This document shows, piece after piece, positions 1 through 64,000 of a stretch of 64,000 nucleotides of DNA. The position numbers were made by a program, and so were the translations under genes. The notes beneath the pieces are model-generated. The model was not told the DNA's origin and did not search any database. It saw only the letters and a program-made list of their open reading frames with translations. This stretch comes from Tupaia tana (Eukaryota > Chordata > Mammalia > Scandentia > Tupaiidae), in NCBI GenBank assembly GCA_026018925.1, contig JAKSZU010000009.1, forward strand, positions 74,868,041 to 74,932,040. The letters are read 5' to 3'. The number at the start of each line of letters is the position of its first letter. The first letter of the stretch is position 1.

Positions 1-524
1 ATTTCATTTGTTCTTTCCATTTGAAAGATAATATTGTGGAGTATAATATTCTTAATTGAAATTGTTTTTGTTCTTTTAATTTTTGAGTATACCTTCCCAT
101 TCTTTCCTTGCCTGCATTGTTTTAGTTGAAAGGTCTGAGGTTACTCTAACAGGTACTTATCTTTGTAAGTTGATAACTCTCTCTTGCCACTTATAGAATA
201 TTGTCTTTGTCTCTGTTTTTTACCAATCTTGCTGTGGTATGCTGTGGGAGAATCTTATTCTTTTGATTCTATTTGCATTTGTTTTTAAATTTACTGGGTC
301 TGAATTACTCCATGTTTCTCTAGAATTGAAATATTTCAGATAGTATTTAGTGGAAGAGGTTTTCCATGCCTTTACCAGCTTCTTCAGTTTATGGAATACC
401 CATTATTTGGAAAGTTGGCGTTTGATGCCATCTAGAATTTTCCTAATGTTATCCTCATTTTGGTTATTTTTTTTTCATTCTTTTTGGTGGTCTTGCCTAT
501 GTTGAAGACTTTGTCTTCAACGTC
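1..524 (-). repeat. Old antisense LINE-like remnant, part 1
   Basis: AT-rich sequence with the T-rich, CTTCTT-rich texture of an antisense mammalian LINE (L1M/HAL1-like). No open frame of note. It continues at 1573, because the intervening block is a later insertion flanked by a 16-bp direct repeat. The family assignment comes from general texture and remembered phrases and is weak; it could be another old interspersed repeat. Confidence 0.35.
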
Positions 525-663
525 AGAAATTCTTTCTTCTGTATTTCTGGGAGGGTTTTTTTTTTTAATTTGCATGTAATACCTTTATAATCAGAACGAT
601 AATAACTTTTTCAAAGAAGCACTTTAAAGACTCTATAAATTCACTAACCAGAGATTAACTACT

Positions 664-703
664 ATTCTTTGGTGTGTATATATATATACACACACACACA
701 CAC

Positions 704-779
<76 letters not shown>
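664..779. repeat. Compound (TG)n/(TA)n microsatellite
   Basis: Alternating TATATA, CACACA and TGTGTG runs followed by a long TA run. It lies inside the retrocopy and is simple dinucleotide DNA. Confidence 0.95.
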
Positions 780-781
<2 letters not shown>

Positions 782-837
782 CAAAATATATGTATAAAAG
801 TTTATGGAGAATGTATTATGAAAAATTAGCTTGTTTT

Positions 838-1101
838 GGGAACCAGCAGTTAGTGTAATGGCTATGTCGCTGGACTCTCACGTAGTCGACCGCGGTTCGC
901 GTCCTGGACCCAGTGGCTTAAAACTCATGCCGGTCACGTGTGCGTGTGTGCCCAAGATCCCGAGAGGAGAATGGAGGAGAAGGGATTGTGGCGTGACCAT
1001 CCCCCCTGGGGGGTGATTTCTTGCTTTCTGTCTCTGTGTCTCTCTCTGTCTGTCTGGCGAGCGCATGCGCCCTATAGTGAAAATCTCTCCAAAAAAAAAA
1101 A
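838..1101 (+). mobile_element. tRNA-derived SINE, long form, young
   Basis: Starts GGGAACCAGCAGTTAGTGTA, has a B-box-like GGTTCGCGTCC, a body with CCCAAGATCCCGAGAGG and a 3' end CCCTATAGTGAAAATCTC before the A tail. It is flanked by the target duplication AAAAATTAGCTTGT at 821-834 and 1102-1115. The clean duplication and A tail indicate a recent insertion. Transcription would be by RNA polymerase III from the tRNA-like A and B boxes. Confidence 0.93.
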
Positions 1102-1572
1102 AAAAATTAGCTTGTGTTGAAACTATTTTGCACCAAAATAAACTTGTGCTTTAATTCCAAAAAAAAGAGAAATATTTAAAATCTAAGTAATAGTGGACTG
1201 AATTTTTTCATTTTTAAAAATGTATAAAGTTTGGAGGAGGGATTAAAGAGGAAATTGAAAAATCTTTTGGTACCATTTAGGTTGATATCAAAAGGCATCC
1301 AATCTACTATGTTCCCTTAATCTGTTAACTTTTATTGTCAATCCTTTTTCCATATCTGCTTAACATTATTTTTTAGTATATCCTAGCTTGAAATTCCACA
1401 TGAGTTTTATGGCCAACATTTTGCCTCTTGTGTTCTATGAATTGCCAAGTGGCTTCTTCTTCCTTTCTCCCTTTCTTCCTCTGGTTTTAACATTTTGTGT
1501 ATAGAAATAAATAGCTTATAAAATAAAGTCTATAGAAATGTGTGCAAAAAAAAAAAAGAAATTCTTTCTTCT

Positions 1573-1960
1573 TCATGGTCCAATCCTATGTTAATGCTTT
1601 TGAGGGAGATTTTAATTTCTTGTATTGTAGTCTTCCTTTCTGTAAGTTCTGTTTGATTCCTTTTTAGGGTGTCTTCATGGATTTTTTTTTTATATCCTAG
1701 AATGGTTCTCTTAGTTTTTGGAATTGATTATTTTCACTTGCATCTCATTGTATTTTGTCAAAATGAATGTTCATAATTCTTTATCTGTTTCTTCTGTCTC
1801 TGTGCTGGTTTTTGGTCAGCTGATGACATATTCACTTCTTATTTATTGGAGTAGATTCTGTAGTATTGCGTGAAAATCAGCCCCTATATCTCAGCTGTGT
1901 TCTTGGTAGAGGGCTGTGTCTTCCAGATTGGAACAGGTAAAGTTCATGCAGATAACTTCA
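1573..1960 (-). repeat. Old antisense LINE-like remnant, part 2
   Basis: Continues the remnant at 1-524 after the retrocopy. It has the same T-rich antisense texture and no reading frame. The family is uncertain. Confidence 0.35.
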
Positions 1961-2600
1961 AATGGTTGAGTCCTCTCTTTTCTGCTCCTCATGAGCTGTG
2001 GATGAGCTTAGGATATATGACTTAATAAAGAAGCAGCTCAAGTCACAATCTGTGCTGTAGCACCTGGGATTGAGGGCCTCAGGTTCCAAAGGCAAACCTG
2101 GAGAAGCTGCGATGCATCCAATGAGAGGCAACCCCCCCCCCCCCCCCCCCGCCACCATACAATCCTGAGCAAGCAACCGGGATGATACCTGGGATGGGGA
2201 CGATGCCCTGAATGGGTACGATGACCTGGACAGGGATGATGACCTGGTGATGGACAACCCAGAGTGACTATCCACTGCCTGATGTCAAGGCCTGCCCAAC
2301 ACCATGGCCCATGCCAACACACATGAACCCCGGTTTCCTCAGAGAGGTTTATTGAAGCCCAGTTGCCGTCCTTCCACCACTGCCACAATCAGAAAAGGTG
2401 TAAACATGTACGAATGTCCCCCAGGAAGGTGGCAGGGCTCCTCCCTTCACAGGGGACAGTTGTTTAAACAAGTGACCCCAGGAGCACCTGTCACCTGTGG
2501 GGAAGCAGAGTCTCTGCCGTGGCCACCCTTTAAAAGGGCAGCTGTATAGGGTTTATGTCATTGTTCTTGTTTTAATAAAGATTCTGTATTAAAGGAGTGG
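1961..2600 (+). pseudogene. GC-rich segment, possible processed-pseudogene 3' end
   Basis: This block is far more GC-rich than its surroundings. It contains a run of about 19 C at 2131-2149. At about 2180-2268 is a degenerate repeat of GATGAC/CTGG-like units that reads in one frame as an acidic Asp-rich tail ending in TGA, with a stop codon just upstream in the same frame. Further on is an AATAAA (about 2573) followed about 20 bases later by an A-rich stretch. This layout suggests the end of a retrotransposed mRNA (acidic C-terminus, 3' UTR, polyadenylation signal). No target duplication was found and the parent gene is not recognised. An LTR fragment with its own AATAAA is an alternative. 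Confidence 0.3.
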
Positions 2601-2660
2601 TTAAAAAAAAGCAACTCAACAACAGCAAAGATAAATAACCCAATTAAAAATTGATTAATG

Positions 2661-2922
2661 GGGGCCAGCAGGTGTCATAGAGGTTAAGACACTGGACTCT
2701 CACATGGCTGACCATTGTTCAAGTCCCAGATTGAGCAGGTTGACACTCACAGCAGGTGCATGTTCATGAGTGCCCAAAGTCCCAGGAGGAGAATAGAGGA
2801 GAAGGGATTGCAGTGTGGTCATCCCCCCATAAGGGATGATTTCTCACTTTCCCTTTGTGTGTCCCTCTCTGTCCCTCTGGCAAGCTCATGTACCCTGTAG
2901 CAAAAATCCCTCTAAAAAATAA
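2661..2922 (+). mobile_element. tRNA-derived SINE, long form, diverged
   Basis: Starts GGGGCCAGCAGGTGTCATAG, has a B-box-like GTTCAAGTCCC and the body motif GTGCCCAAAGTCCCAGGAGG, and ends CCTGTAGCAAAAATCCCTC. It is inserted in the old L1. The target duplication is not convincing. Confidence 0.85.
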
Positions 2923-3084
2923 TTGGAAAAATGACTGGAATATACAAACATGTTTTCAAAGACGACATAGGAATGGGCAATAAGCACATGAAAGATGCTC
3001 AACACCATTAGACATTATAGAAATGTAAATTGACATAACTTTACACAGATAGGGTGGCCATAATTTTTTTTAAGGAAAGATTAA

Positions 3085-3331
3085 GTCCAGCTGGTGGCAT
3101 AGTGGTTAAGGCAGCAGGATCCTACATGGCCAAATGTGTGGTTCAAGTTCTGGACTCAGTGACTTGACAGGCATGTGTGCATGTGTGCCAAAAAATCTCA
3201 AGCGGAAAATGGAGAAGGGAATGTAGTATGGCCATTCTTCCTGGGGGATGCTTTCTCTCTCTCTCTTTCTGTGATTCTCTTTTTCCAGCTAGCCCAAGTG
3301 CCCTCTATCAAATTAAAAAATAATAACAATA
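3085..3331 (+). mobile_element. tRNA-derived SINE, long form, diverged
   Basis: Head TCCAGCTGGTGGCATAGTGG, B-box-like GTTCAAGTTC, body GTGCCAAAAAATCTC, pyrimidine-rich 3' part. The target duplication AAGGAAAGATTAA (3072-3084) / AAGGAAAAATTAG (3332-3344) has two mismatches. Inserted in the old L1. Confidence 0.85.
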
Positions 3332-3486
3332 AAGGAAAAATTAGAATGGCTATATTTAAAAAAAAATAAAAATAACAAGTGTTGAAGATGTGGTGAATTT
3401 GGAACTCTTATACATTGCTGGTGGAAATGTAAATGGTACAGCTGTTATGAAAATAGTCTGATAGTTTCTCAAAAGTTAAACATAGA

Positions 3487-3743
3487 GACAAACCTATAGC
3501 ACAGTGTCTAACAACTGTGCACTGGATACTAGATCCCATATGGCCAATTGCAGCTCTGGTGTCTTGAAAAATATGCTGGACACATATTTGTGTGTGCCCA
3601 AAATCCTGATGGGAAGGAAAATGAAATAAAAAGGATTGTAGTGTGATCACAGTGTGATCACACTCCATTGAAGGGTGTCTTTCTTCACGCTCTATTTTTT
3701 TCTCTTCTCTCTTTCTTGTGCATGGACCCTCTGGGGGGAAAAT
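3487..3743 (+). mobile_element. tRNA-derived SINE, long form, old
   Basis: Strongly diverged copy with a recognisable CCCATATGGCCAATTG head region and GTGCCCAAAATCCTGATGGG body. It is bounded by a perfect 12-bp duplication GTTAAACATAGA at 3475-3486 and 3744-3755 of the L1 it interrupts. Removing it restores continuity of the L1. Confidence 0.85.
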
Positions 3744-4272
3744 GTTAAACATAGAATTATCATATGAAGCAAGAATTCCACTCCTAGGTATATATACAAA
3801 GGAAGTGAGAACAGGGAGTCAAACAGATATTTGTGTGCCAATGTTCATTGTAGCCTTATTCACAACAGTCAAAAGTCCAGAAACAGTCCAAGTATCCATC
3901 AACAGACAAATGGATAAACAAAATATAGTATATACATTCAGTGCAATATGAATCAGCCAAAAAAGGAAGTTTTGATACATATCATAACATGGGTGAACTT
4001 TGAAAATATTATGCTAAGTAAAATAATCCTGACATTAAAAAGATAAATATTGTATAATTTAATCTACATGAAATATGTAAAGTAAGCAAATTTATAGAGT
4101 CAGAAAATAGATTAGATGTTACCAAAAACAAGGGGCAGAAAGGAATAAGGAGTCACTGCTTAATGATACAGAATTTCTGTTTAGAATATGAACAAATTTG
4201 GAAATAGTGGTAATGATTGCACAACATTATGATTTATGCCAGTGAATTGTATGATTAAAAATGGCTAAAATA

Positions 4273-4447
4273 GGGGCCAGCAGGTGGCACAGTGATTAAG
4301 GTGCTAGACTCCCACAGGCCCAACCATGGTTTGAGTCCCAGACCTGATGGCTTGCTTTATCACTTTCCCTTTCTCTCTCTTTCTGTCTCTGATGAGCATA
4401 AAAAAGAAATAATAACAATAATTAATTTAATTAAAGAAATAATTTGG
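4273..4447 (+). mobile_element. tRNA-derived SINE, short form
   Basis: GGGGCCAGCAGGTGGCACAG head with B-box-like GGTTTGAGTCCC. It passes straight to a TTTCCCTTTCTCTC tail with an AT-rich end, lacking the CCCAAGATCC body of the long form. Imperfect duplication: AAAATGGCTAAAATAG before and AAAATGGTTAAATAG after. Confidence 0.85.
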
Positions 4448-4464
4448 AAAAAAATGGTTAAATA

Positions 4465-4688
4465 GCCAATTTTATGTTATATAAAAATGTTATATACATG
4501 AAATATATGTGTTTATGTGTACCACAAAAGGTTTTAAAAATTATACTGTAGCAACTATTGTTTGGAGAAATAAAATACATAAATTATGGCATTATAATAT
4601 ACATAAGATATGTTAAAATTTTTTACATATTAAAATCCTTCTCAGTGCAAACTTTTCCATTTCACTCTAAGTGTTAAACCAGATAAAT
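4465..4688. other. AT-rich sequence with no recognisable feature
   Basis: AT-rich sequence with no open frame, RNA gene or repeat that I can name. Confidence 0.5.
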
Positions 4689-4699
4689 TTTATGCTGTC

Positions 4700-4969
4700 G
4701 GGAACCAGCAGTTAGTGTAATGGCTATGTCACTGGACTCCCACGTAGTCGACCGCGGTTCGCGTCTCAGACCCGGTGGCTTACAACTCACACCGGGCGCG
4801 TGTGCGTGCGTGCCCAAGATCCCGAGAGGAGAATGGAGGAGAAGGGATTGTGGCGTGACCATCCCCCCTGGGGGGTGATTTCTCGCTTTCTGTCTCTATA
4901 TCTCTCTCTGTCTGTCTGGCGAGCGCACGCACCCTATAGCGAAAAACCTCTCCAAAAAAAAAAAAAAAA
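4700..4969 (+). mobile_element. tRNA-derived SINE, long form, young
   Basis: Nearly identical in plan to the copy at 838, retaining many CpGs (GTCGACCGCGGTTCGCGTC, GGCGAGCGCACGC). Target duplication TTTATGCTGTC at 4689-4699 and 4970-4980. Intact CpGs and the A tail indicate recent insertion. Confidence 0.93.
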
Positions 4970-4980
4970 TTTATGCTGTC

Positions 4981-5834
4981 AAGATATTTGTAGTTAGGGT
5001 TGTACATAAAATCACTCTTAAGATACAGAAAATATCTTAATAAAATTCTTTTCTTTAAGGAAAATGATAGATTTCTTTCAAAAAATATTTATGCTTAAGA
5101 TAAATACTTTTTGCAAGCTATTATTTATTACAAAATTCAAGTACTAAAAATGAAGGCATAGCATGAGATGTGAAAAAATAGTAATAATGATCTGGAATTG
5201 TCAATTACATGTGAGTTTTTGCAATACACCATACCAAATTTTGGTGAATGTTGAATAACAACAAAGAAGGCAATTTTAATAAGTAGACAGACTGAAACAG
5301 GAACCACCCAGATGTCTGTGGCTCGGTATATATTCACACTATACTCAAAACTTGTCTGTCCATATTTATATCTATAGTCTTCTACAATGAACTAATTGTT
5401 CAGGTAATGCCCTTAAAGCTCGACAAATTTTCAGTCACAAAGGTTTAATTACATTTGTTGTATTCTATTTACTAAAGCTGAAAAGGCAACTCAAAGACTC
5501 TGGAAAGATTTTCAACTACTGAGTGGACTCTCTGTTAACCCTAATACATTTATATTTACTTCATGTCAAAGATATCTTTCACTTTTTTTCTTTCTCAATT
5601 CTCTCATTGAATCAATCAACTAGTTCTGTCAATTCTCCTTTGAAATTTTTCTATTGCTCTCTATTCCTATTGCCATTACCCATAGTTCAGACCTTCATTA
5701 CCTTTTCTCTAGATTATCATAATATTTCCCTGTTCCTCTCCTTTTAATCCATCCTTCCCATTGAAATCAGAAGTATGTTCATAATTCACCAGTCTGAATA
5801 GGCTCTTCCGCTGCTCAAAAGTGAGCGGCAGTCA
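4981..5834. other. Unassigned AT-rich interval, possibly an old repeat at 5500-5820
   Basis: No gene seen. The part at about 5620-5820 (CTATTCCTATTGCCATTACC ... TTCCCTGTTCCTCTCC) has the texture of an old mammalian interspersed repeat, which I cannot name with confidence. Short open frames here look like chance. Confidence 0.35.
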
Positions 5835-6018
5835 GGGCCAACAGGTGGCATGGTGGGTTAAGATGTTGGATTCCCACATGGCTGACCATGGTTCTGGCAG
5901 TTTGTTTTCTATTTTCTTTCTCTCTCTGATTTCTCTCTCTCTTTCAGGAGTACACATGACCTATAACAAATTTAAAAGATACTAATGATAAATAAAATTA
6001 AATAAATAATTTTAAAAA
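5835..6018 (+). mobile_element. tRNA-derived SINE, short form
   Basis: GGGCCAACAGGTGGCATGGTGG head, shortened B-box region (CCATGGTTCTGG), then a CT-rich tail and AT-rich end. It lacks the long-form body. A weak duplication (GCGGCAGTCA / GTAGCAGTAA) may flank it. Confidence 0.8.
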
Positions 6019-6092
6019 TCAGTAGCAGTAACCTAAATGCTATTCAATATTCTCATCAATCTAGCATCAATTTATATTTCTGGTGATAATTC

Positions 6093-6372
6093 CTGTTATG
6101 AACTGAATGTTTGTGTCCCATCAAATTAATATGTTAAAACCTTACTCCCTAATGTAATGACATTTGGAAATGAGGCCTATCAGAGGAATTAGAATTATAT
6201 AAGGTCATAAGAATGGGGCCCTTATGATGGGATTAGTACCCTTATAAGAGGATAAACCACCATGTAAGGACACAGTGAGAAGGCAGGAACAGAGTACTCC
6301 CCAGCTACTGAATTAGCTGGCATCTAGATCTCAAACTTCCCATTCTCTAAATTTGTGAGAAAATAAATCTCT
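6093..6372 (+). mobile_element. MaLR-type LTR, 5' part
   Basis: TGAACTGAATGTTTGTGTCC start, a TTATAAGAGGATAAACCACC central region, CATGTAAGGACACAGTGAGAAGG, then a TTGTGAGAAAATAAAT end. This is the layout of ERVL-MaLR LTRs. The expected continuation (TTTCTGTC...AGTATTTTGTTGTGATAGC) is found at 7876-7940. The LTR was therefore split by later insertions; it has no coding capacity. Confidence 0.7.
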
Positions 6373-6471
6373 GGGACCAGCCAGTGACCTGGTGGTTAAA
6401 GTGGCTGACTCTCACATGGCCAACTCTACAATTCAATTCCAGGACACAGCAGCTTAAAAAACACAACAGGC
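6373..6471 (+). mobile_element. tRNA-derived SINE, 5' half (split by an L1)
   Basis: GGGACCAGCCAGTGACCTGG head with B-box-like AATTCAATTCC. It breaks at AACACAACAGGC. The second half resumes at about 7711 with AAAACAACAGGC, so a short duplication of SINE sequence flanks the L1 insertion between them. Confidence 0.75.
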
Positions 6472-7710
6472 TCACTCCAAGGGTTGTTGATTCACACTAA
6501 TTACTGTTCCCGTTGCAGTGCAGAAACTTCTTAATCTGTTGTAATTCCACTTGTCTATTTTGGAGATTATTGCCTGTACTTTGGGAGGTCTTGCTTAAGA
6601 ATTCTTTGCCTACCCCAGTGTCTCCCAGAGTTTCCCCAATGTTTTCCACGAGTAGCTTTATAGTTTGTGGTCTTAGATTTAGATCTTTGTTCTACTTTGA
6701 GTTGATTTTTGTTAATGGCGATAGACAGGGTTCAGATTCATCTTTCTGCAGGTGGATACCCAGTTTTTCCAGCACCATTTGTTTAAGATGTTTTCATTTT
6801 CCCACTGGATTGACTGGTACTCTTTGTCAAAGACCAGTTGGCGGTAAGCTTTATGGATTATATCTGGGGTCTCTACTCTGTTCCAATACTATGGTATTGG
6901 TCCTCATATCTATTTCTATGGCAATATCATGCTGTTCTGATTATCACAGTTTTTTTTTTATATATATTTTGGGGTCAGAAAGTGAGATGCCACCCAATCC
7001 ATTCTTTTTGTGTAGGATTGCTTTGGCAATATGGGATCTTTTATGATTCCAGACAAATTCTGTGATTGTATTTTTTATATCTGTGAAGAATGCCTCTTGT
7101 AATCTTATAGGAATTGCATTAAACATGTAGATTAATTTGGGTAGGATTGTAATTTTGATTATAGAAATTCTGCCAATCCAGGAACATGGGATGTTCTTCC
7201 ACTTTTTTGTGTCAGTTTCAATTTTTTTAAGATTATCATAGTTTGGGATCAGCAGTTAGCATAATGGCTATGTCACTGGACTCCTATGTAGTTGACCGCG
7301 GTTTGAGTCCTGGACCTGGCGGCTTAAACCCATGCCGGGCGCATGTGCGTGCATGCCCAAGATCCCGAGAGGAGGAGGAGAAGGGATTGCGCCCTACAGC
7401 AAAAACCTCTCAAAAAAAAAAAAAAAAAAAAAAGGAAAAAGAAAAGATTTTCATAATTTTCCTTATAGAGGTCTATGACTTCCTTGGTTAGTTTTATTCC
7501 TAGGTATCTTAGTGCAGGAAAGGAAATTTGGGGGGAAAATGGAGAAGTAAGGCATTTGTGGGACACAGATATGGTTTGTTGCCTGTTGATGATGTCATGT
7601 ATAGTATTCTCAACTCACCTGTTGTTTGATGTATATCATGTTAGGTAAAATCTCTTTACAATCTAAATGATGTATAGTGATTGAATATATAAATAATAAT
7701 AAATAAATAA
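6472..7710 (-). mobile_element. L1 fragment with probable 5' inversion, nested in a SINE
   Basis: From about 6484 to 7520 the minus strand reads as L1 ORF2 (for example the frame ending at 6944 contains FVWNHKR and the LHKKNGLGGISL motif). From about 7520 to 7710 the plus strand instead ends in an A-rich tail. An inverted upstream part joined to a sense 3' end with a tail is what twin priming produces. Duplicated SINE sequence AACAACAGGC lies at both ends. Identification of the 7520-7710 part as L1 3' UTR is inference. Confidence 0.6.
7245..7442 (+). mobile_element. tRNA-derived SINE, long form with internal deletion
   Basis: GGGATCAGCAGTTAGCATAA head and CCCAAGATCCCGAGAGG body. About 80 bases are missing between GAAGGGATTG and the CGCCCTACAGCAAAAACC 3' end. 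Duplication AAGATTATCATAGTT (7229-7243) / AAGATTTTCATAATT (7443-7457). It is the innermost of four nested insertions. Confidence 0.88.
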
Positions 7711-7864
7711 AAAACAACAGGCACATATATGAGTGTACCCAAAATCTAGAAAGAAGAAGAGATGGAAAAGGCATTACAGCATGATCGTGTCTCATGGAGG
7801 GTGCTTTCTCACTTCCTCTTTCTCTCTTTGATAAGTGCAAATATAAAAATATAAGTAAATAGAT
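7711..7864 (+). mobile_element. tRNA-derived SINE, 3' half (split by an L1)
   Basis: Continues the SINE started at 6373: GTGTACCCAAAATCTAG body, GCATTACAGCATGATC, then a CT-rich segment and an AAATAAATA tail. Confidence 0.7.
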
Positions 7865-7942
7865 AAATAAATAGGTAAATTTCTGTCACTTAAACCTTCT
7901 AGTCTACAGTATTTTGTTGTGATAGCTGATTTGACTAATGTG
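7865..7942 (+). mobile_element. MaLR-type LTR, 3' part
   Basis: TTTCTGTCACTTAAACC ... AGTATTTTGTTGTGATAGC ... TTTGACTAATG matches the usual 3' end of MaLR LTRs and completes the piece at 6093-6372. Confidence 0.7.
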
Positions 7943-7954
7943 CTCCCCAAATTA

Positions 7955-8310
7955 TTCCCTCCCATCATATACCCCTTCTGTCAGCCTTAAATGCTTTCCC
8001 CTGCACAGTTTATCCAAATCCTATACATCCTTTGATCCTACCTCAAATGTTTCCACCTTCTCTAATACGTTTGTCTGAGTCCCTCAAATCAGAATTAACG
8101 TTTTTATTCTTGTATTCTCTTTGATGGATTGTATTTCTAGGCTAACACTCAATTTGTTCCATTTTATACTGAGATGCTTTAAAGAGGTCTGCTAGCCATT
8201 AAACTATAAATATCTTGAGGGCAGAATGTTTTTCCCCATGTCTCCCTATGATTTGTAGCATAGAGCATAATTACAAACATGTATAAGTGTTTGTAGAATT
8301 GACAGTGTCA
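7955..8310 (+). repeat. L2-like LINE 3' remnant
   Basis: Pattern of the L2 3' end: CTACCTCAAATG ... CACCTTCTCTAA, later TAAACTATAAATATCTTGAGGGCAGAATG and a terminal GTATAAGTGTTTGTAGAATTGA. It is diverged and non-coding. Confidence 0.6.
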
Positions 8311-9101
8311 TTTATTTCTTGCATTTGAAGATGACTGTGATTTGACTTTATATTTTGTTTACCCTTGGCTTCTTAGTTCACAATAGAAGTTATGGTTCTC
8401 GATGTCAAAACCCTAAAGGGTTCTGACTTCCATCCCTAAGGAGAAATTATTTTTTATGGTTGTATATACACCACAGGGTCTGTGTTGTGAGTGTGTTCCA
8501 TGTACAGAAAAGCCTTGTAATTATTTACTTTAAAGCTCTGCTGCCAGTATCTTAGAATTATCATTAATGTTATCATTTAACTGTTCAAACTGTGTTTTTA
8601 AATGAAGACTGCTAGGGCAATAGAACATCTGCATGAACAGAGGAAATGTACACAATACAAGTATCTTTTTTATTGCTTACCATCCAGTTTGCATATTGCA
8701 TTCATAATGCCCCATGAGCACAGAATTTTGGTGGACATACAATAGTTGGAAAGTCAGTAAGACTCAAAGCAAGTACAAGGTAAGTGCATTAAAGCTGCTA
8801 TGACTAAGATTGTCCACTGAGAGGCATTAGGGGCCACACTTTAGTTTTGCATGCTTCAACTGCAGAAAAAAGATAATGATATGATTAAAGAACTCTATCA
8901 TACTCTTCTTTACTCATGTTACTTCCTTTTATTAGCCAGCCACTTTCCCTAAATGTGATGGCATAAAATAAAAGACAAGAGATGGCAATCTACAGTTTCT
9001 TTTCCTTTCAGTCCCTCATTATGCAATTAGAAGCCAAAATTGAGAATGTTGGTAAAATGTGCACCTATCATGGGGTGTAATAAACAAACAAAAGTTGCCT
9101 T
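8311..9101. other. Unassigned, apparently unique sequence
   Basis: Ordinary AT-rich intergenic or intronic mammalian DNA. I see no gene, RNA or named repeat. Confidence 0.5.
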
Positions 9102-9640
9102 GAGCCAGCAAGTGGCGTGGTGGTTAAGGAACTGGAAGCTCTCACATGGCTGACTGTAGTTTGAGTCCTGGAATATGCAGCTTGAAAATCTTGCTATACA
9201 CATGTGTGTGTGTGCCCAAAATCCTGAGAGGCAAATTGAGAAGGAACTGTAGCATGGCCATCACCTCTAGGGAGTAATTTCCCACTTTCCTTATTTTTTT
9301 TTTTTTTTTTGGAGAGGTTTTGCTATAGGGCGCATGCGCTCGCCAGACAGAGACAGATAGACAGAAAGCGAGAAATCACCCCCCAGGGGGGATGGCCACA
9401 CCACAATCCCTTCTCCTAAATTCTCCTCTCGGGATCTTGGGCACGCATGAACACGTGCCCAGCGTGAGTTTTAAGCCATCGGGTCCGGGATGCGAACCGC
9501 AGTCGACCACATGGGAGTCCAGCGACATAGCCATTATGCTAACTGCTGGTCCCCCCACTTTCCTTCTTAAAGACACTCTGTCTCTTTCCAATCTGGTGAG
9601 TGTATGCACCTTACAACAAAAATTTTTTTTAAAAAAGCAG
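9102..9640 (+). mobile_element. tRNA-derived SINE, old, split by a younger SINE
   Basis: Head GAGCCAGCAAGTGGCGTGGT, B-box-like GTTTGAGTCC, body GTGCCCAAAATCCTGAG. It is interrupted at 9293-9553 by an antisense SINE and resumes at 9566 (TTAAAGACACTCTG ... CACCTTACAACAAAAA). The CCCACTTTCCTT of the older SINE is duplicated at 9281-9292 and 9554-9565. Confidence 0.88.
9293..9553 (-). mobile_element. tRNA-derived SINE, long form, young, nested in a SINE
   Basis: The minus-strand copy begins on the plus strand with its A tail read as a T run, then GGAGAGGTTTTGCTATAGGGC, and ends CTAACTGCTGGTCCC. A 12-bp perfect duplication flanks it. Confidence 0.93.
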
Positions 9641-10010
9641 TTGAGATCCACACCACACTCCCATCTTTCGACCCCTGGGCCAGGATCTGGGAGGGAGGAC
9701 TGCCCCCCAGTAGTTCCAGTCCCGGGACCCCAAGCCAGACTCCCCTCTCTCAGCCAGGAATGCCCTCAGTTCATCCACACCACACTCCCATCTTTCAACC
9801 CCTGGGCCAGGGTCTTCGAGGGAGGACTGCCCCCCAGTAGTTCCAGCCAGGGAACCCAAGCCAGACTCCCCTCTTTAAGCCAGGAACGCCCTCAGTTCAT
9901 CCACAGCACACTCCCATCTTTCAACCCCTGGGCCAGGATCTTCGAGGGAGGACTGCCCCCAAGTAGTTCCAGCTCTGGGACCCCAAGCCAGACTCCCCTC
10001 TTTCAGCTAG

Positions 10011-10094
10011 GTACATTTTTTTCCGTTTTTTTTTTCTCTGTCCTGTTACCCACGTCATTCATTTGTAGATTTCTCTCTTCTGATCAACACATAG
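10011..10094 (+). other. First linker of the array: GT-AG, intron-like
   Basis: Representative 84-bp linker. It begins GTACATTTTT directly after module end CTAG (CCAG in most units) and ends ACACATAG before module start GAACGCC. Inside is a T/C-rich tract, TTTCTCTCTTCTGATC just upstream of the end, and a branch-point-like CTGAT 12 bases from the AG. The donor-like CAGGTACAT matches the mammalian consensus at the exon side and first three intron bases. Where linkers are missing, CCAG joins GAACGCC directly. Splicing is not demonstrated. Confidence 0.5.
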
Positions 10095-13000
10095 GAACGC
10101 CCTCAGTTCATCCACACCACACTCCCACCTTTCGACCCCTGGGCCAGGATCTTCAAGGGAAGACTGCCCCCCAGTAGTTCCAGCCCCGGGATCCCAAGCC
10201 AGACTCCCCTCTTTCAGCCAGGTACATTTTTTTTCCCTTTTTTTTTCCTCTGTCCTGTTACCCACGTCTTTCATTTGTAAATTTTTCTCTTCTGATCAAC
10301 ACATAGGAACGCCCTCAGTTCATTCACACCACACTCCCATTTTTCGACCCCTGGGCCAGGATCTTCGAGGAAGGATTGCCCCCCAGTAGTTCCAGCCCCA
10401 GGACCCCAACCCAGGCTCCCCTCTTTCAGCCAGGAACGCCCTCAGTTCATCTACACCACACTCCCATCTTTCGACCCCTGGGCCAGTATCTTCAAGGGAG
10501 GACTGCCTCCTAGTAGTAACAGCCCCGGGACCCCAAGCCAGACTCCGCTCTTTCAGCCAGGTACATTATTTTCCTTTTTTTTTTCTCTATCATGTTGCCC
10601 ACGTCTTTCATTTGTAAATTTCTCTCTGCTAATCAACACATAGGAACGAACTCAGTTCATCTGCACCACACTCCCATCTTTCGACCACTGGGCCAGGATT
10701 TTCGAGGGAGGACTGCCCCCCAGAAGTTCCAGGCCCCGGACCCCAAGACAGACTCCCCTCTTTCAGCCAGGTACATTTTTTTCCCTTGTTTTTTTCTGTC
10801 TTGTTACCCACGTCTTTCATTTGTAAATTTCTCTCTTCTGATCAACACATAGGAACGCCCTCAGTTCATCCACACCACACTCCCATCTTTCGACCAATGG
10901 GCCAGGATCTTCGAGGGAGGACTGCCACCCAGTAGTTCCAGCCCCGGTACCCCAAGTCAGACTCCCCTCTTTCAGCCAGGTACATTTTTTTCCCTTTCTT
11001 TTTTTCTCTGACTAGTTACACACGTCTTTCATTTGTAAATTTCTCTCTTCTGATCAACACATAGGAACGACCTAAGTTCATCCACACCAGATTCCCATCT
11101 TTTGACGACTGGGCCAGGGTCTTCGAGGGAGGACTGCCCCCCAGTAGTTCCATCCCTGGGACCCCAATCCAGACTCCCCTCTTTTAGCCAGGTATATTTT
11201 TTTCCCTTTTTTTTTCTCTGTCTTGTTACCCACGTCTTTCATTTGTAAATTTCTCTCTTCTGATCAACACATAGGAACGCCCTCAGTTCATCCACACCAC
11301 ACTCCCATCTTTCGACCCCAGGGCCAGGGTCTTCGAGGGAGGACGGCCCCCCAGTAGTTCCAGCCCTGGGACCCCAAGTCAGACACCCCTCTTTCAGCCA
11401 GGTACGTTTTTTTTACCTTTCTTTTTTCTTTGCATTGTTACCCACGCCTTACATTTGTAAATTTCTCTCTTCTGATCAACACATAGGAGCGTACTCAGTT
11501 CATCCACACCACACTCCCGTCTTTCGACACCTGGGCCAGGGTCTTCCAGGGAGGTCTGCCTCGTAGTAGTACCAGCCCTGGAAGCAAAAGCCAGACTCCC
11601 CTCTTTCAGCCAGGTACATTTTTTTCTCTCTTTTTTTTTTCTCTGTCTTGTTACCCACGCTTTTCATTTGTAAATTTCTCTCTTCTGATCAACACATAGG
11701 AACGCACTCAGTTCATCCGCACCACTATCCCAACTTTCGACCCCAGGGCCAGGGTCTTCGAGGGAGGACTGCCCCCCATAGTTCCAGCCACAGGACCCCA
11801 AGCCAGACTCCCCTCTTTCAGCCAGGTACATTTCTTTCCCTTTTTTTTTTCATTGTCTTGTTACTCACGTCTTTCATTTGTAAATTTCTCTCTTCTGATC
11901 AACACATAGGAACGCCCTTAGTTCATCCACACCACACTCCCATCTTTCACCCATGGGACAGGGTCTTCAAGGGAGGACTGCCCCACAGTAGTTAACAGCC
12001 CCGGGACCCCAAGCCAGACTCCACTCTTTTAGCCAGGTACATTTTTTTTCCCTTTCTTTTTTCTCTGTCTTGTTACCCACGCCTTTCATTTGTATATTTC
12101 TCTCTTCTGATGAACACATAGAAATGCCCTCAGTTCATCCACACCACACTCCCACTTTTCGACCTCTGGGAGAGGGTCTTCGAGGGAGGACTGACCCCCA
12201 GTAGTTCCAGCCCCAGGCACCCAAGCCAGACTCCTCTCTTTCAGCCAAGTACATTTTTTTCCCTTTTTCTTTCCTCTGACTTCTCACCCACGCCTTTCAT
12301 TTGTAAATTTCTCTCTTCTGATCAACACATAGGAACCTCCTTAGTTCATCCACACCACACTCCCATCTTCCAACCCCAAGGCCAGGGTCTTCGAGGGAGG
12401 ACTGCCCCCCAGTAGTTCCAGCCCCGGAACCCCAAGCCAGACTACCCTCTTTCAGCCAGGTACATTTTTTTCCTTTATTTTTTTCTCTGTCTTGTTACCC
12501 ACACCTTTCATTTGTAAATTTCTCTCTTCTGATCAACATATAGGAATGCCCTACGTTCATCCGCACCACACTCCCATCTTTCAACCCCTGTGCCAGGAAT
12601 TTTGAGGGAGGACTGCCCCCCAGTAGTTCCAGCCCCGGGACCCCAAGCCAGACACCCCTGTTTCAGCCAGGTACATTTTTTTTCCTTTTTTTTTTCTCTA
12701 TCTTGTTACCCAGGCCTTTCATTTGTAAATTTTTCTCTTCTGATCAACACATAGGAAAGCCCTCAGTTCATCCCCAATATACTCCCATCTTTCGACCCCT
12801 GGGTCAGGGTCTTCGAGGGAGGACTGCCCCTGAGAAGTTCCAGCCCCGGGACCCTAAGCCAGACTCCCCTCTTTCAGCCAGGTACATTTTTTTTCCTTTT
12901 TTTTTTTTCTCTGTCTTGTTACCCACGCCTTTCATTTGTTAATTTCATTCTTCTGATCAACACATAGGAACGCCCTCAGTTCATCCACACCACACTCCCA

Positions 13001-13130
13001 TCTTTTGACCCCTGGGCCAGGGTCTTCGATGGAGGACTGCCCCCCCAGTAGTTACAGCCCCAGGACCTCAAGACAGACTGCCCTCTTTCAGCCAGGTACA
13101 TTTTTTTCCCTTTTTTTTTCTCTGTCTTGT

Positions 13131-13406
13131 TTTTTTTTTTTTTTTTTGGAGAGGTTTTTTTTTTCACTATAGGGCGCGTGTGCTCGCCAGACAGACAGAG
13201 AGAGACATAGAGACAGAAAGCGAGAAATCACCCCCCAGGAGGGATGGTCACGCCACAATCCCTTCTCCTCCATTCTCCTCTCAGGATCTTGGGCACGCAC
13301 GCACATGCGCCCGGCGTGAGTTGTAAGCCACTGGGTCCGGGACGCGAACCACGGTCGACTACGTGGGAGTCCAGCAACATAGCCATTACGCTAACTGCTG
13401 GTTCCC
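13131..13406 (-). mobile_element. tRNA-derived SINE inserted in the tandem array
   Basis: Antisense long-form SINE (T run, GGAGAGG, then CACTATAGGGCGCGTGTGC, to CTAACTGCTGGTTCCC). It is flanked by a perfect 12-bp duplication of linker sequence TCTCTGTCTTGT at 13119-13130 and 13407-13418. It is the only foreign insertion I see in the 26-kb array. Confidence 0.95.
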
Positions 13407-16400
13407 TCTCTGTCTTGTTACACACGTTATTCCTTTGCAAATTTCTCCCTTCTGATCAACACATAGGAATGCCCTCAGTTCATCCACACCTTACTGCCAT
13501 CTTTCGACCCCTGGGCCATGGTCTTCGAGGGAGGACTGCCCCCCAGTAGTTCCAGTCCCGGAATCCCAAGCCAGACTACCCTCTTTCAGCCAGGTACATT
13601 TTTTTTCCTTTATTTTTTTCTCTGTCTTGTTATCCACGCCTTTCATTTGTAAATTTCTCTCTTCTGATCAACATATAGGAATGCCCTAAGTTCATCTGCA
13701 CCACACTCCCATCTTTCAACCCCTGTGCCAGGAATTTCGAGGGAGGATTGCCCCCCAGTAGTTCCAGCCCCGGGACCCCAAGCCAGATTCCCCTCTTTTA
13801 GCCAGGTACATTTTTACATTTTTGTTTTTTCTCTGTCTTCTTACACATGCCTTTCATTTCTAAATTTCTCTCTTCTGATCAACACATAGGAACCCCCTCA
13901 GTTCATCCACACCACATTCCCATCTTTCGACCCCTGGGCCAGGGTGTTCGAGGGAGGACTGCCCCCCAGTAGTTCCAGCCCCGGGACCCCTAGCCAGACT
14001 CCCCTCTTTCAGCCCGGTACATTTTTTTCCATTTTTTTTTCTCTGTCTTGTTACCCACGCCTTTCATTTGTAAATTTCTTTCTTCTGATCAACTCATAGG
14101 AATGCCCTCAGTTCATCCACACCACACTCCCATCTTTCAACCCCGGGGCCAGGATCATCGAGGGAGGAATTCCCCCCAGTGTTTCCAGCCCCGGATCCCC
14201 AAGCCAGAGTCCCCTCTTTCTGCCAGATACATTTTCTTCCATTTCTTTTTCTCAGTCTTGTTACCCAAGTCTTTCATTTGTAAATTTCTTTCTTCTAACA
14301 ACACATAGGAACGCCCTAAGTTCATGAACACCACACTCCCATCTTTCGACCCCTGGGCCAGGGTCTTCCAGGGAGGACTGCCCCCCAGTAGTTCCAGCCC
14401 CGGGACCCCAAGCCAGACACCCCTGTTTCAGCCAGGTACATTTTTTTCCTTTTTTTTTTTTCTCTATCTTGTTACCCAGGCCTTTCATGTCTAAATTTTT
14501 CTCTTCTGATCAACACATAGGAACACCCTCAGTTCATCCCCAATATACTCACATCTTTCGACCCCTGGGCCAGGGTCTTCGAGGAAGGACTGCCCCTGAG
14601 AAGTTCCAGCCCCGGGACCCTAAGCCAGACTCCCCTCTTTCAGCCAGATACATTTTTTTCCTTTTATTTTTTCTCTGTCTTGTTACCCACGCCTTTCATT
14701 TGTTAATTTCGCTCTTCTGATCAACACATAGGAATGCCCTCAGTTCATCCACACCACACTCCCATCTTTTGACCCCTGGGCCAGGGTCTTCAATGGAGGA
14801 CTGCCCCCCAGTAGTTACAGCCCCAGGACCTAAAGACAGACTGCCCTCTTTCAGCCAGGTACATTTTTTTCCCTTTTTTTCCTCTGTCTTGTTACCCACG
14901 CCTTTCATTTGTAAATTTCTCTCTTATTATCAACACATAGGAACGCCCTCAGTTCATCCCCAAAATACTCCCGATTATCGACCCCCTTGGCCAAGGTCTT
15001 CGAGGGAGGACTGCCCCCGAGAAGTTCCAGCCCCGGGACCCTAAGCAAGACTCCCCTCTATCAGCCAGGTACATTTTTTTCCCTTTTTTTTTCTCTGTCT
15101 TGTTACCCACGCCTTTCATTTGTAAATTTCTCTCTTCTGATCAACACATAGGAACGCCCTCAGTTCTTCCCCAAAATACTCCCGTTTTCCGACCCCTTGG
15201 CCAGGGTCTTCGAGGGAGGACTGCCCCCGAGAATTTCCAGCTCCGGGACCCTAAGCAAGACTCCCCTCTTTCAGCCAGGTACATTTTTATCCGTTTTTTT
15301 TTTTTTTTTTTTTTCTCTCTCTTGTTACAAACGCCTTTCTTTTATAAATTTCCCTCTTCTGACTAACACATAGGAACGCCCTCAGTTCATCCACACCACA
15401 CTCCCATCTTTCGACCCCTGGGCCAGGGTCTTCGAGGGAGGACTGTCCCCCAGTAGTTCCAGCCCAGGGACCCCATGCCAGAATCCCCTCTTACAGCCAG
15501 GTTCCTTATTTTTCCTTTTTTTTTTCTCTCTGTCATGTTACCCACGCCTTTCATTAGTAAATTTCTCTCTTCTGATCTACACATAGGATCGCCCTCAGTT
15601 CATGCACACCACACTCCCATCTTTCGACCCCTGGGCCAGGGTCTTCCAGGGAGGACTGCCCCCCAGTAGTTCCAGCCCCGGGACCCCAAGCCAGACACCC
15701 CTGTTTCAGCCAGGTACATTTTTTTTCCTTTTTCTTCTCTGTCTTGTTACCCAGACCTTTCATTTGTAAATTTTTCTCTTCTGATCAACACATAGGAACG
15801 CCCTCAGTTCATCCCCAATATACTCCCATCTTTCGACCCCTGAGCCAGGGTCTTCGAGGGAGGACTGCCCCCGAGAAGTTCCAGCCCCGCGATCCTAAGC
15901 CAGACTTCCCTCTTTCAGCCAGGTACACTTTTTTCCTTTTTTTTTTTCTCTGTCTTGTTACCCACTCCTTTCATTTGTTAATTTCTCTCTTCTGATCAAC
16001 ACATAGGAACACCCTCAGTTCATTCAAACCACACTCCCATTTTTCGACCCCTGGGCCATGGTCTTCGAGGAAGGACTGCATCCCAGTAGTTACAGCCCCG
16101 GGACCTCAAGACAGACATGCCTCTTTCAGCCAGGTACATTTTCTTCCTTTTTTTTTTTTTTCTCTGTCTTGTTACCCACGCCTTTCATTTGTACATATCT
16201 CTCTTATGATCAACACATGGGAACGCCCTCAGTTCATCGACACTGCACTCCCATCTTTCGACCCCTGGGCCAGGGTCTTCGAGGGAGGACTGCCTCCCAG
16301 TACTTCCAGCCCCGGGACCCCAAGCCAGACACCCCTGTTTCAGCCAGGTACATTTTTTTTTTCCTTTTTTTTTTCTCTATCTTGTTACCCAGGCCTTTCA

Positions 16401-19400
16401 TTTGTACATTTTTCTCTTCTGATCAACACATAGGAAAGCCCTCAGTTCATCCCCAATATACTCCCATCTTTCGACCCCTGGGCCAGGGTCTTCGAGGGAG
16501 GACTGCCCCTGAGAAGTTCCAGCCCCGAGACCCTAAGCCAGACTCCCCTCTTTCAGCCAGGTACATTTTTTTCCTTTTTTTTTTTCTCTGTCTTGTTACC
16601 CATGTCTTTCATTTGTAAATTTCTCTCTTCTGATCTACACATGGGAACGCCCTCAGTTCATCCACACTGCACTCCCATCTTTCGACCCCTGGGCCAGGGT
16701 CTTCGAGGGAGGACTGCCTCCCAGTAGTTCCAGCCCTGGGACCCCAAACCAGACACACCTCTTTCAGCCAGGTACATTTTTTTCCCTTTTTTTTTTCTCT
16801 GGCTTGTTACCCACGCCTTTTATTTGTAAATTTCTCTCTTCTGATCAACACATAGGAACGCCCTCATTTCATCCTCACCACACTCACATCTTTCGACCCC
16901 TGGGCCAGGGTCTTCGAGGGAGGACTGTCCCCCAGTAGTTCCAGCCCCGGGACCCCAAGCCAGACTCCCCTCTATCAGACAGGTACATTTTTTTCCCTTT
17001 TGTTTTCCTCTGTCTTGATACCCACGCCTTTCATTTGTAAATTTCTCTCTTCTGATCAACACATAGGAACGCCCTCAGTTCAACCACACTACACTCCCAT
17101 ATTTCGACCCTTGAGTCCAGGTCTTTGAGGGAAGACTGCCCCCCAGTAGTTCCAGCCCCGGGACCCCAAGCCAGACTCCCCTCTTTCAGCCAGGTAAAAT
17201 TATTTCCCTTTTATTTTTCTCTGTCTTGTTACCCACGTCTTTCATTTGTAAATTTCTCTCTTTTGATCAACACATAGGAACGCCCGCAGTTCATCCACAC
17301 CACACTCTCATCTTTCGACCCCTGGGCCAGGGTCTTCCTGGGAGGACTGCCCCGCAGTAGTTCCAACCCCGGGATCCCAAGCCTGACTCCCCTCTTTTGG
17401 CCAGGTACATTTTTTTCCCTTTTTTCTTTTCTCTCTCTTGTTACCCATGCCTTTCATTTGTCAATTTCTCTCTTCTGATCAACACATAGGAATGCCCTCA
17501 GTTAATCCACACCACACTCCCATCTTTCGACCCCTGGGTCAGGATCTTCGAGCGAGGAATGATCCGTGTAAGTTCCAGCCCCGGGACCCCAAGCCAGACT
17601 CCCCTATTTCAGCCAGGTACATTTTTTCCCTTTTTTTTTTCTCTGTCTTGTTACACACGCCTTTCATTTATAAATTTCTCTCTTCTGATCATCACATATG
17701 AATGGCCTCAGTCATTCCACACCACACTCCCATCTTTAGACCACAGGGCCAGGGTCTTTGAGGGAGGACTGCCCCCCAGTAGTTCCAGGCAAAGGACCCA
17801 AAGCCAGACACCCCTCTTTAGGCCAGGTATATTTTTTTCCATTTTTTTTTTCTCAGTCTTGTTACCCACACCTTTCATTTGTAAATTTCTCTCTTATGAT
17901 CAACACATAGGAACGACCTCCGTTCATCCCCAAAACACTCCCATCTTTCAACCTTTGGGCCAGGGTCTTCGAGGAGGAATGCCCCCCCAGTCGTTCCAGC
18001 CCCGGGACCCCAAGCCAGACTTCCCTCTTTCAGCCAGGTACATTTTTTTCCCTTTTTTTTTTTCTCTGTCTTGTTACCCACGCTTTTCATTTGTAAATTT
18101 CTCTCTTCTGATCAACACATAGGAACGCACTCAGTTCATCCGCACCACTATCCCAACTTTCGACCCCAGGGCCAGGGTCTTCGAGGGAGGACTGCCCCCC
18201 ATAGTTCCAGCCACAGGACCCCAAGCCAGACTCCCCTCTTTCAGCCAGGTACATTTCTTTCCCTTTTTTTTTTCATTGTCTTGTTACTCACGTCTTTCAT
18301 TTGTAAATTTCTCTCTTCTGATCAACACATAGGAACGCCCTTAGTTCATCCACACCACACTCCCATCTTTCACCCATGGGACAGGGTCTTCAAGGGAGGA
18401 CTGCCCCACAGTAGTTAACAGCCCCGGGACCCCAAGCCAGACTCCACTCTTTTAGCCAGGTACATTTTTTTTTCCCTTTCTTTTTTCTCTGTCTTGTTAC
18501 CCACGCCTTTCATTTGTATATTTCTCTCTTCTGATGAACACATAGAAATGCCCTCAGTTCATCCACACCACACTCCCATCTTTCGACCCCTGCCCAGGGT
18601 CTTCGAGGGAGGACTGCCCCACAGTAGTTCCAACCCCTGGACCCCAAGCCAGACTAACCTCTTTCAGCCAGGTACATTTTTTTCCCTTTTTTTTTTCTCT
18701 GTCTTGTTACCCACGCCTTTCATTTATAAATTTCTCTCTTCTGATCAACACATAGGAACGCCCTCAGTTCATCCACACTACACTCCCACCTTTCGACCCC
18801 TTGGCCAGGGTCTTCGAGGGAGGACTTCCCCCACAGTAGTTCCAGCCCCAGGACCCCAAGCCAGCCTCCCCTCTTTCAGCCAGGTACATTTCTTATCCTT
18901 TTTTTTTCATTGTCTTGTTACTCACGTCTTTCATTTGTAAATTTCTCTCTTCTGATCAACACATAGGAACGCCCTTAGTTCATCCACACCACACTCCCAT
19001 CTTTCACCCATGGGACAGGGTCTTCAAGGGAGGACTGCCCCACAGTAGTTAACAGCCCCGGGACCCCAAGCCAGACTCCACTCTTTTAGCCAGGTACATT
19101 TTTTTTCCCTTTCTTTTTTCTCTGTCTTGTTACCCACGCCTTTCATTTGTATATTTCTCTCTTCTGATGAACACATAGAAATGCCCTCAGTTCATCCACA
19201 CCACACTCCCACTTTTCGACCTCTGGGAGAGGGTCTTCGAGGGAGGACTGACCCCCAGTAGTTCCAGCCCCAGGCACCCAAGCCAGACTCCTCTCTTTCA
19301 GCCAAGTACATTTTTTTCCCTTTTTCTTTCCTCTGACTTCTCACCCACGCCTTTCATTTATAAATTTCACTCTTCTGATCAACACATAGGAACATCCTTA

Positions 19401-22400
19401 GTTCATCCACACCACACTCCCATCTTCCAACCCCAAGGCCAGGGTCTTCGAGGGAGGACTGCCCCCCAGTAGTTCCAGCCCCGGAACCCCAAGCCAGACT
19501 ACCCTCTTTCAGCCAGGTACATTTTTTTCCTTTATTTTTTTCTCTGTCTTGTTACCCACGCCTTTCATTTGTAAATTTCTCTCTTCTGATCAACATATAG
19601 GAATGCCCTATGTTCATCCGCACCACACTCCTATCTTTCAACCCCTGTGCCAGGAATTTCGAGGGAGGACTGCCCCCCAGTAGTTCCAGCCCCGGGACCC
19701 CAAGCCAGACTCCCCTCTATCAGACAGGTACATTTTTTTCCCTTTTGTTTTCCTCTGTCTTGATACCCACGCCTTTCATTTGTAAATTTCTCTCTTCTGA
19801 TCAACACATAGGAACGCCCTCAGTTCAACCACACTACTCTCCCATATTTCGACCCTTGAGTCCAGGTCTTTGAGGGAAGACTGCCCCCCAGTAGTTCCAG
19901 CCCCGGGACCCCAAGCCAGACTCCCCTCTTTCAGCCAGGTAAAATTATTTCCCTTTTATTTTTCTCTGTCTTGTTACCCATGTCTTTCATTTGTAAATTT
20001 CTCTCTTCTGATCAACACATAGGAACGCCCGCAGTTCATCCACACCACACTCCCATCTTTCGACCCCTGGGCCAGGGTCTTCCTGGGAGGACTGCCCCGC
20101 AGTAGTTCCAACGCCGGGATCCCAAGCCTGACTCCCCTCTTTCGGCCAGGTACATTTTTTTCCCTTTTTTCTTTTCTCTCTCTTGTTACCCACGCCTTTC
20201 ATTTGTCAATTTCTCTCTTCTGATCAACACATTGGAACGCCCTCAGTTAATCCACACCACACTCCCATCTTTTGACCCCTGGGTCAGGATCTTCGAGCGA
20301 GGAATGATCCGTGTAAGTTCCAGCCCCGGGACCCCAAGCCAGACTCTCCTATTTCAGCCAGGTACATTTTTTTCCCTTTTTTTTTTCTCTGTCTTGTTAC
20401 ACACGCCTTTCATTTGTAAATTTCTCTCTTCTGATCATCACATATGAACGGCCTCAGTCATTCCACATCACACTCCCATCTTTAGACCACAGGGCCAGGG
20501 TCTTCGAGGGAGGACTGCCCCCCAGTAGTTCCAGGCAAGGGACCCAAAGCCAGACACCCCTCTTTCAGCCAGGAATATTTTTTTCCATTATTTTTCTCAG
20601 TCTTGTTACCCACACCTTTCATTTGTAAATTTCTCTCTTAGGATCAACACATAGGAAAGACCTCCGTTCATCCCACAACACTCCCATCTTTCAACCTTTG
20701 GGCCAGGGTCTTCGAGGAGGAATGCCCCCCCAGTCGTTCCAGCCCCGGGACCTCAAGCCAGACTTCCCTCTTTCAGCCAGGTACATTTTTTTCCCTTTTT
20801 TTTTTCCTCTGTATTGTTACCCACACATCTCATTTGTAAATTTCTCTCTTCTGATCAACACATAGGAATGCCCTCAGTTCATCCACACCACACTCCCATC
20901 TTTCAACCTCTGGGCCAGGGTCTTCAAGGGAGGACTGCCCCCCTGGAGTTCCTGCCCCGGACCCCAATCCAGACTCCCCTCTTTCAGCCAGGTACATTTT
21001 TTTCCCTTTTTTTTCTCTGTCTTTTTACCCACGCCTTTCATTTGTAAATTTCTATCTTCTGATCAACACATAGGAACGTCCTCAGTTCATCCCCACCACA
21101 CTCCCATCTTTCGACCCCAGGGACAGGGTCTTCGAGGGAGGATTGCCCCCCAGTAGTTCCAGCCCCGGGACACAAAGACAGACTCCCCTCTTTCAGCCAG
21201 GTACATTTATTTCCCTTTTTTTTTTCTCTATCTTGATACCCACCCCTTTCATTAGTAAATTTCTCTCTTCTGATCAACACATAGGAACGCCCTCAGTTCA
21301 TCCACAACACACTCGAATCTTTCGACCCCTTGTCCTGGATCTTTGTGGGAGAACAGCTCCCCAGTAGTTCCAGCCCCGGAACCCAAAGCCAGACTCCCCT
21401 CTTTCAGCCAGGTTCAAGTTTTTCCCTTTCTTTTTCTCTGTCTGTTACCCACGTCTTTCATTTGTAAATTTCTCTCTTCTGATTAACACATAGGAACGCC
21501 CTCAGTTCATCCACACCACACTCCCATCTTTCGAGCCCTGGGCCAGGATCTTCGAGCGAGGACTGATCCCCAGAAGTTCCAGCCCCGGGACCCCAAGCCA
21601 GACTCCTCTATTTCTGCCAGGTACATTTTTTTCCCTTTTTTTTTCTCTGTCTTGTTACCCACGCCTTTCATTTGTAAATTTCTCTCTTTGGTTCAACACA
21701 TAGGAACGCCCTTATTTCATCCACAACACAATCCCAATTTTCGACCCCTGGGCCAGGGTCTTCCAGGGAGTACTGCCCCCCAGTTTTTCCAGCCTGAGGA
21801 CCCAAAGCCAGACACCCCTCTTTCAGCCAGGTACATTTTTTTTCCCTTTTTTTTTTCTCTGTCTTGTTACCCACGCCTTTCATTTGTAAATTTCTCTCTT
21901 CTGATCAACCCATAGGAAAGCCCTCAGTTCATCCACACCACACCCCCATCTTTCGATCCCTAGGCTAGGGTCTTCTAGGGAGGACTGCCCCCCCAGTAGT
22001 TCCAGCACCGGGATTCCAAGCCAGATTCCCCTCTTTCAGCCAGGTACATTTTTTTCTCTTTTTTTTTTTTTGTCTGTCTTGTTACCCAAGCCTTTCATTT
22101 GTTAATTTCTCTCTTCTGATCAACCGATAGGAACGCCCTCAGTTCATCCACACCACACTCCCATATTTCGACCCGTGGGCCAGGTTCTTCGAGGGAGGAC
22201 TGCCCCCAGTAGTTCCAGCCCTGGGACCCCAAGCCTGACTCCCCTCTTTCAGCCAGGTACATTTTTTTCGCTTTTTTTTTTCTCTGTCTTGTTACCCACG
22301 CCTTTCATTTGTAAATTTCTCTCTTCTGATCAACACATATGAACGCCCACAGTTCATCCACACCACACTCCCATCTTTTGAACCCTGGTCCAGGGTTTTC

Positions 22401-25400
22401 GAGGGATGACTGCCCCCAGGAGTTCCAGCCCCGGGACCCCAAGCCAGACTCCCCTCTTTCAGCCAGGTACATTTTTTTCCGTTTTTTTTTTTCTATGTCT
22501 TGTTACAAACGCCTTACTTTTATAAATTTCTCTCTGCTGACTAACACATAGGAACGCCCTCAGTTAATCCACACCACACTCCCATCTTTCGACCCCAGGG
22601 ACAGGGTCTTCGAGGGAGGATTGCCCCCCAGTAGTTCCAGCCCCGGGACACAAAGACAGACTCCCCTCTTTCAGCCAGGTACATTTATTTCCCTTTTTTT
22701 TTTCTCTGTCTTGATACCCACCCCTTTCATTTGTAAATTTCTCTCTTCTGATCAACACATAGGAACGCCCTCAGTTCATCCACAACACACTCGAATCTTT
22801 CGACCCCTTGTCCCGGATCTTTGTGGGAGAACAGCTCTCCAGTAGTTCCAGCCCCGGGACCCCAAGCCAGACTCCCCTCTTTCAGCCAGGTTCAACTTTT
22901 TCCCTTTTTTTTTCTCTGTCTGTTACCCAGGTCTTTCATTTGTAAATTTCTCTCTTCTGATTAACACATAGGAACGCCCTCAGTTCATCCACACCACACT
23001 CCCATCTTTCGAGCCCTGGGCCAGGATCTTCGAGCGAGGACTGATCCCCGGAAGTTCCAGCCCCGGGACACCAAGCCAGACTCCTCTATTTCTGCCAGGT
23101 ACATTTTTTTCCCTTTTTTTTTCTCTGTCTTGTTACCCACGCCTTTCATTTGTAAATTTCTCTCTTTGGTTCAACACATGGGAACGCCCTCAGTTCATCC
23201 ACACCACAATCCCAACTTTCGACCCCTGGGCCAGGGTCTTCCAGGGAGTACTGCCCCCCAGTTTTTCCAGCCTGAGGACCCAAAGCCAGACACCCCTCTT
23301 TCAGCCAGGTACATTTATTTTCCTTTTTTTTTTTTTCTCTGTCTTGTTACCCACGCCTTTCATTTGTAAATTTCTCTCTTCTGATCCACCCATAGGAAAG
23401 CCCTCAGTTCATCCACACCACTCCCCCATCTTTCGATCCCTAGGCCAGGGTCTTCTAGGGAGGACTGCCCCCCCAGTAGTTCCAGCAGCGGGATTCCAAG
23501 CCAGATTCCCCTCTTTCAGCCAGGTACATTTTTTTCTCTTTTTTTTTTTTTTTTTTTGTCTGTCTTGTTACCCAAGCCTTTCATTTGTAAATTTCTCTCT
23601 TCTGATCAACCCATAGGAACGCCCTCAGTTCATCCACACCACACTCCCATATTTCGACCCGTGGGCCAGGTTTTTCGAGGGAGGACTGCCCCCAGTAGTT
23701 CCAGCCCTGGGACCCCAAGCCTGACTCCCCTCTTTCAGCCAGGTACATTTTTTTCGCTTTTTTTTTTTTCTCTGTCTTGTTACAAACGCCTTACTTTTAT
23801 AAATTTCTCTCTGCTGACTAACACATAGGAACTCCCCCAGTTCATCCACACCACACTCCTATATTTCTAACCCTGGGCCAGGGTCTTCGAGGTAGTACTG
23901 CCCCCCAGCAGTTCCAGCCCTGGGAAGCCAAGCCAGAATCCCCTCTTACAGCCAGGTTCCTTTTTTTTCCTTTTTTTTTCTCTCTGTCTTGTTACCCACG
24001 CCTTTCATTTATAAATTTCTCTTCTGATCTACACATAGGAACGCCCTCAGTTCATCCACACCACACTCCCATCTTTCGACCCCTGGGCCTGGGTCTTCCA
24101 GGGAGGACTGCCCCCCAGTAGTTCCAGCCCTGGAACCCCAAGCCAGACACCCCTGTTTCAGCCAGGTACATTTTTTTTCCTTTTTTTTTTTCTCTATCTT
24201 GTTACCCAAGTCTTTCATTTGTAAATTTTTCTCTTCTGATCAACACATAGGAACGCCCTCAGTTCATCCCCAATATACTCCCATCTTTCGACCCCCTTTG
24301 CCAGTGTCTTCGAGGGAGGACTGACCCCCAGTAGTTCCAGCCCCGGGACCCCAAGCCAGAATCCCCTCTTACAGCCAGGTTCCTTTTTTTCCTTTTTTTT
24401 TTCTCTGTCTTGTTACCCATGTCTTTCATTGGTAAATTTCTCTCTTCTTATCTACACATAAGAAAGCCCTCAGTTCATCCACACCGCACTCCCATCTTTC
24501 TACCCCTGGGCCAGGGTCTTCGAGGGAGGACTGCCCCCCGGTAGTTCCAGCCCCACGAACCCAGGCCACAGCTCCCTTTTTCAGCCAGCAATGCCCTCAG
24601 TTCATCCACACCACACTCCCCTCTTTCGACACCTAGGCCAGGATCTTCGAGGGAGGACTGCCCCCCAGTAGTTCCAGCCCCGGGACCCCAGGCCAGGCCC
24701 CCCTCATTCAGCCAGGAACGCCCTCAGTTCATCCACACCACACTCCCATCTTTCGACCACTGGGCCACGATCATTGAGGGAGGACTGCCCCCCAGTAGTT
24801 CCAGCCCCGGGAACCCAGGCCAGACCCCCCTCTTTAAGCCAGGTAATTTTTTTTCCCTTTTTTTTTCCTCTGTCCTGTTACCCACATCTTTCATTTCTAA
24901 ATTTCTCTCTTCTGATCAACATACCAGAACGCCCTCAGTTCATCCACACCACACTCCTATCTTTCGACCCCTGGGCCAGGGTCTTCGAGGGAGGACTGCC
25001 CCCCAGTAGTTACAGCCCCGGGATCTCAAGACAGACTGCCCTCTTTCAGCCAGGTACATTTTTTTCCCTTTTTTTTTTCTCTGTCTCCTTACCCTCACCT
25101 TTCATTTGTAAATTTTTCTCTTCTGATCTACACATAGGAACGCCCTCTGTTCATCCACACCGCACTCCCATCTTTCGACCCCTGGGCCAGGGTCTTCGAG
25201 GGAGGACTGCACCCCAGTTGTTCCAGCACTGGGACCCCAAGCCAGACTCTGCTCTTTCATCCAGATACATTATTTTCCCTTTTTTTTTTTTTTATCTGTC
25301 TTGTTACCCACGCTTTTTATTTGTAAATTTTTCTCTTCTGATTAACACATAGGAACACCCTCAGTTCATCCAAACCACACTCCCATCTTTTGACCCCTGG

Positions 25401-28400
25401 GCCAGGGTCTTCCAGGGAGGACTGCCCCCCAGTAGTTCCAGCCAAGGGACCCCAAGCCAGACACCCCTGTTTCAGCCAGGGACCTTTTTTTTCCTTTTTT
25501 TTTCTCTGTCTTGTTTCCCAGGCATTTCATTTGTAAATTTTTCTGTTCTGATCAACACATAGGAATGCCCTCAGTTCATCACCAAAATACTCCCGTTTTT
25601 CGACCCCTTCGCTAGGGTCTTCGAGGGAGGACTCCCCCCGAGAAGTTCCAGCCCCGGGACCCTAAGTCAGACTCCCCTCTTTCAGCCAGGTACATTTTTT
25701 TCCTTTATTTTTTCTCTGTCTTGTTACCCACGCCTTTCATTTTTTAATTTCTCTCTTCTGATCAACAAATAGGAACGCCCTCAGTTCATCCACACCACAC
25801 TCCCATCTTTCAACCTCTGGGCCAAGGTTTTCGAGGACTGCCCCCCAGTAGTTCCAGCCCCGGGACCCCGAGCCAGACTCCCCTCTTTCAGCCAGGTACA
25901 TTTTTTTTCCCTTTTTTTTTTCTCTGTCTCCTTACCCACGTCTTTCATTTGTAAATTTCTCTCTTCTGATCAATAGATAGGAATGCCCTCAGTTAATCAA
26001 CACCAGACTCCCATTTTTCGACCCCTGGGCCGGCCTGGGTCTTCGAGGGAGGACTGCCCCCCAGTAGTTCCAACCCCGAGACCCCAAGCCAGTTTCCCCT
26101 CTTTCAGCCAGGTACATTTATTTCCCTTTTTTTTTTCTCTCTCTTCTGTTACCCTCGCCTTTCATTTGTAAATTTCTGTCTTCTGATCAACCCATATTAA
26201 CGCGCTAAGTTCATCCACACCACACTCCCATCTTTCAACCCCTGGGCCAGGGTCATCGAGGGAGTACTGCCCCCCAGTCGTTACAGACCCGGGACCACAA
26301 GACAGACTGCCCTCTTTCAGAAAGGTACATTTTTTTCCCTTTTTTTTTCTCTGCCTTGTTACCCACACCTTTCATTTGTAAATTTCTCTCTTCTGATCAA
26401 CATATAGGAACGCCCTCAGTTCATCCAAACCACACTCCCATCTTTTGACCCCTGGGCCAGGGTCTTCAATGGAGGACTGTCCCCCAGTAGTTCCAGCCCC
26501 GGTACCCCAAGCCAGACTCCCCTCTTTCAGCCAGGTACATTTTTGTCACTTTTTTTTTCCTCTGTCTTGTTACCCATGCCTTTCATTTGTAAATTTCTCT
26601 CTTCTGATCAACACATAGGAACACCCTCAGTTCATCCACACCGCACTCCCATCTTTTGACCCCTGGGCCAGGGTCTTCGAGGGAAAACTGCCCCCCAGTA
26701 GTTCTAGCTACGGGAACCCAAGCCAGACTCCCCTCTTTCAGCCAGGTATATTTTTTCCCTTTTTTCTTTCTCTGTCTTGTTACCCACGTTTTTCATTTGT
26801 ACATTTCTCTCTTCTGATCAACACATAGGAACGCCCGCAGTTCATCCACACCACACTACCACACTCCCATCTTTCGACCCCTGGGCCAGGGTCTTTGAGG
26901 GAGGACTGCCCCCAGAAGTTCCATCCCCAGGACCCAAGCCTGACTCCCCTCTTTCAGCCAGGTACATTTTTTCCCTTTTTTTTTCCTCTGTCTAGTTACC
27001 CAGGCCTTTCATTTGTAAATTTCTCTCTTCTGATCAACACATAGGAACGCCCTCAGTTCTTCCACACCACACTCCCATCTTTCGACCCCTGGGCCAGGAT
27101 CTTCGAGGGAGGACTGACCCCCAGGAGTTCCAGCCGCGGGACCCCAAGCCAGAACCCCCTATTACAGCCAGGTTCCTTTTTTTTCCTTTTTTTTTTCTCT
27201 GTCTTGTTACCCATCTCTTTCATTTGTAAATTTCTCTCTTCTGATCTACACATAGGAACGCCCTCAGTTCATCCAAACAACACTCCCATCTTTTGACCCC
27301 TGGGACAGGGTCTTCGAGGGAGGACTGCCCCCCAGTAGTTCCAGCCCCGGGACCCCAAGCCAGACACCCCAGTTTCAGCCAGGTACATATTTTTTCCTTT
27401 TTTTTTTCTCTGTCTTGTTACCCAGGCCTTTCATTTGTAAATTTTTCTCTTCTGATCAACACATAGGAACGCCCTCAGTTCATCCCCAAAATACTCCTGT
27501 TTTTCGACCCCTTGGCCAGGGTCTTCGAGGGAGGACTCCCCCCGAGAAGTTCCAGCCCCGGGACCCTAAGCCAGACTCCCCACTTCTGCCAGGTACATTT
27601 TTTTCCTTTTTTTTTTCTCTGTCTTGTTACCCCCGCCTTTCATTTGTTAATTTCTCTCTTCTGATCAACAAATAGGAACACCCTCAGTTCATCCACACCA
27701 CACTCCCATCTTTCGACCTCTGGGCCTGGGTCTTCGAGGACTGCCCCCCAGTAGTTCCAGCCCCGGGACCCCAAGCCAGACTACCCTCTTTCAGCCAGGT
27801 ACATTTTTTTCCCTTTTTTTTTCCCTCTGTCTTGTTACCCACATCTTTCATTTGTAAATTTCTCTCTTCTGATCAACAGATAGGAATGCCCTCAGTTCAT
27901 CAACACCACACTCCCATTTTTCGACCCCTTGGCCGGCCTGGGTCTTCGAGGGAGGACTGCACCCCAGTAGTTCCAACCCCGAGACCCCAAGCCAGTTTCC
28001 CCTCTTTCAACCAGGTACATTTATTTCCCTTTTTTTTTTCTCTGTCTTGTTACCCTCGCCTTTCATTTGTAAATTTCTCCCTTCTGATCAACCCATATTA
28101 ACGCCCTGAGTTCATCCACACCACACTCCCATCTTTCGACCCCTGGCCAGGGTCTTCCAGGGAGGACTGCCCCACAGTAGTTCCAACCCCTGGACCCCAA
28201 GCAAGACTAACCTCTTTCAGCCAGATTCAAGTTTTTCCCTTTTTTTTTCTCTGTCTGTTACCCACGTCTTTCATTTGTAAATTTCTCTCTTCTGATTAAC
28301 ACATAGGAACGCCCTCAGTTCATCCACACTACACTCCCATCTTTCGAGCCCTGGGCCAGGATCCTCGAGTGAGGACTGATCCCTGGAAGTTCCAGCCCCG

Positions 28401-31400
28401 GGACCCCAAGCCAGACTCCTCTATTTCTGCCAGGTACATTTTTTTTCCTTTTTTTTTCTCTGTCTTGTTACCCACGCCTTTCATTTGTAAATTTCTCTCT
28501 TTGGTTCAACACATAGGAACGCCCTCAGTTCATCCACACCACAATCCCAACTTTCGACCCCTGGGCCAGGGTCTTCCAGGGAGTACTGCCCCCCAGTTTA
28601 TCCAGCCTGAGGACCCAAACCAGACACCCCTCTTTCAGCCAGGTACATTTTTTTTCCTTTTTTTTTTTCTCTGTCTTGTTACCCACGCCTTTCATTTGTA
28701 AATTTCTCTCTTCTGATCAACCCATAGGAAAGCCCTCAATTCATCCACACCACACCCCCATCTTTCTATCCCTAGGCCAGGGTCTTCTAGGGAGGACTGC
28801 CCCCCCAGTAGTTCCAGCACCGGGATTCCAAGCCAGATTCCCCTCTTTCAGCCAGGTACATTTTTCTCTCTTTTTTTTTTTTTTTGTCTGTCTTGTTACC
28901 CAAGCCATTCATTTGTAAATTTCTCTCTTCTGATCAACCCATAGGAACGCCCTCAGTTCATCCACACCACACTCCCATATTTCGACCCGTGGGCCAGGTT
29001 CTTCGAGGGAGGACTGCCCCCAGTATTTCCAGCCCTGTGACCCCAAGCCTTACTCCCCTCTTTCAGCCAGGTACATTTTTTTCGCTTTTTTTTTCTCTGT
29101 CTTGTTACCCACGCCTTTCATTTGTAAATTTCTCTCTTCTGATCAACACATATGAACGCCCACAGTTCATCCACACCACACTCCCATCTTTGGACCCTGG
29201 TCCAGGGTTTTCGAGGGATGACTGCCCCCAGTAGTTCCAGCCCCAGGACCCCAAGCCAGACTGCCCTCTTTCAGCCAGGTACATTTTTTTCCGTTTTTTT
29301 TTTTCTCTGTCTTGTTACAAACGCCTTACTTTTATAAATTTCTGTCTGCTGACTAACACATAGGAACGCCCTCAGTTCATAAATACCACACTCCCATTTT
29401 CGACCCCTGGGCCTGGGTCTTCGAGGGAGGACTGCCCCCCAGTAGTTCAAACCCCGGGACCCGAAGCAAGACTTCCCTCTTTCAGCCAGGTACATTTTAT
29501 TCCCTTTTTTTTTTTTTCTCTTTCTTGTTACCCACGCCCTTCATTTGTACATTTCTCTCTTATGATCAACACATAGGAACGCCCTCAGTTCTTCCACACC
29601 ACACTCCCATCTTTCGACCCCTGGGCCAGGATCTTCGAGGGAGGACTGACCCCAGTAGTTCCAGCCGCGGGACCCCAAGCCAGAACCCCCTATTACAGCC
29701 AGGTTCCTTTTTTTTCCTTTTTTTTTCTCTATCTTGTTACCCATCTCTTTCATTTGTAAATTTCTCTCTTCTGATCTACACATAGGAAGGCCCTCAGTTC
29801 ATCCAAACCACACTCCCATCTTTTGACCCCTGGGCCAGGGTCTTCGAGGGAGGACTACCCCCCAGTAGTTCCAGCCCCGGGACCCCAAGCCAGACACCCC
29901 AGTTTCAGCCAGGTACATATTTTTTCCTTTTTTTTTTCTCTGTCTTGTTACCCAGGCCTTTCATTTGTAAATTTTTCTCTTCTGATCAACACATAGGAAC
30001 GCCCTCAGTTCATCCCCAAAATACTCCTGTTTTTCGACCCCTTGGCCAGGGTCTTCGAGGGAGGACTCCCCCCGAGAAGTTCCAGCCCCGGGACCCTAAG
30101 CCAGACTCCCCACTTCTGCCAGGTACATTTTTTTCCTGTTTTTTTTTCTCTGTCTTGTTACCCCCCGCCTTTCATTTCTTAATTTCTCTCTTCTGATCAA
30201 CAAATAGGAACACCCTCAGTTCATCCACACCACACTCCCATCTTTCGACCTCTGGGCCTGGGTCTTCGAGGACTGCCCCCAAGTAGTTCCAGCCCCGGGA
30301 CCCCAAGCCAGACTACCCTCTTTCAGCCAGGTACATTTTTTTCCCTTATTTTTTTTCCTCTGTCTTGTTACCCACGTCTTTCATTTGTAAATTTCTCTCT
30401 TCTGATCAACAGATAGGAATGCCCTCAGTTCATCAACACCACACTCCAATTTTTCGACCCCTTGTCCGGCCTGGGTCTTCGAGGGAGGACTGCACCCCAG
30501 TAGTTCCAACCCCGAGACCCCAAGCCAGTTTCCCCTCTTTCAGCCAGGTACATTTATTTTCCTTTTTTTTTTTTTTCTCTGTCTTGTTACCCTCGCCTTT
30601 CATTTGTAAATTTCTCCCTTCTGATCAACCCATATTAACGCCCTCCATTCATCCACACCACACTCCCATCTTTCGACCCCTGGTCCAGGGTCATGGAGGG
30701 AGTACTCTGCCTCAGTAGTTCCAGCCCCGGGACCCCAAGCCAGACTCCCCTCTTTCAGCCAGGTTCAAGTTTTTCCCTTTTTTTTTTCTCTGTCTGTTAC
30801 CCACGTCTTTCATTTGTAAATTTCTCTCTTCTGATTAACACATAGGAACGCCCTCAGTTCATCCACACCACACTCCCATCTTTCGAGCCCTGGGCCAGGA
30901 TCTTCGAGCGAGGACTGATCCCCGGAAGTTCCAGCCCCGGGACACCAAGCCAGACTCCTCTATTTCTGCCAGGTACATTTTTTTCCCTTTTTTTTTCTCT
31001 GTCTTGTTACCCACGCCTTTCATTTTTAAATTTCTCTCTTTGGTTCAACACATAGGAACGCCCTCAGTTCATCCACACCACAATCCCAACTTTCGACCCC
31101 TGGGCCAGGGTCTTCCAGGGAGTACTGCCCCCCCAGTTTTTCCAGCCTGAGGACCCAAAGCCAGACACCCCTCTTTCAGCCAGGTACATTTTTTTTCCTT
31201 TTTTTTTTTTCTCTGTCTTGTTACCCACGCCTTTCATTTGTAAATTTCTCTCTTCTGATCAACCCATAGGAAAGCCCTCAGTTCATCCACACCACACCCC
31301 CATCTTTCGATCCCTAGGCCAGGGTCTTCTAGGGAGGACTGCCCCCCGAGTAGTTCCAGCACCGGGATTCCAAGCCAGATTCCCCTCTTTCAGCCAGGTA

Positions 31401-34400
31401 CATTTTTTTCTCTCTTTTTTTTTTTTTGTCTGTCTTGTTACCCAAGCCTTTCATTTGTAAATTTCTCTCTTCTGATCAACCCATAGGAACGCCCTCAGTT
31501 CATCCACACCACACTCCCATATTTCGACCCGTGGGCCAGGTTCTTCGAGGGAGTACTGCCCCTAGTAGTTCCAGCCCTGTGACCCCAAGCCTGACTCCCC
31601 TCTTTCAGCCAGGTACATTTTTTTCGCTTTTTTTTTCTCTGTCTTGTTACCCACGCCTTTCATTTGTAAATTTCTCTCTTCTGATCAACACATATGAATG
31701 CCCACAGTTCATCCACACCACACTCCCATCTTTTGAACCCTGGTCCAGGGTTTTCGAGGGATGACTGCCCCCAGTAGTTCCAGCCCCGGGACCAAGCCTG
31801 ACTCCCCTCTTTCAGCCAGGTACATTTTTTCCGTTTTTTTTTTTTTCTCTGTCTTGTTACAAACGCCTTACTTTTATAAATTTCTATCTGCTGACTAACA
31901 CATAGGAACGCCCTCAGTTCATCCAAACCACACTCCTATCTTTCGAACCCTGGGCCAGGGTCTTCGAGGTAGTACTGCCCCCCAGCAGTTCCAGCCCTGG
32001 GACGCCAAGCCAGAATCCCCTCTTACAGCCAGGTTCCTTTTTTTTCTTTTTTTTTTCTCTCTGTCTTGTTACCCACGCCTTTCATTTGTAAATTTCTCTT
32101 CTGATCTACACATAGGAACGCCCTCAGTTCATCCACACCACACTCCCATCTTTCAACCCCTGGGCCAGGGTCTTCCAGGGAGGACTGCCCCCCAGTAGTT
32201 CCAGCCCCGGAACCCCAAGCCAGACACCCCTGTTTCAGCCAGGTACATTTTTTTTTCCTTTTTTTTTCTCTGTCTTGTTACCCAAGTCTTTCATTTGTAA
32301 ATTTTTCTCTTCTGATCAACACATAGGAACGTCCTCAGTTCATCCCCAATATACTCCCATCTTTCGACCCCCTTGGCCAGTGTCTTCGAGGGAGGACTGA
32401 CCCCCAGTAGTTCCAGCCCCGGGACCCCAAGCCAGAATCCCCTCTTACAGCCAGGTTCCTTTTTTTTCCTTTTTTTTTTTCTCTGTCTTGTTACCCATGT
32501 CTTTCATTGGTAAATTTCTCTCTTCTTATCTACACATGGGAAAGCCCTCAGTTCATCCACACCGCACTCCCATCTTTCTACCCCTGGGCCAGGGTCTTCG
32601 AGGGAGGACTGCCCCCCCGTAGTTCCAGCCCCGCGAACCCAGGCCACAGCCCCCTTTTTCAGCCAGCAATGCCCTCAGTTCATCCACACCACACTCCCCT
32701 CTTTCGACACCTAGGCCAGGATCTTCGAGGGAGGACTGCCCCCCAGTAGTTCCAGCCCCGGGACCCCAGGCCAGGCCCCCCTCATTCAGCCAGGAACGCC
32801 CTCAGTTCATCCACACCACACTCCCATCTTTCGACCACTGGGCCATGATCATTGAGGGAGGACTGCCCCCCAGTAGTTCCAGCCCCGGGACCCCAGGCCA
32901 GACCCCTCTCTTTAAGTGAGGTAATTTTTTCCCTTTTTTTTTTTCTCTGTACTGTTACCCACATCTTTCATTTCTAAATTTCTCTCTTCTGATCAACATA
33001 CCGGAACACCCTCAGTTCATCCACACCACACTCCCATCTTTCGACCCCTGGGCCAGGGTCTTCGAGGGAGGACTGCCCCCCAGTAGTTACAGCCCCGGGA
33101 TCTCAAGACAGACTGCCCTCTTTCAGCCAGGTACATTTTTTTCCCTTTTTTTTTTCTCTGTCTTGTTACCCTCGCCTTTCATTTGTAAATTTCTCCCTTC
33201 TGATCAACCCATATTAACGCCCTCCATTCATCCACACCACACTCCCATCTTTCGACCCCTGGTCCAGGGTCATGGAGGGAGTACTCTGCCCCAGTAGTTC
33301 CAGCCCAGGGACCCCAAGCCAGACTCCCCTCTTTCAGCCAGGTTCAAGTTTTTCCTTTTTTTTTTTCTCTGTCTGTTACCCACGTCTTTCATTTGTAAAT
33401 TTCTCTCTTCTGATTAACACATAGGAACGCCCTCAGTTCATCCACACCACACTCCCATCTTTCGAGCCCTGGGCCAGGATCTTCGAGCGAGGACTGATCC
33501 CCGGAAGTTCCAGCCCCGGGACACCAAGCCAGACTCCTCTATTTCTGCCAGGTACATTTTTTTCCCTTTTTTTTTCTCTGTCTTGTTACCCACGCCTTTC
33601 ATTTTTAAATTTCTCTCTTTGGTTCAACACATAGGAACGCCCTCAGTTCATCCACACCACAATCCCAACTTTTGACCCCTGGGCCAGGGTCTTCGAGGGA
33701 GGACTGCCCCCCAGTAGTTACAGCCCCGGGATCTCAAGACAGACTGCCCTCTTTCTGCCAGGTACATTTTTTTCCCTTTTTTTTTTCTCTGTCTCGTTAC
33801 CCTCGCCTTTCATTTGTAAATTTTTCTCTTCTGATCTACACATAGAAACGCCCTCTGTTCATCCACACCGCACTCCCATCTTTCGACCCCTGGGCCAGGG
33901 TCTTCGAGGGAGGACTGCCCCCCAGTTGTTCCAGCACTGGGACCCCAAGCCAGACTCTGCTCTTTCATCCAGATACATTATTTTCCCTTTTTTTTTTATC
34001 TCTCTTGTTACCCACGCTTTTTATTTGTAAATTTTTCTCTTCTGATCAACACATAGGAACGCCCTCAGTTCATCCAAACCACACTCCCATCTTTTGATCC
34101 CTGGGCCAGGGTCTTCCAGGGAGGACTGCCCCCCAGTAGTTCCAGCCAAGGGACCCCAAGCCAGACACCCCTGTTTCAGTCAGGGACCTTTTTTTTTCCT
34201 TTTTTTTTTCTCTGTCTTGTTACCCAGGCATTTCATTTGTAAATTTTTCTGTTCTGATCAACACATAGGAATGCCCTCAGTTCATCACCAAAATACTCCC
34301 GTTTTTCGACCCCTTCGCTAGGGTCTTCGAGGGAGGACTCCCCCCGAGAAGTTCCAGCCCCGGGACCCTAAGCCAGTTTCCCCTCTTTCAGCCAGGTACA

Positions 34401-35999
34401 TTTTTTTCCTTTATTTTTTCTCTGTCTTGTTACCCACGCTTTTCATTTTTTAATTTCTCTCTTCTGATCAACAAATAGGAACGCCCTCAGTTCATCCACA
34501 CCACACTCCCATCTTTCGACCTCTGGGCCAAGGTCTTCGAGGACTGCCCCCCAGTAGTTCCAGCCCCGGGACCCCGAGCCAGACTCCCCTCTTTCAGCCA
34601 GGTACATTTTTTTTTTCCTTTTTTTTTTTCTCTGTCTCCTTACCCACGTCTTTCATTTGTAAATTTCTCTCTTCTGATCAATAGATAGGAATGCCCTCAG
34701 TTCATCAACACCACACTCCCATTTTTCGACCCCTGGGCCGGCCTGGGTCTTCGAGGGAGGACTGCCCCCCAGTAGTTCCAACCCCGAGACCCCAAGCCAG
34801 TTTCCCCTCTTTCAGCCAGGTACATTTATTTCCCTTTTTTTTTTTCTCTCTTCTGTTACCCTCGCCTTTCATTTGTAAATTTCTGTCTTCTGATCAACCC
34901 ATATTAACGCGCTAAGTTCATCCACACCACACTCCCATCTTTCAACCCTTGGGCCAGGGTCATCGAGGGAGTACTGCCCCCCAGTCGTTACAGACCCGGG
35001 ACCACAAGACAGACTGCCCTCTTTCAGAAAGGTACATTTTTTTCCCTTTTTTTTTCTCTGCCTTGTTACCCACGCCTTTCATTTGTAAATTTCTCTCTTC
35101 TGATCAACATATAGGAACGCCCTCAGTTCATCCAAACCACACTCCCATCTTTTGACCCCTGGGCCAGGGTCTTCAAGGGAGGACTGCCCCCCAGTAGTTC
35201 CAGCCCCGGGACCCCAAGCCAGACTCCCCTCTTTCAGCCAGGTACATTTTTGTCACTTTTTTTTCCCTCTGTCTTGTTACCCATGCCTTTCATTTGTAAA
35301 TTTCTCTCTTCTGATCAACACATAGGAACACCCTCAGTTCATCCACACCACACTCCCATCTTTTGACCCCTGGGCCAGGGTCTTCGAGGGAGAACTGCCC
35401 CCCAGTAGTTCTAGCCACGGGAACCCAAGCCAGACTCCCCTCTTTCAGCCAGGTATATTTTTTCCCTTTTTTCTTTTCTGTCTTATTACTCACGTCTTTC
35501 ATTTGTAAATTTCTCTCTTCTGATCAACACATAGGAACGCCCTCAGTTCATCCACACCACACTCCCATCTTTCGACCCCTGGGCCAGGGTTTTTGAGGGA
35601 GGACTGCCCCCCAGTAGTTCCAGCCCCGGGACCCCAAGCCAGATTCCCCTCTTTCAGCCAGGTACTTTTTTTTCCTTTTTTTTTTCTCTGTCTTGTTACC
35701 CACGTCTTTCATTTGTAAATTTCTCTCTTCTTATCAACACATAGGAGCACCCTCAGTTCATCCACACCACACTCCCATCTTTCGACCCCTGGGCCAGGGT
35801 GTTCGAGGGAGGCCTGCCCCCCAGTAGTTCCAGCCACAGGACCCCAACTAGACTCCCCTCTTTCAGCCAGGTACATTTTTTTCCCTTTTTTTTTTCTCTT
35901 TCTTCTTACCCACGCCTTTCATTAGTAAATTTCTCTCTTCTGATCAGCACATAGGAATGCCCTCAGTTCATCCCCACCACACTCCCACCTTTGACCCCT

Positions 36000-36376
36000 A
36001 GTGAAATCGCGCGCTGCGCTAGCGCACGGCACGCGACTTTTTCTTTATTCTGCATATTATTTTCTTCCCAGTTTCTTGATCCTCACGTCCTTTATCTGCA
36101 CCATCCCTGGCTGTCCAGATAGGTCTAGTATTACAATTCTGAAACATTCTATCATTTTAAGACTCTCCAGAATCCTCCATTTCCCTGAAACAACTGTGAT
36201 GATGGAGATACATTTCTTTGGACACCTGAAGAGAATACTTTTTCTTGGTTTACATTAGTAAACACAATTGACGATAGACTTTAGCTGTCTCCATTCCACA
36301 TCAGAAAGGAAACACACTTGCTCCTATTAGAAGAAACCCTCTCATAAAAGTTTTTTCAAAGGGAACACATCTCCCA
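36000..36376 (+). promoter_or_regulatory. L1 non-monomeric leader with CpG-rich start
   Basis: Joins the last partial monomer after CGACCCCTAG. The first 35 bases are CpG-rich and contain the 12-bp palindrome TGCGCTAGCGCA. They are followed by a pyrimidine tract ending TATTTTCTTCCCAG (ends at 36071), which is a good 3' splice acceptor match. The rest is AT-rich leader up to ORF1. The homologous segment at 53886-54259 has the same order but fewer CpGs. Confidence 0.7.
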
Positions 36377-37334
36377 ATGGTTAGAAGTACAAGAACCTCA
36401 TTCCTGAAAAAAGCAGGAAATATGTCTCCATCAAAGGAACACCGTAACTTCCTTCTTGTTCCTGAAAAAAATAGAGGACGTTACCAAAATTTCCGAGATA
36501 GTGTTTATAACATTCATGTTGAACAAGTACTATGAGCTGGAACAGAAAAGAGACAATGAATTACAGGTGATGAGAAAGTCCTTCAACGATTTGAAGGAAG
36601 AAATTCTGAGGAAGAATAAGACGGAACTATTAGAGGTGAAGTCTCAAATACAGGAAATCAAAAACTCTCTTGAAAGTATTAAAAGTCGATTAGACCATGC
36701 TGAAGGTCGAATCTCTGATGTAGAAGATAAAACTTCTGGCCTAGAGAAAACCACCAAAAAGATAGAGAAAATAACATAAAAACATGAAGATAACATATGA
36801 GAATTACTAGATTCCATTAGACGTCCTAATGTCCGAATAATTGGTATCCCAGAAGGTGAAGAAACTTATAAGAGCATGGAAAACCTATTCCATGAAATCT
36901 TGTAAGAAAATTTCTCAAGCATAGAGAGGCACTCCAACATCCAGACCCAAGAAATACAAAGGACACCAAATAGAATCAACCCAAGAAGATCTTCCCCAAG
37001 GCATATCATAGCCAGACTGGCTAAGACCACAGATAGAGATAAGATACTAAAACTAGCAAGAGAGAAACGACAAGTGACTTACAAAGGTCATCCCATCAGG
37101 CTAACACCGGACTTCTCAATGGAAACAATGCAAGCAAGGAAATAATGGGAAGATATATCGAAAGTGTTAACAGAGAAACTACTTCAACCAAGACTATTGT
37201 ATCCTGCAAGATTATCCTTCATATGGGAAAAAAAGATTAAAATCTTCTCAGACAAACAAAACCTGAAAGAATTTGCCAGCACCAGGCCAGCTCTCCATGA
37301 AACCCTGAAGAAAGTACTGTTCCAGGAAAACTAA
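36377..37334 (+). pseudogene. L1 ORF1 (RNA-binding protein) pseudogene
   Basis: ORF1p is the trimeric coiled-coil RNA chaperone of the L1 ribonucleoprotein. The ATG aligns with that of the copy at 54260. One extra A in the A run near 36467 shifts the frame relative to that copy. In the downstream frame the coiled-coil part is readable (KYYELEQKRDNELQ, then ESIKSRLDHAEGRISDVEDK), followed by in-frame stops at 36777 and further ones after it. The C-terminal RNA-binding region (RIIGIPEGEE, TRPALHETLKK in frame fragments) is still recognisable. The copy is non-functional. Confidence 0.88.
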
Positions 37335-37378
37335 AGAAGTAACAGCCAGAAACAAAAGAGTAAAAGGCAACTAAGACA

Positions 37379-38153
37379 ATGGCCAACTTAAAATTCGGGA
37401 CAGATCCATTAACATCGATAATAACATTGAATATTAATGGATTAAATTCTCCAAGCAAGAGACACAGACTGGCTGAATGGGTTAAAAAACAAAAACCCTC
37501 TCTCTGTTGCCTACAGAAACCCACTTCATGGATAAAGATATACATAGACTGAAAGTGAAGGGTTGGAAAAAGATTTTCCTTGCAAATGGGAACCAAAAAA
37601 GAGCTGGAGACTCAATACTAATCTCTGACAAAATAGGTTTTAAAACAAAAACTATTCGAAGAGCTAAAGAAGGGCACTATATTGTAGTAAAAGGGTCAAT
37701 CTATCAAGAAGATATAATGCTTATTAATATCTATGTGCCTAACACAGCAGCACCCAAATATGTGAACCACTGTGGAGAACAATTTGGAGATTCCTCCAAA
37801 ATCTACAAATAGAACTACCATATGATCCAGCAATCCCACTCCTTGGTATCTACCCGAAGGACAGAAGAATACTTAATCAAAAAAGTGCTTGCACATCGAT
37901 GTTTATTGCGGCACTTTTCACGATTGCTAAGTCATGGAAACAACCTAAATGCCCACGAACTGATGAATGGTTAGAAAAACTGTGGCACATATACTCAATG
38001 GAATACTATTCATCCATAAAAAACAACAAACCCCTGGCTTTTGAAAGGAAGTGGATGAATATGGAAGACTTACTGTTGAGTGAAGCAAGCCATGCTATGA
38101 AGGAGAGGCATTGTATGTCCCCACTTAATATATACCGAGTGTCTGCACTCTAA
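37379..38153 (+). pseudogene. L1 ORF2 pseudogene with 3-kb internal deletion
   Basis: ORF2p is the endonuclease/reverse transcriptase. The N-terminal endonuclease part is present (LNINGLNSPS-like start, then KPTSWIK-like frame, then KVKGWKKIF), with frame damage. At about 37763 the sequence jumps from the endonuclease region (CACCCAAATATGT) to the C-terminal region (AACCACTGTGGAGAAC). Everything in between, including the whole reverse transcriptase domain, is missing. The C-terminus reads [14 protein letters not shown] to the normal stop at 38151-38153. It cannot act in cis; only endonuclease fragments remain. Confidence 0.9.
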
Positions 38154-38479
38154 ATGTGTATATATATACATATATATACATATATATACAAATATACTTA
38201 TATATTTGTATATATATGTATATATATATTTATATTTGAAACTATTCTGCTTCTGTTGCTATAGAGTTTTAAAATTATACAAAATTAGAAGACATATTTT
38301 GAACATTATCTTTAAAATTCAGTATTTTGAGATTTTGAAAGTTGTTTGTAAACTGTCAAGAATTATGGAGTATGAGCTAAAATTTTTTGCTATGTAAAGT
38401 AAATGTTTGTGGAAAAATATAAAAATAAATAAATGAAAAAAAATTCTAGAATAATGATGGTAGCAATGTAGAGAGTACT

Positions 38480-38690
38480 GCAATTGAATATCTCTTATCC
38501 AAAATGTTTGGGATCAGAAGTGTTTCAGATTTCAGATGTTTTTTTCAGATTTTAGAATATCTGTATACATATTAATGAAATATTTTGGGGTCATGATCCA
38601 ACTGTAAGCATGAAGTTTAGTTATGTTTTATTATCTTAAACACATAAGCTGAAGGTAATTAAAAAATTATTTAATTTAAAAAAAGAAAAG
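38480..38690 (+). repeat. Old DNA-transposon-like remnant
   Basis: TATCTCTTATCCAAAATG ... GATCAGAAGTGTTTCAGATT ... TTTTGGGGTCATGATCCAA resembles a mammalian medium-reiterated DNA transposon of the type that begins TATCCCTTATCC. The family name is not certain. It may continue after the SINE at 38697. Confidence 0.45.
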
Positions 38691-38696
38691 CATTTG

Positions 38697-38950
38697 AGAA
38701 GCCAGCAGGTGGCATGTTGTTAATTGAGGTTCTGGATTCTCACATGACTGACCATGGTTGAGTCCTGGACCTGGAGGCTTAAAACTCATTCTGGGCATGA
38801 GTTTGCATGTATGTCCAAAATCCTGAGAGAAAAATGGAGTAGAAGGAATTTCAGTATGCCCATCCCCCTGGGAATGATTTCTTAATTTCTCTCTCTGTGT
38901 CTCTCTGTCTCCCTAGTGAGCACATGTGCCCTATAGCAATAATCTCTGTT
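38697..38950 (+). mobile_element. tRNA-derived SINE, long form, diverged
   Basis: AAGCCAGCAGGTGGCATG head, CCATGGTTGAGTCCTGGACC B-box region, GTCCAAAATCCTGAGAG body and CCCTATAGCAATAATCTC end. Imperfect duplication AAAGCATTTGAG / AAAACAGTTGAG. Confidence 0.88.
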
Positions 38951-38964
38951 CAAAACAAAACAGT

Positions 38965-39501
38965 TGAGTTCATTTTGTGCAGAATTTCCATTGTCCCAGT
39001 AAAAACAAAATACACATGTATGTACAAGATATGAAATAATAATTGGGTGACAAGCCTATATTCTTATGGTAAGACTAGATACCATATTGTGTATTTCAGA
39101 TGATCATGCATATTAACTGTGTTTGTATTTAAATGCTTATATTTGTATCTAAACTGGATTGAATATTACAAAGAAGAATGGCAAAATTCATGTTAATAAT
39201 TTAAATTTCAATTAGTCTTTATTTATAATAATAACTAGCACATTAAAGAACACCATGACACATACAGAGAGATCACAGAAGAAAGAACTTTTATATTTCA
39301 GTTATTTTAATGGCACTTTTTCTCATGCATTTTGAACAAGAGCCCCACATTTCCATATTGCATGGGTTCCTGCAATTTATGTTGCCAGAAAAAAAATCCC
39401 TTTTTAATGGCATCATGACTGCAACTTCTATCTAGTTAATCTGCTTCTTATATTTACAAACCACTCAAAATTTTTTTCTCAAGAAGAAAATCCTCCAATT
39501 A
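38965..39501. other. Unassigned AT-rich interval
   Basis: No gene, RNA or confidently named repeat. Confidence 0.5.
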
Positions 39502-39516
39502 TCCAATTCTATATTT

Positions 39517-39779
39517 TTTGAGAGGTTTTCGCTATAGGGCACGTGCACTTGCCAGAAAAATAGAGAGAGACAGAAAGACAGAAAGTGAGAAATCCCCCCA
39601 CACACACACACAGGGGGAGTAGCCACACCACAATCCTTTTTCCTCTATTCTCCTCTGAGGATCTTGGGTATGCATACATATGTACCCAGTGTGAGTTTAA
39701 GCCACCAGGTCCAGGACTCGAACCATGGTCAACTACATGGGAGTCCAGCAACATAGCCATTATGCCAACTGCTGGTCCC
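39517..39779 (-). mobile_element. tRNA-derived SINE, long form
   Basis: Antisense copy from TTGAGAGGTTTTCGCTATAGG to CCAACTGCTGGTCCC with a perfect 15-bp duplication TCCAATTCTATATTT at 39502-39516 and 39780-39794. It contains a short (CA)n run. Confidence 0.95.
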
Positions 39780-39794
39780 TCCAATTCTATATTT

Positions 39795-40769
39795 GTGCCA
39801 GTATATGTCTCAGCTTCTTCCAGGTTTAAGTGATGTTTAAATGTAGGTCATATGTTTCCTACTGTCATTTCAACTCAGGGCTTTGAATTAATTTGTGGCT
39901 ATCATTCTTACACACAGTGTAACAAGGTTAATGTTAATATTCATGATTAACTAAATCTGGATATAAATTCTGACTCCACTGTCTATTTGCTGGTCATCTT
40001 GAGGAAGTTATCTACACTCTCTAAATAAGTTTGCAAAAGCCCATCCTCTGATTTAACAGTCTGGTATATGGGTTGAATCATCTGACTTTGTAATCAATTC
40101 CCCAGAGGACTAAGATGTAACTAGTCTACATATTGGTATTCAAGAAGCAAAGGACTGGATTATTTCTAATTTGGCTTCTTATCTTAAAACCTCATGATTC
40201 TAGGAAATATACAAGCTTCTCAAGTCTTTACTGTGTGTATGCCTTAGAATGAGGTCCTCTTTATTCCCTTTAACAGGGGCCAATTTCTTCATTACAACAT
40301 GATCTTCAATAGCATGGCACGCAAGATAAAGCCAATTTTACTTGACCTGATTTAAAATAAAAATAGACTAATAAAAATGATCTTATTACAAGATTATAGA
40401 AGTTCCCCATGGTAGCAAGTAATAATGAATAGTTCTGGTATGTAGTACAGCCACTCTTCACCTTATGACCAATCTGTTTAGTGATCGTTCAGACTTAAAA
40501 CCAGTTCTCCAGTACCAGGAATCTCCTTCCTGAGTTTTTGTCTCACTCCAGCAGTGAATTAGTATTCACTCTATAAGGTATTTGAAATCACACAAGACTA
40601 TATATGTCATTTATAATTTGTAATTTATTGTGAACCCACAGTAGTATTAAGACTAAAAATGATTATGCCAGATTTACATTATTGTTGTGGTGCTTCTTAT
40701 CATTTTCTAATGTTTGCTTTTTGTATGGATAGAGTTACATGATACTTGTGTGGTGTTCTGGAATAAACA
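39795..40769. other. Unassigned interval with a possible MIR piece
   Basis: About 39960-40060 (TAAATTCTGACTCCACTG ... TTGAGGAAGTTATCTACACTC) resembles a MIR core in plus orientation, weakly. No gene was seen in the rest. Confidence 0.35.
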
Positions 40770-40849
40770 CACGAGTTCATAGCCACAGAATCCCTCTCCA
40801 ACAAATTGACCAGAAGTGAATGCATTACCAAATGATTAAAAATGGAAGC

Positions 40850-41791
40850 AGAGTCTCAAGGATGAGAGAATGAAATAGTACATCTTAACCAAGAGAACAA
40901 TGTAATCTGTCTCCAAGTAGGGAAAATTTAGAGCATATTACCAAAATGTCAGAAAAAAATATTTAGAATATTTATGGTAACAAAATTCTAAGAGATGCAA
41001 GAGAAAAGAAACATTGAGCTCCAAGATATGAGGAAGTCTTTCTATGATATAAAAGAAGAATTGGACACTATAAAAAAGAATCAAATGGAACTGTTAGACA
41101 TGAAGACTATAATACAGGAAATTAAAACTTCCCTTAAAAGTATCAAAAGTAGGTTAGACCATGTGGAAGACTGAATTTTGGAAGTAGAAGACAAAACTAA
41201 TCTCCTAGAAAAAAGTATAAAAAATACTGAGAAAACAACCAAGAAAACTGAGGATAATATATGAGAAATACTAAATACCATGAAATGCTCAAACATCCGA
41301 ATAACTGGTATCTCAGAAGGTGAAGAAACTAATAAGGGCATTGATAATCTATTCCATGAAGTCCTGAAAGACAACTTTCCAAGTTAGAGAGGCACTCAAA
41401 CATATAAACCCAAGAAATACAAAGAATCCCAGGTGGAATCGATCCAAGAAAATCCTCTCCATGCACTATTATAGCTAGATTGACCAAAATGACAAAGACA
41501 AAATACTAAGATTGGCAAGAGAAACACACAAAATCACTTACAAAGGCTATCCCATCAGATTAACAACAGATCTCTTATTGAATACAATGTAATAAAGGAA
41601 AGAATGGGAAAATATATTCAAAGTGTTAAATGAAAATCAATTTTAACCAAGAATACTACACCTGGCAAGATTGTCCTTCATATTGAAAAAGAAAATAAAA
41701 ACGTTCTCAGATAAACAAAACCTGATAAAATTTATCAACTGCAGATCAACTCTTCAGGAAATGCTGAAAGGATTACTATACCAAGAAAACT
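40850..41791 (+). pseudogene. L1 ORF1 pseudogene (old copy)
   Basis: Frame fragments give a coiled-coil-like Glu/Lys-rich part (around 40990-41230) and the conserved region encoding ITGISEGEETNKG (around 41300-41340), ending near 41791 with the expected TAA after GAAAAC. Multiple stops, including TGA in the 41170 and 41260 areas, make it non-functional. Confidence 0.8.
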
Positions 41792-41836
41792 AAAGAGAGA
41801 CAGACATCAATAAGAGAACCAAAAACAACCAGGAAT

Positions 41837-44800
41837 ATGGCCAACTTAATGTTAGAGACCAGTCTGAAAATATTGATAATAACGTTGAATGTCATTGATT
41901 AAACTTTCTGATCAAGAGACACAGACTAGCTGAATAGATTAAAATCAGAAACCCTCTATCTTCTGCCTACAAGAAACCCATCTCATGGATAAAGACATAC
42001 ATAGACTAAAAGTGAAGGACTGGAAAAAGGTATTCCATGCAAATGGAAACCAAAAAAGAGTGGGAGTTGCTATACTGATTTCAGACAAAATAGGCTTTAA
42101 GATAAAAACCATAAGAAAAGACAAAGAAGGGCATTACATAGTAGTAAAATGGCTAATTCACCAAGAAGATATAACAATTACAAAAATCTATGCACCGAAC
42201 TCAGGAGCACCCAAATATATAAAGGAAAGACTGCTAGATCTAAAAGGAGAGATAGACTGTAACACTATAATTGTTGGAGACTTCAGCACCCCATTATCTT
42301 CTTTAGACAGGTCAATGATACAAATGATAAGCAAAGAGATCCAGGACCTAAATGATACCATAAATCAGATGGACTTGATAGACATCTACATAACTTTTCA
42401 CCAAAAAAACCCCACAAAATATACATTTTTCTCAGCCCAACATGGTACTGTCTCAAAGACTGATCATAGGATAGGGCACAAAACCAGCCTTTACAGATTC
42501 AAAGGCATAGAAAATATATTCAGCATATTCTCCGACCACGGTATAATTAAACTTAATATTAATCTCAGGAAAATCCCTCGAAAATATACAAATACATGGA
42601 AACTAAGTAACCTACTTCTGAATGACTCTATGACTACTGCAGAGATCAAGAGGGAAATCAAAAGCTTCATGAAAACTAATGATAATGAGTATACAAGTTT
42701 CCATAATCTATGGGATACTTCAAAAGCTGTTATAAGAGGGAAGTTCATAGCAATTAGTGTGCACAAGAAAAAGATGGAAAGGTGGAAACAGGACAACATA
42801 ATACCATGCCTCAAGAAATTGGAAAAAGAACAACAAAATAATTTTTTTAAATGCCAAAAGAAAAAAAATAATAAAGATTCTAGCAGAAATAAATGAAATA
42901 GTAAATAAGTGAACTATACAGAAAACAAATGAAAGCTAAAGCTGGTTCTTTGAAAAGATAAACAAGATTGACACACCATTAGGTACAATAATTAAGAATA
43001 AGAGAGAAAGGAACGAGAAAAGTCAAATTCACAATGAATCAGTCAACAAAACAATAGACATAACAGAGATACGAAACATCATTAGAGGATATTATGAAAG
43101 ACTATATGTCAACGAAGACAAAAACCTGGACAAATTTCTGGACACATATAATCTACCAGGATTGACTAAGGAAGACATAAAAAGCCTGAATAGACCTATA
43201 ACAAGCAGTGAGATTGAATCAGTAATAAATAACCTCCCAACAAAGAAAAGTCCAGGCTGTGATGGCTTCACTGGCAAATTTTACAAAACGTTTAAAAAAG
43301 AGGTAACCCTCATTCTTCTCACACTGTTTCTAGAGATCCAAAAGAAAGAACCCTTCCAAATTCATTCTATGAAGCCTGCATAACCCTCATTCCCAAAGCA
43401 GTTAAGTATACGACAAAAAAAGAAAACTACAGACCTATATCTGTGATGAATACAGATGCAAAAATTCTCGGCAAGATACTTGCTAACTGTATTCAACAGC
43501 ATATAAAAAAGGTTATTCAACAAGACTAGGTAGGATTTATTCCAGGGATACAAGGGAAAGAAAGAAAAGAAAAACCATATGATCATTTCAATCAATGAGG
43601 AAAAAGCATTCAACAAAATACAACATACCTTTATGATCAAGACTCTCAGTAAAATTTGCATAGAAGGACCATTTCTCAACATAATAAAAGCCAATTATGG
43701 AAAACCTACAGCTAACATCATACTCAATGGGGAAAAGCTGAAAGTGTTTCCACTAAACATGGGTATAAGACAAGACGGCCCACTTTCTCTGCTCCTATTC
43801 AATACAGTACTGGAAATTCTGGCCAATGGGATCAGACAAGAGAGGGAAATTACAGGCATTACAATCAGGAAAGAAGAGCTGAAATTATCTCTGTTTGCAT
43901 ATGACATGATTGTATACATAGAAGACTCAATAGTATCCACAATAAAACTTCTTGAAGTAATCAATGCATACAGTAGTGGCATGATACAAAGTTAACATAT
44001 AAAAATCTATAGCATTACTATATCCAAACAACAAGCAGACAGAAGCAGAACTGAAGAAAGTAATTCCACTTACCATAGCCATAAGAAGCATAAGATACAT
44101 AGGAATAAAACTAACCAAAAAAGTAAAAGATCTATACAAGGAAAACTATGAAAACCTTAAAAAGGAAATTGAAAAGGACACTAAAAAGTAGAAGGTCATC
44201 CCATTTCCTGGATTGGCAGAGTCAATATAATCAAAATGGCAATCATTCCCAAATTAATCTACATATGAAATGCAATCCCTATAAAATTACTCACAGATCT
44301 GGAAAAGACGATCATAGAATTTGTCTGAAACCATAAAAGATCACGTTTTGCTAAAGCCATGCTCTGCAAGAAGAGTGGAGTAGGTTGCCTTTCACTTCTG
44401 GACTCCGAAATATATTACAAAGCTGTGACAATCAAAACAGCATGGTATTGACATAAAAACAGATATGAGGAACAATGGAACAGAGTAACTCCAGAAATAA
44501 ACCCCAAAACATAGAGCCAACTCATCTTTGTCAAAGAGTACCAGTCAATCCAGTGAGAAAAGGGAAACATCTTAAACAAATGGTGCTGGAAAAACTGGGT
44601 ATCCACATGACAAAAGATGAATCTGAACCCCTATCTGTCACCATTATCAAAAATTAACTCAAAGCGGATCAAAGATCTAAACCTAAGACTGCAAACTATA
44701 AATCTAGTGGTGGAAAACACTGGGGAAACTCTGGGAGACATTGGGGTAGGCAAAGACTTCTTAAGCAAGATCCCCAAAGCACAGGCAATAAACCCCAAAA

Positions 44801-45605
44801 TATGCAGGTGGGATTACATCAGATTAAGGAGTTTCTGCACAGCAAGAACATCGTAATTAGTGTGAATTGACAACCCTTGGAATGGGAGAGAATTTTTGTT
44901 AACTGTGCCTCAGATAAGGGACTGATAACCAGAATACACAGGGAAATCAAGCAGCTTACCCAGAAGAAAATTATTAACCCAGTTAAAATATAGGAAAAGG
45001 AGCTGAATAAACAACTCTCTAAGGAAAACATACGAACAGCCAAAAAGAATATGAAAAAATTCTCAACATCTTTCATTGTAAGGGAGATGCAGATCAAAAC
45101 CACAATGAGATACCACCTAACTCCAGTCAGAATGGTGAAGATTAAAAAATAATAATAATAATGATAAGTGCTCTAGAGGATGTGGTGAAAGGGGAACACT
45201 CCTACACTGTTGGTGGCAGTATAAATTGATCCAGCCTTGTGGAGAACAATATGGAGGTTCCTCAAAGACATTCAAATAGAACTACCATATGATCCAGCAA
45301 TTCCACTCCTGGGTATCTTCCCAAAGGACAAGAGAGCACTCAGTCGGAAAACTGCTTGCACATCTATATTCATTGCAGCATTATTCACGATTGCTAAGAA
45401 ATGGAACCAACCCAAATGTCCACAGGCAGATGAGTGCATTGAAGAGTTAGGGCACATATACTCCATGGAATACTATCCAGCCATAAAAAAACAACACCAC
45501 CCTGGAATTTTATAGAAAGTGGATGAATATGGAAGATTTGTGGCTGAGTGAAGCAAGTCAGGCTATGAAAGAGAGACATTGTATGTCTCCACTTAACATA
45601 TACCG
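41837..45605 (+). pseudogene. L1 ORF2 pseudogene (old copy)
   Basis: Starts ATGGCCAACTTA. The longest open piece (41985-42896) covers the endonuclease domain, with GDFSTPLSSLDRS (metal-binding Asp region), a TDHRIGHK-like part and the FSDHGIIKLN motif. The reverse transcriptase region follows in other frames: SPGCDGFTGKFYKTF (about 43250), [17 protein letters not shown] (about 43780), and the catalytic box, which reads FAYDM instead of FADDM (about 43900), so a catalytic Asp is lost. C-terminal fragments [18 protein letters not shown] (45240) onward are present. Frameshifts and stops are numerous. Confidence 0.88.
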
Positions 45606-45665
45606 ACTGTCAGCACTCTATGGCAGAGACTGAAGGACATACAAGCATTAAAATTTGTTATGGAC

Positions 45666-45941
45666 GGGAACCAGCAGTTAGTGTAATGGCTATGTCGCTG
45701 GACTCCCACATAGTCAACCGTGGTTTGAGTCCTGGACCCGGTGGCTTAAACTCACACCAGGCGCGTGTGCATGCGTGCCCAAGATCCCGAGAGGACAATG
45801 GAGGAGAAGGGATTGCGGTGTGGCCATTCCCTCTGGGGGATGATTTCTCACTTTCAATCTCTCTGTCTCTCTCTGTCTGTCTGGCGAGCGAACATGCCCT
45901 ATAGCAAAAACCTCTCCAAAAAAAAAAAAAAAGGAAAAGAA
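45666..45941 (+). mobile_element. tRNA-derived SINE, long form, young
   Basis: GGGAACCAGCAGTTAGTGTA to CCCTATAGCAAAAACCTC plus A tail; target duplication AAATTTGTTATGGAC (45651-45665) / AAAAATTGTTATGGAC (to 45957). Inserted at the 3' end of the older L1. Confidence 0.93.
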
Positions 45942-45959
45942 AAAAATTGTTATGGACAG

Positions 45960-46206
45960 TAGAGATTTTTGCCTTAGGGTGTGTGTGCTTGATGAAGAGA
46001 GACAGAGACAATGAGAAGGAAAGTGAGAAACAACCCACCAGGGGGATGACCATGTTGTGATCCCTTCTCCTCTCTTCTCCTCTTGGAATCTTGGGCACAC
46101 TCATACATGCACCTGGCATGATTTTTATCCCACTGGGTCTGAGACTTGAACCGTGGTAAGCCATGTGGTAGTCCAATGATGTAACTGCTACAGCATCTGG
46201 TTGCCC
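45960..46206 (-). mobile_element. tRNA-derived SINE, long form, older
   Basis: Antisense copy: TTTGCCTTAGGGTGTGTG, GATCCCTTCTCCTC, TCTTGGGCACACTC, to a diverged CATCTGGTTGCCCC head. No clear duplication. Confidence 0.85.
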
Positions 46207-46242
46207 CCTAGGAGTATTATTTTTATCTTGAATTATTTTTTT

Positions 46243-46275
46243 TCTTAAGGTTTTTCCATGGGGTACATGTGCTTG

Positions 46276-46327
<52 letters not shown>

Positions 46328-46526
46328 AGTGATAGGGAAAGTGAAAAATCACCCCCAAGGGGGGGACAGTCATGCCACAGTGACTTCTCCTACATTCTTT
46401 TCCTGAAATTTTAAATACTCATTCGTACATGCCTGGCATAATTCTCAAGCTGCCATGTCTGGGACTCAAACTGTAGTCAGCCGTATGGAACTCCAATGCC
46501 TTAACCACTACACCACCTGCTGGGCC
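46243..46526 (-). mobile_element. tRNA-derived SINE with internal (GA)n expansion
   Basis: Antisense copy from TTAAGGTTTTTCCATGGGG to CCACCTGCTGGGCC, with duplication CTTGAATTATTTTTTT at 46227-46242 and 46527-46542. A (GA)n run at about 46278-46325 has expanded from the GAGAGACAG part of the body. Confidence 0.9.
46278..46325. repeat. (GA)n microsatellite
   Basis: About 24 GA repeats inside the SINE. Confidence 0.95.
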
Positions 46527-46542
46527 CTTGAATTATTTTTTT

Positions 46543-47634
46543 GAAAGCCAAGAGAAATTGGTTTACTTATAAAGTTATCAGTCCACTGAAGAAATATAGT
46601 CATACATATTTTTTCTTTTTTATTTTCTATTTCTCTTTCATTTCTCTCTCTTTCTATTTTTTTTCTTTTCCTGGGGGCATTTCTAAGTGCTATCACCACA
46701 TTGACAATTACAGAGAAAAACAGGTAAAAAATGGAAACTGTCTTCACATTGAGTGTTCCTCTCAAACATAATATCCTGTTCCTCTATGAGATCACCATTT
46801 TCAATAATTTTCTATTTTTTATTTTGGTATTTTTTTATATGTAAAATTGTCATCTACAATATACTGTATAGTCAAACTCCCAACACAGAACAGGAAACAC
46901 TTGTGCTGCTCATTAGGGATAGGCAAAGGATGAAACCTGATCCTGTAACCATGTTCAGATGTTTCAATGTGGCGAAAAAACACCTTGCAATTTGGCAGGA
47001 AGAGAACTGAAAAACTTTGTGACTGTCGTGTATAATGTTAAAAATGATTTTTAGCTTCTTTTTTGGTACTTATTTTTCTGTTTCCTTTTTTCCCTTCTGT
47101 ATTGATTTAATTTTTGGTGTAATGATAAAGAACCAAGGAAGAGAAACAGGGCTGACTTCTCTGTTATTTATTTCTCCCTTGGCTATCTGATGGCTGTTTT
47201 CAGAGGCCCATGTAATGCATCCTTTCCCTTGATGCAGTTTTGAATACCATGGTTGCAGCTGCCAATCTCTCACCAGATCTTTTGCTTTGAGAAAAAAATA
47301 TATTTTGCTTAAATATTAAAAGATGTCTTCAAGTCTTTCCATATGTATGCTTTTCATCTATTTTATATGGAAATATGACCTCTTGGTTTCAGAGAAGTGT
47401 CTCTTCGCAAATAGAACCTATCACAACAGTTTGGGCAGTGCAGCCCTAAGTAAAAGGAAAAAGAATGAAACTAAAAGGTAGGATGTCATTTGATCAATTT
47501 TGTCCCAAATAGGTGCATGTTCAAATGCTGGTTATCCTTTATCCTCTCTCTGGAAAGCCTTCTCTAATGATCCCAACCTTTACAGATCTATGCTTCTCCA
47601 AGTTTCCAGATGTTTATGTAAAGCAATTTCAGTG
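46543..47634. other. Unassigned AT-rich interval
   Basis: No gene recognised. The short frames (for example 46753-47010) have no similarity that I can name. The stretch near 47510-47600 (CTGGAAAGCCTTCTCTAATGATCC) faintly resembles L2. Confidence 0.4.
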
Positions 47635-47735
47635 CAACATAACTTGCCCAAGAGCTCGTAACAGTGAAGTGACAGAGCTGGATTTTCGACCCAGAGAGCC
47701 TCTGAAGTTGTAGTTATCATTCTATACTACTTTCT
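47635..47735 (-). repeat. MIR SINE remnant
   Basis: AACTTGCCCAAGAGCTCGTA ... GTGACAGAGCTGGATTTTCG matches the antisense MIR core (TTGCCCAAGGTCACACAGC ... GGCAGAGCTGGGATT). Confidence 0.75.
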
Positions 47736-48479
47736 CATAACAGGCTTTCCAATAAGATAAAAAAAAATCTTGATTAGATAAATTTATAACTTTGGAAGAA
47801 ATAAAAGCAGAGAGGGGCTACACATGTTGATCTACTTTTATCACATGGTTTCATTTTTATCTACATAATCTATACTGTCAGTGGCTTTAAAAAGTTGTTT
47901 CAAAGGAAGATAAGAGTTCCCGCATGCATATACTTAAGATTGACATTAAAAGTTTCTTGATATTTTCTGTGGCTAGAAGGGTAAGGCAGTAGGATGTCCC
48001 AGGTTGGAAGCACCAAGGGTAGAGGAGATGCAATTAGCTCTATAAACTTGGCTTAAAGACACACTGAGCCATCGAGGAAAGCTATTTTTCTATTTCACTC
48101 CAACTCAGTTAGTGGGCTTGGTCTACACTGGTAGCACTGTTTTTGCTTTTAAATCTCCTGATATTTATATTTTAAAATACCCTGTTTTTCCTACATAATG
48201 CCTGTTCCCTATTATACCCATTACCCTACTTCTCATGCTACCACAATGTTTCTGACATGCCTTCAGGTTTCAAAAAAAAATTGTCCCTGGTGATGCCCCA
48301 TTTTAGTCTTTCTCTCAAATGTCCAAACTCTATTTCACAGTCATCCTACAAGAAAAAAATGTCAAAAAATGTGAAATTTACAAAAAGGAAGGATGTAGAA
48401 AAGACCATACATGAGTTAATAATTTTATAAGATGGGTGACAGAAATGAAAAGTGTTGTCTCTTATGTAAGATTCAAACT
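47736..48479. other. Unassigned interval
   Basis: No gene, RNA or named repeat recognised. Confidence 0.45.
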
Positions 48480-48665
48480 GGTGACTTGACTTTAGCTTTA
48501 AGTCTCAGCCATTTGATACAGCCTTATTACTTCATAACTATGTGACTTTAAGCAAATCTACCCCATTTTATTGGGCTAATTCCCTCATCAACAAATGAGA
48601 TGATTAAAGAGCCAATGGATGGGCTCCTCAATGCATTGATGTGAGGATTCTTTAATATTAAAGTA
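48480..48665 (+). repeat. MIR SINE remnant
   Basis: TAACTATGTGACTTTAAGC ... TCCCTCATCAACAAATGAG ... ATTGATGTGAGGATTCTTTAA follows the MIR consensus in sense orientation. Confidence 0.75.
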
Positions 48666-48754
48666 AGCTCCACCAAAAAATTATCCATGAGTATCTCCAA
48701 CTTCTACTATGTCCTTCTGTACACATCACCAAGGAAAGTGAAATCATAATAGCC

Positions 48755-49005
48755 ATTACTTAGAGTGGTCTTCACTGTGTATCAGGAACCATTTTAATAA
48801 ATTCTTATATATTCAGTTTACACAACAAACCTGGGATATACACATCACCATTATCTTCATTGTACAGCTCAGGAAATCCACACTCAGAGGCTAAAAGACT
48901 TGGGCCATTCCCATAACTAGTAAGTGTCAAAGTTACAATATGAACTTAACTACCCAGGCATCAGACACTATGCACTTAACTATTATACTATATTGACAAC
49001 ACCTT
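48755..49005 (-). repeat. MIR SINE remnant
   Basis: Antisense MIR layout: GTGTATCAGGAACCATTTTAA, ATTATCTTCATTGTACAGC, AGGCTAAAAGACTTGGGCC, AACTAGTAAGTGTCAAAG, CACTTAACTATTATACT. Confidence 0.75.
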
Positions 49006-49021
49006 AAAAGTATTTGGACAG

Positions 49022-49165
49022 AGGCCAGCAGTTGGCACGGTAGTTAAGGCACTGGACTCCCACACAGTCAATGCAGTTCAAGTCCCAGATCTCGCAGCTT
49101 GCTTTTTTCACTTTACCTTTCTCTCTCCCTCTCACCAGTCAAATAATAGCAATAATAAAACAGTA
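49022..49165 (+). mobile_element. tRNA-derived SINE, short form
   Basis: AGGCCAGCAGTTGGCACGG head with B-box-like AGTTCAAGTCCC, then directly a CT-rich tail ending CACCAGTCAAATAATAGCAA. The long-form body is absent. Confidence 0.85.
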
Positions 49166-49613
49166 ATAGTAGATAAAATTATATTTATAATTTAAAAAAA
49201 TAAAAATGTAGTTTAAAAAACAACAAGCATTAATTTAAAAGAATGCAAAATGAGATTTTAAAGAGCATATATTTACAAACCCTGTTCTTTTCACAGGATC
49301 CCAAAGTTTACATGAGAGTGTAAAGCTATTTCTGCATTGTTTTTCTTTCCCTAAAGTTAAAAACAAGAAAACATTATTGAACTTTTTGTTTGTCTTACAT
49401 TTTCAAATCTACCTTAATGGAAAAACAATAAAAACTCACAAGGGTCTGGATTATGCCATGACAGACTCAGCCATATATTTGTGAATAGCCACATCTTGGT
49501 ATGTAGGAGGTCTATCCTGATCTGCCTATTTGGAACTGAGCTCTTGTCTGAAAATAGGTCAAAATGTACCACGTGTAACATTTCAAAGTCACATAGATAT
49601 AACCACTTTTAAG
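49166..49613. other. Unassigned AT-rich interval
   Basis: No gene or named repeat recognised. Confidence 0.45.
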
Positions 49614-49624
49614 AAGCTATTTGC

Positions 49625-49897
49625 TGGGAACCAGCAGTTAGCATAATGGCTATGTCTCTGGACTCCCACGTAGTCGACTGCGGTTCGCATCCCGGATCCA
49701 GTGGCTTAAAACTCACACCGGGTGCGTGTGCGTGCGTGTCTAAGATCCCGAGCGGAGAATGGAGGAGAAAGGATTGCTGCGTGACCATCCCCCCAGGGGG
49801 TGATTTCTCGCTTTCTGTCTCTATGTCTCTCTCTGTCTGTCTGGTGAGCACACACGCCCTATAGCAAAAACCTCTCTCAAAAAAAAAAAAAAAAAAA
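49625..49897 (+). mobile_element. tRNA-derived SINE, long form, young
   Basis: GGGAACCAGCAGTTAGCATA to CCCTATAGCAAAAACCTCTC plus an A tail of about 20. Perfect 11-bp duplication AAGCTATTTGC at 49614-49624 and 49898-49908. CpGs are still present in GTAGTCGACTGCGGTTCG. Confidence 0.94.
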
Positions 49898-49908
49898 AAG
49901 CTATTTGC

Positions 49909-50250
49909 CTTGTTTTTTTATAGGCAAAAAATATATTTGCAATTAAATTAAATACCTTCAATAAAAGAACATAGAAAGCTCTCTTTCTCTCTTGTACTTA
50001 AGTAGTGCCCAATCCCTGAAGGCTGACTTTGATGACAGGTTAAATTGTTTAATTTACACTGATTTTACAATTCATGCACTCCATTTTACTATTTCCTATT
50101 CTTTCTGGAGATACTTAAAGGGCACTTTGTTTCCTTTACTGTTTCTCTCCCATGTTTCCTTCAGGTTCACATTTACTGGTAACTGTTTCACAAGGAAAAG
50201 ATCAGATTAAGGTCAAGTAGTGATAGTTATGATCTATCTGGCTGGTTGAG

Positions 50251-50286
<36 letters not shown>

Positions 50287-52574
50287 GAAGTGGATAATTG
50301 ACACAACTATCAAGATAAAGCCAGATCAAAAAGAAAAGAAAAGGATTCTTGGTTCAATTATCTGTATATTTCAGATAAGTGGGTTTTGAACTGAATTATC
50401 TACCTAATTGCTTCAATTTTCCACTTCACTTTGTCTGAGATGCTCCCAATTTGCTAGGGTGTTGAGCTAATGAATACCTTCACAGATCTACTTTTTTTTT
50501 CTCTTCCATTTACCAATTTTTACAATAGCCAGATCTTTTAAAAATCCAGTTGTAGAAAAATTCAGGTTTTTTCAGATTTGGAGATTTGAATTTCATGTGA
50601 CCTGGGGCAGTTGATGGTACCTCTTAGGACCCTATGGAAAATTTGATAATCTCATAGAACTTTATAGCTCTGACATTTTGTGAATGATTTTTGTCTCATC
50701 AAATTAGGCTTAGAGAAGTCTAGACAAACAATGAAGCTTATTATTAGGCCCCAGTTTTACATGCAACTGACATTCATGTTGATGATGCTGGACACCAGTA
50801 GTCTATAGCTGGACCCTCATCTCCAGAGCTGCAGTATCAGGAACAATCTCCTCTTTGCTACAGAAGCTTTCTAACTCCTGCAATGCTCTGAAAATTTAGG
50901 AAAGTATCATCATTTTCAAGACAAAAATATCCTATGTTTGTGCATATATACATTTGAATATGTCTGCCATTGCTGCTCCTGCAAACATTTCCTCTCTGTA
51001 GCAGTGACTATTAACAGGCAGCAGAGACAAGCTACAAGGAACACCAAGAAGAAAGTAAAGGTGAAAGAGTCTAGTGGAGTTGCCTGGAGGTGCCGGATAC
51101 TTATTAAACAAAACTGTCAAGCTGATTTTCAAAGGGCTCTGTTTCAGAGAACTGTTAATGAGTTGAATTCATTTTCCATGCCAATTACTTTGAGTTCAAG
51201 TTTCAACAGTAGCCTGCTGTTATCCTCTAATGCAGACACTCTCAACAGCTTATATAGCTCTTAGGGAGCCAAGCATACTCAATAGTGGTGCTAGGATTCA
51301 TTTGCAAATAGAAGACTATATTGGCAGATTGTTCACCCTCATCCTTGAAAGGTAGTCATCAAGCCATTTCTGTCTGCCAAAGTTTACCTTGTTCACAAAC
51401 CATGATAACGAGCTTGCTAATAAGCTAAAGTCACATTTGTAGAATTTTCCCAATGAAGTTGACAGCCATTTCAGTAAGTACTGTATTTTAGCCATCTTGG
51501 AACCATGTAAATATGGAGGGAAATTGATGGAACATCCCCAGACTAAACTGAAAAGATTCATGATGTTGTCTAAACAAATAGTAGAATATATGATCACATT
51601 TTCTAAACTTCATATCCTGTTTATATCTTCTCTAACATAAATTGAAATTCAAGCTTAAATGCCAGATTAGAAAGGCAAAAATACAGCTTCTTCTATTCCC
51701 TGCCCTATGCTCTCACCATGAGACTCAAGTTTAGAAATATTTTTCAGTTACAAATTGAGATTTATACAATGTTTTTCTTTTCTATTGGATACAATGAAGA
51801 CATTGAGAATTATATGAGTTATAGTGCTATTTGGTGTATTTGCTCAGTGCTCACAATCTTGCAAGGAAACACTAATGATGCAGTAAAATTGCTTCTCAAA
51901 GTATCTCCCTGATACCTTAAGATAGCAACATGACTGCATAATGATTAATGATTAGAAAATGACAACCATTTTCTTTTAATGAAATGTAACATTGATGGAT
52001 TTTCTGTTTTAGAACTGTCACTTTAGGTAACTGTATATTGATACAGGTTTATGCTCTGATCCTGGAAAACAGGATTCACTTCATGGGCATGTTACTTATA
52101 TAGTCACAAGAACACCTCCTGAGAAGGGGACCCTGTGCTTGGGGTCTAATGCTCTCCAATCAATGCTCTGAAATACTTACCGATTTTATCTTTGAATTGT
52201 GTTTTGTACATACAGTACAATGAGACAATGAAACATGTGACAGGAGATTGAAACCTGGCCTCACCTTCACCCCTCCTCCCACGTCCTCTTTACCTTTCCA
52301 GGACAGGTTTTTGGCTCACAAAACTGTCCAGCAAACACTACTGTCTTCCACTGCACAGGAAAGACCGAAGCAATGTGAGTTTCATGCTGGGGCATGATGG
52401 TTGCCATTCTCTCCCTGGGGCTGACAGTACCACTGTGAGTTTGGGGGCTGCCTTGGAAAAAGGTAATTTTCTAGATCATCCATCATTGATCACCTCCAAT
52501 CCAGGAGTGAGTCCTGATGTTCATTTTCCTTTGGGATATCCTTTATATACTATGAGGTGGAGCAGCAGGCTGTG
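49909..52574. other. Apparently unique non-coding DNA
   Basis: 2.7 kb without an L1, SINE or MIR that I can recognise. The longest frames (50938-51264 on plus, 51316-51597 on minus) show no known domain, and the region's composition is that of ordinary intergenic or intronic DNA. It is the largest block here that could be single-copy host sequence. Confidence 0.5.
50253..50284. repeat. (CA)n microsatellite
   Basis: About 16 CA repeats. Confidence 0.95.
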
Positions 52575-52576
52575 AA

Positions 52577-52880
52577 AAAGAGATGTTTCCCATTTGCATG
52601 GGATACCTTTTTCCAGCCCTTCACTTTTAGTCTATGTATGTCTTTATCCATGAGATGAGTTTCTTGTAGGCAGCAGATGGAGGGTTTCTGATTTTTAATC
52701 CATTCAGCTAGTCTGAGTCTTTTGATTAGAGAATTTAATCCATTAACATTGTACGTTATTATTGATATTTCCAGACTTGTCCCTACCATTAATTTGGCCA
52801 TATACTCGGCTGTTTTTTGTTCTCTTATTCCTGCCTATTTGTATTTAGTTTTCTTGGTATAGCACTCCTTTCATAATTTC
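52577..52880 (-). mobile_element. Antisense L1 fragment: ORF1 end, intergenic gap and ORF2 start
   Basis: The minus strand from 52801 reads MAKLMVGTSLEISIITYNVN, NGLNS, CCLQETHLMDKDIHRLKVKG, which is the first 75 or so residues of L1 ORF2 endonuclease with Asn and Glu active-site motifs. The stretch to about 52860 covers the ORF1-ORF2 spacer. It is closer to the old copy at 41.8 kb (LMDKDIHRLKVK) than to a complete element. Confidence 0.85.
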
Positions 52881-53137
52881 TTTTTTTATTATTTTTTTAT
52901 TTTTTATTATCATCATAATCTTCTTTATACTACATAGATTACATATAACTTTACAGTGTATTAAATTGCTTTTTCAAAAGGGAATGCCATTCATGTCAGT
53001 CAGTACAGAGACATTAATCTCCCCGCTTCAACATTCAATATCTTTTCTATGTTTTCCCCAATCATTATTATTATTATTCTAATTATTTTTTAAAACAGTC
53101 AATCATTATTTCTCATTTTGCTTGTAAAAAGATTTTA
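52881..53137. other. AT-rich spacer before the second monomer array
   Basis: A T-rich start (TTTTTTATTATTTTTTTATT) is followed by AT-rich sequence of unknown origin. No feature seen. Confidence 0.45.
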
Positions 53138-53885
53138 CCGATACACTCCAATCTTTCGACCCCTGGGCCAGGATCTTCAAGGGAGGACTGCCCCCCAGTA
53201 GTTCCAGCCCCAGGACCCCAAGACAGACCCCCCTCTTTCAGCCAGGAACGCCCTCAGTTCATCCACTCCACACTCCCATCTCTCGACCCCTGGGCCAGGA
53301 TCTTCGAGGGAGGACTGTTCCCCAGTAGTTCCAGCCCCAGGACCCCAAGACAGACCCCCCTCTTTCAGCCAGGAACGCCCTCAGTTCATCCACTCCACAC
53401 TCCCATCTCTCGACCCCTGGGCCAGGATCTTCGAGGGAGGACTGCCCACCAGTAGTTCCAGGCCTGGGACCCCAAGACAGACCCCCCTCTTTCAGCCAGG
53501 AACGCCCTCAGTTCATCCACTCCACACTCCCATCTCTCGACCCCTGGGCCAGGATCTTCGAGGGAGGACTGCCCACCAGTAGTTCCAGCCCCAAGACCCC
53601 AAGACAGACCCCCTCTTTCAGCCAGGAACGCCCTCAGTTCATCCACTCCGCACTCCCATCTTTCAACCACTGGTCCAGGATCTTCGAGGGAGGACTGCCC
53701 CCCAGTAGTTCCAGCCCCGGGACCCCAAGACAGACCCCCGTCTTTCAGCCAGGTACATTTTTTTTCTTTTTTTTTTCCTCTGGCCTGTTACCCACATCTT
53801 TCATTTGTAAATTTCTCTCTTCTGATCAACACACAGGAACGCCCTCAGTTCATCCACACCACACTCCCATCTTTCGACCCCTGGC
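53138..53885 (+). promoter_or_regulatory. L1 5'-UTR monomers, mostly without linker
   Basis: Begins inside a module (CACTCCAATCTTTCGACC). It continues as 127-bp GC modules joined directly (CAGCCAG then GAACGCC), then one linker (GTACATTTTTTTTC ... CAACACACAG, about 53753-53837) and a last partial module. That module stops at CGACCCCTGG, the same base at which the 26-kb array stops. By analogy with mouse L1 monomers this is the element's RNA polymerase II promoter region. Confidence 0.85.
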
Positions 53886-54259
53886 GAAATTGCGTGCCGT
53901 GGTAGTGCGTGGCGCGTGACTTTTTCTTTATTCTACATATTATTTTCTTCCCAGTTTCTCAATCCTCACATCCTTTATCTGCACCATCCCTGGCTGTCCA
54001 GATAGGTCTAGAATTACAATTCTGAAACATTCTAGCATTTTAAGACTCTCTAGAATCCTCCATTTCCCTGAAACACCTGTGAAGAAGGAGATACATTTCT
54101 TTGGACAACTGAAGTGAATACTTTTTCTTGGTTTACATTACTAAACACAATTGAAGATAGACTTTGGCTGTCTCCATTCCACATCAGAAAGGAAACACAC
54201 TTGCTTCTATTAGAAGAAACCTTCTCGTAAAAGGTTTTTCAAAGGGAACACATCTCCCA
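53886..54259 (+). promoter_or_regulatory. L1 non-monomeric leader
   Basis: Homologous to 36000-36376. Its first part shows TG/CA where the other copy has CG, as expected from methylation-driven decay. It contains the acceptor-like TATTTTCTTCCCAG (ending at 53954) and runs to the ORF1 start. Confidence 0.75.
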
Positions 54260-55216
54260 ATGGTTAGAAATACAAGAACCTCAGGCCTGAATAAAGCAGG
54301 AAATATGTATCCATCAAAGGAACACAGTAACTCCCTTCCTGTTCCTGAAAAAATAGAGGACGTTACCAAAATGTCCGAGATAGAGTTTAGAACATTCATG
54401 TTGACCAAGTACTATGAGCTGGAACAGAAAAGAGACAATGAATTACAGGAGATGAGAAAGTCCTTCAACGATATGAAAGAAGAAATTCTGAGGAAGAATA
54501 ATATGGAACTATTAGAGGTGAAGTCTGAAATACAGGAAATCAAAAACTCTCTTGAAAGTATTAAAAGTCGATTAGACCATGCTGAAGGTCGAATCTCTGA
54601 TGTAGAAGATAAAACTTCTGGCCTAGAGAAAACCACCAAAAAGATAGAGAAAATAACAAAAAAACATGAAGATAATATACGAGAATTACTAGATTCCATT
54701 AGACGTCCTAACGTCCGCATAATTGGTATCCCAGAAGGTGAAGAAACTAATAAGAGCATGGAAAACCTATTCCATGAAATCTTGGAAGAAAATTTCCCAA
54801 GCATAGAGAGGCACTCCAACATCCAGACCCAAGAAATACAAAGGACACCAAATAGAATCAACCCAAGAAGATCTTCCCCAAGGCATAACATAGCCAGACT
54901 GGCTAAGACCACAGATAGAGATAAGATACTAAAACTAGCATGAGAGAAACGACAAGTGACTTACAAAGGTCACCCCATCAGGCTAACACCGGACTTCTCA
55001 ATGGAAACAATGCAAGCAAGGAAAGAATGGGAAGATGTATCAAAAGCGTTAAGAGAGAAATAATTTCAACCAAGACTATTGTATCCTGCAAGATTATCCT
55101 TCATATGGGAAAAAAAGATTAAAATCTTCTCAGACAAACAAAACCTGAAAGAATTTGCCAGCACCAGGCCAGCTCTCCATGAAACCCTGAAGAAAGTACT
55201 GTTCCAGGAAAACTAA
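54260..55216 (+). pseudogene. L1 ORF1 (RNA-binding, coiled-coil) pseudogene
   Basis: The frame from the first plausible ATG (54260, MVRNTRTSGLNK) to the TAA at 55214 is 318 codons, close to the usual L1 ORF1p size. An N-terminal coiled coil occupies roughly residues 50-145 (KYYELEQKRDNELQEMRK, SLESIKSRLDHAEGRISD). The RRM-type part starts near RIIGIPEGEETNKS, followed by a C-terminal domain. Two in-frame nonsense codons break it: TGA at 54941 and TAA at 55061, so the C-terminal RNA-binding domain is lost. At neither site does the copy at 36 kb have a stop, so these are private mutations. The frame opens further upstream (54164) but with no ATG there. Confidence 0.92.
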
Positions 55217-55260
55217 AGAAGTAACAGCCAGAAACAAAATAGTAAAAGGCAACTAAGACA

Positions 55261-58200
55261 ATGGCCAACTTAAATGCCGGGACAGATCCATTAACATCAA
55301 TAATAACATTGAATGTTAATGGATTAAACTCTCCAATCAAGAGACACAGACTGGCTGAATGGGCTAAAAAACAAAAACCCTCTACCTGTTGCCTACAGGA
55401 AACCCACTTCATGGATAAAGATATACATAGACTGAAAGTGAAGGGTTGGAAAAAGATTTTCCATGCAAATGGGAACCAAAAAAGAGGTGGAGTCGCAATA
55501 CTGATCTCTGACAAAATAGGCTTTAAAACAAAAACTGTTCGAAGAGACAAAGAAGGGCACTATATTGTAGCAAAAGGATCAATCAATCAAGAAGATATAA
55601 CGCTTATTAATATCTATGCGCCCAACACAGGAGCACCCAAATATGTAAAGGAAAGACTGCTAGATCTAAAAAGGGAGATAGACTGCAACACACTAATTGT
55701 TGGAGACCTCAACACTGCACTATCCCCCCTGGATAGATCATCTAGACAAAAAATAGGTAAAGAGATAAAAGATCTAAATGATATCATAAATCAAATGGAC
55801 TTAACAGACATCTATAGAACTTTCTATCCTAAAACCTGAAGATACACTTTTTTTCTCACAGCTACATGGAACATTCTCGAAGACTGACCACATCATTGGG
55901 CACAAAGCAAGCCTCTACAGATTCAAAAGCATAGAAACTATACCCAGCACCTTCACCAACCATGATGGAATTAAACTTGAGTTTAATTTCAAGAGAAATC
56001 CTCAAAAATACTCAAATATATGGAAACTTAATAACCTACTCCTGAATGACTCCACAACTACTGAAGATATAAAGAGTGAAATCAAAAGGTTCATGGAAGC
56101 CAATGACAATGAGGACACGAGTTTCCATAATCTTTGGGACACTGCTAAAGCAGTCAAAAGAGGGAAGTTCATAGCAATTAGTGCACATAAGAGGAGCATG
56201 GAAAGAAGGCAAATGGATCACCTAACATCATGCCTCACAGAATTGGAAAAGCAACAGCAAAAAGATCCAAAAAACTCCAGGAGAAAGGAAATAATAAAGA
56301 TACGAGCAGAAATAAATGAAATAGAAAATAAATGAACTATACAGAAAATAAAAGAAAGTAAAAGCTGGTTCTTTGAAAACATAAACAAAATTGATACACC
56401 ACTAGCGAGACTTATTAAGAAGAGCGAAAAGAACCAGGTGAATCAGATCTGCAACGAAGCAGGCAAAATAGCAACAGACATAGTAGAAATAAAAAACATT
56501 ATTAGAGGATACTATGAACATCTGTATGCCAAGAAACAAGATAATTTGGATGAGATGGACAAATTTCGGGACAGGTTTAATCTACCTAGATTGAGCCAGG
56601 AGGATATAGAAAGTCTGAATAGGTCCATAACAAGCCAGGAGATCAAATCAGTTATAAATAACCTCCCAACAAAGAAAAGCCCTGGCCCTGATGGATTCAC
56701 CTCTGAATTCTACAAAACTTTCAAAGAAGAGTTAACCCCCATTCTGCTCAAGTTATTTCTAAATATCCAAAAGGGTGAATCTCTCCCTAATTCATTATAC
56801 GAAGCCTCTATCACCCTTATCCTTAAAACTGATAAGGACAGGACAAGGAAGGAAAACTATAGACCAATATCCCTGATGAATATAGACGCGAAGATTCTCA
56901 ACAAGGTACTAGCAAATCGTATACAACAACTTATCAAAAAGATTATACATCATGATCAGGTAGGCTTTATCCCAGGAATGCAAGGTTGGTTCAACATACG
57001 CAAAACCATAAATGTAATACACCATATTAATAGGAAGAAAGATAAAAACCATATGGTCATATCAATTGAGGCAGAAAAAGCATTTGATAAGATACAACAT
57101 CCCTTCATGATCAAGACTCTCAGCAAAATGGGCATAGAAGGGCCATTTCTCAACACAATAAAAGCTATCTATGAAAAACCCATAGCGAACATCATCCTCA
57201 ATGGAGAAAAGCTGAAAGCTTTTCCACTAAAAACGGGTACAAGACAAGGATGTCCACTTTCTCCACTCCTCTTCAATATAGTACTAGAAGTCTTGGCCAT
57301 TGCAATCAGAAAAGAGGAAAAAATAAAAGGCATTCAAATAGGAAAAGAAGAGGTGAAACTCTATTTGCAGATGACATGATTGTATACATAGAAGACCCAA
57401 TGGTTTCCATAAAAAAAATTCTGGAAGTAATACATGAATACAGTAACGTTGCAGGATACAAAATTAATATCCAGAAATCTATAGCCTTTCTGTATACAAA
57501 CAACAGGCAGACTGAGATGGAGCTGAAAAAAGTTGTTCCATTTACTATAGCCACAAAAAGTATAAGATACTTAGGGATAAATCTAACTAAAGAAGTTAAA
57601 GTCCTCCATAAGGAAAACTATGAGAAGATAAAAAAAAGAATTTGAAAATGACACAAAAAAGTGGAAGGACATCCCATGTTCCTGGATTGGAAGAATTAAT
57701 ATAATCAAAATGGCAATTTTACCCAAATTAATCTACCTATTTAATGCAATGATAGACACATTCTTCACAGATCTAGGAAAGACAATCATAACATTTGTTT
57801 GGAATCATAAAAGACCCCGTATTGCCAAAGCAGTTTTGCACAAGAAGAATGGAGTGGGCGGCATCTCACTCCCTGACCCAAAAATATACTACAAAGCTGT
57901 GGTAATCAAAACAGCATGGTACTGGCACAGGAACAGACAGGTGGACCAATGGAACAGAATAGAGTCCCCAGAAATGAATGCTCAAACATACAGCCAACTG
58001 ATTTTTGACAAGGGGCACCAGTCAATCCTGTGGGAAAAGGATAACCTCTTCAGCAAATGGTGCTGGCAAAACTGGATCTCCACTTGCAGAAAGATGAATC
58101 TGAACCCCTACCTCTCACCTCTGACAAAAATAAAGACAAGGTGTATTAAAGATCTAAACCTAAGACCTCAAACTATAAAACTGCTCCTGGAAAACACCAG

Positions 58201-59095
58201 GGAAACTCTGGGAGACATTGGGGTAGGGAAAAACTTCTTAAATAAGACTCCCAATGCACAGTCTATGATCCCTAAAATAGACAAGTGGGATTACATCAGA
58301 CTAAGAAGTTTCTGCATGGCAAAAGACACAGTGATTAGTGTGAACAGACAGCCCTCAGAATGGGAAAATATTTTTGTAAACTATGCATCAGACGAGGGAC
58401 TGATAACCAGAATCCACAAGGAACTCAAGCGACTCTTCCAGAAAAAGACAATCAATCCTATTAAAAGATGGGAGAATGAGTTGAAAAAACCACTTTCTAA
58501 AGATGACATACTAATAGCTAAAAGGCATATGAAAAAATGCTCAACATCCCTCATTGTAAGAGGAATGCAGATCAAAACAACAATGAGATACCACCTAACC
58601 CCGTCAGAATGTCTAAGATTAAAAAAAACAAAAAATGATAAGTGCTGGAGGGGGTGTGGTGAAAAGGGAACTCTCTTACGCTGCTGGTGGGACTGTAAAT
58701 TGGTACAACCACTGTGGAGAACAATTTGGAGATTCCTCCAAAATCTACAAATAGAACTACCATATGATCCAGCAATCCCACTCCTTGGTATCTACCCGAA
58801 GGACAGAAGAATACTTAATCGAAAAAGTGCTTGCACATCGATGTTTATTGCGGCACTTTTCACGATTGCTAAGTCATGGAAACAACCTAAATGCCCACGA
58901 ACTGATGAATGGTTAGAAAAACTGTGGCACATATACTCAATGGAATACTATTCATCCATAAAAAACAACAAATCCCTTACTTTTGAAAGGAAGTGGATGA
59001 ATATGGAAGACTTAACTGTTGAGTGAAGCAAGCCATGCTATGAAGGAGAGACATTGTATGTCCCCACTTAATATATACCGAGTGTCTGCACTCTA
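55261..59095 (+). pseudogene. L1 ORF2 (endonuclease/reverse transcriptase) pseudogene
   Basis: Spans about 3.8 kb, the normal ORF2 size, starting 44 bp after ORF1. The endonuclease domain (55261-55839) has NVNGLNSP, CLQETHFMD and GDLNTALSPLDR, then a TGA. The middle part is open at 56093-56335. The reverse transcriptase (56438-57379) has [50 protein letters not shown] and [17 protein letters not shown] frameshift falls exactly at the catalytic box: FADDM is present at about 57364 in the next frame. The last open part (57710-59026) contains the thumb, the Cys-rich motif [14 protein letters not shown] (His usually found before CWW is Arg here) and [17 protein letters not shown], with a final one-base insertion near 59012. 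Non-functional. Confidence 0.93.
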
Positions 59096-59165
59096 AATGT
59101 GTATATATATATATATATATATATACATATATATATTTGTATATATATGTATATTTATATTTTTG
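59096..59165. repeat. (TA)n-rich repeat in L1 3' UTR
   Basis: TATATA/CATATA runs at the same position as in the other copy (38157-38232), so this is part of the L1 3' UTR and not an independent microsatellite. Confidence 0.85.
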
Positions 59166-61125
59166 AAACCATTCTGCTTCTGTTGTTACAGAGTTTTAAA
59201 ATTATACAAAATTATAAGACATATTTTGAACATTATCTTTAAAATTCAGTATTTTGAGATCTTGAAAGTTGTTTGTAAACTGTCAAGAATTATGGAGTAT
59301 GGATCTTTCGACCCCTGGGCCAGGATCTCCGAGGGAGGACTGCCCCCAGTAGTTCCAGCCCCGGGACCCCCAGGCCAGAGCCCCCTCTTTCAGCCAGGAA
59401 CGCCCTCAGTTCATCCACACCACACCCCTATCTTTCGACCCCTGGGCCAGGATCTCCGAGGGAGGACTGCCCCCAGTAGTTCCAGACCCGGGACCCCCAG
59501 GCCAGAGCCCCCTCTTTCAGCCAGGAACGCCCTCAGTTTATCCACACCACACCCCCATCTTTCGACCCCTGGGCCAGGATCTCCGAGGGAGGACTGCCCC
59601 CAGTAGTTCCAGCCCCGGGACCCCCAGGCCAGAGCCCCCTCTTTCAGCCAGGAACGCCCTCAGTTCATCCACATCACACCCCCATCTTTCGACCCCTGGG
59701 CCAGGATCTCCGAGGGAGGACTGCCCCCAGTAGTTCCAGCCCCGGGACCCCCAGGCCAGAGCCCCCTCTTTCAGCCAGGAACGCCCTCAGTTCATCCACA
59801 CCACACCCCCATCTTTCGACCCCTGGGCCAGGATCTCCGAGGGAGGACTGCCCCCAGTAGTTCCAGCCCCGGGACCCCCAGGCCAGAGCCCCCTCTTTCA
59901 ACCAGGAACGCCCTCAGTTCATCCACACCACACCCCCATCTTTCGACCCCTGGGCCAGGATCTCCGAGGGAGGACTGCCCCCAGTAGTTCCGGCCCCGGG
60001 ACCGCCAAGCCAGAGCCCCCTCTTTCAGCCAGGAACGCCCTCAGTTCATCCACACCACACCTCCATCTTTCGACCCCTGGGCCAGGATCTCCGAGGGAGG
60101 ACTGCCCCCAGTAGTTCCATCCCCGGGACCCCCAGGCCAGAGCCCCCTCTTTCAGCCAGGAACGCCCTCAGTTCATCCACACCACACCCCCATCTTTCAA
60201 CCCCTGGGCCAGGATCTCCGAGGGAGGACTGCCCCCAGTAGTTCCAGCCCCGGGACCCCCAGGCCAGAGCCCCCTCTTTCAACCAGGAACGCCCTCAGTT
60301 CATCCACACCACACCCCCATCTTTCGACCCCTGGGCCAGGATCTCCGAGGGAGGACTGCCCCCAGTAGTTCCAGCCCCGGGACCCCCAAGCCAGAGCCCC
60401 CTCTTTCAGCCAGGAACGCCCTCAGTTCATCCATACCACACCCCCATCTTTCGACCCCTGGGCCAGGATCTCCGAGGGAGGACTGCCCCCAGTACATTTT
60501 TTTTCCTTTTTTTTTTCTTTCTCTGTCCTGTTATCCACATCTTTCAATTGTAAATTTCTCTCTTCTGATCAACACACAGAAACGCCCTCAGTTCATCCAC
60601 ACCACACCCCCATCTTTCGAACCCTGGGCCAGGATCTCCGAGGGAGGACTGCGCCCAGTATTTCCAGCCCCGGGACCCCCAGGCCAGAGCCCCCTCATTC
60701 AGCCATGAACGCCCTCAGTTCATCCACACCACACCCCCATATTTCGACCCCTGGGACAGGATCTCCGAAGGAGGACTGCCCCCAGTAGTTCCAGCCCGGG
60801 GACCCCCAGGCCAGAGCTCCCTCTTTCAGCCAGGAACGCCCTCAGTTCATCCACACCACACCCCCAACTTTCGACCCCTGGGCCAGGATCTCCGAGGGAG
60901 GACTGCCCCCAGTACAATTTTTTCCTTTTTTTTTTCTTTCTCTGTCCTGTTATCGACATCTTTCAATTGTAAATTTCTCTCTTCTGATCAACACACAGGA
61001 ACGCCCACAGTTCATCCACACCACACCCCCATCTTTCGACCCCTGGGCCAGGATCACCGAGGGAGGACTGCCCCCAGTAGTTCCAGCCCCGGGACCCCCA
61101 GGCCAGAGCCCCCTCTTTCAGCCAG

Positions 61126-61216
61126 GTACATTTTTTTTTCCTTTTTTTTTTTTCCTTCTCTGTCCTGTTATCCACATCTTTCAATTGTAAATTTCTCTCT
61201 TCTGATCAACACACAG
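61126..61216 (+). other. Complete GT-AG linker in the third array
   Basis: 91-bp linker from GTACATTTTTTTTT after GCCAG to CAACACACAG before GAACG. Its T/C tract and TCTCTCTTCTGATC precede the terminal CAG. It is a clean example of the intron-like boundaries. Confidence 0.5.
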
Positions 61217-61801
61217 GAACGGCCTCAGTTCATCCACACCACAGCCCCATCTTTCGACCCCTGGGCCAGGATCTCCGAGGGAGGACTGCCCCCAGTAGTT
61301 CCAGCCCTGGGACCCCCAGGCCAGAGCCCCCTCTTTCAGCCAGGAACGCCCTCAGTTCATCCACACCACACCCCCATCTTTCGACCCCTGGGCCAGGATC
61401 TCTGAGGGAACACTGCCCCCAGTAGTTCCAGCCCCGGGACCCCCAGGCCAGAGCCCCCTCTTTCAGCCAGGAACACCCTCAGTTCATCCACACCACACCC
61501 CCATCTTTCGACCCCTGGGCCAGGATCTCCGAGGGAGGACTGCCCCCAGTAGTTCCAGCCCCGGGACCCCCAAGCCAGAGCCCCCTCTTTCAGCCAGGAA
61601 CGCCCTCAGTTCATCCACACCACACCCCCATCTTTCGACCCCTGGGCCAGGATCTCCGAAGGAGGACTGCCCCAGTACATTTTTTTTCCTTTTTTTTTTT
61701 CTTTCTCTGTCCTGTTATCCACATCTTTCAATTGTAAATTTCTCTCTTCTGATCAACACACAGGAACGCCCTCAGTTCATCCACACCACACCCCCATCTT
61801 T

Positions 61802-61843
61802 CGACCCCTGGGCCAGGATCTCCGACCCCTGGGCCAGGATCTC
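61802..61843 (+). repeat. 21-bp perfect tandem duplication within a module
   Basis: CGACCCCTGGGCCAGGATCTC occurs twice in succession. It is the only such duplication seen in this array. Confidence 0.95.
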
Positions 61844-64000
61844 CGAGGGAGGACTGCCCCCAGTAGTTCCAGCCCCGGGACTCCCAGGCCAGAGCCCCCT
61901 CTTTCAGCCAGGAACGCCCTCAGTTCATCCACACCACACCCCCATCTTTCGACCCCTGGGCCAGGATCTCCGAGGGAGGAATGCCCCCAGTAGTTCCAGC
62001 CCCGGGACCCCCAGGCCAGAGCTCCCTCTTTCAGCCAGGAACGCCCTCAGTTCTTCCACACCACACCCCCATCTTTCGACCCCTGGGCCAGGATCTCCGA
62101 GGGAGGACTGCCCCGAGTAGTTCTAGCCCCGGGACCCCCAAGCCAGAGCCCCCTCTTTCAGCCAGGAACGCCCTCAGTTCATCCACACCACACCCCCATC
62201 TTTCGACCCCTGGGCCAGGATCTCCGAGGGAGGACTGCCCCCAGTACATTTTTTTTTCCTTTTTTTTTTCTTTCTCTGTCCTGTTATCCACATCTTTCAA
62301 TTGTAAATTTCTCTCTTCTGATCAACACACAGGAACGCCCTCAGTTCATCCACACCACACCCCCATCTTTCGACCCCTGGGCCAGGATCTCCGAGGGAGG
62401 ACTGCCCCCAGTATTTCCAGCCCCGGGACCCCCAGGCCAGAGCCCTCTCTTTCAGCTAGGAACGCCCTCAGTTCATCCACACCACACCCCCATCTTTCGA
62501 CCCCTATGCCAGGATCTCCGAGGGAGGACTGCCCCAAGTAGTTCTAGCCCCGGGACCCCCAAGCCAGAGCCCCCTCTTTCAGCCAGGAACGCCCTCAGTT
62601 CATCCACACCACACCCCCATCTTTCGACCCCTGGGCCAGTATCTCCGAGGGAGGACTGCCCCCAGTACATTTTTTTTCCTTTTTTTTTTTCTTTCTCTGT
62701 CCTGTTATCCACATCTTTCAATTGTAAATTTCTCTCTTCTGATCAACACACAGGAACGCCCTCAGTTCATCCACACCACACCCCCATCTTTCGACCTCTG
62801 GGCCAGGATCTCTGAGGGAGGACTGCCCCCAGTATTTCCAGCCCCGGGACCCCCAGGCCAGAGCCCCCTCTTTCAGCCAGGAACGCCCTCAGTTCATCCA
62901 CACCACACCCCCATCTTTCGACCCCTGTGCCAGGATCTCCGAGGGAGGACTGCCCCGAGTAGTTCTAGCCCCGGGACCCCCAAGCCAGAGCCCCCTCTTT
63001 CAGCCAGGAACGCCCTCAGTTCATCCACAACACACCCCCATCTTTCGACCCCTGGGCCAGGATCTCCGAGGGAGGACTGCCCCCAGTACATTTTTTTTCC
63101 TTTTTTTTTTCTTTCTCTGTCCTGTTATCCACATCTTTCAATTGTAAATTTCTCTCTTCTGATCAACACACAGGAACGCCCTCAGTTCATCCACACCACA
63201 CCCCCATCTTTCAACCCCTGGGCCAGGATCTCCGAGGGAGGACTGCCCCCAGTAGTTCCAGCCCCGGGACACCCAGGCCAGAGCCCCCTCTTTCAGCCAG
63301 GAACGCCCTCAGTTCATCCACACCACACCCCCATCTTTCGACCCCTGGGCCAGCATCTCCGAGGGAGGACTGCCCCCAGTAGTTCCAGCCCTGGGACCCC
63401 CAGGCCAGAGCCCCCTCTTTCAGCCAGGAACGCCCTCATTTCATCCACACCACACCCCCATCTTTCGACCCCTGGGCCAGGATCTCCGAGGGAGGACTGC
63501 CCCCAGTAGTTCCAGCCCCGGGACCCCCAGGCCAGAGCCCCCTCTTTCAGCCAGGAACGCCCTCAGTTCATCCACACCACACCCCCATCTTTCGACCCCT
63601 GGGCCAGGATCTCCGAGGGAGGACTGCCCAAAGTACATTTTTTTTCCTTTTTTTTTTCTTTCTCTGTCCTGTTATCCACATCTTTCAATTGTAAATTTCT
63701 CTCTTCTGATCAACACACAGGAACGCCCACAGTTCATCCACACCACACCCCCATCTTTCGACCCCTGGGCCAGGATCTCCGAGGGAGGACTGCCCCCAGT
63801 AGTTCCAGCCCCGGGACCCCCAGGCCAGAGCCCCCTCTTTCAGCCAGGTACATTTTTTTTCCTTTTTTTTTTTTCCTTCTCTGTCCTGTTATCCACATCT
63901 TTCAATTGTAAATTTCTCTCTTCTGATCAACACACAGGAACGGCCTCAGTTCATCCACACCACAGCCCCATCTTTCGACCCCTGGGCCAGGATCTCCGAG

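Follow-up and report, generated by a model that had tools for sequence, protein, structure and literature searches.

The window analysed here comprises 64,000 nucleotides of the Tupaia tana genome (contig JAKSZU010000009.1) and contains three tandem repeat arrays, all read on the forward strand, which form the repeated leader of an L1 retrotransposon and probably serve as its promoter. As described in the earlier note, the leader repeat of these arrays is a 127-bp module (GAACGCC...CAGCCAG) that alternates with a linker running from GTACATTTT to CACA(C/T)AG, thus beginning with GT and ending with AG, and the branch-like CTGAT lies 12 nt from this AG. The arrangement is far above chance: the module-linker border CAGCCAG/GTACATTTT (slashes mark borders), allowing up to two mismatches, occurs 108 times in the window against 0.04 expected from shuffles, the linker-module border CAACACAYAG/GAACG 114 times against 0.07, with a single match outside the arrays at 2315, and the direct module-module border CAGCCAG/GAACGCC 42 times against 0.23, seven of these 42 being linker ends with two mismatches. 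Tandem repeats tethered to ORF1, the layout of mouse-type monomers, were found for arrays 1 to 3 and in 28 of 30 sampled copies. Searches of the window against Rfam at gathering thresholds and of a 23-base module word against viral contigs gave no matches.

Organization of the three arrays

Array 1 (9646 to 35999) comprises 127 module hits; a linker follows a full module in 119 places, and seven junctions are linker-free (near 9758, 9884, 10434, 24589, 24716, 32667 and 32794). It fronts an internally deleted L1 (L1a, 36000 to 38443), which consists of a tether with the candidate acceptor TTATTTTCTTCCCAG/T and a body missing about 3 kb internally; a splicing origin of this deletion was rejected, as its borders are not GT-AG. 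Array 2 (53143 to 53884) is composed of a partial module, four full linker-free modules, one terminal linker (53753 to 53836) and a 48-bp partial module. The module-linker border at 53750 to 53755 exemplifies the donor context CAG/GTA, its putative use being deduced from joined copies elsewhere. This array precedes the tether, ORF1 and ORF2 region of L1b (53885 to 59301), with the tether acceptor TTCTTCCCAG/T near 53954. Array 3 (59303 to 64000) starts with a linker-free block that extends to about 60.49 kb, is mixed thereafter and runs beyond the window, where its last units before the L1c tether are one full module, one linker and a partial module of 48 bp. Both linker-free stretches named previously, 53.2 to 53.75 kb and 59.3 to 60.49 kb, are therefore located as claimed.

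Linkers following a full module measure 76 to 95 bp in all arrays read (n = 365), a somewhat broader range than the 84 to 91 bp proposed at first. Partial linkers, which the earlier note had regarded as the sign of loss at random positions, are absent, as none of these 365 is shorter than 76 bp. Joins without a linker are likewise precise: 229 module-module junctions, although mutually non-independent, lie exactly at CAG/GAACG as if spliced, and the one exception, in copy L053, also ends at AG/G. In the L1 copies that carry arrays 2 and 3, linkers after a full module start with GT in 51 of 53 cases and end with AG in all 53, and the full CAG/GT context is present in 49 of 53. In array 1, a GT start (111/119) and an AG end (101/119) are kept at about the level set by general divergence, and no constraint beyond this was seen. 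A feature absent from the earlier note is that in the window part of array 3 seven of nine linkers are preceded by a module cut after 78 bp (CCCCCAGTACATTT) and in consequence have the context CCA/GTACAT instead of CAG/GTACAT. The 49 bp absent from these cut modules would be very short for an intron. Owing to a GTA overlap this gap can also be written as GT...AG, so a GT-AG border alone is weak proof of splicing. An apparent association of damaged donors with linker retention in array 3 was set aside, since it rests on tandem duplicates.

Module ends joined directly to the tether

Genome-wide, the module end CAGCCAG, after which the GT of a linker would be next, is joined straight to eight sites in the L1 leader, all upstream of the presumed ORF1 start. 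The joined copies comprise 26 separate insertions with at least four module subfamilies, and in their 120-bp 5' flanks no two of the 26 share a 14-mer. All eight sites are preceded by AG in the younger L1c and in the copy on contig C66, while one lacks the AG in L1a and L1b and another in L1a. Three copies, all with module types of the younger subfamilies, use the site whose AG is confined to L1c and C66. AG accounts for 5.6% of positions in the stretch holding these sites, and eight of 29 AG sites are used. Two acceptor sites with a weak tract, used by nine copies, lie directly after the branch-like sequence TACTAAAC. Joined copies retain at least one module and mostly two or more; our census detects solely joins that are intact through CAGCCAG.

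The strongest acceptor provides nine exact joins genome-wide (reversed control: none), corresponding to nine spliced versus 121 unspliced exact matches. A further 17 joins, to the seven additional AG sites, came from 22 places fetched. Target-site duplications, which were examined in the nine strongest-acceptor copies, are present together with an A-rich tail in eight of the nine, the ninth (L028/L036) being ambiguous. The C66 copy illustrates this class: its last CAGCCAG is joined to the base following TTCTTCCCAG, and the insertion has a 16-bp target duplication and a tail.

Separate insertion sites, the acceptor AG in younger copies and, in the copies tested, duplications with tails are observed features of the joined copies. 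We infer that these joins were produced by RNA splicing and that the modules serve as promoter. The sequence data support that the linker border CAG/GT behaves like a splice donor and that spliced RNA has been retrotransposed. With a donor sequence in the repeat units and at least 26 splice-like copies, the intron-like edge is real on the donor side.

A proposed model for splicing from the repeated leader

Overall, we consider it about 90% probable that a donor in the module is spliced to acceptors in the tether in a minority of transcripts and that the shortened RNA is retrotransposed. The leader consists of 127-bp modules, some with a linker; in 27 of the 28 arrays sampled these are followed by a last linker, a partial module and the tether in front of ORF1. 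The donor CAG/GTACAT would be supplied by each full module that precedes a linker, and in a minority of transcripts it would be spliced to any one of the eight AG sites that act as acceptors in the tether; the resulting RNA, with modules and ORFs retained, could then be retrotransposed to yield linker-poor copies. Of the originally suggested 5' UTR of mini-exons and mini-introns, the donor side is thereby upheld (26 copies, eight acceptors, duplications in eight of nine), but not the linker's own AG as a routine acceptor.

Concerning the internal linkers, we lean slightly towards the reading that they too may be removed via their own weak acceptor, which would have created linker-free junctions, many of them now inherited as DNA. 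The exact junctions and the lack of partial linkers speak for such mini-introns, as does L107, which lost just its last linker and kept the tether and the strong acceptor. An internal linker is kept in two of 25 spliced versus eight of 21 sampled unspliced copies (p = 0.028), although use of an upstream donor would look alike. On the other hand, in matrix-based scoring the donor reaches a moderate 5.45 of 12.6, equalled or exceeded by 14% of shuffled monomers, and the linker acceptor is weak, with 91-97% of shuffled monomers scoring equally or better, so that the splice-score comparison proposed earlier turned out unfavourably. Further points against mini-introns are L027, which is terminally spliced and yet retains two linkers with intact ends, the retention of the last linker in 27 of 28 sampled unspliced arrays, and the binding of linker-free context to module lineages in a satellite and in array 1.

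L027 and the lineage-bound context also favour a competing explanation, to which we give somewhat less than an even chance: linker-free junctions would arise in DNA, when the CAGG repeats flanking the linker recombine or slip, and would spread by tandem duplication, with splicing acting on the terminal intron only. CAGG is found at both ends of the linker, so recombination could yield an identical junction. Besides, 96 of the exact junctions come from one satellite, and there as in array 1 the linker-free context tracks particular module variants. Linker-free arrays also occur in copies unspliced at the strong terminal acceptor. Among them are both stretches for which the earlier note had suggested an origin from retrotransposed spliced RNA; in the copies to which they belong, the terminal linker and the strong acceptor are retained. 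A DNA origin is less easily reconciled with 0 of 365 partial linkers and 1 of 230 other junctions despite the presence of other short repeats, with the AG/G end of the sole exception L053, and with the loss of only the last linker in L107. A tree of the modules, although poorly resolved, gives at least seven switches between linker and linker-free context for the 65 internal modules from L1 copies, and at least 19 for a set of 158 that includes one in three of the array-1 linker modules.

It is improbable that linker-free modules are ancestral and that a later insertion, accompanied by duplication of CAGG, added the linker, even though this repeat does flank it. L1a, which has the most divergent tether (26-35 differences), carries a linker in nearly all modules (119 to 7), and the terminal linker is present in nearly all sampled unspliced copies (27 of 28 arrays). 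The least probable alternative, which attributes the terminal joins to deletion in DNA or to repeated copying of one deleted master element, could draw on the two to four bases (AG to CCAG) shared by module end and acceptor end at each join, which make overlap-mediated deletion possible for single cases, and on a common tether variant in L025, L026 and L029 that may descend from one spliced parent, but it is opposed by the combination of eight right-hand sites with one left-hand site, at least four subfamilies and varied array lengths, and by the three younger-type copies at the site with AG only in L1c and C66.

Returning to splicing of the leader, a wider version, which we hold at even odds, would describe exon-sized promoter modules separated by mini-introns, where exon definition removes internal linkers and the terminal intron is removed only sometimes; retrotransposition would then generate linker-free arrays still bearing promoter modules, making splicing part of array evolution instead of a dead end.

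Relation to spliced L1 copies in other mammals

Contrary to the view that no L1 had been described this way, spliced L1 copies of human and mouse are in print, although a donor within a repeated unit sets the present case apart. Human SpIREs (spliced integrated retrotransposed elements) are reported to account for about 2% of full-length L1PA1-6 (131/6,609; PMC5860796), compared to nine spliced copies among the 130 exact matches counted here for a single acceptor. They likewise combine a 5' UTR donor, several downstream AG acceptors and a retrotransposed product with duplications and tail. Of the features used to recognize them, a GT donor and AG acceptor in unspliced relatives apply to our 26 copies and eight acceptors, and a target-site duplication with A-rich tail to eight of nine strongest-acceptor copies. 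However, SpIREs are described as dead ends because promoter sequence is lost (PMC5860796), whereas here the donor lies within the module-linker unit, all eight acceptors precede the presumed start of ORF1, and promoter-like modules persist in the joined copies. Since the joins spare modules and ORFs, spliced copies might retain activity, and the make-up of the promoter array could be influenced by splicing; one genome offers many natural cases of such joins. Any connection to HUSH, a repressor of long intronless transcripts, is speculative; a very short intron is reported to give no protection (PMC8770142).

In mouse, donors have been predicted for two of the L1spa monomers, with acceptors in its first monomer and in the tether, and 22 genomic copies may derive from such splicing (Belancio et al. 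2006, as cited in PMC9022269). The likeness to our elements, with tandem monomers, a tether and donors in monomers, is one of layout; the L1spa donors are called cryptic and concern two monomers of one element, in contrast to CAG/GT in 49 of 53 linkered full modules of L1 copies here. Tandem leader repeats before ORF1, in mouse of about 200 bp, are common to both, but as portrayed in that work (PMC2176070) the mouse monomers differ from our two-part unit with its optional linker, and their maximum of 28 among 2382 potentially active L1s compares with 127 module hits in array 1.

Probable splice joins in the L1 leader

All genome-wide counts come from one 2.95-Gb genome, which contains the window at positions 74868041-74932040 of contig C1197. 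A first joined L1 copy, on contig C66, surfaced through the order of the initial search rather than by random sampling. It carries eleven modules (the 127-bp GC-rich unit GAACGCC...CAGCCAG) free of linkers, the first one truncated on the 5' side; the final CAGCCAG is fused directly to TTTCCCAATCC. In the window L1s the joined base is preceded by TTATTTTCTTCCCAG, a strong acceptor (11.1-11.6) on the position matrix used for all our splice scores. What the gap removes is the terminal linker together with the partial module and the beginning of the tether, the leader stretch before the presumed ORF1 start. Inspection by eye showed a target duplication of 16 bp flanking this copy, which ends in an A-rich tail. 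The identical join occurs nine times genome-wide (reversed control: 0) and the unspliced form 121 times, which puts the joined share at 9 of 130 exact matches. These nine copies differ in array start and flanks. Target duplications were examined in these nine out of all joined copies, and seven of the eight fetched besides C66 have tails and duplications of 10-21 bp (that of L027 judged by eye), L028/L036 being ambiguous. Linkers are absent from eight of the nine arrays; L027 retains two with intact ends.

The module end, CCCCCTCTTTCAGCCAG, has A, C or T as its next base at 180 places genome-wide. Among the 100 places listed, many clustered on a few contigs; from the isolated ones 22 (20 + 2) were picked by eye and fetched. 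Seventeen are joins to seven additional tether sites: ATAGACT (six copies), TTCCCTG and ACTT(C/T)GG (three each), ACTCTCT (two), and ATAGGTC, AATCC and AAAGGAAAC (one each). The others were rejected as module-module junction variants (L068, L077, L078), a rearranged array (L080) or unrelated sequence (L071). Nine plus seventeen copies give at least 26 joined copies and at least eight acceptors, in a census that detects solely joins intact through CAGCCAG, the frequency of other left edges lying outside its reach. All eight acceptors are upstream of the presumed ORF1 ATG, as assigned in this analysis. AG precedes every one of them in L1c and C66; it makes up 5.6% of positions in the stretch concerned, and 8 of the 29 AG sites there are in use. 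In L1a and L1b the TTCCCTG site is preceded by AT, and the three copies using it bear younger-subfamily module types; the ATAGACT site is preceded by CG in L1a. Two weak-tract acceptors, serving nine copies, lie ~12 and ~16 nt downstream of TACTAAAC.

Concerning independence, no pair among the 5' flanks (120 bp) of 26 joined copies has a common 14-mer, and the copies fall in at least four module subfamilies, typed from few marker positions. By tether, L031 groups with L1b, L030 is intermediate and the others of the nine group with L1c. One tether variant is common to L025, L026 and L029, which may descend from a single spliced parent. Judged from these junction sequences, a single left edge, right edges at eight different AG sites and many separate insertions indicate that the module donor is real in the relevant sense, which upholds this part of the earlier note's proposal that the L1 leader is spliced.

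Scoring against shuffled monomers, as the note had suggested, gave a moderate donor and a weak linker acceptor. The donor (5.45 of 12.6) is the top GT on the plus strand and is equalled in 14% of shuffles; the acceptor (3.47-4.63) is equalled in 91-97% and outscored by the module end. Array 1 linkers retain GT in 111/119 and AG in 101/119 cases, the level expected from general divergence. By themselves, the splice scores leave the question undecided.

Internal linkers as putative mini-introns

The unspliced sample comprised 30 copies: every fifth of 100 listed places (20) and ten more. Arrays are present in 28, of which 27 carry a terminal linker ahead of the partial module; in L041 only the linker end is seen, and the partial module of L098 is too short for scoring. 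L107 lacks linkers altogether, yet retains tether and acceptor; L057 and L059, built alike, keep the linker. Among copies with an internal junction, an internal linker occurs in 8/21 unspliced versus 2/25 spliced ones (p = 0.028), or in 10/24 unspliced ones when the window arrays are added (p = 0.008); in one copy per group (L053, L086) the linker counted is the 3' part only, at the array 5' end. This scarcity is consistent with linker removal in spliced RNA and also with an upstream donor skipping everything downstream. That internal linkers are mini-introns between mini-exons, as originally proposed, is likely rather than established. Under exon definition, internal linkers would be removed, and the terminal intron, adjoining a very long last exon, would mostly be kept.

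Splicing followed by reintegration is named SpIRE (spliced integrated retrotransposed element) in a study of human L1 (PMC5860796), and PMC9022269 cites a report of it in mouse L1 with monomers. The process inferred here is the same, with the difference that the donor is part of the repeating unit and the joined copies retain modules and ORFs.

Linker-free junctions in the arrays

Array 1 (9646-35999), array 2 (53143-53884) and array 3 (59303 onward) each precede an L1 body and repeat the module with or without linker. The borders claimed earlier, CAG|GTACATTTT with linker and CAG|GAACG without, are correct in the window. The earlier note does not mention that seven linker-free junctions also occur in array 1, that most linkers of array 3 come after truncated modules, or that CAGG is found at the linker's 5' and 3' ends alike, so that a DNA event could yield the identical clean junction. 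It proposed that the window's linker-free stretches could be retrotransposed spliced RNA; the copies holding both stretches keep their terminal linker, so that these stretches may instead have been inherited as DNA.

We read junctions in the window, the C66 satellite, and 26 spliced and 28 unspliced copies. Module-module junctions number 229 exact and one other; they are not independent because arrays spread by duplication, and a single satellite supplies 96 of the exact ones. In that satellite several pre-linker module variants are missing or nearly so before modules, and linker-free blocks of array 1 diverge from its remaining modules at some columns. These variant patterns indicate that in both the linker-free state is inherited along with the module. 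The exception, L053, has CAGCCAG fused to the base following GGGCCAG within the next module, again AG|G with a 5-base overlap (GCCAG; around base 1513 of the locus as read on the minus strand); an alternative acceptor or a deletion through the overlap is possible. Full modules are followed by 365 linkers in the arrays read; their lengths run from 76 to 95 bp, and none is partial.

Linkers after a truncated module (n = 11) are confined to array 3, where such a module precedes 7/9 linkers in the window. At 60492-63720 seven linkers follow a module that stops after 78 bp and so lacks 49 bp; the gap has a GTA overlap, and the border reads CCA|GTACAT, a form multiplied through tandem duplication inside the array. 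Array 1, ~26 kb with 127 module matches, far exceeds the arrays of sampled copies in length. A SINE-like insertion (13132-13406) interrupts one of its linkers, and a similar sequence lies upstream, near 9290-9556. At 37766, L1a lacks ~3 kb of body; this deletion was rejected as a splice, its borders being not GT-AG and having AA in common. The L1b 3' end passes directly into array 3 (59291-59303) without the tail that L1a, L1c and C66 have. The leader repeat exists as a tandem satellite too, namely a long minus-strand one of modules and linkers at the contig end (C66:1-53600, L009-L014; 485 matches), and clustered census matches suggest further such satellites on other contigs.
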